A DNA stretch of 64,000 nucleotides from Mesorhizobium sp. (lineage in GTDB: Bacteria; Pseudomonadota; Alphaproteobacteria; Rhizobiales; Rhizobiaceae), in NCBI RefSeq assembly GCF_017306585.1, contig NZ_JAFKIC010000109.1, forward strand, positions 1 to 64,000. Reading direction: 5' to 3'. Below are positions 1 to 64,000 of this stretch, in pieces. A model generated the notes under the pieces. It had not been told where the DNA came from, ran no database searches, and was given only the letters and a program-made list of their open reading frames with translations. The number at the start of each line of letters is the position of its first letter. Positions within the stretch are counted from its first letter, which is position 1. Both the position numbers and the translations under genes were made by a program.

Positions 1-869
1 CCCAGCATGTTGAGCGCCGCCTCGTTGGCGCCGCCATGTGCGGGGCCCCACAGGCAGGCGATGCCGGCGGCGATGCAGGCGAACGGGTTGGCGCCGGACG
101 AGCCGGCGAGACGAACGGTCGAGGTCGACGCATTCTGCTCGTGGTCGGCATGCAGGATGAAGATGCGCTCCATGGCGCGCGCCAGCACCGGATTGATCTT
201 GTATTCCTCGCACGGCACGGCGAAGCACATGTGCAGGAAGTTCGCGGCGAAGCCGAGGTCGTTCTTCGGATAAATGAACGGCTGGCCGATATGGTACTTG
301 TAGGCCATGGCCGCGATCGTCGGCATCTTGGCGATCAGCCGCATGGAAGCGACCATGCGCTGGTAGGGGTCCGAGATGTCGGTCGAGTCGTGATAGAAGG
401 CCGACAGCGCGCCGACCACGCCGCACATCACCGCCATCGGGTGCGCGTCGCGGCGGAAGCCGGTGAAGAAGCGCGACATCTGCTCGTGCACCATGGTGTG
501 GCGCGTTACTCGGTAATCGAAGTCGTCCTTCTGCGCCTTGGTCGGCAGTTCGCCGTAAAGCAGGAGGTAGCAGACTTCGAGGAAGTCGCCGTGCTCGGCC
601 AACTGGTCGATCGGGTAGCCGCGGTGCAGGAGGATGCCGGCGTCGCCGTCGATGAAGGTGATCTCCGATTCGCAGCTCGCGGTCGAAGTGAAGCCGGGAT
701 CGTAGGTGAAGGCGCCGGTGGTGCTGTAGAGCGTAGCGATGTCGATGACGTCAGGCCCGACGGAGCCGCTTCGCACCTTGAACTCATGCGTCTTGCCGGC
801 GAATTCCAGCTTTGCCGTGGCCTCCTGGGTCTTGCCGCCAAACTCAAGTTTTGTCGCAGCTTCGGTCAT
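1..869 (-). CDS. gltA: Citrate synthase, 3' end missing
   Basis: Condenses acetyl-CoA and oxaloacetate to citrate in the TCA cycle. Translating the minus strand from the ATG at 869 gives about 289 residues before the window edge; the family is usually about 430. Type II citrate synthase features are visible, including a [20 protein letters not shown] stretch, [18 protein letters not shown] and a Gly-rich [16 protein letters not shown] segment containing the catalytic His region. The start is set by a strong AGGAG six bases upstream (on the minus strand). Oddity: the first 25 residues hold two near-identical copies of a KLEFxGKTxE block. The catalytic C-terminal part lies outside the window, so this call rests on the N-terminal two thirds. 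Confidence 0.96.
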
Positions 870-1051
870 TGCAAACTCCTTTTTGTTTCCTCATGCCGGC
901 AAAGGCAAATTCTGCAAAGCGACACGTCGAAATCACCGGAATGCGCTATTTGCGACCGCATTTTAGGAGGTGCGTGCCAGATTGGGCCAAGGGCTAATGT
1001 TGCACTGCGAAACGCGCCTTTCAATGCCAATCTTCTTAGGCCAGTTTGCTC

Positions 1052-2476
1052 CTAATCGATTTGATCCGCTATGCGCCCCAGGCTTTCCTCGCGTCCCAGC
1101 ACGGCCAGCACGTCAAACACCCCCGGCGAGGTGCTTTTGCCAGTCAAGGCGGCGCGCAGAGGCTGTGCGACGGCGCCGAGCTTGTGGCCCCCGGCCAGAG
1201 CATAGTCGCGGATCGCGGCCTCGGCCGCGGCGGCCGTCCACTCGCCCGACAGCGCATTCAAAGCTTCGTGAGCGCCACGCAAAATCTTGCGGGCATCGGC
1301 ATTGAGCAGAAGGGCCGCCTTGTCGTCGACCGGCAGCGGCCGCGTGGCGAACAGGAAGGCGGCGCCGTCGACGAGCTCGACAAGCGTCTTGGCACGCTCC
1401 TTCAAGCCCGGAAGCGCCGCCAGCAGCTGCGCTCTGTTCTTCTCGTCGAGCCGCGCCGCCATTGCCGGCCCGCCTTCGAGATAGGGCAAGGTGGCGATGA
1501 AGATATCGAACAATTCGGTGTCGGCCATGCGGCGCATATGGACGCCGTTCAAAGCCTCGAGCTTGGCGAAGTCGAAGCGCGCCGCGCCCTTGTTGACGTC
1601 GCCGATGTCGAACCAGGAGATCATATCCTTGATCGACATGACCTCGTCGTCGCCATGGCTCCAGCCGAGCCGCGCCAGGTAATTGAGCAGCGCCTCCGGC
1701 AGATAGCCCATGGCGCGATAGGCTTCCACGCCAAGCGCGCCATGCCGCTTCGAAAGCTTGGCGCCATCGGCGCCATGGATCAGCGGGATATGCGACATGG
1801 AAGGCACGTCCCAGCCCATGGCGTCGTAGATGACCGTCTGGCGAGCGGCATTGGTCAGGTGGTCGTCGCCACGGATGACGTGGGTGACGCCCATGTCATG
1901 GTCATCGACGACGACAGCATGCATGTAGGTCGGGTTGCCGTCCGAACGCAGGATGATGAAATCGTCGAGATCCTTGTTGGGAAAGCGCACCTCGCCCTGG
2001 ACACGGTCCTGCACGACGGTTTCGCCTTCGGTCGGCGCCTTGATGCGGATCGCGCCCTTGATGCCGGCCGGCGCCTCCGACGGATCGCGGTCGCGCCAGT
2101 GGCCGTTGTAGCGCGGCGGCAGGCCTTTGGCCCGCGCCGCCTCGCGCATCGCCTCGAGCTCGGCCGGTGTCTCGTAGCTGTAATAGGCCTTGCCAAGTCG
2201 CACCAGTTCCTCGGCCACCTCGCGGTGGCGCGGCGCGCGCTCGAACTGCGAGACCGCGTCGCCGTCCCAGGAGAGGCCGAGCCAGGTCAGGCCGTCCAGG
2301 ATGGCGGCCGTCGCCGCTTCGCTGGAACGCTCACGGTCGGTGTCCTCGATGCGCAGCACCATAGTGCCGCCTGTGTGCTTCGCATACAGCCAGTTGAACA
2401 GTGCCGTCCGCGCGCCGCCGATATGCAGGTAACCGGTGGGCGAGGGGGCAAAACGGGTGACGACCTTGTCGGACAT
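1052..2476 (-). CDS. gltX: Glutamyl-tRNA synthetase
   Basis: Charges tRNA-Glu (and in many alphaproteobacteria tRNA-Gln, which is later amidated by GatCAB; that part is family knowledge). Class I signatures are present: [12 protein letters not shown] near residues 10-21 and the KLSKRHG version of the KMSKS loop about halfway along, in the context [21 protein letters not shown]. Length is 474 residues, usual for bacterial GltX. An open frame extends upstream to 2542, but I chose the ATG at 2476 because the product then begins [15 protein letters not shown], the normal family start, with GAGAG just before it. It lies upstream of gltA on the same strand with a 182-bp gap and is divergent from comEC. 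Confidence 0.95.
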
Positions 2477-2579
2477 GGAACTCTCGGTATGCATCTGAAA
2501 CGGGGTGCTGAATGCGCGGACTTTCGCGCTTTGCCGGTTCATGTAGCATAGGGTGTCGAGGGCGCAAGGGGCAGACCCG

Positions 2580-5039
2580 ATGACTGGAAGGGGCCGGGGC
2601 TCGGATCAGGGCGCGGACGCCATTGTCGGCGTCAGCGAACGATCCCTGTTTGCCAGCACCGCCCCGCTGCCGACGGCGCCGGCATCTCCGCCCGCGTTGC
2701 GGCCCGGCGACCAGCCCTTGCCGGCAGGCATCGATACGCCCGTCACCGTCAGCAAAACCGGCCCGGTCGTTCGCCTGCGCCGGCATCTCGGTCGGCTTTC
2801 GCCATCGGGAATCCGGGCAAGCCTAGCTTACGCCGCGACCCTGGAGCTTGATCGCGGCATTGCATTCCTGCTGGTGCCGGTGTTCCTGGCGCTGGGGGTG
2901 ATCTCCTATTTCTCGCTGGCGGCTGAGCCCGGCTTTGTCCAGCCCATCGCCATCACCGTCTTCTTGACGGTCTGTGCGGTCGTTTCGCGATCCTGGCCCA
3001 GGACCCATCTGTGCTTCATCGCGGCGCTGCTTTGCGCCCTTGGCGTGCTTGCGGCCAAGATCGAGACCTGGCGTGCGGGAACCCGCATGCTGGGGTCCGA
3101 AATCGCCACGCAGGTCACGGGCAGGGTCGTGTCGATGGACCAGATGGAGACGGGGCGTATCCGGTTGACCATAGATGTGACGTCGACCGCGCGGCCGAAG
3201 CTGCGCTATGCGCCGGAACGCGTCCGCATTTCGGCGGTCAAGATACCGGCCGGAGTGAGGGCTGGTTCGCTTGTCAGTGGCTACGCCCGGCTGTTGCCGC
3301 CGACCGGCCCGGTGCGGCCCGACAGCTACGACTTCTCCTTCGACAGTTATTTCTCGGGCATCGGCGCCAGTGGATTCTTCATGGGCACGCCCAGGCTCGT
3401 TGCCGTTGCCGACAATGATGCACCGCTGCTGGCGCGCCTGTCGTCATCGGTCGAGAATGCCCGGCAGGATATTGCCGACCACATTCGAAGCCGTGTCGGC
3501 GGCGCCGAGGGCGAGATCGCCGCGGCATTGATGGTCGGGGTGCGCGCCGGCATCCCCGATGAAATCAACGAGGCGATGCGGCGGACCGGTATTTACCACA
3601 TCATTTCGATTTCCGGGCTGCACATGGCGCTGGTGGCCGGCACCGTCATGATGCTGATGCGCGGCGCCTTCGCCCTGTTTCCGGATTTCTCCTCGCGCCG
3701 CCCGGTCAAGAAATACGCTGCGGCCGTGGCCCTCTTCTCGATCGCTGCCTACCTCGTCATTTCGGGTATCGTCGTTGCGGCCGAGCGCAGCTTCATCATG
3801 CTGGCGGTCATGCTTGTCGCCGTTCTGTTCGACCGTGCGGCGCTCACCATGCGCAATCTGGCGATCTCGGCCCTTGCGGTCATTGCAGTCTCGCCGCACG
3901 AAGTGGTCGGCCCAAGCTTTCAGATGTCCTTCGCGGCCACCGCCGCGCTGGTCGGCGCCTATGCGGGCTGGGCCGATCATCGCGCGGGAAAGGCAAGGCC
4001 GCCGCCGCCAAAACGATCGCCGCTCGGCTTCCTGATCCACCGGTTTCTGCTGGCGGCAGGCGGACTGGCTATGACCTCCATCATTGCCGGCAGCGCGACG
4101 ACGCTCTTCGCGGTCTGGCACTTCCAGCGCGTCTCGCCGCTCAGCCTGTTCGCCAATCTGGCGGTCATGCCGATCGTCTCAGTCGTGATGTTCCTGTCGG
4201 TTGCCGCCGCCTTGCTGATGCCGTTCGGCCTGGACTGGCCGGCACTCTACCTGATGGGCAAGGGGCTGACGGCAATGATCGCCATATCGGCGTGGATATC
4301 GGAGTTCTCGCCTGTCGACGCGGTCGGGCTGATCTCGCGGCATTCCGTTCTCATGGTCACGGTTGCGCTGATCATCGCGACTATGGCCACGACCTGGCTC
4401 AGGCTGACGGCCATACCCTTCGCCCTTGCCGGCCTGCTGTCCGTTTCGGATACACGCACGCCGGACGTGTTGATATCGGAAGACGCCAGGCTGGTCGCGC
4501 TGCCAGTCGGAGGCGGCGAACTCGCGGTCAGCCGCGCCCGTCCCAATGGATTCACCGTCGACAATTGGAAACGCGCGCTGAAATCCGAGACCATCGTCCT
4601 GCCTGAAGCCTTCGGCACCGGGGACGGACAGTTCGATATCTTCGATCCCGCGCAATTGCCGGCGGGAGCCCCGTTCTATTGCCTTTCCGGTCTCTGCATG
4701 GCCCGACACCCAGCGGGCGCCATCATTGCCTATGTCGAAGATCGCAAGGACACATGGAAGGCCTGCGGCTATGCCAATTTGATCGTCGTCAACGATGCCA
4801 CCGGCTACGATGCCTGCCACGATCCGATGGTTCTTGTCGTCACCAAGCGGCAGCTTGCCCGCAACGGGAGCGCCGCAATCTTCTTCGACCATCAGTCATC
4901 AACGGCTCCTGCCGAGATACAGTTTGCCGTCGACAGGCCATACCGGCCTTGGCACGAGCAACGGAAATTTTCTCGCGAGGCGAGGGGTTTGCTGCCCTAT
5001 CAGAAACCTGAAAAGCCGGATGCCGTCCCTGCTCAATAG
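2580..5039 (+). CDS. comEC: ComEC/Rec2-family DNA uptake channel protein
   Basis: Predicted inner-membrane channel for uptake of single-stranded DNA. The 819-residue product has a disordered Pro/Ala-rich N-terminus (about 75 residues), two hydrophobic helices with an intervening OB-like soluble domain (DUF4131 region, about 100-270), then the Competence domain with the diagnostic [17 protein letters not shown] segment around residue 340 and about eight further membrane spans. The C-terminal 170 residues are soluble and are a shortened relative of the metallo-beta-lactamase part; I do not see the HxHxDH metal motif. An upstream GTG at 2553 is in frame, but the ATG at 2580 has AGGGG eight bases before it. 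The stop overlaps the lexA stop region tail-to-tail by 7 bp. Natural competence cannot be inferred from this gene alone. Confidence 0.9.
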
Positions 5040-5791
5040 CGCCTGATGAGGCCGACGAGCTTGCCTTGCACCTTGACCCTGTCCGGCCCGAAAATACGCG
5101 TTTCATAGGCTGGGTTCGCGGCTTCGAGCGCAATCGAGGCGCCCTTGCGCCGGAACCGTTTCAGCGTCGCTTCCTCTTCGTCGACCAGCGCCACGACGAT
5201 CTCGCCCGGGCTTGCCGTATCGGCGTTGCGGATGATGACGGTATCGCCATCGAAAATGCCGGCCTCGATCATCGAGTCGCCCTTTACCTCCAGCGCGTAA
5301 TGCTCGCCACCCATGATCATGTCCGGGGGAACCGAGATCGAATGCGTCTGGTGCTGGATGGCGTCGATCGGTACACCGGCGGCGATGCGGCCCATGACCG
5401 GGATTGAGACGGCGGAAACGGCATCGTCGTCATTGCCGGCCGCCGGCACGCGCGATGGCGGCGTGGCCGGCTTGATCTGCCGGCCAAGACCACCTTGTCC
5501 GGGATTGACCTGACCGAGGCTGCCCTGGATGACGCTTGGCGAGAACTTCTTCGCCGCGTTGAGGCCGGGCGCGATCGAATCGGGCAACCGCAACACTTCC
5601 AGCGCACGCGCCCGGTTGGGCAGGCGCCGGATGAAGCCGCGTTCTTCCAGCGCCGTGATCAGGCGATGGATGCCCGACTTCGAGGCCAGGTCCAGGGCTT
5701 CCTTCATCTCGTCAAAGGACGGGGGGATGCCGCTTTCCTTGAGCCTTTCATGAATGAACATCAGCAGTTCATGTTGCTTGCGCGTCAGCAT
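5033..5791 (-). CDS. lexA: LexA SOS repressor
   Basis: Transcriptional repressor of the DNA-damage response; it self-cleaves when RecA is activated. The 252-residue product starts [13 protein letters not shown] and has the N-terminal winged helix (residues 1-70), a longer than usual Gly/Pro-rich linker, the Ala-Gly cleavage site in GRIAAGVP (A138-G139), and the catalytic dyad S173 (KGDSMIEAG) and K211 (ATLKRF). An open frame continues upstream to 5854, but those codons overlap the promoter and the SOS box, so the ATG at 5791 is preferred. In many rhizobia lexA directly follows moeA; here a 10-kb catabolic block separates them. Confidence 0.96.
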
Positions 5792-6151
5792 GGCGGCCCC
5801 CAAGGCATTGAACGAAGGGTCTGAACCAGAATCGAAAAAACAAACCCAGAACAAACACTATCTGTTCCAGTTGTGTTCCGCAACCGTTTAAAGTTTAGTG
5901 AATTTGTTAAGGCGGCTGAAATTATTTGGCCGCCGGAACGATGCCGAGGGTGGTGGCTTCCGAGACCCTCATGAGCCGCCATATTGAAATTGTTTTGGTT
6001 AATAGGCTGTGGCCTAGCCCCTGCAGAATCCTGGCCTCAATCGATCATGCGATCTTCAGGAGGCCGGTTTGCTCGCCTGGCAGGCCGTAGCCGCCGAGAA
6101 CGAAACGAAGCCAAAACGCCAACTGTCGCGGGTGCGGAAATCCGGCAGCTT
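5792..6151. other. lexA promoter region and left border of accessory block
   Basis: This gap holds the lexA promoter with an SOS box at 5864-5878. Further right, at about 5912-5935, is a short inverted repeat with six-base arms (GGCGGC / GCCGCC) around an AT-rich loop. A 77-codon open frame at 5984-6217 runs into the dehydratase gene on the other strand, has no ribosome binding site and no recognisable domain, so I do not annotate it. The segment marks where synteny with other rhizobia appears to break; I see no insertion-sequence ends or target duplications. Confidence 0.6.
5864..5878 (-). promoter_or_regulatory. SOS box (LexA operator) of lexA
   Basis: GTTC, seven bases, GTTC: exactly the direct-repeat operator known for alphaproteobacterial LexA. 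It lies 73 bp upstream of the chosen lexA start, consistent with autoregulation. Additional GAAC half-sites are at 5823 and 5849. Confidence 0.88.
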
Positions 6152-7126
6152 TCAAGCCGCCGGTATGGCTCCGGCCAGCACCTGCGCATAGGCGCCCGCA
6201 TCGATATTGCCGCCTGATATGACGCAGACGACATTGCCGGTTGCCTGCTCGCTGGACAGGGCGGCGGCAAGCGATGCGGCTCCGGCGCCCTCGGCCACGA
6301 TCTTCGCCTTAGAGAACAGAAGGCGCATAGCTTCCGTTACCTGATCGAGACTGACGGTTATGGCTCCGTCGATAAGCTGGTTCGCGACCGGCCAAAGTTC
6401 CGGCACCAGCGAGGGGCCACCAATGCTCTTGATGAAGGAAGGCCGCGTCGTGATCTCGACGATGCGGCCAGCCGCCAATGCGGCCGTGACCGGAGCCGCG
6501 TTTTCGTCCTCGACCGCGAGCACCCTTGTTTGTGGCCGCAAAACCTTGACCGCACTGGCGACCCCGGTCGTCATGCCGCCGCCACCGTAAGGCGTCAGCA
6601 CGCAATCGACCTCGGGCAGGTCTTCGACGATCTCCAGGCCCATGGTGCCGTTGCCCGCCAGAACCGCCTGGTCGGTAACGGGATTGATCAGGAGTTCACC
6701 GGCGTCCGGTTGCTCGGCGCCGACGATGTACCGCCACCATGCCTCATGGGAAACGAAGCGCACCTCTCCGCCGAGCCGCCGAACGCCGTCGATCTTGGTC
6801 TGTGGCGCGCCGGCGTACATGTAGGCGGCCATCGGAACGCCAAGCGTCCGAGCCGCCCAGGCCATCCCGTAGGCCATGTTGCCGGAACTGACGGTCGCCA
6901 CGCCATGTCTTAGCGCCTGGGCATCGCGCGACAGCAAGGCATTCAGCGCCGGCCTGACCTTGAAGGCGCCGATTGGCGACAACGTCTCGAGCTTGAGGAA
7001 GATACGCTGGTCGGCCCGGCCGAGATCGACGGGCAACAGCGGTGTTCGCGGCAGCCAGGCACCAAGCCTGTCACGCGCTGCAGCGATCTCGTCGGGCGTC
7101 GGTCGTCGCGTCGGCGCGAAACTCAT
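6152..7126 (-). CDS. PLP-dependent serine/threonine dehydratase-like enzyme
   Basis: Fold type II PLP enzyme of the threonine/serine dehydratase family, 324 residues. The PLP lysine is K56 in PIGAFKVRP, the substrate loop is SSGNMAYG, and the phosphate-binding loop is PYGGGGMTTG. There is no C-terminal ACT domain, so it resembles a catabolic dehydratase rather than the allosteric biosynthetic IlvA. Its start codon overlaps the stop of the GntR gene by 4 bp, so the two are translated together. The substrate is not certain: L-threonine or L-serine are the family default, EutB of hydroxyectoine use is a close relative, and the neighbours here suggest an amino acid linked to tryptophan breakdown. 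The function is inferred from family only. Confidence 0.8.
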   Translation of the reverse strand: MSFAPTRRPTPDEIAAARDRLGAWLPRTPLLPVDLGRADQRIFLKLETLSPIGAFKVRPALNALLSRDAQALRHGVATVSSGNMAYGMAWAARTLGVPMAAYMYAGAPQTKIDGVRRLGGEVRFVSHEAWWRYIVGAEQPDAGELLINPVTDQAVLAGNGTMGLEIVEDLPEVDCVLTPYGGGGMTTGVASAVKVLRPQTRVLAVEDENAAPVTAALAAGRIVEITTRPSFIKSIGGPSLVPELWPVANQLIDGAITVSLDQVTEAMRLLFSKAKIVAEGAGAASLAAALSSEQATGNVVCVISGGNIDAGAYAQVLAGAIPAA

Positions 7127-7896
7127 CCGGAAACCGCTTTCAGGCTGCCGGCGCGTGCGGCGTAGGTGTTGGCGCCGGTGTCTTCGCTATGGACATAGAC
7201 GTGCAGCGTGTAGCCGATATGCGCGGTCATCAGCGCCTTCGCCCGCTCGGCATCGCGATCGAGCGCGGCTTCCATGATCGCGGTGTGATGCTCGATCGCG
7301 ATCGCCTCGCGCAGGGCATCCATTGCCTCGCCATAGCCGTCCTTGAGGCCAGCCGCCGCCCGCAGCGTCGGCGCCAGCCCTAGAAAGCGGTGATGTCGCC
7401 GTAACTGGTCCGCGATCGTCGAGCGGAAACGCAGCAGCCAGTTGGACGTCGCCGCGCTCAGCAGCGCCGCGTGGAACGCCTCATGGCTCTCGTCCCATTG
7501 GTCGACGGCCGCGTCGGAGGGATCGTCGACCGCGGTTTTGCAGCGGGACAGCCGGTAATGGGCGGTCACGACGGCATCTTCCCATTCGCGGCCGCCTTTC
7601 GCGATCGATTCCAGGAACAGCGGCAACTCGACGACCAGTCTCGCCCGCGCCAGATCCTCCAGTTCGGCACGGGAAACCGGGGCGACGGCAAAGCCGCGAT
7701 TGCTGATGGCGGTGACGAGGCGTTCGGCTTCGAGTCGCGACAGGGCTTCGCGCAGCGGTGTCCAGCCAACGCCATAGGTGCCTCGCAGCGCACTGAGCTT
7801 GAGCGGCGCGCCCGGCATGAGGCGCGTGGTCAGGATATCGCGCCGCAGCAGCTGATAGGCCGCTTCCGTCTTGGTCGAATTGGTCTGGTCCTGCAT
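7123..7896 (-). CDS. GntR-family regulator, FadR/FCD subgroup
   Basis: DNA-binding repressor-like protein of 257 residues. The N-terminal winged helix (about residues 10-75) contains WTPLREALSRLEAERLV, the standard GntR recognition region; the rest is an all-helical FCD ligand domain with conserved Asp/His metal ligands (DESHEAFHAALL, and a later His-rich helix near HHTAIMEAALDRD). It is translationally coupled to the dehydratase and divergent from the ABC transporter/kynureninase operon. Paired AT-rich palindromes in the divergent promoter region are its likely operators. The ligand is unknown; tryptophan or a kynurenine-pathway intermediate is the natural guess from context. Confidence 0.9.
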   Translation of the reverse strand: MQDQTNSTKTEAAYQLLRRDILTTRLMPGAPLKLSALRGTYGVGWTPLREALSRLEAERLVTAISNRGFAVAPVSRAELEDLARARLVVELPLFLESIAKGGREWEDAVVTAHYRLSRCKTAVDDPSDAAVDQWDESHEAFHAALLSAATSNWLLRFRSTIADQLRRHHRFLGLAPTLRAAAGLKDGYGEAMDALREAIAIEHHTAIMEAALDRDAERAKALMTAHIGYTLHVYVHSEDTGANTYAARAGSLKAVSG

Positions 7897-7924
7897 CGCG
7901 ATCCGTCCATCGTCGGGCTTGGAA

Positions 7925-7966
7925 AATTATATATGATGGGGAGACATGGCAAGAATTATATATAAT
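7925..7966. promoter_or_regulatory. Paired operator candidate for the GntR regulator
   Basis: A perfect 12-bp palindrome ATTATATATAAT lies at 7955-7966, and a one-mismatch copy ATTATATATGAT at 7926-7937. They are 29 bp apart (about three helical turns), directly between the GntR start (7896) and the transporter start (8050), and stand out against the GC-rich surroundings. They could serve both divergent promoters. Assignment to this regulator is inference from position and symmetry. Confidence 0.65.
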
Positions 7967-8049
7967 GTTTGACATGCACCGACGGACTGCCCATGATCGC
8001 CGCAAGTGCCGTCCCGATGAGCGGCGCTAATCAAATCTGGGAGGAAATG

Positions 8050-9036
8050 ATGTTGAAGTCGAAATCCGCTTGGCTATCGGGACTGGCCCTGGCAGGGGCA
8101 TTGATGATCAGCGCCGGCAGCGCCGCGGCCGATCAGATTCGCATCGGTATTGCCAATTTCGGCGAGCACCCTCAGCTCAACGCCGCTATAGCCGGCTTCA
8201 AGAAGGCCTTGACGGACAACGGTTTTGTCGAGGGCAAGGACGTCGTCTACACGGAAAGCCACACGAACTTCGACGCCTCGCTGGTGCCGCAGATGATCGC
8301 CAAGCTTCAGGCTGAGCAGCCGAAGCTGATCTACACCATCACCACGCCTGTCTCGCAGATCGCCAAGAAGGCGCTCGCCGGCTCCGGCATTCCGATCGTC
8401 TTTGCCGCCGTCACCGATCCCGTGGCGGCCAAGCTCGTGCCGTCGTGGGATGCCGGCGACGAAGGCATGACCGGCGCCACCGACCTGCAGGACGTCGCCG
8501 CGGTCATGGCCTTCACCAAGAAGCTGCTGCCGAATGCCAAGCGCTTCGGCGTGCCTTACAATCCGGGCGAGGCCAACGACGTTGCCCTGATTGAAAAGAT
8601 CAAGGAGGCGGCGCCGGCGGCGGGCTTCGAGGTCGTGGAAGTCGGCATCGACAACGTCAATGACATCCAGCAGCGCATCGCTTCGCTCGCCGGCAAGGCC
8701 GACGTGATCTATGGCCCGACCTCGAACCTGATCCAGCCGGCGATCGCGGCTGTCTCCGCGGCCGCCCGCCAGGCCGGCATCCCGGTCGTCAACGCCGACG
8801 ACAGCGCGGTCCGCAACGGCACCGTGCCCGCAAGCTTCGCGGTCAACTATCAGCAGGTTGGTGTCAATGCCGGCAACATCGCCGCCGAAATCCTGAAGGG
8901 CAAGGACCCCAAGACGATCGCGCCGTCGCGTCCGGCCTACAAGGATCACATGGCAACGATTTCCCGCAAGGCGATGGCCGCCTTCGGCATCGAGATACCG
9001 GCTTCGATGGCCGATTGCGGCTGCATCGTCGACTGA
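8050..9036 (+). CDS. ABC transporter substrate-binding protein, TrpX type
   Basis: Periplasmic binding protein of 328 residues with a clear Sec signal peptide (about residues 1-27, KSK then a hydrophobic run ending GSAAA). The mature part matches the ABC_sub_bind family (PF04392) in style: QIRIGIANFGEHPQLNAAIAGFKKAL, then ITTPVSQIAKKAL and VFAAVTDPVAAKLV. That family includes streptococcal TrpX for tryptophan and related aromatic amino acid binders. The start at 8050 is chosen over 8047 because it is five bases from GGAGG. It is the first gene of an operon with the ATPase, the permease and kynureninase, which supports an aromatic amino acid or kynurenine as ligand. Confidence 0.83.
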   Translation: MLKSKSAWLSGLALAGALMISAGSAAADQIRIGIANFGEHPQLNAAIAGFKKALTDNGFVEGKDVVYTESHTNFDASLVPQMIAKLQAEQPKLIYTITTPVSQIAKKALAGSGIPIVFAAVTDPVAAKLVPSWDAGDEGMTGATDLQDVAAVMAFTKKLLPNAKRFGVPYNPGEANDVALIEKIKEAAPAAGFEVVEVGIDNVNDIQQRIASLAGKADVIYGPTSNLIQPAIAAVSAAARQAGIPVVNADDSAVRNGTVPASFAVNYQQVGVNAGNIAAEILKGKDPKTIAPSRPAYKDHMATISRKAMAAFGIEIPASMADCGCIVD

Positions 9037-9099
9037 CATCGGCTTGCAAAAAGGGTGGCGGCGCCAAGTGCCGTCACCCCTTGATGTCAGGGAGGAACG

Positions 9100-9879
9100 A
9101 TGCTGGAAATCCGATCCGCGCGCAAAGTGTTCTACAAGGGGCAGCCCGACGAGAAGGTCGCGCTCGACGGCCTCAGCCTGTCGCTGGCCACGGGCGAGTT
9201 CGGCATCGTCATCGGCTCCAACGGCGCCGGCAAGAGCAGCATGCTCAACGCCATTTCTGGCGCTCTCGTGCTTGATTCCGGCCAGATCCTGATCAACGGC
9301 GCCGATGTGACCGATATGCCGGTACACAAGCGCGCCGCGAAGCTGGCCCGCGTCTTCCAGGACCCGATGCGTGGCACCGCCGCCAGCATGACGGTTGCCG
9401 AAAACATGCTGCTGGCCGACCTGCGCAGCCAGAAACGCACATTGCGGCAGGGGCTGAACCCGGCCAGGCTTGCGGCCTACAGGGAGCGGCTTGCGATACT
9501 GGGGCTTGGTCTCGAGAACCGTCTCGATACGCGCGTCGACCTGCTGTCGGGCGGGCAGCGGCAATCCCTGTCGCTGATCATGGCGGTCGGCGGATCGCCC
9601 GACCTGCTGCTGCTCGACGAGCATACGGCCGCACTCGATCCGCGCACGGCCGAAATCGTCATGAGGGCGACGGTGCGCGCCGTCGACGCGTTGAAGCTGA
9701 CCACGCTGATGGTGACCCACAACATGCAGCACGCCGTCGACCATGGCAGCCGGGTGATCATGCTCGACGCCGGCCGCGTCCGTCTCGAGGTTGCCGGCGA
9801 AGAAAAAGCGAATGTCACCGTCGCCGACCTGATCGGCCATTTCTCGGTCAAGACCGACCGCATGTTGCTGGCGAGCTGA
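9100..9879 (+). CDS. ABC transporter ATP-binding protein
   Basis: Cytoplasmic ATPase subunit of 259 residues that powers the transporter encoded by its neighbours. Walker A is GSNGAGKSS, the signature is LSGGQRQSL, Walker B is LLLLDEHTAALD, and the switch histidine is in MVTHNMQH. A strong GGGAGGA ribosome binding site precedes the ATG. It lies 63 bp after the binding-protein gene and 6 bp before the permease gene. The arrangement of binding protein, ATPase and single permease is that of TrpXYZ-like systems. Confidence 0.92.
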   Translation: MLEIRSARKVFYKGQPDEKVALDGLSLSLATGEFGIVIGSNGAGKSSMLNAISGALVLDSGQILINGADVTDMPVHKRAAKLARVFQDPMRGTAASMTVAENMLLADLRSQKRTLRQGLNPARLAAYRERLAILGLGLENRLDTRVDLLSGGQRQSLSLIMAVGGSPDLLLLDEHTAALDPRTAEIVMRATVRAVDALKLTTLMVTHNMQHAVDHGSRVIMLDAGRVRLEVAGEEKANVTVADLIGHFSVKTDRMLLAS

Positions 9880-9885
9880 ACCATC

Positions 9886-10809
9886 ATGGGCTTCATTCAG
9901 GACATTCTGACCAGCTTCGTCGCGATCATTCCGGTTACCCTGGCGCAAAGCCTGATCCTGGCCTTTGTCGTGCTCGGCATCATGATTCCGTTCCGCATGC
10001 TGAATTTTCCCGATCTCACCAGCGAAGGCGCGTTCCCGCTGGGTGGCTGCGTCTGCGGCGTCATGCTGGCTGCGGGCATGGCGCCGCTGACTGGCATCCT
10101 CGTCGCCTTTATTGCCGGCTTCGCGGCGGGCTGCTGCACGGCCTTCATCCATCTGCGTTTCCGCATCCATACGCTTCTCGCCGGCATCCTGATGATGACG
10201 ATGCTGTACAGCATCAACCTTCGCATCATGGGCAAGTCCAACCTGTCGGTCTTCGGGTCGCCTACGGTCTTCGACTGGGTGCCTTTCGCGCGGCCGGGTT
10301 TCCCGGCGAGCAAGATCGTCGTCGCCGGTGCCCTCGCGCTCCTCGTCTTCCTGGCGCTCTACATGTTCTTCAGGACGGAAAAGGGCACTGCCGTGCGAGC
10401 CGTCGGCGCCAATCCCGACATGGCCGAGGCCCAGGGCATCAATGTCTGGGCGGCGACCATTGGCGGCGTCGGACTGGCGAGCGCGTTTTCGGCTTCGAGC
10501 GGCGCGCTGATGGTGCAGTCGCAGGGCTTTGCCGACGTCAATATGGGCCTGGGGATTCTGATCAACGGACTGGCAGCGCTGATGATCGGCGAGGCGGTTG
10601 TCGGCAAGCAGACGGTCTGGCGTCAGTTGCTGGCGCCGTTCGCCGGCGCGATCATCTATTATCAGCTGGTATCGTTCTGCCTTGCCGCCGGCATGCCGCC
10701 GCCAGACCTCAAGCTCGCGACCGGCCTCTTCGTGCTCGCCATGCTTGCCTTGCCCAGCCTCAAGCGCAGCCGTGGGCCGGCGCCCGCGCGCGAAGCGATC
10801 CGTGAATAA
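9886..10809 (+). CDS. ABC transporter permease (branched-chain type fold)
   Basis: Integral membrane permease of 307 residues with eight to nine predicted hydrophobic segments and the BPD_transp_2 style sequence GTAVRAVGANPDMAEAQGIN, the cytoplasmic loop that contacts the ATPase. Only one permease gene is present, so the transporter is probably a homodimer in the membrane. The gene starts 6 bp after the ATPase stop and ends 12 bp before kynureninase, so all are likely on one transcript. Substrate inferred from the kyn genes: tryptophan or kynurenine. Confidence 0.9.
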   Translation: MGFIQDILTSFVAIIPVTLAQSLILAFVVLGIMIPFRMLNFPDLTSEGAFPLGGCVCGVMLAAGMAPLTGILVAFIAGFAAGCCTAFIHLRFRIHTLLAGILMMTMLYSINLRIMGKSNLSVFGSPTVFDWVPFARPGFPASKIVVAGALALLVFLALYMFFRTEKGTAVRAVGANPDMAEAQGINVWAATIGGVGLASAFSASSGALMVQSQGFADVNMGLGILINGLAALMIGEAVVGKQTVWRQLLAPFAGAIIYYQLVSFCLAAGMPPPDLKLATGLFVLAMLALPSLKRSRGPAPAREAIRE

Positions 10810-10821
10810 ACAGGGACTGTC

Positions 10822-12075
10822 ATGACCATGAACGCCACGCTCGATCTCGCGGCCGTCGAAGCCATGGATGCGGCCGATCCGCTGCGCACCATGCGCGACC
10901 GGTTCATATTGCCGGAGGGCGTGATCTATCTCGACGGCAATTCGCTGGGCGCTGCGGCCCCGGCCGTCTTCAGCGAATTGCAGAAAGCCGCGACGCAGGA
11001 ATGGGCGCAGGACCTGATCCGTGCCTGGAACACCGCCGGCTGGTTCGACATGCCAGTCGCGCTTGGCGATCAAGTGGGGCGACTTATCGGCGCCGCGGCT
11101 GGCCAGACGGTGGTCTGTGACACGACGTCCATCAACATCTACAAGCTGCTGCATGCGGCGCTTGCCATGCGGCCCGACCGTTCGGTGATCGTTGCTGAGG
11201 GCGACAGTTTCCCGACCGATCTTTATATGGCCGAAGGCGTGGCTTCGACCCGTCCCGGAACACGGCTGCTGCTGGAAGGCGTCGACGCGCCGGCCATCGA
11301 GGAGCTGATCGACGAGCGTGTCGCCGTCATCCTGGTCAACCACGTCAACTACAAGTCCGGCCAGTTGCGCGACATGGCCGCGCTGACGCGCAAGGCGCAT
11401 GATGCCGGCGCGCTGATCATCTGGGACCTTTGCCACACGGCCGGCGCCCTGCCGGTCGAACTCGACCGCGCCAATGCCGATTTCGCGGTCGGCTGCACCT
11501 ACAAATATCTGAATGGCGGACCGGGCGCGCCGGCTTTCATCTATGCGGCCGAACGCCATCATGGCGCTGTCCGGCAGCCGCTGAGCGGCTGGTGGGGCCA
11601 TGCGCGTCCCTTCGCCTTCGAGCAGGGTTTCGCCGCCGGCAACGGCATCCGCCGTTTCCTGTGCGGCACGCAGCCGATGCTCTCAATGCGGGCCCTGAAG
11701 GGGGCGCTCGACATCTGGGACGACGTCGACATGGACGCGGTGCGCAAGAAGAGCATCGCGCTGACCGACCTGTTCATCCAGCTTGTCGAAGCCAGGTGTG
11801 GAGCCTACGGCCTTGAACTGGAAAGCCCGCGTGATGGCAACCAGCGCGGCAGCCAGGTGTCTTTCCTGCATGCGCATGGCTACCAGGTGATGCGCGCGCT
11901 GATCGAGCGCGGCGTCATCGGCGATTTCCGCGCGCCGTCGACCATTCGTTTCGGCTTCACGCCGCTCTATGTCGGCTATCGCGACGTCTGGCGGGCGGTC
12001 GACGTGCTGGAAGATATTTTGCGGACCGGCGCCTGGCGGGAGGCCCGCTTCGCGGTGAAGACGGCGGTGACTTAG
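10822..12075 (+). CDS. kynU: Kynureninase
   Basis: Cleaves L-kynurenine to anthranilate and L-alanine in the cytoplasm using PLP. The 417-residue product has the fold type I layout of kynureninase: YLDGNSLG near residue 36, VNHVNYKSGQLRDM, WDLCHTAGALPVELD, and the PLP lysine K228 in GCTYKYLNGGPG, followed by GWWGH. The ATG at 10822 has AGGGA five bases upstream. It is the last gene of the transporter operon and stands tail-to-tail with tryptophan 2,3-dioxygenase, with a palindromic repeat between them. This gene is the strongest evidence that the block degrades tryptophan. Confidence 0.95.
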   Translation: MTMNATLDLAAVEAMDAADPLRTMRDRFILPEGVIYLDGNSLGAAAPAVFSELQKAATQEWAQDLIRAWNTAGWFDMPVALGDQVGRLIGAAAGQTVVCDTTSINIYKLLHAALAMRPDRSVIVAEGDSFPTDLYMAEGVASTRPGTRLLLEGVDAPAIEELIDERVAVILVNHVNYKSGQLRDMAALTRKAHDAGALIIWDLCHTAGALPVELDRANADFAVGCTYKYLNGGPGAPAFIYAAERHHGAVRQPLSGWWGHARPFAFEQGFAAGNGIRRFLCGTQPMLSMRALKGALDIWDDVDMDAVRKKSIALTDLFIQLVEARCGAYGLELESPRDGNQRGSQVSFLHAHGYQVMRALIERGVIGDFRAPSTIRFGFTPLYVGYRDVWRAVDVLEDILRTGAWREARFAVKTAVT

Positions 12076-12123
12076 TGCATGTCGCCCAAAAGTGCCTAGC
12101 GGTTTTGGGACAACGACATGCAC
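12075..12123. repeat. Dispersed palindromic repeat, copy 1
   Basis: Inverted repeat with perfect 10-bp outer arms (GTGCATGTCG / CGACATGCAC) and inner 7-bp arms (CCCAAAA / TTTTGGG). It begins on the last base of the kynU stop codon. A second copy follows pyrG at 25946-25993 with compensated changes in both arms. It may end transcripts of the convergent kynU and kynA genes. Confidence 0.85.
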
Positions 12124-12136
12124 AAACAAAGGCACA

Positions 12137-12973
12137 TCAGAGCCGGGTGCGGACCGTCCAGAGTTCCGGAAACAGCACGACCTCCAGCATCTTCTTGAGA
12201 TAGGAGGCGCCTGAGGTGCCTCCCGTGCCGCGCTTCATGCCGATGATGCGCTCGACCGTGGTTACATGGTTGAAGCGCCAGCGGCGAAAATAGTCCTCGA
12301 AATCGACCAGCTTCTCGGCGAGTTCGTAGAGCATCCAGTAGCGCTGCGGGTCACGGTAGACGGTTTGCCAGGCGACCAGCACTTCTTCGTTCTCGACGCG
12401 TGTCTCGCGCCAGTCCGTTCGCTTCGCGTCGGCGCCGATGTCGAAGCCATTGCGCGCCAAAAGCAGCAGCGCCTCGTCATAGAGCGATGGCTCTGCCAGG
12501 ATCGTCTCCAGCCTGTCGGTGAGATCCGGCCGGTGCTTGTGCGGTCCGAGCATGGCGAGGTTGCGGTTGCCGGCCATGAATTCGATGGCGCGATACTGCC
12601 AGGACTGAAAGCCCGAGGATTGGCCGAGCGCGTCGCGGAATTCGGTGTATTCGCTTGGCGTCATCGTGCGCAGCACGTCCCAGGCGTTGTTCAACTGCTC
12701 GAAGATGCGGGCGACGCGCGACAGCATCTTGAAGCTTGGCTCCAGGCGGTCGGCGCGGATGGAGCGGATCGCGGCGCCGATCTCGTGCAGGGCGAGTTTC
12801 ATCCAGAGTTCCGATGTCTGGTGCTGGATGATGAACAGCATCTCGTCATGCGCCGATGACAGCGGCGCCTGTGCGTCCAGCACCTTTTCGAGATGCAGAT
12901 AATCGCTGTAGGACATCCGCTCCTTGAACGACATCTGCGCGCCTTCGGACGCCGGATCGTAAGGTTCGCTCAA
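12137..12973 (-). CDS. kynA: Tryptophan 2,3-dioxygenase
   Basis: Haem enzyme that opens the indole ring of L-tryptophan to give N-formylkynurenine, the first step of the kynurenine route. The 278-residue product carries the family hallmarks [31 protein letters not shown] (with the distal-site His) and the C-terminal [24 protein letters not shown] containing the proximal haem ligand. The start is a TTG at 12973 that overlaps the ligase stop by 4 bp and has GGAG about nine bases upstream; an ATG at 12934 is the alternative. Co-directional and coupled with the 2-aminobenzoate-CoA ligase gene upstream. Confidence 0.96.
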
Positions 12974-14595
12974 TTGATCTTCTCCGTGCGCAGCCGGAAG
13001 CGCTGGATCTTGCCGGTCTGGGTCTTGGGCAGGGCGGCGATGAATTTCACCGATCGCGGATATTTGTAGGGAGCGATGGTCGCCTTGACGTGGTCCTGCA
13101 GCCGCTTGACGGTCAACGCGTCGGGCGCCACGCCCTGGACAAGCACGACATGCGCCTCGACGATTTCGCCGCGCTCAGTGTCCCGGGCACCGATGACCGC
13201 GCATTCGGCGACATCGGGATGGGACAGCAGCGCCGCTTCGACCTCCGGACCGGCGATGTTGTAGCCGGCGCTGACGATCATGTCGTCGGAGCGGGCGGCG
13301 AAGTGAAAGAAACCGTCTTCGTCTTGCGTGAACGTATCACCGGTCAGGTTCCAGCCGTCGCGCACATAGTCCTTCTGCCTGTCGTCGGCCATGTAGCGGC
13401 AGCCGGTCGGCCCGCGCACCGCCAGCCGCCCGGTCTCGCCCCGAGGCACCTCGCGCATCTCGTCGTCGACGATGCGCGCCTCGTAACCGCCCACCGGCTT
13501 GCCGGTCGAGGCGGGCTTCCTGTCGTCGAAGCGGTTGGAGATGAAGATGTGCAGCATTTCGGTGGCGCCGATGCCGTCGAGGATGGGCTTGCCGGTCTTT
13601 TCCGTCCATTCCTGGAAAACCGGTGCCGGCAAAGTCTCTCCGGCCGAGACGGCCACGCGCAGCGACGACAGGTCGGCGCCTTCGTCCATGGCCTTCAGCA
13701 TGGCGCGGTAGGCGGTCGGCGCGGTGAAGGAGATGGTCGCCTTGTAGGTCTCTATGATGTGGATCATGTTGGGTGGCGTCGCCTGTTCCAACAGCGTCGC
13801 CGCCGCGCCGAAACGCAGCGGGAAAATGGCAAGTCCGCCGAGACCGAAGGTGAAGGCCAGCGGCGGGGAGCCGACGAAGATGTCGTCAGGCGTGGCCTGG
13901 AGGACCTCGCGGGCATAGGCATCGGCTATGATCAGCAGGTCGCGGTGGAAATGCATCGTCGCCTTCGGCACACCCGTGGTGCCGGAGGTGAAGCCGAGCA
14001 AGGCGACATCGTCGCGGCCGGTGTTGACGGCGGTAAAGGTGACCGGCTTGTCGAGGGCGGCGCGATCGAGTTCCGCATCATGGTTGGCGGTGCCGTCGAA
14101 GCCGATGACCTGCTTCAGGAACGCGCTGTCCTTGGCGCATGCCGTCATCTCGTCCATGAGCCTGGTGTCACAGAGCGCTGTGGTGATCTCCGCCTTGTTG
14201 ACGATCTTGGTGAGCTCGCCGGCGCGCCGCATCGACATGGTGTCGACGACCACGGCGCCGACCTGGGTGGCGGCCAACCAGCACGCGACCATAGCCGGGT
14301 TGTTGGCGGAGCGGATCAGCACCCGGTTGCCGGGCTTGACGCCATAATTCTCGACCAGCGCATGAGCCAGCCGGTTTGTCCAGTCGGACAGTTCCTTGTA
14401 GGTGCGGCGCCGGCCATTGCCGATCAGCGCGGTATGGTCGCCCAACCCTTTCTCGACCAGCCTGTCGGTCAATTCGACGCCGGCATTGAGATGTTCGGGA
14501 TAGTCGAAGCCGTCGAGCAGGAAGTCGGGCCACTGGTCCGGTGGCGGCAGATGATCGCGCGTGAACGTGTCGATATGCGCTGAAGGCCCAAGCAT
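12970..14595 (-). CDS. 2-aminobenzoate-CoA ligase (AMP-forming)
   Basis: Acyl-adenylate/CoA ligase of 541 residues. AMP-binding motif [18 protein letters not shown], a later GATEMLHIF motif, and the C-terminal [14 protein letters not shown] lysine loop are all present. Family members with this length and the N-terminal [24 protein letters not shown]-like opening activate benzoate or anthranilate. Because it is co-transcribed with tryptophan 2,3-dioxygenase and kynureninase makes anthranilate, activation of anthranilate to anthraniloyl-CoA is the best reading. The next enzyme of that route, 2-aminobenzoyl-CoA monooxygenase/reductase, is not in the window. Benzoate-CoA ligase is the alternative. 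Confidence 0.85.
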
Positions 14596-14901
14596 GTCGC
14601 CGCTACCCTATCTGGGGCCGGTGCGCCCAGGCATCCGGCCGGAGGTTATGGATCCGAAATTCCTGTCTTTCGCGGAAGGGTTCGTGCTGCCGGATACGCT
14701 CGCTCCGCCGTGTCGCCAATTGTGGGCGTCCACGGGTCCGGACAGCACAGCGGACCTCCCATTGCCGGCTGTTCGAAGAGCAGGATCGCACCAGTCGAAA
14801 TTTGTTTCAAGCCTAAAATGTTTTACTCCGAAGCATTGACGCACGGCATGGCGGCGGCCATTGCTAGCGCGGAAACGATGCTGCTTTCTGGGAGGGTGCC
14901 G
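14596..14901. other. Divergent promoter region, ligase / arylformamidase
   Basis: A 306-bp space between two divergent kynurenine-pathway genes; it must hold promoters for both. The right half is AT-richer (about 14800-14840). I do not find the ATTATATATAAT operator of the transporter promoter here, so control by the same GntR protein is not supported by this sequence. An open frame from 14710 runs into the arylformamidase gene but lacks a ribosome binding site. Confidence 0.5.
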
Positions 14902-15732
14902 ATGCTCGAGCATCGCATTGCCGATTGGGACAATGCCTACGCCAACGGGGTGAACATCGCCCGCAGCGACCGTTGGCCGGCGGCCTGGGCGCAACCGGCG
15001 CAGGCGTTTCGTAACGCATTGTCGGCGCAGGGCAGGGCACGGATCGACATTGCCTATGGCGATCGGCCGCGCAACCGGCTCGACCTCTTTCTACCCCGGG
15101 GAACCGCCAAAGGCCTCGTGGTGGTCATTCACGGCGGCTACTGGATGGAGACCGACAAGAGCCTGTGGTCGCACCTCGCCAATGGTGCCGTGGATAACGG
15201 CTTTGCAGTGGCGATGCCGTCCTACACACAATGCCCCGACATTCGCATTGGCGGCATCGTCGGTGAAATCGGCGCGGCGATCGGCAAAGCGGCGGCAATG
15301 GTCGATGGTCCGCTGATGCTGACCGGACATTCAGCCGGCGGCCATCTCGCCAGCCGCATGGTGACCACGACAACGCCGCTCGCCGCCAATGTGGCCGGGC
15401 GTGTACGCCACGTCGTCTCCATCTCGGGTTTGCACGATCTGCGCCCGCTCATGCGCACCGGCATGAACGCGGCGCTGGCAATCGACGAGGCCGAAGCCTT
15501 GGCCGAAAGCCCGGCATTGCTGCGTCCCATCGATGGTGTCCGCATAACCTGTTGGGCAGGTGGCGGCGAACGCTCCGAATTTCTGCGTCAGAACGCCCTG
15601 CTGGCCAATATCTGGACCGGCCTTGGCGCCTCCACCAGCGCTGTTGTCGAACCGAACCGGCATCACTTTGATGTTGTTGATGGTCTCGCCGATCCGGCGC
15701 ATCCCCTGACAAGGATATTGATCTCGGAATAG
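14902..15732 (+). CDS. Arylformamidase (kynurenine formamidase), alpha/beta-hydrolase type
   Basis: Predicted to hydrolyse N-formylkynurenine to kynurenine and formate. The 276-residue alpha/beta hydrolase carries HGGYW at residues 77-81, the oxyanion-hole motif typical of eukaryotic-type AFMID enzymes, a nucleophile S144 in GHSAGG, and a late catalytic His in NRHHFDVV. It is not of the metal-dependent KynB type. An upstream in-frame ATG exists at 14710, but the ATG at 14902 has GGAGGG five bases before it. It fills the gap between tryptophan 2,3-dioxygenase and kynureninase, making the Trp-to-anthranilate route complete in this block. It converges on moeA. Confidence 0.85.
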   Translation: MLEHRIADWDNAYANGVNIARSDRWPAAWAQPAQAFRNALSAQGRARIDIAYGDRPRNRLDLFLPRGTAKGLVVVIHGGYWMETDKSLWSHLANGAVDNGFAVAMPSYTQCPDIRIGGIVGEIGAAIGKAAAMVDGPLMLTGHSAGGHLASRMVTTTTPLAANVAGRVRHVVSISGLHDLRPLMRTGMNAALAIDEAEALAESPALLRPIDGVRITCWAGGGERSEFLRQNALLANIWTGLGASTSAVVEPNRHHFDVVDGLADPAHPLTRILISE

Positions 15733-15778
15733 TCGAGAGAATTTTCGGTTCGTTATCAGTGGTTTATCTGGCAGCCCG

Positions 15779-16984
15779 TCAGCGTAGCATCAGCACGCTG
15801 CAAGCGTCTCCGGCAGCGGATGCCGGGGCGAAGGGCGCTCGCACGATCAGCCCGTTGGCGTCGGAAAGCAGTCTCAACATCGAGGAATCCTGGATGCCGA
15901 ACGGCGTCGCCACCAGTTGGCCGTCGTTTTCCCGGACCACGGCCCGCACATAATCCTGGCGCAGGTCATTGGCCGCCATTGCCGCGCCAAGCCGGGCCGG
16001 ACGCACGTCGTGACGATGATCGCGGCCGCCGAGTTTTGCCAGAAGCGCCTTCAGGAAGAGTTGCGAGCAAACCAGGCTTGCAACCGGATTGCCGGGCAGG
16101 CCGATGCACCTGATGCCGCCGAGACGTCCGAACATCAGCGGCTTGCCGGGGCGCATGGCGATCTTCCAGAAGCCCAGCGTCATGCCTTCGCCGGTCAGAA
16201 CGTCATGGATCAGGTCGTGGTCGCCGACCGAGGCGCCGCCGAGAGTGACGATGACGTCGGCGCCTGCTTCGACCGCCTTCCTGACGAGAGCAGCGATAGC
16301 CTCCGGCCGGTCGGCGGCGATGCCGAGATCGAGCGCGCGGGCACCGACCGACTGGGCGGCGGCGGCGACGCCATAGGCATTGGACGATATGATCTGGTCA
16401 GGCCCGAGGTCGCTGCCGGGCGGCAGCAATTCGTCGCCGGTGGCGATGATGGCGACCAGCGGCCGTTTCACCACGCTGACCCGGGGGTGGTTTGCCGAAG
16501 CGGTCAAGGACAGCGCAGCCGGGTCAAGCACGCGGCCTTTCTCCAGCAGCACGTCGCCTTTGGAGAAGTCGAGGCCGATCCGGCGGATGTTGCGCCACTC
16601 AGCCGTAGGCTCCGTCACTTCGATCGTGCCGTCGCCGAGATCCCGGACATTCTCCTGGATGACAATCGTGTCGGCGCCCTCGGGCACGGGCGCTCCCGTG
16701 AAGATGCGGACCGCCTGGTGCTGGCCGACCGTGCCGTCGAAGCCGCGCCCGGCCGGTGCCGTACCGACAACGGAGAGTTTCGCGGGGGCCGATGCCACAT
16801 CGGCCGCGCGGGCGGCATAGCCGTCCATGGCCGAGGCGTTGAAGGGCGGCTGGGTACGCAAGGCCACCACCGGTTCGGCCAGAACCCGGTCGACGGCCTC
16901 GATAAGGGGAACGCTTTCGGCAACGAGCGGCGCGGCGCCATCGAGCAGGCGTTCGAGCGCTTCTGCGACGGGAACGAGCGCCAT
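15779..16984 (-). CDS. moeA: Molybdopterin molybdenumtransferase
   Basis: Inserts molybdenum into adenylylated molybdopterin. The 401-residue product has the MoeA domain order: N-terminal PPFNASAMDGYA segment, the MPT-binding domain with ATGDELLPPG, VTLGGASVGDHD and LPGNPVAS, and a C-terminal beta domain. Its ATG overlaps the moaC stop by one base (TGATG arrangement), so translation is coupled. It ends the ppiD-trpD-trpC-moaC-moeA gene string and is separated from its usual rhizobial neighbour lexA by the kynurenine block. Confidence 0.95.
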   Translation of the reverse strand: MALVPVAEALERLLDGAAPLVAESVPLIEAVDRVLAEPVVALRTQPPFNASAMDGYAARAADVASAPAKLSVVGTAPAGRGFDGTVGQHQAVRIFTGAPVPEGADTIVIQENVRDLGDGTIEVTEPTAEWRNIRRIGLDFSKGDVLLEKGRVLDPAALSLTASANHPRVSVVKRPLVAIIATGDELLPPGSDLGPDQIISSNAYGVAAAAQSVGARALDLGIAADRPEAIAALVRKAVEAGADVIVTLGGASVGDHDLIHDVLTGEGMTLGFWKIAMRPGKPLMFGRLGGIRCIGLPGNPVASLVCSQLFLKALLAKLGGRDHRHDVRPARLGAAMAANDLRQDYVRAVVRENDGQLVATPFGIQDSSMLRLLSDANGLIVRAPFAPASAAGDACSVLMLR

Positions 16985-17466
16985 CAGGCACCCGCCTTGT
17001 AGTCGCCGGACTTGCCGCCCGTCTTCTCCACCAGCCGGATGCCGGAGATGACCATGGCACGGTCCGCGGCCTTGGCCATGTCGTATATGGTGAGGCAGGC
17101 GACGGAAGCAGCTGTCAGAGCTTCCATTTCGACCCCGGTCTTCCCGGTCACGCGCGCCAGTGCCGTGACCTTCAGGCCGGGCAGGGCGTGGTCAGGTTCG
17201 ATGTCGACGGAGACCTTGGTCAGAAGCAGGGGATGACAAAGCGGGATGAGTTCATGCGCCTTCTTCGCCGCCATGATGCCGGCGATGCGCGCGGTGCCGA
17301 GCACATCGCCCTTCTTGGCGTTGCCGGCGAGGATTGTGTCCAGCGTCGAGGCCTGCATCGAGACGAACCCCTCGGCGATCGCGGTGCGGGTCGTCTCCTC
17401 CTTGTCGCCGACATCGACCATGTTGGCCTCGCCCTGCGCGCCAAGATGGGTGAGGGTGGCGGGCAT
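16984..17466 (-). CDS. moaC: Cyclic pyranopterin monophosphate synthase
   Basis: Second step of molybdenum cofactor synthesis, forming cyclic pyranopterin monophosphate. The product is 160 residues from the ATG at 17466, the normal MoaC length, beginning [22 protein letters not shown]. Conserved parts include the [13 protein letters not shown] segment with its catalytic His and Cys, and the [11 protein letters not shown] block. A longer open frame (to 17595) overlaps trpC and is not used. Only two bases separate its start from the trpC stop. Confidence 0.95.
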
Positions 17467-17468
17467 TG

Positions 17469-18281
17469 TCAGATGGCCTCGGCTGGCGCCTTGCCGGTCA
17501 GCAGCATGCGCGTTGCCGCGGCGACATCCTGCTGGCGCATCAGGCTTTCGCCGACGAGGAAGGTGCCGATATTGCTCTTTTGCATCCTGAGGCAATCGTC
17601 ATGGGTGAAGATGCCGCTCTCGCTGACCAGCAGCCGGTCGGCTGGGACCATTGCCGCCAGACGCTCGGATGTGTCGAGGCTGGTCTCGAAGGTTCTGAGA
17701 TTGCGGTTGTTGATGCCGATCAGCCGCGACGACAGTTTCAGCGCGCGCTCCGTCTCGGCTTCGTCATGCACTTCGATCAGGGCGTCCATGCCGAGCTCGA
17801 ATGCCGTCGATTCGAGCTCGCTAGCCAGGGCGTCATCGACACTGGCCATAATGATCAGGATGGCATCGGCGCCCCAGGCGCGAGCCTCATGGACCTGATA
17901 GGGATCGAACAGGAAGTCCTTACGCAGCGCGGGCAAATTCACCGCGTCGCGCGCGCTGGTCAGAAATTCCGGCGCGCCTTGAAACGAAGGCGCGTCGGTC
18001 AGCACCGAAAGACAGGCTGCGCCGCCCTGCTCGTAGGCCCGCGCCAGCGCCGGCGGATCGAAATCGGCACGGATCAGCCCCTTGGAAGGGCTCGCCTTCT
18101 TGATCTCGGCGATCAGGGCGAAACCGCCTGCCTTCCTCTTGCTCTCGAGGGCCGCCAGAAAGCCGCGCGGTGCGCTGGCGTCCTTCGCCCGCGCCTTGAT
18201 CTCGGCCATGGGCACACGCGCCTTGGCCGCTGCGATCTCTTCGCGCTTGTAGGCCTCGATCTTGCGCAGGATGTCAGCCAT
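17469..18281 (-). CDS. trpC: Indole-3-glycerol phosphate synthase
   Basis: Fourth step of tryptophan biosynthesis, a TIM-barrel enzyme of 270 residues. Recognisable parts are [17 protein letters not shown] at the N-terminus, [15 protein letters not shown] with the catalytic lysine, [24 protein letters not shown]-type strand, and [12 protein letters not shown] start it at 18281 (MADILRK); the longer open frame to 18419 overlaps trpD. It lies 4 bp after trpD and 2 bp before moaC in a tightly packed operon. Confidence 0.96.
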
Positions 18282-18285
18282 CGCT

Positions 18286-19296
18286 CTACCCGTTCGAAAC
18301 TTCGACCAGCCGGTCGAGCACCTGCAGCGCCCGGCCGCTGTCGATGGCTTGCGCGGCGAGCGCGATGCCGTCGCCAAGCGTCGTCGCCTTGCCCGCGATA
18401 ACCAGTCCGGCGCCGGCATTCATCAGCACTGTGTCGCGATAGGCACCGGCTTTGCCGCCCAGCATGTCGCGCAAAGCCCCGGCATTGTAGGCGGCGTCGC
18501 CGCCGCGCAGTTCGTCCTTGGTGTGGCGCTTCAGCCCGACCTCTTCCGGGGTCAGGATGAAGCTGCGGATTTCGCCGCCGACAAGTTCGGCCACATGCGT
18601 CTCGCCGGTGGTGGTGATCTCGTCATAGCCATCGCCATGCGCGACCCAGGCATGCTCGGTGCCGAGAGCCTTGAGTGTCTCGGCGACAGGCATGATCCAT
18701 TCCGGCAGGAACACGCCGACCATCTGCCTGAGGACGCCGGCCGGATTGGAGAGCGGGCCGAGCAGGTTGAAGATGGTGCGGGTGCCGAGCTCCACGCGGG
18801 TCGGACCGACATGTTTCATTGCCGGATGGTGTGCCGGCGCGAACATGAAACCGACGCCGGCCTCATGGATACAGCGGCCGATGAATTCGGGCGAGAGGTC
18901 GATCTTGACACCGAGCGCGATCAGCACGTCGGCCGCGCCGGTGAGGGAAGACAGGCCGCGATTACCATGCTTGGCGACGGGAACGCCGCTGGCGGCGATG
19001 ACGAATGCCGAGCCGGTCGAAATGTTGACGCTGTGCGAATTGTCGCCACCTGTGCCGACAATGTCGATGGCACCGGGCGGCGCCTCGACGCGAAGCATCT
19101 TGGCGCGCATCGTGGCAACGGCGCCTGAAATTTCGCTAACCGTTTCGCCACGCACGCGCAGCGCCATCAGGAAACCGCCGATCTGGCCCGGGGTCGCGTC
19201 GCCCGACATGATGATGTCGAAGGCCTCGCGTGCTTCCTCAAAGGAAAGCGCGGTGCCTCCCGCCACCTTGGCGATGTGTGTCTTCAGCGCGCTCAT
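18286..19296 (-). CDS. trpD: Anthranilate phosphoribosyltransferase
   Basis: Transfers phosphoribose from PRPP to anthranilate in tryptophan biosynthesis. The 336-residue product shows the Gly-rich PRPP site [15 protein letters not shown], the [17 protein letters not shown] segment and the helical N-terminal domain. The start overlaps the ppiD stop by 4 bp. Note that this biosynthetic consumer of anthranilate lies about 4 kb from a catabolic block that produces anthranilate and appears to activate it to the CoA thioester. Confidence 0.96.
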
Positions 19297-21185
19297 CGTG
19301 TCGACGCTTGGGCCATGGCGGCCTGGTCGATGCGGACGTCATACTGCGTCTGCAACTGCGCCACCAACTGGTCGAGCAGGTCATCCGACATGCCGGAGGT
19401 GAAGGATTTCTGTGCGTCCTCCGGCACCGAACTGGCGTCGGCTCCAGCAGGCTCGAACACTTCCGCGACCTTGAACAGGATCTGGCCGTCGCCGGTGGGC
19501 GAGGGGATCAGGCCGGTGCCGCCATCGCCGACGCCGAACATCACCGCGGCGCCCTCCTTGCCGAAATCGGCATCGTCGGCTTCGCGCTTCAGGCCGCGCT
19601 TGGTCTGCTTTTCCAGCTTGAGTTCACCGGCGATGACGTCGAGCGTAGCACCCGCCTTGAGCCGCTTTTCGAGTTCCTCCGCCTTGGCGGAAAGGCGCTT
19701 GGCCGTCTCAGCCGCCGTCCAGTCGGCAACGACTTTCTGGCGCACCTCGTCAAGCGTACGGTCGCGGGCCGGTGTGATCGAATCGACCTCGTAGAAAACG
19801 AAGCCATTGTCCGCCGTGGTCAAAGCCTCGTTCTCGGTCTTTGGTTCGGCGTCGAATGCCGCCTTGATCAGCGACGGCGATTCCGGAAGGTCCTTGACGA
19901 TGGAACCGTCCGGCCGCAGCCCATTGCGATCGATGGCGTCGATCGTGATGTCCTTCAGCTTCAGCTTGGCGGCCGCGTCGGCGAGCGAGCTGCCGGAGGC
20001 GCGGGTGTCCTCGTAACTGTCGTGTACGTCCAGGAGGATGCGGCTTGCTTCACCCAGCGCCAGGTCCTTGCGGATCTGATCGGACACTTCGGCGAGCGGC
20101 TTCACCACCTCGGGCTTGATCTCGGTGACGCGCAGCAACACCGGGCCGAAGGCGCCCTGGACAACCTGGCTGACTTCGTTGGCGTTGAGCGCGAAGGCCG
20201 CGTCGGCAACCGCTTTGTCGGCGATCTTGTCCTTGGCAAGCGTGCCGAGCAGCGTATCGGCAGGGGTCTTGCCTTCGGCGGTCACCAGCTTCTCGAAGGT
20301 TGCGCCGGCCTTGAGCGAATCGAGCGCCGCCTTGGCAGCGTCCGGCGTCTTGAACACCAACTGCTCGATCGTGCGCATCTCGGGCGTGGTGTAGCGCGCC
20401 TTGTTCTTGTTGTAATCGTCGCTGACCTGCTGATCGGTGACGGCGGTGGGATCCGCGATGTCCACCGGTTCCAGGCGGACATAGGAGAATTTGCGATACT
20501 CAGGCGCGGCGTAGGCCTTCTTGTTGGCCTCGAAATAGGTCGACAGCACACTGTCGCTCGGCGCCTCGATCGGCTCGACGAGCGTCTTCGGCAAAACCAG
20601 GTAGTCGACAGTACGGTCTTCACCGCGATAAAGCGCCACCGCCTTGAAGAACGCGTCCGGCGCCTTGAGGCCATCCGAGACCGCCTCGACGATCTGCTGG
20701 CGCACGGCCACCTGGGCGCGGTTCTTGAGGTAATCCTCGGGCCGCATGCCGACCTCGCGCAGCAGGTATTCGAACGTCCTCCTGTCGAACTGGCCGCCTG
20801 GACCCTTGAAAGCCGGATCCTCGCGCGTCAGCTCGGCCAGCCGGTCCTTCGACAGGCCGAGACCCAGCTTGCGCGCCTGTTCGTCGAGCACTGCGCCGGA
20901 AACCAGCTGCGACAGCACCTGATTGTCGATGCCGAGCGCCTTGGCCTGCTCGTGGGTGAGGCGTTGACCAAACTGCTGCGACATGACGGACAGCTGGCGG
21001 TCATAAGCGAGGCGGTATTCGTTGATCGAAACCTTGGTGCCGCCGGCGGTTATGACCGTGTCATGACCGGCGAAGCCGCCCATCAGACGGCCGGAGATGC
21101 CCCAGACCAAAAAGCTGAGCACCAGCAAAACCAACAGACCTTTCGCGACCCAGGTACCCGCCGCGTTTCTCAATATACCAAGCAT
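19293..21185 (-). CDS. ppiD: Peptidylprolyl isomerase D (SurA N-terminal domain)
   Basis: Membrane-anchored periplasmic folding factor of 630 residues. A single N-terminal membrane anchor (about residues 14-33, [17 protein letters not shown]) follows a short basic cytosolic start. Next is a SurA_N-type chaperone region with [22 protein letters not shown], then a parvulin-like region around residues 250-380 that lacks clear catalytic residues, and a long Ala/Lys/Glu-rich C-terminus. The start is [12 protein letters not shown] at 21185; the open frame reaching 21548 would overlap tpiA. In rhizobia ppiD commonly precedes trpD; here they overlap by 4 bp. Confidence 0.9.
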
Positions 21186-21330
21186 CGCTACTTCCGATTT
21201 ATGCGCAGTTTTCCGGGTGCGCCGAGTCTGAAACAAGCGCAATAGCGCCCTTCCGGTCCACTGTCGATTGCTTTGTGGCCTGATTTTGGTAGTGAGGGCG
21301 CTGCTTAATGTCGCCCGGAGACACTGCCCC

Positions 21331-22101
21331 ATGACCCCTGGAATTCGTCCGCTCGTCGCAGGCAACTGGAAAATGAATGGCACCAGTGCCTCCCTCAACG
21401 AACTCAGGATGATCGGCAACGGGTTCATGAGCGGGCTGGATGCCGAAACCGAGGCGCTTGTCTGCGTCCCCGCGACGCTGCTTTCCCATGCCGCGGAAAT
21501 CCTGTCGCGCACGCCTGTCCATGCCGGCGGCGAGGACTGCCACCCCAAGGAAAGCGGCGCCTACACCGGCTGTATCTCGGCCGAGATGTTGAAGGACGCG
21601 GGCGCCAGCCATGTCATCGTCGGCCATTCCGAGTGCCGCGAACAGCGCGGCGATGATGATGCCACGGTCCAGGCCAAGGCCGCGGCGGCATGGCGCGCCG
21701 GGCTCGTGGCCATCGTCTGCATCGGTGAGACGCGGCAGGAGCGTGAGGCTGGAGCCACGCTCGACGTGCTGTCGCGCCAGATCGCCGGGTCGGTGCCGCC
21801 GAGCGCCACGCCGTCCAACACCGTCATTGCCTATGAGCCGGTATGGGCGATCGGCACCGGGCTTACGCCTACGGTTGCCGATGTCGCGGAAGCACATGCG
21901 CATATCCGCGATAAACTGGCTGAGAGGCTTGGCGCCGCTGCTGCCAGGATGCGCATTCTCTATGGCGGCTCGGTCAAGCCCTCCAACGCGGTGGAACTGC
22001 TGGGCGTCAGGAATGTCGATGGCGCGCTGGTTGGCGGCGCGAGCCTGAAGGCGGCTGATTTCCTCGGCATCGCGGAAGCCTATCGCAACATTTCGGAGTG
22101 A
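21331..22101 (+). CDS. tpiA: Triosephosphate isomerase
   Basis: Interconverts dihydroxyacetone phosphate and glyceraldehyde 3-phosphate. The 256-residue TIM barrel has [10 protein letters not shown] (catalytic Lys), VGHSECR (catalytic His), [11 protein letters not shown] (catalytic Glu in loop 6) and [10 protein letters not shown] (phosphate site). The ATG at 21331 is chosen to begin [14 protein letters not shown]. It is divergent from ppiD, and the 145-bp gap must hold both promoters. Confidence 0.97.
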
Positions 22102-22267
22102 AATTCCAGACAAGGGCGGGTCACGTCGCGCCCAAATTCGTTGTAAAGGGCGCGTTGCTTCCCATATTCCGGCCACGGGCTTGGAAATGCCGTGAAAGCA
22201 TTGTATTGAGCCGCCTCCAATTCACCGGTCGTGTCCACGGCCGGACAAGGCCTTGCCAGGATAAATT

Positions 22268-22744
22268 ATGCAAACCGTACTGATCGTCATCCATCTCATG
22301 GTCGTGCTCGCCCTGGTCGGCGTGGTGCTGCTGCAACGCTCCGAAGGCGGCGGCCTTGGCATTGGTGGCGGATCGGGCTTCATGACGGCGCGTGGCGCCG
22401 CCAACGCATTGACCCGGGCAACGGCGATTCTGGCGGCGGCGTTTTTTGCGACCTCGCTGACCTTGTCGATCATCGCTCGTTATGGCGAAAAGCCGATCGA
22501 CATTCTCGACCGCGTGCCCGCGACTTCTGACAACGCCGGCAAGGGCGTGCTCAACCAGTTGCCAGGCACGACCACGCCTGCGCCCGCGGGCACTACCGCG
22601 CCGACGCCCCCGTCCGCCAACGACAAGCCGGCGACGCCGCCGGCCAACGCTCCGGCACCCGCGCCGGCCTCCGGTTCGACGCAGCCGGCAACAGGCGGCG
22701 CCACCAACACGGCCCCGGCTGCGCCGCAGGTTCCGAACCAGTAA
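22268..22744 (+). CDS. secG: SecG translocase subunit
   Basis: Small membrane subunit of the SecYEG protein export channel. The 158-residue product has two membrane spans (about residues 2-22 and 52-70) joined by the conserved cytoplasmic loop LLQRSEGGGLGIGGGSGFM. The C-terminal half is a long Pro/Ala/Thr-rich tail, longer than in enterobacterial SecG (about 110 residues) but common in rhizobia. The start at 22268 has AGGA eight bases upstream. The usual rhizobial order tpiA-secG-pyrG is kept, interrupted only by an L,D-transpeptidase gene. Confidence 0.93.
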   Translation: MQTVLIVIHLMVVLALVGVVLLQRSEGGGLGIGGGSGFMTARGAANALTRATAILAAAFFATSLTLSIIARYGEKPIDILDRVPATSDNAGKGVLNQLPGTTTPAPAGTTAPTPPSANDKPATPPANAPAPAPASGSTQPATGGATNTAPAAPQVPNQ

Positions 22745-22956
22745 GCTTTTCCCGTTCTAAACCGCGATCTGTTGTCGTTTGACCACAGTCGCGGCAAATG
22801 CGGTGCCATCACGAAGATTCGACGGGGGCTGATGCGCCCCTGCGCTTGAGGCATCCGCGCTTATTCGACTATAGATTGCACGCGGCATTTTCGGTGTCCT
22901 TGGGGGGCGCCGGGCGACGCCGTGGGCAACAAGCATTGAACGATCGGATCTTCGCC

Positions 22957-24093
22957 ATGCAGCTTCGCAGCTTCATTTTCCTGGGACTTTGCGCCGTGTT
23001 CGGCATGAGTTCCTCGGCCTACGCCGGCATGCCGGCAACCATGGCCGCTCAGCAGTCGGTATCGCTTGAAAGAACCGACGCCATCAATGTCGCCGTCAAG
23101 AGCGACGCGTCGCAGTTGAGGCTCCTCAAGAAGAAGAAAAACCCGACGCCGGACGATCTCGCCCAGATCAAGAAGATCGAAGCCAAGATCGCCGCCGACA
23201 AGGAAGATGCCAAGGCCAAGGCGCTCGAAGCCAGGAAATTGGCGATGCGCGAGGCCGCGAAGGCCAGGGCGGAAGCCGATCGGCAGGCTTTCCTGGCCCA
23301 AAAGGGTCAGAGCGCAGCGAAAACCACGGAAGTGGCCGAGGCCAAGCCGGCCAAGAAGACCACCAAGGTCATCGAGCCAGTGGCTCCAATAGCGCCGATC
23401 CAGTCGGCCGAACCGATTCCGGCCGAGGCGATGAACGTCGCGTTGACCGGCAACAATGGTGAACTTCGCAGCGAAGCGCCCGGCCAGAAGCAGAACACCA
23501 GCGGCGGCGGCCTGTTTGCCGGCCTGTTCGGCGGGCAGGCATCGTCGTCCTCGATCGACTATCTGCCCGAGACCCGGGCGCTGGACGCCGCACTGGCCAA
23601 GAAGGACGCCAAGAAGCCGTTCAAGGTGAAGCCGGAATTCGTGCCGCAGGACGTTGAATTCACCGGCTACGACGCGGGCACGATCGTCATCGACACCAGC
23701 GCTCGCCGGCTCTACCTCGTCGAATCGTCCACGACGGCTCGTCGTTACGCCATCGCGGTCGGTCGCGAAGGGTTGCAGTTCAAGGGCACCGTCGCGGTTG
23801 GCGACAAGCAGGAATGGCCGCGCTGGATCCCGACGCTCGACATGCAGAAGCGCGAGCCGAAGCATTACGGCCAGTACAAGGACGGCATGAACGGCGGCGG
23901 CCAGAACCCGCTCGGCGCCCGCGCCATCTACCTCTATGACGGCAAGAAGGATACGCACCTGCGCATCCACGGCACGATCGCTCCGCAATCGATCGGAACC
24001 AGCGCCTCGAATGGCTGCTTCCGCATGATCAACGAGCATGTCATGGATCTCTACAGCCGCGTCAGGATCGGCACCAAAGTCGTCATCATCTGA
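22957..24093 (+). CDS. L,D-transpeptidase (YkuD domain) with coiled-coil stalk
   Basis: Predicted to make 3-3 cross-links in peptidoglycan or attach proteins to it. The 378-residue product starts with a signal peptide (QLRSFIFLGLCAVFGMSSSAYA), then a Lys/Ala/Glu-rich charged helix (about residues 50-130), a low-complexity linker, and a C-terminal YkuD domain with LRIHGTIAPQSIGTSASNGC, the catalytic His and Cys, ending RVRIGTKVVII. The open frame extends upstream to 22798, but the signal peptide fixes the start at 22957. A strong terminator hairpin follows the stop. Confidence 0.9.
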   Translation: MQLRSFIFLGLCAVFGMSSSAYAGMPATMAAQQSVSLERTDAINVAVKSDASQLRLLKKKKNPTPDDLAQIKKIEAKIAADKEDAKAKALEARKLAMREAAKARAEADRQAFLAQKGQSAAKTTEVAEAKPAKKTTKVIEPVAPIAPIQSAEPIPAEAMNVALTGNNGELRSEAPGQKQNTSGGGLFAGLFGGQASSSSIDYLPETRALDAALAKKDAKKPFKVKPEFVPQDVEFTGYDAGTIVIDTSARRLYLVESSTTARRYAIAVGREGLQFKGTVAVGDKQEWPRWIPTLDMQKREPKHYGQYKDGMNGGGQNPLGARAIYLYDGKKDTHLRIHGTIAPQSIGTSASNGCFRMINEHVMDLYSRVRIGTKVVII

Positions 24094-24112
24094 CGTTTCA
24101 AGCATCATGCCG

Positions 24113-24138
24113 AAAGGGCCGGTTCAGCCGGCCCTTTT
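24113..24138 (+). terminator. Rho-independent terminator after the L,D-transpeptidase
   Basis: GGGCCGG and CCGGCCC arms with a TTCAG loop, extended by A/T pairs, then TTTTGTTTT. It lies 20 bp after the stop codon and separates the transpeptidase transcript from pyrG. Confidence 0.9.
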
Positions 24139-24305
24139 GTTTTGCCCGTTCGCGATCGGGCCCGTTCGATCGTGATCCCTGGATGAACGGAAACCGTTTG
24201 TCCGAGAAAGCCTGACCTCTTTTCGGGGTCATGGTCCAAGCGCCTTTTTGGGAAAAAGCCCTCGCGGCGGTTTTTTCTCTGGCGGAATCAATCTGGCCGC
24301 GTTAA

Positions 24306-25945
<1,640 letters not shown>

Positions 25946-25946
<1 letters not shown>

Positions 25947-25993
25947 TGCATGTCGCGCAAAAGTGACCTCGGTTTTGCGACAACGACATGCAT
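25946..25993. repeat. Dispersed palindromic repeat, copy 2
   Basis: Outer arms ATGCATGTCG / CGACATGCAT and inner arms CGCAAAA / TTTTGCG. Compared with copy 1 at 12075-12123, the outermost pair changes from G-C to A-T and one inner pair from C-G to G-C, so pairing is kept. It starts on the final base of the pyrG stop codon, the same placement as copy 1 after kynU. Confidence 0.85.
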
Positions 25994-26004
25994 CAAACAA
26001 TGAC

Positions 26005-26048
26005 CTAAAGCGCGTCGTGTGAATCCGTTTTCATGCGACGCGCTTTAG
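26005..26048. repeat. Hairpin with 13-bp perfect arms
   Basis: CTAAAGCGCGTCG and CGACGCGCTTTAG flank an 18-nt loop. There is no T-run, so it is more likely a dispersed palindromic element than a classical terminator. It follows repeat copy 2 directly, giving a composite palindromic region between pyrG and the DUF1697 gene. From memory, hairpins of this kind are common in Mesorhizobium intergenic regions. Confidence 0.75.
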
Positions 26049-26073
26049 GCGGCGCCTGAACGGAGCACGCCGC

Positions 26074-26619
26074 ATGCCAACCTACGTCGCGTTGCTCTAC
26101 AGCATCGGGCTGGGCGAAGGCCGGCGTCTGGTCATGTCCGACCTCAAGGCGATGGCGCAGGAGCTGGGCTTCAAGAATCCCCGCACGCTGGTGGCCACGG
26201 GCAATCTCGTCTTCGAGGCACGCACAACCAGCATTCCCAACCTGGAGCGGCGGCTGGAAGCGGCCTTCGAACAGACCTTTGGCCGCCATGTCGATATCAT
26301 CGTGCGGGGTGCTGGAGACTGGCTGAAGCTGGCCGCCGCCAACCCGTTTCCGGCTGAATCCGCCGATACCGGCGATCAGGTCGCGGTGCGGGTGATGCGG
26401 GAGCCGACATCGGCGGACGCCGTTGCCGCACTCCAGGCGCGTGCCGCCGAGGACGAGAAGATACTCTGGGTCGACGGCGACATCTGGCTGGTCTTTTCGC
26501 GCGAGCGTCCTACCTCGCGGCTGCTTGCGGCCGCCAACCACAAACGCCTGGGCATCGGAACTTCCCGCAACTGGAACACCGTGCGCAGGCTGGCGGAGAT
26601 GGTAGGCAGTAGGCAGTAG
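26074..26619 (+). CDS. DUF1697 family protein
   Basis: Conserved protein of unknown function, 181 residues. The DUF1697 pattern is clear: PTYVALLYSIGLGEGRRLVMSDL at the start, NPRTLVATGNLVFEA, and the C-terminal TSRNWNTVRRLAEM. No catalytic role is established for the family. GGAG lies 11 bases upstream of the ATG. The gene ends in a short tandem repeat (GTAGGCA twice) that spans the stop codon, a possible sign of slippage or a worn 3' end. It stands alone between palindromic repeats and a convergent permease gene. Confidence 0.85.
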   Translation: MPTYVALLYSIGLGEGRRLVMSDLKAMAQELGFKNPRTLVATGNLVFEARTTSIPNLERRLEAAFEQTFGRHVDIIVRGAGDWLKLAAANPFPAESADTGDQVAVRVMREPTSADAVAALQARAAEDEKILWVDGDIWLVFSRERPTSRLLAAANHKRLGIGTSRNWNTVRRLAEMVGSRQ

Positions 26620-26654
26620 AGAGGGTTCATTGCCCAATCCCTATTGCCTCACCT

Positions 26655-28112
26655 TCAAGCCTTCGCTGTCCTGGCGCCGGCGCCAAGAGCAGCAGTGCGC
26701 AGCACGTAGTAGATGATGCCGGCGATGGCGACGCCGAAGAACCAGCCATAGACGCCCCACCAGGACGGCAGCCAGTTGGTGAAGTTCGGCAGGATCGAGG
26801 AGAAGACCGCACCGATGCCGGCAGCGATGAAGGCGTTGACGTGCCAGCCGCCCTGGAAGCGGAATTCGCCGTCCTCGCGATAGAGGGCTTCGACGTCGAC
26901 CTCACCTTTGCGGATCAGATAGTAGTCGACCATCATCACACCGAAGATCGGTCCCATCGTCGCGCCGATGATGTTGACGAAAGAGGCTGCGCTGCCTTCC
27001 CATGGCGCGAAGGGGTAGAGCACAAGTGCGATCAGCGCCGCGATGTAGCCGCCCTTCTTGAAGTCGATCTGGCGCGGGAACACATTGGAGAAATCGAAAG
27101 CCGGCGAGACGAAGTTCGCCACGACATTGATTCCCAGCGTCGCCACCGCGAAGGTAAGGGCCGCCAACGCCGCCAGGAACCAGCTATCGAATTTGGCCGA
27201 AATCTGGTCGGGATGGAGCAGCACCTCGTGGTAGACGTCGTAGGCCGCGATCGTGGTGACGCCGGCGACCAGCGAAAACAGGATAAGGTTCACCGGCAGG
27301 CCCCAGATGTTGCCTTTGCGTAGCGCGGCCTGGTCAGGTGCGTAGCGAGCGAAGTCGCAGAAATTCAGATAGAGCGCCGAGAAGTAAGTTACCCAGATCG
27401 CCGCCACGGCAAACAGCGAGGTCCATGAACCGGGCTCTCCGGGCACACCGGCATCCTTCGTCTTCTCCTTCAGCACATCCATCGGGATATCGCTGGTAAA
27501 GGCAAAAGTCCCTGATTTGATGCAGAGATAGACCGCGAGCAGCAGCATCATGACCCAGACAGCCGGACCGGCCCAATCCTGGAAGCGGCGCACTGTCTCC
27601 ATGCCTTTCTGGATGATCAGGAGCTGCAGCGCCCAGATGACGACGAAGCAGATCACCTCCAAGCCTGAATGGCCGAGAAAATGCGTGTTGGCGTTGAAAT
27701 CGGCAAACCATTGCGAGCGGATCAGCAGCGCCACGATAGCTCCGGAAGCGGCTGCGGTCTGTGCGCCATACCAGAAGCAGGCGACGATGGCCCGCACCAG
27801 TGCCGGTATGTTGGCGCCCCAGATACCGAAGGAAGCGCGGGCAAGCACGGGGTAGGGCACGCCGGTCTTGACCCCGGCATAGCCGACCATGTTCATCAGC
27901 GCGTAGATGATCAGCGAGCCGATGCCTATGGCGATGATGAAGTTGACGAAGCCGCCGCAGAACAGGAACAGGCTGGCGGCGAGGTAATAACCCCAGAGGC
28001 TGTGGACATCGGATGTCCACACGTTGAAGATCGAGAATGGCCCCCAGTTCCGAACCTTGGCCGGGGCGAGGTCCTCATTGTATAGGTCAGGCGATGCGCC
28101 CTGTATCGTCAT
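26655..28112 (-). CDS. NCS1 family nucleobase/allantoin/hydantoin permease
   Basis: Twelve-helix inner-membrane symporter of the nucleobase:cation symporter-1 family, 485 residues. The family signature is near the N-terminus (NWGPFSIFNVWTSDVHSLWG), followed by repeated hydrophobic spans and the YPVLARASFGIWGANIPAL segment of helix 3. Start at 28112 is supported by AGGGG seven bases upstream; the longer open frame to 28226 is not. Candidate substrates are cytosine, purines, allantoin, hydantoin or thiamine-like compounds; nothing in the neighbourhood selects one, because no purine-degradation gene is near. It converges on the DUF1697 gene. Confidence 0.9.
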   Translation of the reverse strand: MTIQGASPDLYNEDLAPAKVRNWGPFSIFNVWTSDVHSLWGYYLAASLFLFCGGFVNFIIAIGIGSLIIYALMNMVGYAGVKTGVPYPVLARASFGIWGANIPALVRAIVACFWYGAQTAAASGAIVALLIRSQWFADFNANTHFLGHSGLEVICFVVIWALQLLIIQKGMETVRRFQDWAGPAVWVMMLLLAVYLCIKSGTFAFTSDIPMDVLKEKTKDAGVPGEPGSWTSLFAVAAIWVTYFSALYLNFCDFARYAPDQAALRKGNIWGLPVNLILFSLVAGVTTIAAYDVYHEVLLHPDQISAKFDSWFLAALAALTFAVATLGINVVANFVSPAFDFSNVFPRQIDFKKGGYIAALIALVLYPFAPWEGSAASFVNIIGATMGPIFGVMMVDYYLIRKGEVDVEALYREDGEFRFQGGWHVNAFIAAGIGAVFSSILPNFTNWLPSWWGVYGWFFGVAIAGIIYYVLRTAALGAGARTAKA

Positions 28113-28419
28113 TGCATGTCCCCTTCTTACATCACGCGCCCTCACGCGTTGACCGAGGAGGTTACGCCTGACGTTGGGGAACCGACAAGCAACCGATTTG
28201 CCGGCTTTGACCTTAAAGATATTCAACGCGAACCGCGATTATCGGCGGACCGTATCGGTGGATCGCCTTTTCGAACGCTGCCTTGATTCGATGGCTCACA
28301 GCGATCTCACTCAAAAAAATGCAGCCTGCAGAAAAATTTCATTTTTCGCGGAACCAAAGGGCGGCCCGCTCGTTTCATTTGGTTCGATCGAGCATGGCAC
28401 GGTCGACCGGGAGGAAACG
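28113..28419. other. Divergent intergenic region, permease / DUF982
   Basis: A 307-bp gap containing promoters of two divergent genes. The right part is AT-richer (about 28300-28380). An in-frame extension of the DUF982 gene runs back to 28174, but it has no ribosome binding site and no similarity to the family, so I leave it untranslated. No repeat or RNA element was recognised. Confidence 0.5.
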
Positions 28420-28722
28420 ATGGACTACCTGCATTTCTTTTCGCCAGTGCGGATATCGCGCGGGCAGGGGCATCCTGTGGAAGAAGTGGACAGTGTCGCC
28501 GAGGCGATGGTTTTCCTGCGTAAGTGGCCGACGGGACGGCGCGGCCCTGTGTATCAATGCGCGCTGAACTGTTGCGCGGCCGCCTTGTCCGGACAGATGT
28601 CGGCCGAGGAGGCAAGGAAGGCCTTCACCGGCTTTGCCCGCATTACCCGGCTTCTGGACGACGACATGGCGTTGCCGATCGGCGGCAGCGGCATGGCAAG
28701 CATTCACGCGCTCCGGCGCTAG
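28420..28722 (+). CDS. DUF982 domain protein
   Basis: Small soluble protein of 100 residues, start fixed by GGGAGGAA five bases upstream. The DUF982 pattern is visible: VRISRGQGHPVEEVDSVAEAMVFLRKWP, a central CALNCCAAALSGQMSAEEARKAFTGFA-type helix, and a short C-terminal tail. The family occurs in large numbers in rhizobia, and its function is not known. Nothing in the context gives a role. Confidence 0.82.
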   Translation: MDYLHFFSPVRISRGQGHPVEEVDSVAEAMVFLRKWPTGRRGPVYQCALNCCAAALSGQMSAEEARKAFTGFARITRLLDDDMALPIGGSGMASIHALRR

Positions 28723-28803
28723 GCGCCGAGGTTTTTCGACATAAATCGCGCGCCGCCACCGGCGCGGGTTGGAGGTTTTGTCCCGCGATTATCCGCCGGA
28801 TCG

Positions 28804-29163
28804 TCAACCGACAGAATACCGGTCAATAACCCAGAGCCAGGATCCGTCGGGCTGGCGTCGCGCCACCTCGCTGGTCACGTCACCGTCTGGAAGACGGGTC
28901 GAGGTCAGGGCAAGGTCGCCGCATATAAGCGCAGGCCGCTGCTCACCCACTGCGAATTTCCGTCCCGAATTGACGATCTCCTTATAGTAGCCGTGAATGG
29001 CCTCCAGGCCTCGCACGAACCGTCCTTCTCCACAGTCTATGACCGCATCTGGTTCGAACAGGGCCGTCATGCCGTCGACATCGCCCGCGTGCTGCCGCGA
29101 TATCAGCTGAGGTTCGAGCTCCTGGGGATCGTAGACAGGTTTTCCTGTGGCTGGATGGTTCAT
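28804..29163 (-). CDS. SnoaL/DUF4440-like NTF2-fold protein
   Basis: A 119-residue protein of the NTF2-like superfamily. Typical elements: an N-terminal helix LISRQHAGDVDGMTALFEPDAVIDCG, then GLEAIHGYYKEIVNSG and a C-terminal strand pair ending DGSWLWVIDRYSVG. Such proteins are small isomerases, hydrolases or ligand-binding domains; the sequence does not tell which. Of two adjacent ATGs, the second (29163) is five bases from GGAGG and is preferred. It lies upstream of, but is not coupled to, the LysR gene. Confidence 0.75.
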   Translation of the reverse strand: MNHPATGKPVYDPQELEPQLISRQHAGDVDGMTALFEPDAVIDCGEGRFVRGLEAIHGYYKEIVNSGRKFAVGEQRPALICGDLALTSTRLPDGDVTSEVARRQPDGSWLWVIDRYSVG

Positions 29164-29279
29164 CATGGCCTCCGCTGTCGTCGCGGATGGTCTAGCACAG
29201 TGGTTCTCCAGCCGTTGGCGGCAGGTGACGGAATCTGCTGGAGCAGTTCAGGGCGCGAGGCAGGCAGGGTCGTTGAGAG

Positions 29280-30182
29280 CTAGGCGATGGCCATTGCACG
29301 CTTATGGTCGGCGACTTCGGAAAGCAGCCAGTCCTGGAACAGACCGGTGCCTGGCTTGTTGCCGATGCTACGGCGCTGGTGCAGGTAGATGCCGGCCGGA
29401 TAAGTGTGGCGGGCCGCAAACGGGGCAACGAGCTTGCCTTGCTGAAGAAGATCCTGAGCCATCATGGTGTCGGCAAGCGCAATGCCGGCTCCGTTGATCG
29501 TCTCACGCATGATCAGCGTGCAATCATCGAGCGTCGTGCTGGATTTCGGCGTCGTGTCCAGAACGCCTTCCTGTTCGAGCCACCGCTTCCATCGCATGGT
29601 CTCGCACTCATGGATCAGGTGGTGGTTGACGAGATCGGCGGGGGATCGCAGCGGCACCGGCCCGTCGAGCAGCGAAGGTGCGCAGACCGGCGTCAGCACC
29701 AGCGGGATCAGCAGCGTCAAGGCAGGGCCGGCCTTGTAGACGAACTCGTCGACAATGGCCAAATCGAAGTTGGCGCGCTTGCCCGACGTCGAGATTTCCA
29801 GATCCACCGACGGATGCAGCTTGCGAAAATGCGGCAACCGATCCGCCAGCCAGAGATTGAGAACCGCAGGCACGCACAGAACCCTGACACGTTGCGTCCT
29901 GCTGTGGCTCGGGCCGCCGGCGAGGCTGACATCGTCGGTGGCGCGCCAGATTGCCTCAAACGCTTCCGATAGGCCGCGCGCATAGTAGGAGCCCCTGGTG
30001 GTGGGCGTTATCTGGCGAAAGCCGCGCTCGAACAGATCCTGGCCGAGATTCTTTTCAAGCGCACGGATGTGACGGCTGACAGCCGAAGGCGTCAGGTGCA
30101 ATTCTTCCGCTGCGTCCTTGATGCTGCCGAGGCGTGCGGCGGCCTCGAAAGCCCGCATGCCGTTGAGGGAGGGTAGGGCCAT
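29280..30182 (-). CDS. LysR-family transcriptional regulator (GcvA-like)
   Basis: Regulator of 300 residues with an N-terminal winged helix (residues 5-65; MRAFEAAARLGSIKDAAEELHLTPSAVSRHI) and a two-lobed effector domain. The sequence style (RALEKNLGQDLFERGFRQITPTTRG) is that of the GcvA/AmpR branch. It is divergent from a peptidase plus peptide-transporter operon and so is probably its regulator. A perfect inverted repeat lies 18 bp upstream of its start. The open frame extends to 30218, but that part would cover the inverted repeat, so I start at MALPSLNG (30182). Confidence 0.9.
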   Translation of the reverse strand: MALPSLNGMRAFEAAARLGSIKDAAEELHLTPSAVSRHIRALEKNLGQDLFERGFRQITPTTRGSYYARGLSEAFEAIWRATDDVSLAGGPSHSRTQRVRVLCVPAVLNLWLADRLPHFRKLHPSVDLEISTSGKRANFDLAIVDEFVYKAGPALTLLIPLVLTPVCAPSLLDGPVPLRSPADLVNHHLIHECETMRWKRWLEQEGVLDTTPKSSTTLDDCTLIMRETINGAGIALADTMMAQDLLQQGKLVAPFAARHTYPAGIYLHQRRSIGNKPGTGLFQDWLLSEVADHKRAMAIA

Positions 30183-30199
30183 TTGCCGATCATGAATTA

Positions 30200-30222
30200 T
30201 CGATTGAGTTTTTGTCAATCGA
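30200..30222. promoter_or_regulatory. Operator candidate for the LysR regulator
   Basis: Perfect inverted repeat TCGATTGA, seven bases, TCAATCGA, containing a T-N11-A core as expected for LysR binding sites. It sits just upstream of the LysR start and faces the aminopeptidase operon. A weaker inverted repeat AGTCGT / ACGACT lies at 30287-30307. Function is inferred from position and symmetry. Confidence 0.7.
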
Positions 30223-30444
30223 CTTGGGCAAAATTGGCGTTTGATCGCCTTGGTCGTTCGGGGATACCCAAAGGCAAGAGCAACTAAGTCGTCTTACGAA
30301 AACGACTATTCGGGGACTTCGGTACCATTTCACCAACGGCGGCGGCCGGTTTGACCAGCCTCCACCGGTGGCGGGCGAAGCATTGCGCGCGTCGCGCGCG
30401 ATCGCCTCGGCCAGGGTCGCCCGCAACGAGGAGAACGCCAGCCT

Positions 30445-31959
30445 ATGCCTCAGTCGCCAGCGCCGGTCTTTGAAACGGCGGACGAGATTTCCGCGGAAGC
30501 CTCTGTCGTCGTGATCCTGCAAACTGCCCAGACCGGATTTGGTCCACGGGCGGCGGCGCTCGATGCTCAAATGGGCGGAATTCTGTCGCGTGCCTGCTCC
30601 GATCCGGCCGCGTTGGACGAATCCGGCGCCTGCATTGATCTTATTGCCCCCAAGGCGATGTCGGCCCGGCGCGTGATCATCCTGGCTTTGGGCAAAACCG
30701 AAGCCGTGACCGCGCTGTCTCTGGCCCGTGCCGGTGGTTCGCTTGCCGCACATCTGGAAACCAAGGGCGAATGCGCGGCGACGCTTGTCCTGGACCCCAT
30801 CGCTGGCGTCGACTTGCTGCCTGAGGAAATCCTGGCGCGCGTGGCGCTTGGCATGCGGTTGCGGCGCTATCGCTTCGATATGCGCAACCGGCGCCAGGGC
30901 GCGGGGGCCGACCGGACCTTGCGGGTACAACTGATTGGGGCGTCCGGCCCGGACCTCGCCAAGGCCTTGACGCGGACCAATGCCATCGCCGACGGCGTCG
31001 AATATGCGCGGACCCTTGTCAACCTGCCGCCGAACCATCTTCATCCGGACAATTTCCAGGACCATCTGGAGCCGTTGCGCGAAGCCGGCATCGACGTCGA
31101 GATCCTTGATGCCGCCCGGATGAAGGAACTCGGCATGAATGCGATCCTGGCCGTGGGCTCGGGGTCGGTGCGCCCGCCGCGCGTCGCGGTGCTGCGATAT
31201 CGCGGCAAGGGTGCTCCCACGCAGCCGATGGCCTTCGTCGGCAAGGGCGTCTGTTTTGATTCCGGCGGCCTCTGCATAAAGCGCGGTGAGCAGATGTTCG
31301 ACATGAAGGCTGATATGGGCGGCGCGGCCGTCGTGGTTGGCCTGCTTATCGCGCTCGCCCGGCAAAACAGCCCTGTGCACGCCGTCGGCGTCCTCGGCAT
31401 TGCCGAGAACATGCCCTCAGGCACCGCGCTCAAGCCGCGCGACATCATCACGACGGCATCCGGGCAGACCGTCGAGGTGTTCGATACCGACGCGGAGGGC
31501 CGCCTGATCCTGGCGGATTGCCTTCACTATGCCGCCTCGCGCTTCAACCCCTCGGTCATGGTCGACCTGGCCACGCTGACCTATTCGGTGATGCGCGGCC
31601 TCGGATCGGTATTCGCCGGCCTTTTCAGCACCGACGATGCCATCGCCTCGCGCATGATCGCGGCTGGTGAAACAGTCGGCGAGCGGTTCTGGCAATTGCC
31701 GCTCGACCGGGCTTATGACGAAGGCCTGCAATCCCCCTTCGCCGACATCCGTCACCACGCCAAGGACATGGAAGATGGCGACGCGCCTTACGCCGCGGCT
31801 TTCCTGCGCCATTTCACCGAAGATCGTCCCTGGGTGCATCTCGACATCGCCGGCAAGGAACTCGCCGACAAGGATCGGCCGCTGGGCCGGGAAGGCGCCA
31901 CCGCATTCGGAGTCCAGATGCTGGAAGAATGGGTCCGGTCCAGCCGCGCGGCGAACTGA
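30445..31959 (+). CDS. Leucyl aminopeptidase, M17 family
   Basis: Metallo-aminopeptidase that removes N-terminal residues from peptides in the cytoplasm. The 504-residue product has a divergent N-terminal domain (about 1-190) and the M17 catalytic domain with [25 protein letters not shown] and the [13 protein letters not shown] motif with metal-binding Asp and Glu. First gene of an operon with a proline iminopeptidase and a full peptide importer, so its likely job is to hydrolyse imported oligopeptides. The start has GAGGAG about eleven bases upstream. Confidence 0.93.
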
Positions 31960-31994
31960 GGCGGCAAATGTCTTCAAGCGAGCAGGGAGCCAGC

Positions 31995-32900
31995 ATGTCA
32001 TCGCAGATTGCCAGCAGGGAAGGCCGAGCCGCCTTCGGTCGTTACGAAACCTGGTATCGGGTCTCCGGCGACCTCGAATCCGGCAAGCCTCCGGTGGTGA
32101 TCCTGCACGGCGGGCCTGGCGCCGCGCACAATTATGTCGATGCCTACAAGCTTCTGGCCCGCAGAGGGCGCGCGGTCATTCATTATGATCAATTGGGCTG
32201 TGGCAATTCCACCTTGCTGCCCGAGAAGGGCGCTGACTTCTGGACGCCGAGGCTTTTCATCGACGAACTCGAAAACCTCGTCGACCATCTCGGTATCCGC
32301 CCAGGCTTCCACGTGCTTGGCCAAAGCTGGGGCGGCATGCTGGGCGCCGAATATGGGGTGATCCGGCCGAAGGGCCTGAAGTCGCTGACCATCGCCAATT
32401 CACCGGCGTCCATGAAGTTGTGGGTCGAAGAGGCCAACCGGCTGCGCGCGGACCTGCCCGCCGATGTGCAGGAGACGCTGACTCGTCATGAACAGGCGGG
32501 TACGACGGACGATCCGGCCTACCAGGAGGCAACGATGCGGTTCTACGAACGGCATGTCTGCCGGGTCGTGCCTTTCCCGTCTGAAGTGACCGAGACATTC
32601 GCCCAGATCGTCCGCAATCCGACCGTCTATCATCTCATGAACGGGCCGAACGAGTTCCACGTCATCGGAACGCTGAAGAACTGGAGCATCATCGACCGCC
32701 TTCCGGCCATCGATGTTCCGACGCTCATCATCTCCGGACGCCATGACGAGGCAACGCCGGCAACCGTCCAGCCTTTCAAGGACGGCATCGAGGGATCGCA
32801 CTGGGAGATATTCGAGCATTCCAGCCATATGCCGCATGTCGAGGAGCAGGATCTCTGCATGCGGGTGGTGGGAGACTTCCTGGACCACAACGACAACTGA
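31995..32900 (+). CDS. Proline iminopeptidase-family alpha/beta hydrolase
   Basis: Serine peptidase of family S33, 301 residues. [14 protein letters not shown] is the oxyanion-hole region, YDQLGCGNS the lid entry, [12 protein letters not shown] holds the nucleophile Ser, and the C-terminal [10 protein letters not shown] has the catalytic His. It would remove N-terminal proline or other residues from short peptides. Two starts are possible, 31968 and 31995; the latter has AGGGAG five bases upstream. It lies between the aminopeptidase and the peptide-binding protein gene (17 bp gap), matching the peptide-use theme. Confidence 0.88.
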
Positions 32901-32917
32901 GAAAAGGGGAATACGAC

Positions 32918-34579
32918 ATGAAGAAACTGCTTCTGGCCGCGTCAGCGGCGGCATTGCTGGCCGGCGCATGGCTGGCCCCGGCACAGGCCGAATATCTCAA
33001 GGAACACCGAGGCGGTACCATTCGCCTGCTCGCCCGTTCCGCGGCGGGAACGCTCGATCCGCATATCAACTACACCGACCAGGGCTGGCAGATGTACCAG
33101 CCGATCTATGACGGCCTCGTCGCCTTCCGCAAGGCCGAAGGCATGGACGGCTTCTCCGTCGTCGCCGACCTGGCCGAAGCGCTGCCGACGCTCAGCAATG
33201 ACGGCAAGACCCTCACCTTCAAGCTGCGCAAGGGCATCAAATTCTCCGACGGCAAGGATCTCGGCGTGAAGGACGTCGTCGCTTCCTTCCAGCGTATCTT
33301 CAAGGTCTCCGGACCAACCTCGGGCACCTTCTATGCCGGTATCGTCGGCGCCGACAAATGCCTCGCGGACACCAAGAGCTGTACGCTCGACGGCGGTGTT
33401 GTCGGCGACGAGGCAACCGGCACGATCACCATCAATCTGACCAAGCCGGACGCCGAAATCCTCTACAAGCTTGCCTTGCCGCACGCTGTCGTCCTGCCGG
33501 CGGACACACCTGCGGAGGACATGGGTTCCAAGCCCATTCCCAGCACCGGCGCCTACATGATCTCGGCTTTCGACCCCAACAAGGGCATGACGGTCACCCG
33601 CAACCCCAACTTCAAGCAGTGGAGCGAGGAAGCCCAGCCGGATGGCTATCCGGATGTGGTCCAGTATGATTTCGGCCTCTCCGAAGAGGCTGCGGTGACG
33701 GCGATCCAGAACGGCGAAGCGGACTGGATGTTCGATGCGCTGCCCAGCGACCGGTTGGGCGAGCTCGGCAGCAAGTCCATGGACCAGCTGCACATCTCGC
33801 CGCTTTCGGCCTGGTGGTACGCCCCGCTGAACAACCGGCTCGCGCCCTTCGACAACGAAAAGGCCCGTCAGGCTGTCGCCTACGCGATCGACCGCAACAC
33901 GCTGGTCAAGCTGTTCGGCGGCAAGGTGCTTGCCTCGCCGGTCTGCCAGGTTCTGCCGCCGGACTTCCCCGGCCACGAGGACTATTGCCCTTACACCAAG
34001 AACCCCGGCGCTAAATGGTCGGCTCCCGATCTCGATAAGGCCAAACAGCTTGTCGAGGAGTCGGGCACGAAGGGCCAGAAGGTTACGATCATCGTCGAGG
34101 ACACGGCCATTTCGCGTTCCATTGGCGTCTATCTGCAGAGCGTGTTGACCAGCATCGGCTATGTCGCCGACGTCAAGCCGATCTCGTCCAACATCCAGTT
34201 CACCTACATCCAGAACACCAATAACAAAGTGCAGATGTCGGTCACCCAGTGGTATAAGGACTATCCCGCGGCCTCGGACTTCCTGAACATCCTGTTCAGC
34301 TGCGCCTCCTTCCGTGAGGGTTCGGATGCTTCGATCAACATCGCCGGCTTCTGCGACAAGGATATCGACGCCAAGATGCAGAAGGCGCTCGACCTCGGCG
34401 TGACCGATCAGAAGGCCGCCGACAAGCTGTGGGCGGAAATCGACAGGCAGGTAACTGACAAGGCACCGGCGGTCGGCCTGTTCACGCCCAAGCGGCTCGA
34501 CTTCGTGAGCAAGCGCGTGGGCAACTTCAAGTTCAACCCGCAGTTCAACTGGATGATCACCCAGTCCTGGGTGCAGTAA
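32918..34579 (+). CDS. ABC peptide transporter, periplasmic binding protein (family 5)
   Basis: Extracytoplasmic binding protein of 553 residues of the DppA/OppA family. A signal peptide covers about residues 1-25 (KKLLLAASAAALLAGAWLAPAQA). The family 5 landmarks are present: GGTIRLLARSAAGTLDPH, LTFKLRKGIKFSDGK, and PFDNEKARQAVAYAIDRN. It captures the substrate for the two permeases downstream. Dipeptides or oligopeptides are the likely ligand because two peptidase genes lie just upstream, though opines or nickel are known for this family too. Confidence 0.92.
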   Translation: MKKLLLAASAAALLAGAWLAPAQAEYLKEHRGGTIRLLARSAAGTLDPHINYTDQGWQMYQPIYDGLVAFRKAEGMDGFSVVADLAEALPTLSNDGKTLTFKLRKGIKFSDGKDLGVKDVVASFQRIFKVSGPTSGTFYAGIVGADKCLADTKSCTLDGGVVGDEATGTITINLTKPDAEILYKLALPHAVVLPADTPAEDMGSKPIPSTGAYMISAFDPNKGMTVTRNPNFKQWSEEAQPDGYPDVVQYDFGLSEEAAVTAIQNGEADWMFDALPSDRLGELGSKSMDQLHISPLSAWWYAPLNNRLAPFDNEKARQAVAYAIDRNTLVKLFGGKVLASPVCQVLPPDFPGHEDYCPYTKNPGAKWSAPDLDKAKQLVEESGTKGQKVTIIVEDTAISRSIGVYLQSVLTSIGYVADVKPISSNIQFTYIQNTNNKVQMSVTQWYKDYPAASDFLNILFSCASFREGSDASINIAGFCDKDIDAKMQKALDLGVTDQKAADKLWAEIDRQVTDKAPAVGLFTPKRLDFVSKRVGNFKFNPQFNWMITQSWVQ

Positions 34580-34602
34580 AGAACCGCCGGAGGAACACGT
34601 CC

Positions 34603-35622
34603 GTGTCGAATGAAGCTGTAGCCGTCGTGCCGCGCAAGACGCGCGGCCCGTGGGCCGTCGCGTTGACCAAACTGACAAGGGACAGGGCCGCCATGACGTC
34701 CCTGGTCGTGTTCCTCCTCATTGTTCTCGCCTGTTTCAGTGCGCCCCTTTATGCGAAATGGGCAGGCGTGGACCCGTTCGCCTCCACGCTCGACGCCGTC
34801 ATCCAGGTCGATGGCGCCGACGTTCCCGTGATGGAGCAGTCGACGGAAGGGCTTGGGCTTGGCTACACGCCGATAGGCCCGACCTGGCAACTCGGCAATT
34901 ACTTCCTTGGAGCGGATAGCCAGGGGCGCGATGTCATGGCCAGGTTGCTCTATGGCGGTCTGAGCTCGCTGCTGATTTCGGGTGCGGCTACCATCTTCAC
35001 CCTGATCCTTGGTACCGCGGCGGGATTGATTGCCGGCTATTTCGGCGGCATCACGGACACGGTGCTGTCGCGGTTCCTCGACGTGCTGTGGGCGTTCCCG
35101 ATATATCTCTTGGCGATTTCACTCTCCATCGTCACCATCGCGCAAGGCATCTCGATCGGCCCGATCGAGATCCAATCCGGCAGCCTGTGGCTGCCGGTCA
35201 TCATCATCGGCATCGTCTACGTGCCTTATGTGGCGCGCCCGATACGCGGCCAGGTCCTGTCGCTGCGCCACAGCGAGTTTGTCATGGCCGCGATCAATCT
35301 GGGCGTGCCGGGGTCGCGCATCTTGTGGCGTGACATCCTGCCCAACATCACCACGACCCTCATCGTCTTCGTGCCGCTGATGATGGCGTTGAACATGCTG
35401 ACGGAATCGGCACTCTCCTTCCTCTCGATCGGCGTGCAGCCGCCGGCGGCGAGCTGGGGCACCATCATCCAGGACGGACAGGCGCTGCTCTACACGCGGC
35501 CGCTGGTGGCTCTGGTGCCGGGCCTGGCGATTGCCGTTTCGGTGATGGCGCTCAATGTCTTCGGCGACGGGCTGCGTGATGCGCTCGACCCGCGCTCCAA
35601 GGTCCGGCTGGGGCGCGACTGA
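34603..35622 (+). CDS. ABC peptide transporter permease, DppC type
   Basis: Inner-membrane permease of 339 residues with a GTG start at 34603 preceded by GGAGG. It has one membrane span near residues 35-50, a long periplasmic loop, and then five more spans. The OppC_N-like entry and FLGADSQGRDVMARLLYGG segment plus the EAA-type loop EFVMAAINLGVPGSRILWRDILPN identify the DppC branch. It ends in a one-base overlap with the next permease gene. The periplasmic loop (residues 55-100) is longer than in E. coli DppC. Confidence 0.92.
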   Translation: MSNEAVAVVPRKTRGPWAVALTKLTRDRAAMTSLVVFLLIVLACFSAPLYAKWAGVDPFASTLDAVIQVDGADVPVMEQSTEGLGLGYTPIGPTWQLGNYFLGADSQGRDVMARLLYGGLSSLLISGAATIFTLILGTAAGLIAGYFGGITDTVLSRFLDVLWAFPIYLLAISLSIVTIAQGISIGPIEIQSGSLWLPVIIIGIVYVPYVARPIRGQVLSLRHSEFVMAAINLGVPGSRILWRDILPNITTTLIVFVPLMMALNMLTESALSFLSIGVQPPAASWGTIIQDGQALLYTRPLVALVPGLAIAVSVMALNVFGDGLRDALDPRSKVRLGRD

Positions 35623-36593
35623 TGATCTACGCCATCCTCCGCCGTTTCGGTCAGATGCTGTTCGTCATGTTCGGCATTTCGGTCATCGTCTTCCTGATCT
35701 TCTTCGCCACCCCGGGCTCCGACCCGGCGGCGCGTATCGCCGGCCGCAACGCTTCACCCGAAGTGCTGGAGGCGGTGCGTCACTCCTTCGGCTTCGACCG
35801 GCCGCTCTACGTGCAGTATGTGACGATGATGGAAAAGATCTTCGTCACCGGTGATCTGACCTCTTTCGTCAATCGCGGCTGGAAGGTGGTGCCGGCGGTG
35901 ATGGATTCGATCCCCGTCACGCTCTCGCTGGTGTTCGGCGCTGCGGTTCTCTGGGTGGTTGTGTCCATCGTCATCGGCATCGTTGCCGCGGCCACCCGCG
36001 ACAGCTGGCTCGACAAGCTGCTGATGGCGCTGGGGCTGCTCGGCATTTCCATGCCGGTCTACTGGCTGGGCGAGGTGATGAACCTGATTACCCAGAGCCG
36101 CTATCACGACAGCTGGGCATTCTCCTGGGTGCCGCCGCTCGGCTACAAGAACTTCTCCGACGACCCGAAGGGCTGGTTCCTGACCCTGGTCATTCCGTGG
36201 ATCACGCTGGCCATCCTCTATATCGGCATCTACGGGCGCGTCCTGCGCGCGGCCATAATCGAGTCCATGCAGGAGGACTATATCCGAACGGCCCGCGCCA
36301 AGGGCCTGTCGGAGACCCGCATCCTGCTGCGCCACGCCTTGCGCACCTCGCTTATCGCCTTCGTTACCTTGTTCGGCCTCGACTTCGGCGCGCTGGTCGG
36401 CGGCTCAGCGCTGCTCACCGAAGTGGTGTTCGGATTGCACGGCATCGGCAAGCTTACCTACGACGCGCTGCAAAACCTCGATCTGCCGATGATCATGGCA
36501 ACGGTGATGTATGCTTCCATGTTCGTTGTCGTCGCCAACGCGGTGGTCGATTTCGTCTATATCCTTCTCGACCCGCGCCTGAGGACATCATGA
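35622..36593 (+). CDS. ABC peptide transporter permease, DppB type
   Basis: Second membrane subunit, 323 residues, six predicted spans. Landmarks are the N-terminal MIYAILRRFGQMLFVMFGIS start, and the EAA loop DYIRTARAKGLSETRILLRHALRTS that docks the ATPases. It overlaps the upstream permease stop by one base and the downstream ATPase start by four. The C-before-B gene order is the reverse of the common dppBC order, which is a minor oddity. Confidence 0.92.
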   Translation: MIYAILRRFGQMLFVMFGISVIVFLIFFATPGSDPAARIAGRNASPEVLEAVRHSFGFDRPLYVQYVTMMEKIFVTGDLTSFVNRGWKVVPAVMDSIPVTLSLVFGAAVLWVVVSIVIGIVAAATRDSWLDKLLMALGLLGISMPVYWLGEVMNLITQSRYHDSWAFSWVPPLGYKNFSDDPKGWFLTLVIPWITLAILYIGIYGRVLRAAIIESMQEDYIRTARAKGLSETRILLRHALRTSLIAFVTLFGLDFGALVGGSALLTEVVFGLHGIGKLTYDALQNLDLPMIMATVMYASMFVVVANAVVDFVYILLDPRLRTS

Positions 36594-37549
36594 TACTTTC
36601 GGTGCGCGACCTCAAAGTATCCTTCCGTACCAATGATGGCCTGGTTCGAGCCATCGATGGCGTCTCCTTCGATCTCGATGAAAGCGAGATCCTCGGTGTC
36701 GTTGGCGAATCCGGATCCGGCAAGACGGTGTCCCTGCTGGCCGTCATGGGCCTTATCACCGATCCCAACGCCACCATAGAAGGGTCCATCCGCTACAAGG
36801 GGCGCGAACTCGTGGGATTGCCGGCGCGCGAGCTGAGACGCCTGCGCGGCAACGAGATCGCGATGATCTTTCAGGATCCGATGACGGCGCTGACGCCGGT
36901 CTACACGATCGGCTGGCAGATCGCCGAACAGATCCGGGCGCATCGCCGCGTCAGCAAAGCCAAGGCTATGGAACGGGTCGAGGAACTGCTGGCGGAGGTG
37001 AATTTTCCCAACCCGCATGAGGCGATGTCGCGCTATCCGCACCAGCTTTCCGGCGGCATGCGCCAGCGGGCCGTCATTGCAATGGCTTTGTCTTGCAATC
37101 CGGCCCTGCTGGTGGCGGACGAGCCGACGACGGCGCTCGATGTCACGGTGCAGGCCGGCATCCTCGACCTCGTGCGCAAGCTGCGTGCGACCCACAAATC
37201 GGCGGTCGTGTTCATCACCCACGACATGGGCGTGGTTTCAGAACTCGCCGACCGGGTGATGGTCATGTACGCCGGCCGCGTCGTCGAGCGCGGCAGCCGC
37301 ACCGAGCTGTTTTCCGACCCGCGACACCCCTACACGCGCGCACTGCTCGGCTCTATTCCACCCCTGACCGGCGAAAAGCCGCGGCGCCTGCCGGCCATTC
37401 CCGGCTCTCCGCCGTCTTTGCTGCGTCTGCCCAAAGGCTGCGCCTTCGGTCCGCGATGCCCGGTTCGCTACGAGCCTTGCGAAACCGAGAAGCCGGCCCT
37501 CGGCGCCGGATCGCATCCCGCCGCATGCTTCCGGGTGGCGCAGGCATGA
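36590..37549 (+). CDS. ABC peptide transporter ATPase, DppD type
   Basis: ATPase of 319 residues. Walker A GESGSGKTVS, Q-loop IFQDPMTALTP, signature LSGGMRQRAVIA, Walker B LLVADEPTTALD and the H-loop ITHDMGVV are all intact. The C-terminal oligopeptide/dipeptide extension carries four cysteines in the pattern CAFGPRCPVRYEPC plus a later Cys, as in family members thought to bind an iron-sulfur cluster. The ATG at 36590 overlaps the permease stop by 4 bp, so the long upstream extension of the frame is not used. Confidence 0.94.
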   Translation: MILSVRDLKVSFRTNDGLVRAIDGVSFDLDESEILGVVGESGSGKTVSLLAVMGLITDPNATIEGSIRYKGRELVGLPARELRRLRGNEIAMIFQDPMTALTPVYTIGWQIAEQIRAHRRVSKAKAMERVEELLAEVNFPNPHEAMSRYPHQLSGGMRQRAVIAMALSCNPALLVADEPTTALDVTVQAGILDLVRKLRATHKSAVVFITHDMGVVSELADRVMVMYAGRVVERGSRTELFSDPRHPYTRALLGSIPPLTGEKPRRLPAIPGSPPSLLRLPKGCAFGPRCPVRYEPCETEKPALGAGSHPAACFRVAQA

Positions 37550-38544
37550 GCGAACCAATGACAGATACCGACCGCCCGATCCTCGAGACGCGCGCGCTTG
37601 CCAAGCGCTTTTCGATCGGCACCCGTTTTTCCGCCGAAGGCCGCCGCACCGTGCATGCCGTCGACAACGTGTCGCTGACGGTACGGCATGGCGAGACCGT
37701 AGGCCTGGTCGGCGAATCCGGCTGCGGCAAGTCCACGCTGGCGCGCTGTCTGGTGCGCCTCTACGACATTTCAGACGGCAAGCTTTTCTTCGAAGGCGAC
37801 GACATCACCTCGAAATCGCTTTCCGAACTCCGGCCGCTGAGGCGCCGCCTGCAGATGGTTTTCCAGGATCCGTCGGCCTCGCTCAATCCGCGCCGGCGTG
37901 CCGGCGATCTGGTGGCCGAGCCGCTGCGTATCCATACGAAACTGTCCTCGGCCGAGATCAACAAGCGCGTTGCCGAACTGTTCGACCTCGTCGGACTGTT
38001 GCCGGACCATGTCGTGCGCTTTCCGCACGAGTTTTCCGGCGGCCAGCGCCAGCGTGTCGGCATCGCGCGGGCGATCGCGCTCAATCCCGATCTGGTCGTG
38101 CTGGACGAACCGGTGTCAGCGCTCGACGTTTCGGTGCAGGCGCAGATCGTCAATCTGCTGGCCGACCTGCAGGAGAAGCTGAAGCTTACCTACATCTTCA
38201 TCGCGCACGATCTGTCTGTGGTTCGGCAGGTTTCGACGCGCATCGCGGTGATGTATCTCGGCTCCATCGTCGAGGAGGGGCCGGCCGAAGAGGTCTTTGC
38301 CAAACCGGCCCATCCCTACAGCCAGGCTCTCATCTCGGCGGTTCCTGTCGTCGAGACCACGCCCAGCGGGACACGCAAGCGCATCATCCTCACGGGCGAC
38401 GTGCCGAGCCCGCTCAAGCCGCCGTCCGGCTGCCGCTTCCACCCCCGATGCCCGATCGCGGTGGACCGGTGCCGTACCGAGCGGCCGGAATTGAAGGAAT
38501 ACCGGCCCGGTCGCAGGGTCGCCTGTCATTTTCCGACGCTGTAG
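37546..38544 (+). CDS. ABC peptide transporter ATPase, DppF type
   Basis: Second ATPase, 332 residues, pairing with the DppD-type subunit. Walker A GESGCGKST, Q-loop VFQDPSASLNP, signature FSGGQRQRVGIA, Walker B VVLDEPVSALD, H-loop IAHDLSVV. The C-terminal extension again has cysteines (CRFHPRCPIAVDRC). Its ATG overlaps the preceding stop by 4 bp. It completes a seven-gene peptide-use operon that begins with the aminopeptidase at 30445. Confidence 0.94.
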   Translation: MSEPMTDTDRPILETRALAKRFSIGTRFSAEGRRTVHAVDNVSLTVRHGETVGLVGESGCGKSTLARCLVRLYDISDGKLFFEGDDITSKSLSELRPLRRRLQMVFQDPSASLNPRRRAGDLVAEPLRIHTKLSSAEINKRVAELFDLVGLLPDHVVRFPHEFSGGQRQRVGIARAIALNPDLVVLDEPVSALDVSVQAQIVNLLADLQEKLKLTYIFIAHDLSVVRQVSTRIAVMYLGSIVEEGPAEEVFAKPAHPYSQALISAVPVVETTPSGTRKRIILTGDVPSPLKPPSGCRFHPRCPIAVDRCRTERPELKEYRPGRRVACHFPTL

Positions 38545-38571
38545 CAGCAAAGCAGCCGTGAACGGCACGGC

Positions 38572-38800
38572 TCATTTACGGCGGGCTGTCGGCGTTTCTT
38601 CATTCCTGCGCAATGGAACGGTGTCACGATCCAAAGCCGGCGCGATGAAGCCGTTGACGCCTTCGCTGATCATGAGCGAGACATCGCCGACATCCGTTGC
38701 CGCCACCGGGCACCCCATGATCTGAGAATCTTCCGTGACCAGCTCTTCGCCAGCAGCGTAAAGACAGTGCGCATCGGCGGCAGGGAGGGCGCCACCATGC
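38572..38800 (-). pseudogene. Remnant of a GT4-type glycosyltransferase C-terminus
   Basis: About 60 residues on the minus strand read like the C-terminal nucleotide-sugar binding region of a group 1 glycosyltransferase: a degenerate EELVTEDSQIMGCPVAATDVG followed by SEGVNGFIAPALDRD. The N-terminal 300 or so residues are missing, and the frame upstream runs as antisense noise into the PIG-L gene. I see no start codon with a ribosome binding site. It is probably a decayed gene that once belonged with the PIG-L deacetylase in a cell-surface glycan locus. Confidence 0.6.
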
Positions 38801-39649
38801 TCACGCCCACTCCGCGCTCCACAGCGCTTCATGCGCCGGGGCCGGGATTCGCAGCGCCGGCGTGAACGCCGCGATCGAGGCCGGTAACTGAACGAATTGG
38901 CTTGGATAGAGCGCCGCAAGCGCCAGTTTGTCGGCGGCCGACCCGATGGGCAACAGCGAACGCCGGGGCTCGATTGGCGCGGCGAGGGCTTGGAAGCGTG
39001 CTAACCCGGTTACACGCGCTCGCCAGACTGCCGCGTAGTGCAGATCCTCGTAGAACGCTACGCGCCAGCGCTCCCGCAAGGCCTCGTAGTGGCGCAGCAC
39101 GACCTTGAGCACGACGAGATGATCGATATGCCCGCCAATAGCGGCTGGACAGAAAAGCCACGGCCGCTGATCTTCCGTCCGTTCTTGCGCGGCCGCGAGT
39201 ATCGCCTCGATGATGAGGCCGTCCAGTCGCCGCGCATCTTCATCCGCCCCGCTGGTGTCGAATGGGTCGTGGCCGCGCAGCGGCGCCTCATCGAACCCGC
39301 CGAGAGACAGGTGCAGACCAGCCTGTCGCGCGAACGCCTGCTCTTCTCGCTGGCGCAGGCCGGAAATGGCCTCGATGCGGTCGTCGCCTCGCGCCGCGAC
39401 CGTCTCGGGCCGTGCCACGTAGGCCGATCTGGAGAACAGCGTCAGAAGAACACCTTGCCGCCGCCTTCGCGCGAAGGCTCCGAGCGAAAAGCAGATGTCG
39501 TCGCAATGCGGCGACAGGTAGAGATCATGTCTAGAAGCTTCGGCAAGGCCAGGCGGGGTAGGGCGCCAGCGTGAGGCCAAATCCTTCGAGATGAGATTGA
39601 GATTGCGCAAAGCCGTCGGGCCGAAGGACGCGATCGCGTTCCAACTCAT
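38801..39649 (-). CDS. PIG-L family deacetylase
   Basis: Zn-dependent N-acetyl hydrolase of the PIG-L/LmbE family, 282 residues. The first metal motif is SPHCDD (the usual AHPDD form is changed to PHCDD) and the second is GGHIDHL, both intact in metal ligands. Family members deacetylate GlcNAc-containing lipids, mycothiol precursors or antibiotics. The sequence does not tell the substrate here. Beside it lies a glycosyltransferase remnant, suggesting surface-glycan modification. Ribosome binding site is weak (GAAG). Confidence 0.85.
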   Translation of the reverse strand: MSWNAIASFGPTALRNLNLISKDLASRWRPTPPGLAEASRHDLYLSPHCDDICFSLGAFARRRRQGVLLTLFSRSAYVARPETVAARGDDRIEAISGLRQREEQAFARQAGLHLSLGGFDEAPLRGHDPFDTSGADEDARRLDGLIIEAILAAAQERTEDQRPWLFCPAAIGGHIDHLVVLKVVLRHYEALRERWRVAFYEDLHYAAVWRARVTGLARFQALAAPIEPRRSLLPIGSAADKLALAALYPSQFVQLPASIAAFTPALRIPAPAHEALWSAEWA

Positions 39650-39933
39650 GCTACTTCAGTCCACCCGGCTGCGGAGAAATTCACTCACGGGCATCCTCAT
39701 GCAAGCTAAGCCGCTGCGTGGCAAGGTACATTTCTGGGCGGGTTTGGAGATAAGCAATATCAGTTAGTTGCGGGTGATCGTGTGCAAAAGTCGCACACGA
39801 AAGTTCTGCTCGTCTCCTTTTTTCGCTAGCACGACGGAGCCACAAACGGTCCGCTGCGAACGCTGTTAGCCGACGATATTGGCCGCTCCCTGGTGGACGG
39901 GTGTGGATTAAGCACGTTGGGTGCACCCAACTA
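39650..39933. other. Gap between PIG-L gene and nrdA promoter
   Basis: This 284-bp segment holds the PIG-L upstream region. A small hairpin GTGTGC / GCACAC lies at 39780-39798. No gene, RNA or known repeat was recognised. Confidence 0.4.
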
Positions 39934-39963
39934 TTGACAGGCAGGCACCTTGCCACGCTACAT
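39934..39963 (+). promoter_or_regulatory. Promoter candidate for the nrdAB riboswitch transcript
   Basis: TTGACA at 39934-39939 and CTACAT at 39958-39963 with an 18-bp spacer, placed immediately before the cobalamin riboswitch. It would start the leader at about 39970. Assigned by consensus match only. Confidence 0.6.
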
Positions 39964-39974
39964 ATAGTCAATCG

Positions 39975-40155
39975 TGGTTCTTTCGAGTCTGTTCGGGCTC
40001 GGAAGCTAAGAGGGAAGCCGGTGAGCGATTTCGCAATGCCGGCGCTGCCCCCGCAACTGTAAGTAGTGAGCTTTTGTCGAGTAACGCCACTGGCGCTCCG
40101 TGCGCTGGGAAGGCCGGCAAGAGTGACGACCTGCGAGCCAGGAGACCTGCCGCGA
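39975..40155 (+). promoter_or_regulatory. Cobalamin riboswitch upstream of nrdAB
   Basis: The conserved B12-aptamer blocks appear in order: GAGGGAAGCCGGTG at about 40010, the B12 box GCGCTGCCCCCGCAACTGTA at 40042-40061, GCCACTGGC at about 40086-40094, CTGGGAAGGCCGGC at about 40105-40118, and the closing GAGCCAGGAGACCTGCC at about 40134-40150. Hairpins between 40160 and 40225 may form the expression platform. Adenosylcobalamin binding is expected to switch off the B12-independent ribonucleotide reductase downstream, as described for nrdAB in Streptomyces. Confidence 0.95.
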
Positions 40156-40271
40156 TGAACTTGAACGTCCACGGGCGGGGTGTCCCGGTGGTGCGCTTGC
40201 TGCGGCTGTCCGTACAGCTGTAGCGAATGCATGCGCCAAGGCCTCCGTCTCCAACACCATCGGGGATCATG

Positions 40272-43166
40272 ATGCCGGCGCCTTCCACCACCCACACCAA
40301 CGGGACCGAACGGGTTCCTTTTCCTATCATCGATACAGCAACCCAGCCTTCGCAGCCGGGCTATCAGGTTATCCGCCGCAACGGCTCGGTGACGCCTTTC
40401 GACGCCACCAAGATCGCGGTTGCGCTGACCAAGGCTTTTCTTGCGGTCGAGGGTTCGGTGGCGGCCGGCTCGCGGCGGGTACACGACGTGGTCGAGGAAT
40501 TGACGGCGCAGGTTTTTGCCGCGCTGACGCGCCGGGCCGATACCGGGCGCACCTTCCACATCGAGGAGATTCAGGATCAGGTGGAACTGGCGCTGATGCG
40601 CAGCGAGCATCACAAGGTGGCGCGCGCCTATGTGCTCTACCGCGACGAGCGCAGCCGCGAGCGCCAGGCGGAGAAGAACAGCCCCACCGTGCCGGCGCCG
40701 GCGGCGCTGCAGGTCAAGGCCGAGGACGGCAGCCTGTCGCCGCTCGACGAGGCGCGGCTGCGGCGCGTCATCGACGAGGCCTGCGCGGGCCTCGACGCGG
40801 TTTCGGCCGAAACGATCCTCACCGAGACCCGGCGCAACCTCTATGACGGTATCACGCTGGATGAACTCTCGCTGGCGCCGATCCTGGCGGCGCGCACGCT
40901 GGTGGAAACCGAGCCGAACTATGCCTTCGTCAGCGCCCGTCTGCTGCTCGACCGCCTGCGGCGCGAGGCGCTGAGTTTCGTTTCGGGTCGCCCGGAACAG
41001 GCCACGCAAAGCGAGATCGCGACCCGCTACGCCAGCTATTTTCCGCAGAGCATCGCCACCGGCATCAAGGCCGAGCTCATCGATCCGGAACTCGGACGCT
41101 TCGACCTCGCGCGGCTTGGTGCGGCGCTGAAGCCGGAGCGTGACCTGCAGTTCCAGTTCCTTGGCCTGCAGACGCTTTACGACCGCTATTTCCTGCACAC
41201 CAAAGGCAAGCGCTTCGAGCTGCCGCAGGCCTTCTTCATGCGCGTCGCCATGGGGCTCGCCGGGCGCGAGATCGACCGCGAGGCGCGCGCCATCGAATTC
41301 TACGACCTGTTGTCGTCCTTCGACTTCATGGCCTCGACCCCGACGCTGTTCAATTCGGGCACGCTCAGGCCGCAACTGTCCTCCTGCTTCCTCACCACGG
41401 TGGCCGATGACCTCGACGGCATTTTCAAGGCGGTGAAGGACAATGCGCTGCTGGCCAAATATTCTGGCGGGCTGGGCAATGACTGGACGCCGGTGCGCGG
41501 ACTCGGCGCCCACATCAAGGGCACCAATGGCGAGAGCCAGGGCATCGTGCCGTTCCTGAAGGTGGCCAACGACACCGCGATCGCCGTCAACCAGGGCGGC
41601 AAGCGCAAGGGTGCGGTCTGCGCCTATCTCGAAACCTGGCATGTCGACATCGAGGAGTTCCTCGACCTCAGGAAGAACACCGGCGACGACCGCCGCCGCA
41701 CGCACGACATGAACACCGCCAACTGGGTGCCGGACCTGTTCATGAGCCGTGTCGAGGCCGATGGCGAGTGGACGCTGTTCTCACCGGATGAGACATCGGA
41801 CCTGCACGACCTCTACGGCAAGGCTTTCAAGACCGCGTACGAAGCCTATGAGGCCAAGGCTGAGACGGGCGCGATCAAGGTGTTCAGGAAGGTCCGCGCG
41901 CTCGACCTCTGGCGCAAGATGCTGACCATGCTGTTCGAGACCGGGCATCCCTGGATCACGTTCAAGGACCCCTGCAACATCCGCTCGCCGCAGGGCCATA
42001 TCGGCGTGGTGCATTCGTCGAACCTGTGCACGGAAATCACGCTGAACACCTCGAAGGACGAGGTGGCGGTGTGCAATCTGGGCTCGGTCAACCTTGCCAA
42101 CCACATCGCGAAGGACGGGCTCGATCTCGCGCATCTGGCGCGCACGGTCGGCACGGCCATGCGCATGCTCGATAATGTCATCGACATCAATTTCTACACC
42201 ATCCCGGAAGCGCGCCAGTCCAACCTGCGCCACCGTCCGGTCGGGCTCGGCCTGATGGGCTTCCAGGACGCGCTGCAGGCGCTGCGCATTCCCTATGCCT
42301 CGAAAGAGGCCGTCGCCTTCGCCGACGCCAGCATGGAAGCGATCGCCTGGAATGCGATCTCGGCCTCTTGCGATCTCGCCGCCGAGCGCGGACGCTATCC
42401 GAGCTTCGAGGGATCGCTGTGGTCGAAGGGTGTGCTGCCGATCGACTCGATCCGCCTTGTGTCCGACGCGCGTGGCACGGTCGTCGACATGGACGGCTCG
42501 TCGAGCCTCGACTGGGAAAGCCTGCGCAAGCGCGTCAGGAAGACGGGCATGCGCAACTCCAACACCATGGCGATCGCGCCGACGGCGACCATCTCCAACA
42601 TCTGCGGCGTGGCGCAGTCGATCGAGCCGGCCTACCAGAACCTGTTCGTCAAATCGAACATGTCGGGCGACTTCACGGTGGTGAACGCCTCGCTTGTGCA
42701 CGACCTCAAGGCGCGCGGCCTGTGGGACGAGGTGATGATCTCGGACCTGAAATATTTCGACGGCTCGCTCGGCCAGATCGACCGCGTTCCCGACGACCTC
42801 AAGGCGCTCTACGCCACCGCCTTCGAGATCGACTCCGCCTGGCTGATCGAGGCGGCGTCGCGGCGCCAGAAGTGGATCGACCAATCGCAGTCGCTCAACC
42901 TCTACATCGCCAATCCCTCGGGCCGGAAGCTCGACGAGCTCTATCGGCTGGCCTGGCGCATGGGTCTGAAGACAACCTACTACCTGCGCTCGCGCTCGGC
43001 CTCGCATGTCGAGAAATCGACGCTGAAGGGCACGGACGGCAAGCTCAACGCGGTGTCGTCGGTGGCGGTCCATGCCGCCCCGCCCGCGCCGATCGTCATC
43101 AGCGAGGGCGCCGCGTGGGGTAAGGCCTGCGCCATCGACGATCCCGAATGCGAGGCGTGCCAGTAG
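40272..43166 (+). CDS. nrdA: Ribonucleoside-diphosphate reductase alpha subunit, class I
   Basis: Catalytic subunit that reduces NDPs to dNDPs. The 964-residue product has an N-terminal ATP-cone (about 30-130; QVIRRNGSVTPFDATKIAVAL), a second ATP-cone-like region (about 140-230; VKAEDGSLSPLDEARLRRVI), then the ten-stranded barrel with LSSCFLTT, NLCTEITL, CNLGSVNLA and MRNSNTMAIAPTATISNI. The C-terminal tail ends ECEACQ, the redox-active Cys pair (C960, C963). The start is ambiguous: 40227, 40269 and 40272 are in frame; 40272 is best spaced from GGGGA. Controlled by the cobalamin riboswitch upstream. Double ATP-cones and overall size recall chlamydial class Ic enzymes. Confidence 0.95.
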   Translation: MPAPSTTHTNGTERVPFPIIDTATQPSQPGYQVIRRNGSVTPFDATKIAVALTKAFLAVEGSVAAGSRRVHDVVEELTAQVFAALTRRADTGRTFHIEEIQDQVELALMRSEHHKVARAYVLYRDERSRERQAEKNSPTVPAPAALQVKAEDGSLSPLDEARLRRVIDEACAGLDAVSAETILTETRRNLYDGITLDELSLAPILAARTLVETEPNYAFVSARLLLDRLRREALSFVSGRPEQATQSEIATRYASYFPQSIATGIKAELIDPELGRFDLARLGAALKPERDLQFQFLGLQTLYDRYFLHTKGKRFELPQAFFMRVAMGLAGREIDREARAIEFYDLLSSFDFMASTPTLFNSGTLRPQLSSCFLTTVADDLDGIFKAVKDNALLAKYSGGLGNDWTPVRGLGAHIKGTNGESQGIVPFLKVANDTAIAVNQGGKRKGAVCAYLETWHVDIEEFLDLRKNTGDDRRRTHDMNTANWVPDLFMSRVEADGEWTLFSPDETSDLHDLYGKAFKTAYEAYEAKAETGAIKVFRKVRALDLWRKMLTMLFETGHPWITFKDPCNIRSPQGHIGVVHSSNLCTEITLNTSKDEVAVCNLGSVNLANHIAKDGLDLAHLARTVGTAMRMLDNVIDINFYTIPEARQSNLRHRPVGLGLMGFQDALQALRIPYASKEAVAFADASMEAIAWNAISASCDLAAERGRYPSFEGSLWSKGVLPIDSIRLVSDARGTVVDMDGSSSLDWESLRKRVRKTGMRNSNTMAIAPTATISNICGVAQSIEPAYQNLFVKSNMSGDFTVVNASLVHDLKARGLWDEVMISDLKYFDGSLGQIDRVPDDLKALYATAFEIDSAWLIEAASRRQKWIDQSQSLNLYIANPSGRKLDELYRLAWRMGLKTTYYLRSRSASHVEKSTLKGTDGKLNAVSSVAVHAAPPAPIVISEGAAWGKACAIDDPECEACQ

Positions 43167-43187
43167 GCGGCGAAAGCCGAGGTGACA

Positions 43188-43217
43188 GCCGATCTCCCCC
43201 ACGAGGGGGAGATTGGC
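43188..43217. repeat. Hairpin between nrdA and nrdB
   Basis: A 13-bp stem (GCCGATCTCCCCC with GGGGGAGATTGGC, one G-U pair) closes an ACGA tetraloop. There is no T-run. From memory, similar CTCCCCC/GGGGGAG hairpins are abundant between genes in Mesorhizobium. Here it may adjust nrdA versus nrdB mRNA levels. Confidence 0.75.
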
Positions 43218-43263
43218 AGCGTCACCGCCGCGCCGTCTCAATAACGAACTGAAGGAAGAAAAA

Positions 43264-44397
43264 ATGCTCGACTGGTCAGAACCCAAAGCGCCGCCCGCCG
43301 GTGCGCTCGCTCCTCTCCCCGCGGCGGAAAAGGCTCCGCTCGCCGATGTCACCGGCCTCGGCCTCATCGAACGCGGCGGCGGTCGTGTTCGTGTCGACGA
43401 CAAGCGCATGATCAACGCGCGTGCCGATGTTAACCAGCTGCTCCCGCTCAAATATCGCTGGGCTTGGGAAAAGTACCTCAACGGCTGCAACAATCACTGG
43501 ATGCCGACCGAAGTGTCGATGCAGGCCGACATCGCGCTGTGGAAGTCGAAGGACGGGCTGACCGATGATGAGCGGCGCATGCTCAAGCGCAATCTCGGCT
43601 TCTTTGCCGCCTCGGAATCGCTGGTCGCCAACAACATCGTGCTCGCCATCTACCGGCATCTCACCAATCCCGAATGCCGGCAGTACCTTTTGCGGCAGGC
43701 CTTCGAGGAGGCGATCCACACGCACACTTTCCAGTACATCGTGGAGAGCCTGTCGCTCGACGAGGGTGAACTGTTCAACATGTACCGCGAGGTGCCGTCG
43801 ATCACCGACAAGGCGGCCTGGGCGCTGAAGCACACGCAGCATCTCGACGATCCGGATTTCCGCACCGGCACGCCGGAAGCCGATCAGGCGTTCCTGCGCG
43901 ACCTCGTCGCTTTCTACGTCATCTTCGAAGGCATGTGGTTCTACACCGGCTTCGCGCAGATCCTGTCGCTGGGACGCCGCAACAAGATGGTGGGGATCGC
44001 CGAGCAGTACCAGTACATATTGCGAGACGAATCCATCCACCTGAATTTCGGTATCGACGTCATCAACCAGATCAAGATCGAGAACCCCCATCTGTGGACA
44101 TCGGCCTTCCAGGACGAGGTGCGCGGCATGATCTCCCAGGCCGCGGCGCTCGAGGCGGCCTATGGCCGTGATACGATGCCGCGCGGGTTCCTCGGCCTCA
44201 ACGCGGCACTGTGCGAAACCTACATGCACTTCATCGCCAACCGGCGCTGCGCCCAGCTTGGCCTGCAGCCGGTATTCGCCGAGGTGGAGAACCCGTTCTC
44301 GTGGATGTCGGAGGCGATGGATCTGAAGAAGGAGAAGAACTTCTTCGAGACGCGCGTTATCGAATACCAGAACGGCGGCGCGCTGGCCTGGGACTGA
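43264..44397 (+). CDS. nrdB: Ribonucleotide reductase beta subunit, class Ic-like
   Basis: Radical-generating subunit, 377 residues, start fixed by GAAGGAAG before the ATG. The six metal ligands align with spacing identical to known R2 proteins: E118 (ASESLVANN), E149 and H152 (EEAIHTHTF), E222 (FEGMWFY), E256 and H259 (RDESIHLNF). The position of the radical tyrosine (Tyr122 in E. coli) is phenylalanine, F156, and the first ligand is Glu where E. coli has Asp. This is the pattern of Chlamydia trachomatis class Ic R2, which uses a Mn(IV)/Fe(III) cofactor instead of a tyrosyl radical. The metal use is inference from these residues. Co-transcribed with nrdA behind a cobalamin riboswitch. Confidence 0.94.
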
Positions 44398-44469
44398 CGG
44401 CTGCGTCGGCATCGCAACGCACCGGCGGGCGTTTCCGGTTGGGGCAGGGGGCTATTGCGCCAAGAGTAT

Positions 44470-45495
44470 TCAGTGGACCGGCGCGTGGTCTCCTGCATGG
44501 ACAGACGCGTAATGGCGCACGACCCAGGACCGGAACAGCGCGACAGCCGGATCGACCATGTCGTCCGGATGGACTGTGAGATAATAGCCGAACCCGGTTT
44601 GGCTGGTCGTCTGCGGGAAGGGAGTCACAAGGCGGCCGTCGGTAAGCTCGGCCGCGAACATGGCGGGATCGACCAATGTCACTCCGCCGCCGGCCATGGC
44701 ATGTTGCACGGCAAGCGCTTCGGTCTCAAAGGCAAGCCCGCGCACGGCGCCCAGGTCGATGCCGCAATGGCGCGCGTGGATCGACCAGAAGATATCGAAG
44801 GGCTCGCCCTCCAGCTTGACGTGCAGCAGTTCGTTCGCGCGCAGGAAATCGGCAAGGCCGAGGCCTTCCGCCCGAGCCGCGATCTGTGGCGCGCAGGCTG
44901 GTGTCTGGTTGATCATCCAGAGCGGATCGCGAATGGCGTCGCCGACATGAGGCCGGTCGAAAACAACCGCGATATCGACGCTGCGTCCCGCCGGCAGCCC
45001 GACCCCATTGCTGCTCGATATGTCGATCGGCACGCCGGGAAACGCGCGGCGGAACTCTGCGATCAGCGATAGCCCCGCGACATGCAGGAATGTCGGCGGC
45101 ATGTGAACCTTGAGGATGCGGCCGCTGGGGCCCGGCTCGCGCCGCAGCATCTTCAATGTCTCTTCCATGCGGTCGAACGAGGCCGTCACCACCGGCAGCA
45201 ATGCGGCGCCGGCAGCGGTCAGCGACATGCCCTGCGCGCGTCGTTCGAGCAGCCGGCAGCCGAGATATTCCTCCAGCCGCCCGACATGCCGGCTCAACGC
45301 GCTCTGCGAGATATGGAGTGCGGCGGCCGCACCGGTGAAACTGAGCCGTCCGCCGACCGCCTCGAAGGCTCGCAGCGCGTTGAGCGGCAACCAGACCCGG
45401 CCGCCTCTCTGCTCCACACCTGACTCAGCGACGGCCTCGGCGCTCGCATCTTCGACGCAGACGAGCGGCGCACCACTGCTCTCACTGTTGCTCAT
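44470..45495 (-). CDS. LysR-family transcriptional regulator
   Basis: Regulator of 341 residues. After about 40 extra N-terminal residues comes the winged helix (LNALRAFEAVGGRLSFTGAAAALHISQSALSRHVGRLE) and then the effector domain. The second of two adjacent ATGs (45495) is five bases from GGAGG and is chosen. It is divergent from the Rieske oxygenase gene with a 110-bp shared promoter region that includes GATA-GGGT-TATC at about 45530. This makes it the probable regulator of that oxygenase; the effector may be a quaternary ammonium compound. Confidence 0.88.
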   Translation of the reverse strand: MSNSESSGAPLVCVEDASAEAVAESGVEQRGGRVWLPLNALRAFEAVGGRLSFTGAAAALHISQSALSRHVGRLEEYLGCRLLERRAQGMSLTAAGAALLPVVTASFDRMEETLKMLRREPGPSGRILKVHMPPTFLHVAGLSLIAEFRRAFPGVPIDISSSNGVGLPAGRSVDIAVVFDRPHVGDAIRDPLWMINQTPACAPQIAARAEGLGLADFLRANELLHVKLEGEPFDIFWSIHARHCGIDLGAVRGLAFETEALAVQHAMAGGGVTLVDPAMFAAELTDGRLVTPFPQTTSQTGFGYYLTVHPDDMVDPAVALFRSWVVRHYASVHAGDHAPVH

Positions 45496-45605
45496 CATCG
45501 CCTCCGCCGCTTCGCTTCTTGCCTGTATTCGATAGGGTTATCTAAAAACGCAATTTGAACAGTTCCAGACTGAGGTGCAAAGATTGCCCAAAAGGGGAAA
45601 CCGCC

Positions 45606-46928
45606 ATGCTCGATCTGGAAAGAATCCGCGACCTCGTCAACCAGCGCCGGTCCGGTCATACGCTGCCGCAGGATCTCTATAATGGTTCGGAGGTGTTCAA
45701 GTTCGATATCGAGGCCATCTTCGGTCAGTCCTGGATTCTAGCGGGCTTCACTTGTGAGATCCCGAGGCCGCGCGGCTATCTGGCCGTCACGATCGGTGGC
45801 TCGCCGGTGGTGATCACACGCGACGGTGAGGGCGTCTATCGCGCCTTCCACAATTCTTGCCGTCACCGCGGCGCGCAGGTTTGCGCGGACGGTGCAGGTG
45901 GGCGCGCGCGGCTCACCTGCCCTTATCACCAGTGGGTGTATGATCTCGACGGCAGGCTTGTCCATGCCCGCAATATGCCTGAAGATTTCGAGCCCGCCGA
46001 ACATGGGCTGCGGCCATTGCATGTCGAAAACGTCGCCGGGGCGCTGTTCGTCTGCCTCTCCGAAACACCACCTTCATTCGCCCGTTTTCGCGCCGATCTC
46101 GAACCGCTGCTCGCCCCGCATCGGCTGGAGGGGGCCAAGATCGCCTTCCAGAACACGCTGGTCGAGCGCGGCAACTGGAAGCTTGTGATGGAAAATGCGC
46201 GTGAGTGCTATCATTGCGGCGTCAGCCACCCCGAACTATGCCTGACCTTCCCCATCGAGAGCAGTATTGATGGACATTTCACGGCGGCCGAGGATGCGCA
46301 TTATGATGCTTTCGTCGCCCGCGTCGAAGAAGCCGGGCTCGGCAAGGGCCCTTTCATCGGACCATGGTGGCAGGTCGAGCGTTTTCCTCTGAACAAGGGC
46401 CATGCTTCGCTCACGATAGACGGTGCGCTTGCCTGCAGGAAGCTGATGGTCGAGGGCGCCGGCGACATAGGCTCGCTGCGCTGGGCCATCGAGCCGCACA
46501 GTTTCTGCCACTCGACCGCCGATACCACCGTCTATTTCAGCGCCATGCCGACGGCGTCGGGAGAAACCGTGGTGACCTGTAAATGGCTCGTCCACAAGGA
46601 CGCGGTGGAGGGCGTCGACTACGACGTCGAGCATCTCACCGCCTTGTGGAACGTGACCAATCTTCAGGATCGCGACCTCGTGGAAAACAACCAGCGCGGC
46701 GTGAATTCGGTCGGCTATATGCCTGGACCCTACAGCCTGCCCGACGAATCCTATGTCCAGCGTTTCTCCGACTGGTACTGCGACAAGGCCATGGATTACA
46801 TCGCTTCACGAACAGGCGTGGACGGCCGTCCGATCGAACTGCGCGGCGTAATTTCCGGCGCTGTCGAGAGCCCGCCGGGCCAAGTGACGCATGCGGATCA
46901 AAGCCGGCTTCCGCTCGGGCAGCAATAA
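45606..46928 (+). CDS. Rieske oxygenase alpha subunit, GbcA-like
   Basis: Oxygenase of 440 residues. The Rieske 2Fe-2S motif is C85-R-H87 ... C105-P-Y-H108. The mononuclear iron region reads ARECYHCGVSHPELC, a form typical of enzymes that demethylate or cleave quaternary ammonium compounds (glycine betaine GbcA, stachydrine Stc2, carnitine CntA) rather than aromatic dioxygenases. No reductase partner (GbcB-like) is encoded nearby. It is preceded by a LysR regulator on the opposite strand and, unlike its paralogue at 57321, has no riboswitch. The Rieske cysteines of the two paralogues have the same residue numbers. The substrate is unproven. Confidence 0.88.
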   Translation: MLDLERIRDLVNQRRSGHTLPQDLYNGSEVFKFDIEAIFGQSWILAGFTCEIPRPRGYLAVTIGGSPVVITRDGEGVYRAFHNSCRHRGAQVCADGAGGRARLTCPYHQWVYDLDGRLVHARNMPEDFEPAEHGLRPLHVENVAGALFVCLSETPPSFARFRADLEPLLAPHRLEGAKIAFQNTLVERGNWKLVMENARECYHCGVSHPELCLTFPIESSIDGHFTAAEDAHYDAFVARVEEAGLGKGPFIGPWWQVERFPLNKGHASLTIDGALACRKLMVEGAGDIGSLRWAIEPHSFCHSTADTTVYFSAMPTASGETVVTCKWLVHKDAVEGVDYDVEHLTALWNVTNLQDRDLVENNQRGVNSVGYMPGPYSLPDESYVQRFSDWYCDKAMDYIASRTGVDGRPIELRGVISGAVESPPGQVTHADQSRLPLGQQ

Positions 46929-47033
46929 CAGAGCTACGCGGCGCCAGAAGCCTGGATTGTCTGCCAAAAAATCCGTTCTCATGGACACCCGGGCTACGGC
47001 TCGATGCGATATCGTAGCGCCGGGCGTCAAAAG

Positions 47034-48440
47034 TCAGCCCGTCGAATACGGCGCGAACGAGCTTTGGCTGTCGTCGACCATCAATGTCCTCGTCAGCGGC
47101 GGGAAGGCTCGTTGCGGGCAGGCCGGGCGCTCGCAGACCTTGCAGCCGGCTCCGATCAGCGTGCGCGCGGCCGGATCGTCCTGGACGATGCCTTGCGAAT
47201 AGACGAGACGGCCAGCATGGTGCAGGTCGCAGCCGAGGCCTATGGCGAATGTCTTGGCCGGCGCTCGAAAGCCGCCTCGCGAACTCTCCACCATGCGCGC
47301 CACCCACAGGTAGGCGCGTCCGTCCGGCATCTCCGCCACCTGCGTCAAGATCCGGCCGGGGTTGGAGAAGGCATCATAGACGTTCCACAACGGACAGGTG
47401 CCGCCGACGCGCGAGAAGTGGAAATCCGTTGCCGATTGCCGCTTGGATATGTTGCCGGCGCGATCGACGCGGATCAAAAAGAAAGGCACGCCGCGCGCCT
47501 CAGGACGCTGCAGGGTGCTCAGCCGGTGGCAGACCGTCTCGAAACCAACGCCGAACTCGCGGCCGATCAGGTCGATGTCGTAGCGAAGGCGCTCGGCCAG
47601 TTGCAGGAACGGCTGATAGGGTAGCGTCAGCGCGCCTGCGAAGTAATTGGCAAAGCCGATACGCGCCAGCGAGCGCGCCTCCTCGTTCGAGAAAGAACCG
47701 CTGGTAACCAGTTCGTCCATCAGGCCACGCTGCTCGAGGAAGGCGAGTTGCGTTGCCATCTGGAACGCCTGCTGGCTGCGCCGCAGTCCGCGCGACAGCC
47801 ACAGGGTCCGCGTGATCGGGTCGTATCTGCGCTGCACGGAAGAACCGATGTCGTCGGCAAGGTTGGCCAGCCGCACGCCGTGTAGTGCTTCCAGCCTGCC
47901 TGCCAGGGCTGGCCCCATCCGGCCCAGCGGCATGCCGAGCTCGCGGGCAACGGCTTCGGCGGCGCGATCCAGCCCATCGACATAATTGCGGCTGTCGTAG
48001 AAGAAATCGCGGACCTCCTCGAATGGCGTCGACGGCGCGCTGGCGAAGCCTCCCTGCCTGTCGTCCCCCAACCGGGCGGCGTAGGCCGCCGCCTGGTCGC
48101 TTGCTTGCTTCAGTCGGCGGCCTTGGGAGATGAAGGCGCGGGCGAGCGCAGGCATGTTGCCGGCAAGCTCTCGCAGGTCGGCCGCCGAGACGGGTTCGCC
48201 GATCGCGGGATCCGACAGCGCCTCGCGCAACTCGCCGATCAGCCGTGCATCGTCATCGTCGGAGAAGAACTGGACATCCGTGCCGAAGACGGCGTTGAGC
48301 TTCAGCAGCACCGAGACGGTCAGTGGCCGCTGGTTGTTCTCGATCTGGTTTAGGTAGGACAGCGAGATCGACAGGGCGTCGGCCAGAGCCTGCTGTGTCA
48401 GCCTGCGCTCCTCGCGCAGCCGCTTCAACCTTACACCCAT
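47034..48440 (-). CDS. ScfR/RamB-type regulator of the methylcitrate operon
   Basis: Short-chain fatty acyl regulator of 468 residues. It has an N-terminal XRE helix-turn-helix (LKRLREERRLTQQALADALSIS, residues about 5-60), an IrrE-like middle domain, and the C-terminal ScfR domain with a cysteine-rich end, GCKVCERPACPQR. Members include RamB and PrpR/MccR-type regulators of acetate and propionate use. It is divergent from prpDCB, and a RamB-like site lies between them. A GTG at 48455 is an alternative start; the ATG at 48440 has AAGAAGG upstream. The expected effector is a short-chain acyl-CoA such as propionyl-CoA. Confidence 0.9.
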   Translation of the reverse strand: MGVRLKRLREERRLTQQALADALSISLSYLNQIENNQRPLTVSVLLKLNAVFGTDVQFFSDDDDARLIGELREALSDPAIGEPVSAADLRELAGNMPALARAFISQGRRLKQASDQAAAYAARLGDDRQGGFASAPSTPFEEVRDFFYDSRNYVDGLDRAAEAVARELGMPLGRMGPALAGRLEALHGVRLANLADDIGSSVQRRYDPITRTLWLSRGLRRSQQAFQMATQLAFLEQRGLMDELVTSGSFSNEEARSLARIGFANYFAGALTLPYQPFLQLAERLRYDIDLIGREFGVGFETVCHRLSTLQRPEARGVPFFLIRVDRAGNISKRQSATDFHFSRVGGTCPLWNVYDAFSNPGRILTQVAEMPDGRAYLWVARMVESSRGGFRAPAKTFAIGLGCDLHHAGRLVYSQGIVQDDPAARTLIGAGCKVCERPACPQRAFPPLTRTLMVDDSQSSFAPYSTG

Positions 48441-48476
48441 GAATGCCTTCTTCACGCGTTACCTCGCTGCCAACCT

Positions 48477-48530
48477 CTTCGCAAACTTTGCAATTTCACA
48501 GAATTCCCTTCGCAAACCTCTGCATTTTCA
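48477..48530. promoter_or_regulatory. Two operator-like repeats in the prp divergent promoter
   Basis: CTTCGCAAAC occurs at 48477-48486 and again at 48508-48517, 31 bp apart. The first copy continues into the perfect palindrome GCAAACTTTGC and contains AAACTTTGCAA, close to the RamB consensus I recall from Corynebacterium. The second copy is weaker (AAACCTCTGCA). The position between the ScfR gene and prpD fits autoregulation and operon control. Confidence 0.7.
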
Positions 48531-48640
48531 GTGATTTACGAATTTCACTCTAAGTGGATATTGCGGAGTTGAAAAGCCTGCAGGAACAGCACGGCAGGCC
48601 TGCTCAACAGAGATCAACCAGCGTTCGAGGACATTGCCAC

Positions 48641-50158
48641 GTGAAGTCGCATACAGTTCGCACCTATAAATCCGCCGAGGCGCTGGCGCGCGAGGACCAG
48701 TTGGCCTGGAAGATCGCCGCGGTCGCCGCCGACGCCGTGCCGCTGGACGCGGATGTCGTGGAGATGATCGGCAACCGCATCATCGACAATGCGTCGGTGG
48801 CCGCCGCCTCGCTGGCGCGCCACCCCGTGGCGAGCGCGCGGGCGCAGGCTCTCGCTCATCTCTACCAGCCGGGCGCGACCGTGTTCGGCCTGCCGGCGGC
48901 AAAGCGGGTATCGCCGGAATGGGCCGCCTGGGCGAACGGCGTGGCGGTGCGCGAACTCGATTTCCACGATACGTTCCTGGCCGCCGACTATTCCCATCCT
49001 GGCGACAATATCCCGCCGATTCTGGCGATAGCCCAGCATTGCGGCCTGTCGGGCGCGCAACTCGCCATGGGCCTCGCCGCGGGTTACGAAATTCAGGTCG
49101 ATCTGGTGAAAGGCATCTGCCTGCACGAGCACAAGATCGACCATATCGCCCATCTCGGGCCGTCGGCCGCCGCCGGCATCGGCGCGGCGCTGGGTCTGCC
49201 GACCGAAGTGATCTATCAGGCCGTGCAGCAGGCTCTGCATGTCACCACCACCACGCGCCAGTCTCGCAAGGGCGAGATTTCAAGCTGGAAGGCCTATGCG
49301 CCCGCTTTCGCCGGCAAGATGGCCGTCGAGGCCGTGGACCGGGTGCTTCGCGGCGAGGGCGCGCCGTCGCCGGCCTGGGAGGGCGAGGACGGGTTCATCG
49401 CCTGGCTGCTCGGCGGGCCGAAAGCCGAATACCGTGTACCGCTGCCGGCGAAGGGGGAGGCCAAGCGCACCATCCTCGACACCTACACCAAAGAGCACTC
49501 GGCCGAATACCAGAGCCAGGCGCTGATCGACCTGGCCCGCCGCATGGGGCCGCGTATCGGCGATCTCTCAAAGGTGGCGGGCATCCTCATCCATACCAGC
49601 CACCACACCCACAATGTGATCGGCACCGGCGCCAACGATCCGCAGAAGATGGACCCGAAGGCCAGCCGTGAAACGCTCGACCACTCGATCATGTACATCT
49701 TCGCCGTCGCGCTGGAGGATGGCGGCTGGCACCATGAGCGCTCCTACGCACCGGAGCGAGCGAACCGGCCGGCGACAGTGGCGCTATGGCGCAAGATCAG
49801 CACCGTCGAGGACCCGGAATGGACGCGGCGCTATCACAGTCATGATCCCAGGGAAAAGGCATTCGGCGGCCGCGTCGTCGTCACGCTCGCCGATGGCCGC
49901 GTCATCGAAGACGAACTTGCCATCGCCGACGCCCATCCGCTGGGCGCGAGGCCCTTTGCCCGGCCCGACTACGTCAACAAGTTCCGCACGCTGGCCGACG
50001 GGATCGTCACCAGAGCCGAGCAGGACCGTTTCCTGGTGACGGTCGAGCACCTCCTGGACCTCAAGCCGGAGGAACTGACGGGGCTGAACTTCGCCGTCGA
50101 GGCCGACAGGCTGGGGCCGGCGGCGGCCACCGGAATTTTCGATTGGAAGCCGCTCTAA
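48641..50158 (+). CDS. prpD: 2-methylcitrate dehydratase
   Basis: Dehydrates 2-methylcitrate to 2-methyl-cis-aconitate in the methylcitrate cycle. The 505-residue product belongs to the MmgE/PrpD family: [23 protein letters not shown], an all-helical first domain, and the second domain with [12 protein letters not shown] and [15 protein letters not shown]. The start is a GTG at 48641 with GAGGA nine bases upstream; an in-frame ATG at 48554 would add 29 residues unlike the family. It leads prpDCB-queH. The cycle lets the cell burn propionyl-CoA without the B12-dependent methylmalonyl-CoA mutase. Confidence 0.93.
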
Positions 50159-50182
50159 CTCATTGTTTCAGGGGAGGACGAC

Positions 50183-51349
50183 ATGACCACACCCGCGCCC
50201 AAGAAGTCGGTCGCGCTGTCCGGCGTCATCGCCGGCAACACGGCGCTTTGCACAGTGGGGCGAACCGGCAACGACCTGCACTATCGGGGCTATGACATTC
50301 TCGACATCGCCGAGACCTGCGAGTTCGAGGAGATCGCGCATCTCCTCGTGCATGGCACGCTGCCGACCCTGGTCGAACTCGCGGCCTACAAGGCCAGGCT
50401 CCGGGCGCTGCGCGGACTGCCGCAGGTGGTGAAGCGGACGCTGGAACTGCTGCCGGCCAGCACGCATCCGATGGACGTGATGCGCTCGGGCGTTTCGGCG
50501 CTGGGCTGCGCGCTGCCCGAGGCGTCCGACCACAACCATCCGGGAGCCCGCGACATCGCGGACCGGCTGTTGGCATCCTTGGGTTCGATGCTGCTCTACT
50601 GGCACCATTTCGCTCACAACGGCCGGCGCGTGGAGGTCGAGACCGACGACGAGACGATAGGCGGGCATTTCCTTCACCTGCTGCATGGCTCGGCGCCCAG
50701 GCCCTCGCATGTCAAGGCGATGCATGTCTCGCTCATCCTCTATGCGGAGCACGAGTTCAACGCCTCGACCTTCACCGCGCGCTCGATTGCCGGAACCGGC
50801 TCCGATTTCTATTCGGCGATCACCGGCGCGATCGGCGCGCTGCGTGGCCCAAAGCACGGCGGCGCCAACGAGGTGTCCTACGAAATCCAGAAGCGCTACG
50901 CCCATCCGGACGAGGCGGAGGCCGATATCAGGCGCCGCGTCGAGGCCCGGGAAGTGGTCATCGGCTTCGGCCATCCCGTCTATACGCTCGCCGATCCGCG
51001 CAACAGGGTGATCAAGACCGTGGCAAGGCAACTTTCGGTGGACGCGGGCTCGACCAGGATGTTCGACATCGCCGAGCGCATCGAGACGACCATGGCCGAC
51101 GCCAAGAAGATGTTCGCCAACCTCGACTGGTTCAGCGCCGTCTCCTACCATATGATGGGCGTTCCGACGGCGATGTTCACGCCGCTGTTCGTCATCTCGC
51201 GCATGTCCGGCTGGGCGGCGCATATCATCGAGCAGCGGCAGGACAACAAGATCATCCGTCCATCCGCCAACTATACCGGGCCGGACAATGTGGAGTTCGT
51301 GCCGATCGAACGCCGCGGGCGCGCCAATGCCGGCCAGAAGGCGGCCTGA
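50183..51349 (+). CDS. prpC: 2-methylcitrate synthase
   Basis: Condenses propionyl-CoA with oxaloacetate. It is a 388-residue member of the citrate synthase family, shorter than GltA and without its N-terminal extension. Key parts are [28 protein letters not shown], the [14 protein letters not shown] region with catalytic His, and [15 protein letters not shown] with the second His. The GRTG and GYDI sequence near the N-terminus is typical for PrpC. GGGGAGGA precedes the ATG. It follows prpD by 24 bp and precedes prpB by 9 bp. Confidence 0.94.
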
Positions 51350-51358
51350 GGAAAAGAC

Positions 51359-52279
51359 ATGCCCTATCTCGTAGCTTCCGACCTTCCCGAACAGCCTGCC
51401 GGCGAGCGCTTCCGGATGCTGGTCGAGCGTGGCGGGATCCTGCCGCTGCCCGGCGCGCATAATGGCATGGCCGGCCTGCAGGCGAAGGCGGCGGGCTTCG
51501 AGGCGCTCTACCTTTCGGGCGCGGCGATGACCGCGTCGATGGGACTGCCCGACCTCGGCATCATCACGGTCGACGAGGTGGCGTTCTTCATCCGCCAGAT
51601 CTCGCGCGCAAGCGGGCTGCCGCTGCTCGTCGACGGCGACACCGGCTACGGCGAGGCGCTCAACGTCATGCACATGGTGCGCAGCTTCGAGGATGCCGGC
51701 GCGGGCGCGGTGCACATAGAGGACCAGCTGCTGCCCAAGAAATGCGGCCATCTCAACGACAAGAAGTTGGCCGACGCCCACGACATGGCGGCCAAGGTCG
51801 CCGCCGCCGCCAGGGCGCGGCGCCATCTCTACCTGATCGCGCGCACCGATGCGGCGGCCAGCGAAGGGCTCGACGGCGCGGTGGCGCGTGCTCGGCTCTA
51901 CATCGAAGCCGGCGCCGACGCGATCTTCCCCGAGGCGCTCAATACGGCGGAGATGTTCCGGACCTTCGCCGCGCGCATGCCCGGCGTGCCGCTGCTGGCC
52001 AACATGACCGAGTTCGGCCGCACGCCGTTCTTCACCGCGTCGGAGTTCCAGGAGATGGGCTACCGCATGGTGATCTGGCCGGTTTCGTCGCTGCGCGTCG
52101 CCAACAAGGCGCAGGAGAGACTCTATACGGCGATCGCCCGCGACGGCGGCGCCCACCGCATGGTCGAGGCGATGCAGACCCGCGCTGAACTCTATGCGAC
52201 GATCGGCCTGCACGACTATGAGGCACTCGACCAGTCCATCGTGCAGACCATCATCCCGGAAGGCATGCCGCAGCGTTGA
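51359..52279 (+). CDS. prpB: 2-methylisocitrate lyase
   Basis: Splits 2-methylisocitrate into pyruvate and succinate. The 306-residue TIM barrel of the isocitrate lyase/PEP mutase superfamily shows [51 protein letters not shown] (with the catalytic KKCGH loop) and [16 protein letters not shown]. All active-site elements are intact. It completes the three cycle-specific enzymes with prpD and prpC. queH follows after 22 bp, so it is probably in the same transcript. Confidence 0.95.
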
Positions 52280-52301
52280 AAAAGCTGCCGAAGACCGTTT
52301 C

Positions 52302-52964
52302 ATGACCGATTTCGAGCGGCCGATCCTCACCCCGCCGGATGGCCACCGCAAGGTGCTGCTGCATTCGTGTTGCGCGCCTTGTTCGGGTGAGGTCATGGAG
52401 GCGATGCTGGCGTCCGGCATCGACTACACGATCTTCTTCTACAACCCCAACATCCATCCCGAGCGTGAGTACCTGCTGCGCAAGGACGAGAATATCCGCT
52501 TCGCCGAAACGCACGGCGTCGGCTTTGTCGATGCCGATTACGACAAGGACAACTGGTTCGCACGCGCCAAGGGCATGGAATGGGAGCCGGAGAGGGGCAT
52601 CCGATGCACAATGTGCTTCGACATGCGGTTCGAGCGCACCGCGCTGCATGCGCATGAGCACGGCTTTCCGGTGATGACCAGTTCGCTGGGTATCTCGCGC
52701 TGGAAGAACATGCAGCAGATCAACGATTGCGGCCACCGTGCGGCCGCGCCCTACCAAGGGCTTGCCTATTGGGATTTCAACTGGCGCAAGGGCGGCGGCT
52801 CGGCGCGCATGATCGAGATCAGCAAGCGCGAGGAGTTCTACCAACAGGAATATTGCGGCTGCGTCTATTCGCTGCGCGACACCAACCTGCACCGGCGCCA
52901 GCAGGGGCGGGAGCCTATTGAACTCGGCAAGATGTTCTACAGCCGCGCCGAAGAGAAATCCTGA
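52302..52964 (+). CDS. queH: Epoxyqueuosine reductase QueH (cobalamin-independent)
   Basis: Last step of queuosine tRNA modification, reducing epoxyqueuosine. The 220-residue product is of the QueH (former DUF208) family: [16 protein letters not shown] near the N-terminus, [15 protein letters not shown] in the middle, [16 protein letters not shown], and the C-terminal [11 protein letters not shown]. These cysteines form the iron-sulfur and metal site. It is the non-B12 alternative to QueG, which needs cobalamin. The location 22 bp after prpB suggests co-transcription with the propionate genes, an unexpected pairing. Confidence 0.92.
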
Positions 52965-53067
52965 CCGACGACCCGACCGCGCCGCTCCCGTTAAATCTGT
53001 CGACGCTGCGGCGGTCGCGGTTCGCGAGCGTCAGGCTGATCGATTGTCTTGCGGAAATCGTATGTTG

Positions 53068-53116
53068 ACATAAAGATGTCCTTATGTGATGGCTTATGGG
53101 AAGTCGCCATAAGGAC
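53068..53116 (+). promoter_or_regulatory. Operator-like half-sites in front of metH
   Basis: ACATAAAGAT at 53068-53077 is followed head-to-head by GTCCTTATGT (its near inverse, 8 of 10 match), and a third half-site CCATAAGGAC lies at 53107-53116. The third copy covers the metH ribosome binding site AAGGAC. The layout resembles sites of S-adenosylhomocysteine-responsive ArsR-type regulators (SahR) that control methionine-cycle genes in Proteobacteria; that link is from memory. No SAM or SAH riboswitch was recognised in the leader. Confidence 0.6.
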
Positions 53117-53121
53117 AAAAG

Positions 53122-56931
<3,810 letters not shown>

Positions 56932-57011
56932 GTACACCGCTCTGTCGTCTTTTGCTTCGGGCGGCGTCGCTTTCCTGTGAACCACGGGCGGGCTTCGATG
57001 GTTAGATAATC

Positions 57012-57200
57012 GGGCTTAAGGTGCCCGGCCGCGCGGCGGCGGGGATAATTGGGAAGCCGGTTCGATGCCGGCGCTGCCCCCGCAACGGTAGCGGAGTTCT
57101 GTCTCGGCGAATGCCACTGGGCGACAAGCCCGGGAAGGCGCCGGGACTTGTCCGGAAGGACGGCTCCGAAGCCCGGAAACCAGCCTCGAGCCTGTTGAAC
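57012..57200 (+). promoter_or_regulatory. Cobalamin riboswitch upstream of the Rieske gene
   Basis: Conserved blocks in order: AAGGTGCC at about 57018, GGGATAATTGGGAAGCCGGT at 57041-57060, B12 box GCGCTGCCCCCGCAACGGTA at 57071-57090, GCCACTGGG at about 57114, CCCGGGAAGGCGCC and the closing GCCCGGAAACCAGCC at 57171-57185. The rest of the leader (57201-57320) has a hairpin TGATCGC-GGTGG-GCGGTCA at 57206-57224 and a Shine-Dalgarno hairpin. The 56932-57011 stretch after metH shows nothing else I recognise. Confidence 0.95.
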
Positions 57201-57297
57201 TCGACTGATCGCGGTGGGCGGTCAAGGAGGCGGAAGTGCTCGGGCATGGGTCTATCGACCAAGCACCCGTGCCTTCAACCCTCTCCGCCACCGCGCA

Positions 57298-57315
57298 GTC
57301 CTTGAGCGCGAGGAC
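57298..57315 (+). promoter_or_regulatory. Shine-Dalgarno sequestering hairpin, Rieske leader
   Basis: GTCCT at 57298-57302 pairs with AGGAC at 57311-57315, which is the ribosome binding site six bases before the GTG start at 57321. The same arrangement occurs in the sister leader at 58961-58977. It is the probable translational output of the riboswitch. Confidence 0.65.
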
Positions 57316-57320
57316 GGAAC

Positions 57321-58556
57321 GTGGACGTACGCACCGACATGCTGAGCCGGCTTGGGAACCGCAGCCCCGGCTTCACCCTGGAGCAGCCTTTTTACATCGA
57401 CCCCGAATACTTCAAGGTTGACATGGAGCTGATCTGGTATCGCGACTGGCTGTTCGTCGGCCATGACTGCGAGATCGCCAAACCCGGCAGCTTCTTCACC
57501 GTCCAGGTTGGCGACTATCCCATCGTGATCGTGCGCGACCAGAAGGGCGACATCAATGCGTTCCACAATTCCTGTCGCCATCGCGGCAGCCGTGTCTGCA
57601 CGGCCGACAAGGGGCAGGCGGCAAAGCTCGTCTGTCCTTACCACCAATGGACCTACGAACTGGACGGCAAGCTGCTGTTCGCCAGACAGATGGCCGACGG
57701 CTTCGACAAGAGCCAGTTCGGGCTGAAGCCGGTCGCCTGCGAAAGCGTCGGCGGCTACATCTTCATCTGCCTGGCGAAGGAGCCTTCGGATTTCGCGCCG
57801 ACGCGGGCGGCCCTGGGACCTTATCTCACGCCGCATCGGCTGAGCGAGGCCAAGGTCGCCTTCGAGAGCACGATCATCGAGAAAGGCAACTGGAAGCTGG
57901 TCTGGGAAAACAACCGCGAGTGCTATCACTGCGCGGCCAATCACCCGGAACTGTGCAAGACCTTGTCCGAGGCGCCGGGCCTCGTCGGCATCGATGGCGA
58001 TCCTGAAATGATCGAGCATTGGGACGCATGCGAAGCCGTAGGCCTGCCGAGCAGGTTCCACATCGATCCGGCCGGCCAGTATCGCGCCACGCGCGCGCCG
58101 CTGCTGCGCGATGCGCTGAGCTACACCTTGACCGGAAGGCGCGCGGTCAGGAAAAACCTCTCCGACAGCGTGCCGCTCGAGCGGATCGGCTCGTTGATGC
58201 TGTTCCACTATCCCAACACATGGAACCATGTTCTCGTCGACCAGGCGGTCTCTTTCCGGGTCATCCCGATCAGCGCCACCGAGACCGCGGTGACGACCAA
58301 GTGGCTGGTGCACAAGGATGCGGTCGAGGGCGTCGACTACGACCTCGAGGAACTCATCCATGTCTGGCAGGAAACCAACGACCAGGACCGCCGCATCGTC
58401 GAGGAAAATGCTTTCGGCATCCACTCGCCAGCCTATGAGCCCGGTCCCTATTCGGCGGTGCATGAAGAGGGGCCGATGCAGTTCGTCGACTGGTATGCGC
58501 GGTTCATCGGGCCAAGGCTGGAGGACCGCAATTTGGGCCTGCGCAACGTCGCCTGA
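57321..58556 (+). CDS. Rieske oxygenase alpha subunit, GbcA-like, riboswitch-controlled
   Basis: Oxygenase of 411 residues with a GTG start. The Rieske cluster motif is C85-R-H87 ... C105-P-Y-H108, and the iron site region is NRECYHCAANHPELC, as in quaternary-ammonium demethylases (GbcA, Stc2). It is a paralogue of the gene at 45606. It is preceded by a cobalamin riboswitch and followed by a second one with BHMT and formaldehyde dehydrogenase genes. In glycine betaine breakdown GbcA releases formaldehyde, which the FdhA-like enzyme could oxidise, so betaine or a related methylated amine is the leading substrate. No reductase gene is present here. Confidence 0.88.
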   Translation: MDVRTDMLSRLGNRSPGFTLEQPFYIDPEYFKVDMELIWYRDWLFVGHDCEIAKPGSFFTVQVGDYPIVIVRDQKGDINAFHNSCRHRGSRVCTADKGQAAKLVCPYHQWTYELDGKLLFARQMADGFDKSQFGLKPVACESVGGYIFICLAKEPSDFAPTRAALGPYLTPHRLSEAKVAFESTIIEKGNWKLVWENNRECYHCAANHPELCKTLSEAPGLVGIDGDPEMIEHWDACEAVGLPSRFHIDPAGQYRATRAPLLRDALSYTLTGRRAVRKNLSDSVPLERIGSLMLFHYPNTWNHVLVDQAVSFRVIPISATETAVTTKWLVHKDAVEGVDYDLEELIHVWQETNDQDRRIVEENAFGIHSPAYEPGPYSAVHEEGPMQFVDWYARFIGPRLEDRNLGLRNVA

Positions 58557-58676
58557 CGGCTCGGCCTGATCCAGCGGCAGAGGTTTGCTGGACCAACGGG
58601 CCAATTGTCGTCTTTGCGTTTGGCCAATGTCGTTTTCGTATGGACGGCAGCCGGACCCCGGTGATTAGATCGCCAT

Positions 58677-58866
58677 GTTCAAGGTGCCCTTCGGCTGTCC
58701 GGCCGGAGGGATAATTGGGAAGCCGGTGAGAATCCGGCGCTGCCCCCGCAACGGTAGCGAAGCTTACGTTTCGACTTATGCCACTGGGTCCGAAAGCCCG
58801 GGAAGGTGTCGAAACGGGTCCGCAAGGACGGCTTCGGAGCCCGGAAACCAGCCTCGAACGAATTGG
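58677..58866 (+). promoter_or_regulatory. Cobalamin riboswitch upstream of the 99-aa gene and BHMT
   Basis: Conserved blocks in order: AAGGTGCCC at 58681, GGGATAATTGGGAAGCCGGT at 58708-58727, B12 box GCGCTGCCCCCGCAACGGTA at 58737-58756, GCCACTGGG at about 58780, CCGGGAAGGTGTC, and GCCCGGAAACCAGCC at about 58839-58853. It is very similar to the riboswitch at 57012, including 30 identical bases just after the aptamer (58866-58895). The untranslated leader then continues to 58981. Confidence 0.96.
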
Positions 58867-58960
58867 AACTCGACTGATCGCGGTGGGCGGTCAAGAGGCA
58901 GATGCGGATCGGCCGAAAGGCCGACAGGTCCGTGGCTTTCCTCCATCACCACCAGGTTCA

Positions 58961-58977
58961 GTCCTTGGCAGAAGGAC
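58961..58977 (+). promoter_or_regulatory. Shine-Dalgarno sequestering hairpin, BHMT operon leader
   Basis: GTCCTT at 58961-58966, loop GGCAG, AAGGAC at 58972-58977. The right arm is the ribosome binding site of the gene starting at 58982. It is the counterpart of the hairpin at 57298-57315. Confidence 0.68.
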
Positions 58978-58981
58978 GAAC

Positions 58982-59281
58982 ATGGATTCGTACAATGAAG
59001 TATCCGGGCTCGCCCCCGGCAGGCCGGGCGCCCAGCACGAGCCACGCAAGCGCGATCCGGCGACGATGGCCGCCGTTTCACCCTTGCCTCCACCGGAAGA
59101 GGTTTTCGCCGATTGGCTGCTGTCGGTGCCGCATGACGCCGATCTGGCGCACGCGGCGAGATGCCAGATCGATCTCATCGACCGACGCCTTTCGCTGCAT
59201 CCCGACGTGCAGGTGTTGCGCACGCTGCTTGCCGCCGTTGCCGGCACCAGCGTCCGGGCCGCACCCGTAACCAACCTCTGA
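58982..59281 (+). CDS. Unknown 99-residue protein in the B12-riboswitch operon
   Basis: I do not recognise this protein. The first 35 residues are Pro/Arg/Gly-rich and probably disordered (GLAPGRPGAQHEPRKRD). The remainder looks like a compact helical domain: PPEEVFADWLLSVPHDADLA, then AARCQIDLIDRRLSLHPDVQ, then LRTLLAAVAGTS. There is one cysteine, no signal peptide and no membrane span. The start at 58982 has AAGGAC five bases upstream, inside a conserved hairpin. It is the first gene behind a cobalamin riboswitch and 29 bp before BHMT, so it probably acts with BHMT or in the response to low B12. The longer frame to 58778 lies within the riboswitch and is rejected. Confidence 0.75.
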   Translation: MDSYNEVSGLAPGRPGAQHEPRKRDPATMAAVSPLPPPEEVFADWLLSVPHDADLAHAARCQIDLIDRRLSLHPDVQVLRTLLAAVAGTSVRAAPVTNL

Positions 59282-59310
59282 AGTCCCGCATTCTGAAAAA
59301 GGAATATCCA

Positions 59311-60372
59311 ATGTCTGCCAAATCACCCATCCCGGCAAAGCGCGGCCTGCTCGAACGCCTCGACACCGACGCCGTCATCTGCGCCGAGGGCTATCTGTTC
59401 GAACTCGAACGCCGTGGCTATCTCCAGGCCGGGCCGTTCGTGCCCGAGGTCGTCATCGAGCATCCCGAAGCCGTGACGCGCCTGCACGAGGACTTCGTCC
59501 ATGCCGGCTCGGAAGTCGTCGAGGCTTTCACCTATTACGCGCACCGCCAGAAGCTGAAAGTGATCGGCCGCGAGGACATCCTCGAGAAGATCAATCGCCA
59601 GGCGCTGCGCATCGCCAAGGATGTGGCGGACCGCGTTGGCGACCTGATGGCCGGCAACATCTGCAACACCAATGCCTATGAAGCCACGGACAAGAAGACC
59701 CATGATGCCGTGCGCGCCATGTTCGAGGAACAGATCGGCTGGGCAGTGGAGGAGGGCGCCGACTTCCTGATCGCCGAGACCATCGACTGGTATGGCGAGG
59801 CCGAGATCGCTCTCGACGTGATGAAGAAGACCGGTCTGCCGACCGTGGTCACGCTTTCGGTCCACCGCGAGGAGAAGATGTTCGATGGCGTCTCCGTCGT
59901 CGATGCCTGCAAGCGGCTGGAGGCCGCCGGCGCCGATGTGGTCGGGTTGAACTGCCAGCGCGGACCGAAGACGCTAATGCCGGTGGTGCGCAAGGTGCGC
60001 GATGCCGTGTCCTGCCATGTCGCCTCGCTGCCGGTGCCCTACCGCACGACCGAAGCGGAGCCTACCTTCCAGTCTCTGACCGACCGCGCCTGCTCCTGCA
60101 TTCCCGGCAACCGGCCTTTCCCGACCGCGCTCGATCCGTTCACCTGCAATCGCTACGAATGCGCCGAATATGCCCGCGAAGCCTACGATATGGGCGTGCG
60201 CTACATCGGGCTCTGCTGCGGAGCGGCACCCCATCATATCCGCGCGGTCGCCGAGGCACTGGGCCGCACCGTTCCGGGAAGCCGTTATTCGCCCGACATG
60301 TCGAAGCACGCTTTCTTCGGCAGTGATGCGGCGATCCCGGACGCATACAAGGGCCGCCGCGTCGATATCTGA
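59311..60372 (+). CDS. Betaine-homocysteine S-methyltransferase
   Basis: Zn-dependent homocysteine methyltransferase of 353 residues, predicted to use glycine betaine as methyl donor and yield methionine and dimethylglycine. The zinc ligands are C215 (LNCQRGPKT) and C302-C303 (GLCCGAAPHHIRA), spaced as in human BHMT (217, 299, 300). The N-terminus GLLERLDTDAVICAEGYLFELERRGYL matches the BHMT opening. It carries no cobalamin domain, so it makes methionine without B12, which fits the riboswitch control upstream. Dimethylglycine- or S-methylmethionine-using relatives remain possible. A 139-bp gap separates it from the fdhA-like gene. Confidence 0.88.
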   Translation: MSAKSPIPAKRGLLERLDTDAVICAEGYLFELERRGYLQAGPFVPEVVIEHPEAVTRLHEDFVHAGSEVVEAFTYYAHRQKLKVIGREDILEKINRQALRIAKDVADRVGDLMAGNICNTNAYEATDKKTHDAVRAMFEEQIGWAVEEGADFLIAETIDWYGEAEIALDVMKKTGLPTVVTLSVHREEKMFDGVSVVDACKRLEAAGADVVGLNCQRGPKTLMPVVRKVRDAVSCHVASLPVPYRTTEAEPTFQSLTDRACSCIPGNRPFPTALDPFTCNRYECAEYAREAYDMGVRYIGLCCGAAPHHIRAVAEALGRTVPGSRYSPDMSKHAFFGSDAAIPDAYKGRRVDI

Positions 60373-60511
60373 ATGCGCTTCGTGCCCGGCCGATCGCGAT
60401 GGAGACGGGAGTAGCGTCGCATCGGCTGGCATCACGGGAAACAGTTGCACCTGAACAAGCAGCCCGGCGGCGGACCGCCGGGCGGGAAGTCAACAGCAAG
60501 GGAGGAAGTCC

Positions 60512-61702
60512 ATGAGCAGGAACAGAGGCGTGGTCTATGTCGGACCGGGCAAGGTGGAGGTGCGCGACATTCCGGATCCGGTTTTCGCGGCGCCGGACGG
60601 GCGCAAGATCGAGCATGCCGTGATCCTGAAAGTGATCTCCACCAATATCTGCGGCTCCGACCAGCACATGGTGCGCGGCCGCACCACGGCCGAACCCGGC
60701 CTGGTGCTCGGCCATGAGATCACCGGCGAAATCATCGAGAAAGGCAGCGATGTCGAGATGCTCGAGGTCGGCGACATCGTGTCGGTGCCCTTCAACGTCG
60801 CTTGCGGCCGCTGCCGCTGCTGCAAGGCGCAGGACACCGGCGTGTGCCTCACCGTCAACCCGGCGCGTGCCGGCGGCGCCTATGGTTATGTCGACATGGG
60901 AGGCTGGATCGGCGGTCAGGCCCGCTACGTGACGGTTCCCTATGCCGATTTCAACCTGCTCAGGTTCCGCGACCGTGACCGGGCGATGGAGAAGATCCGC
61001 GACCTCACCATGCTTTCAGACATCCTGCCGACCGGCTTCCATGGCGCGGTGAAGGCCGGCGTTGGGGTGGGGTCCACCGTTTATGTCGCGGGCGCTGGCC
61101 CGGTCGGTCTTGCCGCCGCCGCCTCTGCGCGCATTCTTGGCGCTGCGGTGGTCATGATCGGCGACTTCAACAAGGAGCGTCTGGCGCATGCGGGCAAGGT
61201 CGGCTTCGAGCCGATCGATCTTTCCGCCAGTGACCGTCTAGGCGACATGATCGCCGAGGTGACGGGTAGCAACGAAGTCGACTGCGCAATCGACGCGGTC
61301 GGCTTCGAGGCGCGCGGCCATAGCGGCGGCGAACAGCCGGCCGTTGTGCTCAACCAGATGATGGAGATCACCCGTCCGGCGGGCTCGATCGGCATTCCCG
61401 GCCTCTATGTGACGGAGGATCCCGGCGCGGTCGACAATGCCGCCAAGCACGGCAATCTGTCGGTGCGTTTCGGCCTCGGCTGGGCGAAGGCACAGTCGTT
61501 CCATACCGGGCAGACTCCCGTCGTGAAATACCATCGCCAGCTGATGCAGGCGATCCTGCACGACCGCTTGCCGATAGCCGACATCGTCAACGCCAAGGTG
61601 ATCAGCCTGGAAGAGGCGGTGCAGGGCTATGAGAGTTTCGACCAGGGCGCCGCACGCAAATTCGTGCTCGACCCACACGGCGACATCCTGAACGCTGCCT
61701 GA
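60512..61702 (+). CDS. fdhA: Zn-dependent formaldehyde dehydrogenase (glutathione-independent)
   Basis: Medium-chain dehydrogenase of 396 residues. Catalytic zinc region NICGSDQHMVRGRT and GHEITGE, structural zinc cysteines CGRCRCCKAQDTGVC, and the nucleotide-binding AGAGPVGLAAAASARILGA are all present. The N-terminal VYVGPGKVEVRDIPDP and the inserted region are those of Pseudomonas-type FdhA, which oxidises formaldehyde to formate with bound NAD. AGGGAGGA precedes the ATG. In betaine breakdown clusters fdhA removes the formaldehyde released by demethylases, consistent with the Rieske and BHMT genes here. Confidence 0.9.
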   Translation: MSRNRGVVYVGPGKVEVRDIPDPVFAAPDGRKIEHAVILKVISTNICGSDQHMVRGRTTAEPGLVLGHEITGEIIEKGSDVEMLEVGDIVSVPFNVACGRCRCCKAQDTGVCLTVNPARAGGAYGYVDMGGWIGGQARYVTVPYADFNLLRFRDRDRAMEKIRDLTMLSDILPTGFHGAVKAGVGVGSTVYVAGAGPVGLAAAASARILGAAVVMIGDFNKERLAHAGKVGFEPIDLSASDRLGDMIAEVTGSNEVDCAIDAVGFEARGHSGGEQPAVVLNQMMEITRPAGSIGIPGLYVTEDPGAVDNAAKHGNLSVRFGLGWAKAQSFHTGQTPVVKYHRQLMQAILHDRLPIADIVNAKVISLEEAVQGYESFDQGAARKFVLDPHGDILNAA

Positions 61703-61716
61703 CGGCCCGCGTCCTG

Positions 61717-61814
61717 GAGCGGTTCAGCGTTTGATAGAATCGCTGACCCGCTCTAACTATCTGTTTTTACGCAATTCCGGACGCAAAACCGCTTCGCACT
61801 TTTGCTGGAATTGC
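61717..61814. repeat. Composite palindromic repeat element
   Basis: Two adjacent hairpins. The first has 13-base arms, GAGCGGTTCAGCG (61717-61729) and CGCTGACCCGCTC (61741-61753), with one mismatch. The second pairs GCAATTCC plus GCAAAA (from 61771) with TTTTGC plus GGAATTGC (ending 61814). From memory, the second is very like a dispersed element seen in many Mesorhizobium intergenic regions. It lies between the convergent fdhA and metE genes. A further 9-bp inverted repeat (GTGCCGCCA / TGGCGGCAC) is at 61831-61857 just beyond the metE stop. Confidence 0.75.
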
Positions 61815-61865
61815 TTTGGCCGAGGTAACGGTGCCGCCAACTATCTGCTGGCGGCACCTGACCGA

Positions 61866-64000
61866 TTAGGCAACTGTGCGCAATTGCCTCGCCGCTTCCA
61901 CCATATTGACCAGCGCCGGCCGAACCTCTTCCCAACCACGTGTCTTGAGGCCGCAATCGGGATTGATCCACAGTTGCGTGTCGCTGAGGCGCTCACGGGC
62001 CAGCGTCATCAGATCGATCATCTCGCCGACTGCCGGGACACGAGGTGAGTGGATGTCATAGACGCCGGGACCGATCTCATTCAGATACTTGTGGGTCCGG
62101 AAGGCGTCGAGAAGCTCCATCTTCGATCGTGATGTTTCGATCGAGATGACATCCGCGTCCATGGCGCTGATCGCATCGAGGATGTCGTTGAATTCCGAAT
62201 AGCACATATGGGTATGGATCTGCGTGCCGTCACCGACGCCGGAGGAGGCGAGGCGGAAGCAGTCGACAGCCCAGTCGAGATAGGTCTTCCAGTCGGATTT
62301 GCGCAGTGGCAGGCCTTCACGCAAGGCTGCTTCATCGATCTGGATCATGGCGGCCTCCGCCGCTTCGAGGTCGATAACCTCGTCGCGAATGGCGAGCGCG
62401 ATCTGGCGGCAGGTCTCGTTGCGCGGGATGTCGTCGCGCACGAATGACCAGTTCAGGATGGTCACTGGCCCGGTCAGCATGCCTTTCATGGGCTTTTGCG
62501 TCAGCGATTGCGCGTATTGCCACCATGCGACCGTCATCGGCCGCGGCCGCGAGACGTCGCCGAATATGATTGGCGGTCGGACGTAGCGAGATCCATAGCT
62601 CTGCACCCAGGCATGCCTGGTGAATGCGAAGCCCGAGAGCTGCTCGCCGAAATACTGCACCATGTCGTTGCGTTCGAATTCGCCATGCACCAGCACGTCG
62701 AGGCCGATTTCCTCCTGCCAGCGGACGGCCGCGGCGGTCTCCCTCTCCAGGAAGGACTGATAGTCGATATAGCTCAATTCGCCCTTGGCGTGGTCGGCGC
62801 GCGCCTTGCGCACCTGCGCGGTCTGCGGAAACGAACCGATCGTCGTGGTGGGAAAACTCGGCAGGCCGAGCTTCCGCGCCTGGAGCTCTTGGCGCGTGGC
62901 GAAGTCGCTATGCCGGTGCCGCATGGTCTCGGTGACGCCCAGCAGGCGCCCCTCGACCAATGGATCGTGAACCTTGAGCGACGATGCGCGCGATTGAACG
63001 GCTGCGGCCGATGCCTGCAACTCCTTTGAAACCACATCCTTGCCAGCGCCAAGCGCATCCGCAAGCAGCGTGAGTTCGTCCATCTTCTGGATCGAAAAGG
63101 AGAGCCAGGATCTGAGGTCAGGGTCCAGGCCGGTTTCCAGTTCCACGTCGATCGGAACATGGAGGAGCGAACAGGACGGCGCAATCTCGATCCGGTCGAG
63201 CGGCCAGCCAGCCACGATCGGTCTGATGTGGTCGAGAATGGCCGGCAGGTCCGCCCGCCAGACATTGCGACCGTCGATCAATCCGAGCGACAGGATCTGG
63301 TCTTTACGGGAGAGGCGGGAAACCGGCTCAAGCTGTTCCGGTGCCCTTACCAGGTCGACGTGTAACCCGGCCACCGGCAAGGCAAGGGCTGTTTCCAGAT
63401 TGTCGCCCAGGCCGCCGAAATAGGTGGCCAGCATGATGTTGATATCCGGCACCGTCGTGGAGAACCGCTGATACGCAAGTTCGAGGCCGATACGCTCGGC
63501 CGGGTCGAGGTCGAGGGCGAGACAGGGCTCATCGATCTGCACCCACCTGGCGCCGGCTTGCGACAGTTGCTGAAGGAGTTGAACGTAAACCGTTATCAGC
63601 CTCGGCAGCAAGGATATCGGGTTGAAACCGCCACCACGCGATTTGGCCAGCTTGAGAAAGGTTACCGGCCCAAGAATGACTGGACGCGTGCGGATACCGA
63701 GAGCCGCCGCCTCACGAAACTCGCCGAGCGGCTTGGTCGAACAGAGTTCAAACGTCTGGTCGGCCGACAATTCGGGGACCATGTAGTGATAGTTGGTGTC
63801 GAACCACTTCGTCATCTCGAGCGCTGCGACACCGTTGGCATGAGGGCCATGATTGCAGGCAGCGGAGTCATGATCGCCCTGATTGCCTCGGGCCATCGCG
63901 AAATAGACATCGAGCGGAACCTCGCCGCCGGTCCAGCCATATTCTTTCGGGATCGCGCCGACCATGACGGCCGTGTCGAGGACATGATCGTAAAGCGAAA
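61866..64000 (-). CDS. metE: Cobalamin-independent methionine synthase, 5' end missing
   Basis: Transfers methyl directly from methyltetrahydropteroyl-triglutamate to homocysteine. About 711 residues are visible; the frame stays open to the right edge, where SLYDHVLDTAVMVG matches the region near residue 70 of E. coli MetE, so some 60-70 N-terminal residues are outside. Landmarks include EMTKWFDTNYHYMVPE, WVQIDEPCLALDL, and the zinc site with IHTHMCYSEF (His and Cys) and the C-terminal NPDCGLKTRGW (Cys). With metH and BHMT it is the third methionine-forming enzyme within 11 kb. MetE genes are often under B12 riboswitches; its leader is not in the window. Confidence 0.96.
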   Translation of the reverse strand, partial: SLYDHVLDTAVMVGAIPKEYGWTGGEVPLDVYFAMARGNQGDHDSAACNHGPHANGVAALEMTKWFDTNYHYMVPELSADQTFELCSTKPLGEFREAAALGIRTRPVILGPVTFLKLAKSRGGGFNPISLLPRLITVYVQLLQQLSQAGARWVQIDEPCLALDLDPAERIGLELAYQRFSTTVPDINIMLATYFGGLGDNLETALALPVAGLHVDLVRAPEQLEPVSRLSRKDQILSLGLIDGRNVWRADLPAILDHIRPIVAGWPLDRIEIAPSCSLLHVPIDVELETGLDPDLRSWLSFSIQKMDELTLLADALGAGKDVVSKELQASAAAVQSRASSLKVHDPLVEGRLLGVTETMRHRHSDFATRQELQARKLGLPSFPTTTIGSFPQTAQVRKARADHAKGELSYIDYQSFLERETAAAVRWQEEIGLDVLVHGEFERNDMVQYFGEQLSGFAFTRHAWVQSYGSRYVRPPIIFGDVSRPRPMTVAWWQYAQSLTQKPMKGMLTGPVTILNWSFVRDDIPRNETCRQIALAIRDEVIDLEAAEAAMIQIDEAALREGLPLRKSDWKTYLDWAVDCFRLASSGVGDGTQIHTHMCYSEFNDILDAISAMDADVISIETSRSKMELLDAFRTHKYLNEIGPGVYDIHSPRVPAVGEMIDLMTLARERLSDTQLWINPDCGLKTRGWEEVRPALVNMVEAARQLRTVA

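What the first reader, a model, noticed from the sequence alone, without database searches (positions are those of the whole stretch)
39934..64000. Candidate B12-sparing island: B12-independent isozymes gathered around three cobalamin riboswitches
Seen: three cobalamin aptamers within 19 kb, plus nrdAB, prpDCB, queH, BHMT and metE, with metH in the middle. Known: class I RNR replaces NrdJ, the methylcitrate cycle replaces methylmalonyl-CoA mutase, QueH replaces QueG, and MetE/BHMT replace MetH; each replaced enzyme uses cobalamin. Inference: this stretch gathers the cell's fallback enzymes for low B12. The prp-queH part has no riboswitch of its own, so it may be tied to B12 only indirectly, through propionyl-CoA build-up when the mutase is idle.
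Basis: partly seen in the sequence, partly recalled or inferred. Interest (0 to 1): 0.85.

Follow-up and report, generated by a model that had tools for sequence, protein, structure and literature searches.

The report
Riboswitch-controlled vitamin B12 backup gene island
A soil bacterium related to legume symbionts keeps side by side a set of enzymes that do without vitamin B12, each unit behind its own B12-sensing RNA switch, and one of them looks like an oxygen-using backup for the B12-dependent breakdown of glycine betaine.

Summary
NrdJ, MetH, methylmalonyl-CoA mutase, QueG and a corrinoid betaine-demethylation (mtg) cluster are also encoded.

The order [RS]nrdAB-[RS]Rieske-reductase-ORF99-metE[RS] recurs, with variants, in several related genomes. 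prpDCB-queH does not, has no RS and its own regulator; it looks like an insert.

Main result: the RS-Rieske-reductase unit is widespread and best read as a GbcAB-type, O2-dependent betaine demethylase backing up corrinoid MtgBCD. In 53 Rhizobiaceae genomes with the orthologue, RS and corrinoid methyltransferase (MTTB) go together: 36 both, 15 neither, 1 and 1 discordant; about 10 changes each on the tree. Class I RNR and NrdJ follow the same rule (18 both, 2 neither). Formaldehyde dehydrogenase, useful to the oxidative route, sits behind the same RS type.

An RS before the S. meliloti 'dioxygenase' SMc00982 was listed in 2007; my paper searches found no function for it. Substrate and B12 response are inferred.

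The parts
39958..40168 (+). cobalamin riboswitch 1, upstream of nrdAB
   Evidence: RF00174, 131.4 bits; 78% identical to the metE riboswitch
40227..43166 (+). nrdA, class I ribonucleotide reductase alpha (start may be 40269)
   Evidence: NF005544 1713 bits; start by gene caller
43213..44397 (+). nrdB, class I ribonucleotide reductase beta
   Evidence: NF005550 673 bits
44470..48455 (.). LysR regulator (-), another Rieske oxygenase 45555-46928 (+, 47-48% identical to the riboswitch-linked one, no riboswitch), RamB/PrpR-type regulator 47034-48455 (-): judged an insert, not part of the island
48554..52964 (+). prpD, prpC, prpB, queH: B12-independent functions, no riboswitch, not found with the island in relatives
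53122..56931 (+). metH, cobalamin-dependent methionine synthase; also near the riboswitch-Rieske unit in several relatives
   Evidence: NF007024 2149 bits
57002..57202 (+). cobalamin riboswitch 2, upstream of the Rieske oxygenase
   Evidence: RF00174, 115.4 bits
57203..57223 (+). conserved hairpin after the aptamer; loop GCGGTGGGC can pair with GCCCCCGC of the aptamer, one base bulged (kissing-loop platform, inferred)
   Evidence: sequence; kissing-loop architecture recalled
57298..57315 (+). possible hairpin GTCCT/AGGAC over the ribosome-binding site of the Rieske gene
   Evidence: sequence; Shine-Dalgarno pairing statistics in named relatives
57321..58556 (+). Rieske oxygenase of the GbcA/Stc2 branch, proposed B12-independent betaine demethylase; paralogue of the C326 copy
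58665..58870 (+). cobalamin riboswitch 3, upstream of ORF99-BHMT-fdhA; 82% identical to riboswitch 2
   Evidence: RF00174, 110 bits
58961..58977 (+). possible hairpin GTCCTT/AAGGAC over the ribosome-binding site of ORF99
   Evidence: sequence
58982..59281 (+). ORF99, small protein with no Pfam match; four relatives share SPLPPPEE(V/I)FADWL
59311..60372 (+). homocysteine S-methyltransferase of the mammalian BHMT branch
   Evidence: 213.7 bits to 1umy; Pfam S-methyl_trans on the longer frame
60512..61702 (+). fdhA, glutathione-independent formaldehyde dehydrogenase
   Evidence: TIGR02819 705.5 bits, cut-off 637
61866..64000 (-). metE, B12-independent methionine synthase (continues to 64211; riboswitch 64302-64519 outside the window)

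Best explanation
This is a low-cobalamin island. Each riboswitch is expected to shut its gene when cobalamin is bound and to allow expression when it is scarce. Then NrdAB stands in for NrdJ, MetE (and probably the BHMT-like enzyme) for MetH, and the Rieske oxygenase, probably with the reductase encoded on C326, for the corrinoid-dependent betaine demethylase MtgBCD. The corrinoid route hands the methyl group of glycine betaine to folate; the Rieske route uses O2 and releases formaldehyde, which FdhA removes. Shown: the anatomy, both members of each pair in the genome, recurrence of the cluster in related genomes, and the association of the gbcA and nrd riboswitches with their B12-dependent counterparts. 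Inferred: the substrate (glycine betaine), the OFF direction of the switches, translational control, the electron partner, and use of betaine by the BHMT-like protein. prpDCB-queH is not part of it.
For: Riboswitches. Counterparts in the genome; mtg cluster (MTTB, MtgC-like corrinoid protein, MtgD-like, MTHFR, RACo, DUF1638). Riboswitch upstream of Rieske orthologues: 18 of 20 loci, 5 of 9, 13 more; 55 of 80 named loci by nhmmer (some named loci are the same genomes as unnamed ones, for example L164 and G073). Riboswitch against MTTB in 53 Rhizobiaceae genomes with an orthologue of at least 60% identity: 36 both (own genome included), 15 neither, 1 riboswitch only (G094), 1 MTTB only (G102); Fisher p 4e-11, not corrected for relatedness. 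On the Rieske tree (quick method) each trait changes 10 times; independent pairs on starred branches: 5-6 of 6 (pairs chosen by MTTB) and 5-6 of 7 (chosen by riboswitch) agree, none opposes, p 0.03-0.06. Controls: the 16 genomes without the riboswitch have 1-5 RF00174 matches elsewhere, and NrdJ is present in 50 of 52 genomes. Substrate clue: in G097 (no MTTB, no riboswitch) the orthologue lies with a betaine-type ABC transporter, a GbdR-like regulator and soxB. Parallel: class I RNR has a riboswitch in 18 of 18 genomes with NrdJ and in 0 of 2 without. fdhA: after riboswitch-BHMT here and in G063, behind its own riboswitch in G106, and after [RS]Rieske-reductase in S. fredii USDA 205, there as two tblastn pieces.
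Against: The Rieske proteins are below the GbcA cut-off (503 and 521 against 670 bits) and score as high against the structures 3vca/4qup, recalled as the stachydrine demethylase Stc2. The 60% cut-off matters: the 55-57% relatives of G090 and G098 have MTTB in the genome but no riboswitch (G002, 54%, has neither); with these three the table is 36, 1, 3, 16. Outside the family the association is weaker: 7 of 7 genomes with the riboswitch have MTTB, but so do 6 of 12 without it (p 0.04). G094 and G102 are discordant. Genomes often have several MTTB genes; the matching one was not identified. The window Rieske gene lacks an adjacent reductase. GbdR-, GbcB- and MtgC-like matches are below curated cut-offs. 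No expression data.
Confidence: 0.72

Rival explanations
1. The Rieske unit demethylates another quaternary amine (proline betaine, carnitine and the like) and backs up a different member of the MTTB family; the island logic stays the same.
For: Structures 3vca and 4qup (recalled as stachydrine demethylase Stc2) score as high as any; many genomes have several MTTB genes.
Against: Neighbours of the orthologue in G097 are a betaine-type transporter, a GbdR-like regulator and soxB; genes clustering with soxA, serine ammonia-lyase, an OYE-family gene (DgcA by recall) or the GbdR-like regulator lie beside the 54-57% relatives in G090, G098 and G002 (cluster membership, one representative scanned each).
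Confidence: 0.22
2. The Rieske enzyme supplies one-carbon units, glycine or methyl groups for methionine synthesis at low B12, and is not a stand-in for a corrinoid demethylase.
For: It clusters with metE, metH and the BHMT-like gene.
Against: Of 16 genomes with the Rieske orthologue but no MTTB, 15 lack the riboswitch although they have other cobalamin riboswitches; fdhA would dispose of the formaldehyde.
Confidence: 0.1
3. One reading: the whole stretch, with prpDCB-queH, is one B12-sparing island.
For: The B12-dependent counterparts of the methylcitrate cycle and QueH are in the genome.
Against: No riboswitch, own regulator, not recognised in the 20 loci nor the 80; relatives have nrdB close to [RS]gbcA without it.
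Confidence: 0.06
4. The association of riboswitch and MTTB is mostly shared ancestry: some clades kept both, others lost both.
For: Agrobacterium, R. leguminosarum-type and Brucellaceae loci in the named set lack the riboswitch together (MTTB not tested in those records).
Against: About 10 changes of each trait on the tree with concordant independent pairs; in one syntenic neighbourhood the riboswitch is present in some genomes and absent in others.
Confidence: 0.1

Closest known systems
Cobalamin riboswitch control of metE (and of nrdABS in Streptomyces, recalled)
   Same: RF00174 aptamer upstream of B12-independent isozymes; [quoted passage not shown] metE/metH logic tested in PMC9600662 (passages).
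   Different: Here four such units are gathered, with a Rieske oxygenase and a BHMT-like/fdhA operon as further targets.
GbcAB glycine betaine monooxygenase (Pseudomonas, Chromohalobacter)
   Same: Rieske oxygenase plus GbcB-like reductase; relatives beside betaine catabolic genes.
   Different: Below the curated GbcA and GbcB cut-offs; behind a cobalamin riboswitch in nearly all sampled genomes that also have MTTB.
MtgBCDE, aerobic cobalamin-dependent betaine demethylation and methionine synthesis (PMC12478193; outline, passages and sections 5, 7, 9 read)
   Same: A similar gene set lies on contig C305 of this genome.
   Different: It is the proposed B12-dependent counterpart; the word riboswitch occurs in that paper once, in a reference title.
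SMc00982 of Sinorhizobium meliloti
   Same: Cobalamin riboswitch listed upstream (PMC2245857 and PMC2573895; passages); 'likely encoding a dioxygenase', grouped with sugar catabolism (PMC2848018; passage).
   Different: No B12 or betaine function in the passages read; orthology to the window gene was not checked by sequence, only suggested by orientation and by the S. medicae and S. fredii loci (L237, L190).
MesX/MesD O2-dependent methionine synthase (PMC7857596; passages)
   Same: In G062 a MesX gene, a PRK09121 core methionine synthase (MesD by recall) and a flavin reductase take the metE position of the island behind a riboswitch.
   Different: Not present in the window island.

Membership tests
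Cobalamin riboswitch (RF00174) | score above the curated gathering threshold, full-length model | tested here: met
   three in the window, 110-131 bits, model 1-189; fourth 126 bits
Cobalamin riboswitch (RF00174) | binds cobalamin and represses | not testable with these tools
   needs in-line probing or a reporter assay
GbcA glycine betaine monooxygenase (NF058607) | curated score cut-off 670 bits | tested here: not met
   502.8 (window) and 521.2 (C326)
GbcA glycine betaine monooxygenase (NF058607) | Rieske and ring-hydroxylating catalytic domains with a GbcB-like reductase | tested here: inconclusive
   both domains present; GbcB-like reductase, 298 bits against a cut-off of 500, beside the C326 copy; none beside the window copy
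GbcA glycine betaine monooxygenase (NF058607) | activity on glycine betaine | not testable with these tools
   gene context only
BHMT | zinc cysteines of the homocysteine methyltransferase fold | tested here: met
   GLNC and LCCG aligned to rat and human BHMT
BHMT | betaine-site residues of human BHMT (Asp26, Trp44, Tyr77, Glu159, Tyr160; recalled) | tested here: inconclusive
   Tyr77 and Glu159 kept; Asp26 is E, Trp44 is F, Tyr160 is T (read by eye)
Mtg corrinoid betaine demethylase cluster (contig C305) | MTTB, corrinoid protein, pterin methyltransferase, RACo and MTHFR together | tested here: met
   MtgC models matched below cut-off
Mtg corrinoid betaine demethylase cluster (contig C305) | acts on glycine betaine | not testable with these tools
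   inferred from similarity

The most novel reading that the evidence does not exclude
Glycine betaine N-demethylation is an unrecognised B12-dependent/B12-independent isozyme pair (MtgBCD against GbcAB plus FdhA), joined with ribonucleotide reductase and methionine synthase into mix-and-match islands that trade cobalt for oxygen: class I RNR, MesX and Rieske backups need O2 (RNR and Rieske recalled), their cobalamin counterparts do not. A simple rule governs the wiring: a backup carries a cobalamin riboswitch only where its B12-dependent partner is encoded, so riboswitches can point to partner functions of unknown genes such as ORF99.
Probability: 0.5. Interest if true: 0.8.

Novelty: new variant of a known kind. 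Interest (0 to 1): 0.7.

Why it matters
Cobalamin-dependent betaine demethylation in aerobic bacteria was reported in 2025 (PMC12478193). If right, this shows how soil and plant-associated bacteria keep using betaine when B12 is short, proposes a function for a riboswitch target listed since 2007, and gives a comparative rule (the riboswitch tracks the presence of the B12-dependent partner) that could assign functions to other riboswitch-linked genes. It links cobalt supply, oxygen and the use of a common osmolyte, and can be tested directly in laboratory rhizobia.

Tried and rejected
Rejected: prpDCB-queH as an island member. Rejected: that the missing riboswitches reflect general loss of cobalamin riboswitches or of B12 use. 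Not adopted: a plain GbcA or BHMT label. A motif search missed two riboswitches (L104, L112) that Rfam then found and gave a box in L130 that Rfam did not confirm; the Rfam result was used. L140-L143 were tested by motif and nhmmer only. Outside the family the test is weak. Fold prediction was not used.

Dropped before counts: of 72 family genomes with a Rieske match, 19 had only matches under 60% identity and are not in the 53-genome table; G090, G098 (MTTB, no riboswitch) and G002 (neither) are among them. 13 tree rows bore no label. Class I RNR was found through cross-matches of the NrdJ model, so genomes with it may have been missed; for G035, G147, G131, G121 and G062 the nrd riboswitch rests on motif or nhmmer searches, not Rfam. 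The Shine-Dalgarno pairing comparison (paired in 41 of 51 riboswitch loci with a recognisable site, of 55; 6 of 20, of 25 without the riboswitch; 43 of 111, of 300 control genes) uses many near-identical Mesorhizobium sequences and is only suggestive.

Paper searches in open-access PMC only: from listings and the passages read, no paper linked a cobalamin riboswitch to a Rieske/GbcA demethylase by function. Most listed papers were not opened, among them the two that hold both terms (PMC5317091, PMC4465626). PMC8123684 was seen in passages.
Full report
WHAT IS THERE. The three cobalamin riboswitches are real and strong, and a fourth precedes metE just beyond the window edge. The four units are [RS]nrdAB; [RS]Rieske oxygenase; [RS]ORF99-BHMT-like-fdhA; and metE[RS] on the other strand. 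The genome (7.09 Mb, 385 contigs) has 11 RF00174 matches; the other seven lie at a TonB receptor (BtuB-like), DUF1636-cobW, a DUF1636/ABC transporter unit, cbtA (twice, one weak at 32.9 bits), bluB, and a second Rieske-reductase unit on C326. Four of 11 in 24.6 kb is unlikely by chance (5.5e-5 in a uniform model). NrdJ, methylmalonyl-CoA mutase and QueG are encoded elsewhere and MetH in the window.

THE ISLAND IN RELATIVES. Compact forms were found in several related genomes: [RS]nrdAB-[RS]Rieske-reductase-ORF99-metE[RS] in L085 (G131) and L184; the same without a recognised ORF99 in L083 (G035); [RS]nrdAB-[RS]Rieske-reductase-ORF99-BHMT in L187 and in L094/L189 (apparently one genome, G121), where metE was not seen in the stretch; and in L097 (G062) MesX, a PRK09121 core methionine synthase and a flavin reductase behind a riboswitch in the metE position. 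In G106 three successive units are metE[RS], class Ib nrd[RS] and fdhA[RS]. The full island is a minority arrangement: among 80 named Rieske loci with flanks of up to 8 kb, nrdA was found in 4, ORF99 in 3, the BHMT-like gene in 2, metH in 2, metE in 1 and fdhA in 1. prp and queH genes were not recognised in the 20 loci nor (queH, prpC) in the 80; in the window they stand, with a LysR gene, another Rieske gene and metH, between nrdAB and riboswitch 2.

THE RIESKE UNIT. The window protein matches the structures 3vca/4qup (516 bits; recalled as Stc2) and the GbcA model (503 bits, below the 670 cut-off). It is a paralogue (80-81% identity) of the C326 copy, which has a GbcB-like reductase beside it. 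Riboswitches 2 and 3 and that of C326 are 82% identical to one another and 66-72% to those of nrdA and metE, so the BHMT-fdhA operon seems to have taken its switch from the gbcA type. After the aptamer they share GACTGATCGCGGTGGGCGGTC; its loop can pair with GCCCCCGC of the aptamer, as in known kissing-loop platforms (recalled). In named loci with the riboswitch the ribosome-binding site is predicted paired in 41 of 51 cases with a recognisable site (55 loci), against 6 of 20 without the riboswitch (25 loci) and 43 of 111 control genes (300 drawn); related sequences inflate this. Translational control is likely, not shown.

THE PARTNER TEST. Of 151 genomes sampled from the family (own included), 53 have an orthologue at 60% identity or more. 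Riboswitch and MTTB methyltransferase are both present in 36, both absent in 15; G094 has the riboswitch alone (a weak 61-bit match) and G102 has MTTB alone. Three genomes with 54-57% relatives, left out by the cut-off, have no riboswitch; two of them (G090, G098) have MTTB. Each trait changes 10 times on the Rieske tree; 5-6 of 6, or 5-6 of 7, independent pairs agree and none opposes (p 0.03-0.06). The 16 genomes without the riboswitch have 1-5 RF00174 matches elsewhere, and NrdJ is present in 50 of 52 genomes (49 above cut-off, G008 split over two contigs; G096 and G081 lack it). In the class-wide sample (19 other genomes), 7 of 7 with the riboswitch have MTTB, against 6 of 12 without. Ribonucleotide reductase follows the same rule: 18 genomes with NrdJ and a class I enzyme have the riboswitch (own genome; 12 by Rfam; five by motif or nhmmer), and the two without NrdJ do not (Fisher p 0.005).

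WHY GLYCINE BETAINE. The MTTB gene on C305 of this genome lies with an MtgC-like corrinoid protein, an MtgD-like pterin methyltransferase, MTHFR, DUF1638 and RACo, resembling the set that demethylates glycine betaine in aerobic marine bacteria (PMC12478193; sections 5, 7, 9 read). Where MTTB and riboswitch are both missing, the orthologue of G097 sits with a betaine-type transporter, a GbdR-like regulator (below cut-off) and soxB. Of nine more distant (43-47%) Rieske genes from genomes without MTTB, six lie beside genes of the sox clusters. FdhA would remove the formaldehyde that the oxidative route produces: it follows the BHMT-like gene behind one riboswitch here and in G063, has its own riboswitch in G106, and follows [RS]Rieske-reductase in S. 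fredii USDA 205.

LIMITS. No expression or enzyme data; the OFF direction is taken from known cobalamin riboswitches. The substrate could be another betaine. The BHMT-like protein keeps the zinc cysteines but not all betaine-site residues (roles recalled), and its gene is rare (3 of 151 family genomes; 15 of 385 class genomes).

KNOWN AND NEW. Riboswitch control of metE is known; nrdABS control in Streptomyces is recalled. A riboswitch before S. meliloti SMc00982, 'likely encoding a dioxygenase', has been listed (PMC2245857, PMC2573895, PMC2848018; passages). New here, as far as the named open-access searches show, are the functional reading of that unit, its link to the corrinoid route, the island, and the partner rule.

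Noticed in passing
L097 (G062) 13166-15964: MesX, a PRK09121 core methionine synthase and a flavin reductase lie behind a cobalamin riboswitch (motif/nhmmer) next to nrdAB and the Rieske unit, suggesting that MesX/MesD is a low-B12 methionine synthase.
   Followed up: partly
window 58982-59281; L084, L085, L090, L097: ORF99: small protein shared by these riboswitch loci (SPLPPPEE(V/I)FADWL), no Pfam match for the window copy.
   Followed up: partly
L270, L271, L272, L273, L276, L277: NrdE-type (about 28% identical to the window NrdA) operons also sit behind cobalamin riboswitches in genomes that have NrdJ; the L270 protein was confirmed as class Ib.
   Followed up: partly
L280 (G106) 4590-8022: fdhA has its own cobalamin riboswitch; a further riboswitch-like match (nhmmer) lies downstream of fdhA before an unidentified 345-aa gene and a TonB siderophore-type receptor.
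   Followed up: partly
L113 (G094) 6187-6381: Weak riboswitch (61 bits) before the Rieske gene in a genome without MTTB: perhaps decaying after loss of the partner.
   Followed up: no
window 44470-46928: LysR gene divergent from a Rieske oxygenase of another branch, no riboswitch; a LysR-Rieske pair also occurs in G020 (L142).
   Followed up: no
L081 (G104) 5338-7419: TonB-dependent receptor behind a riboswitch (motif search) directly after the Rieske-reductase unit.
   Followed up: no
L094 (G121) 8423-9986: CobF and a periplasmic binding protein (BtuF-like by guess) lie between [RS]nrdAB and [RS]Rieske.
   Followed up: no
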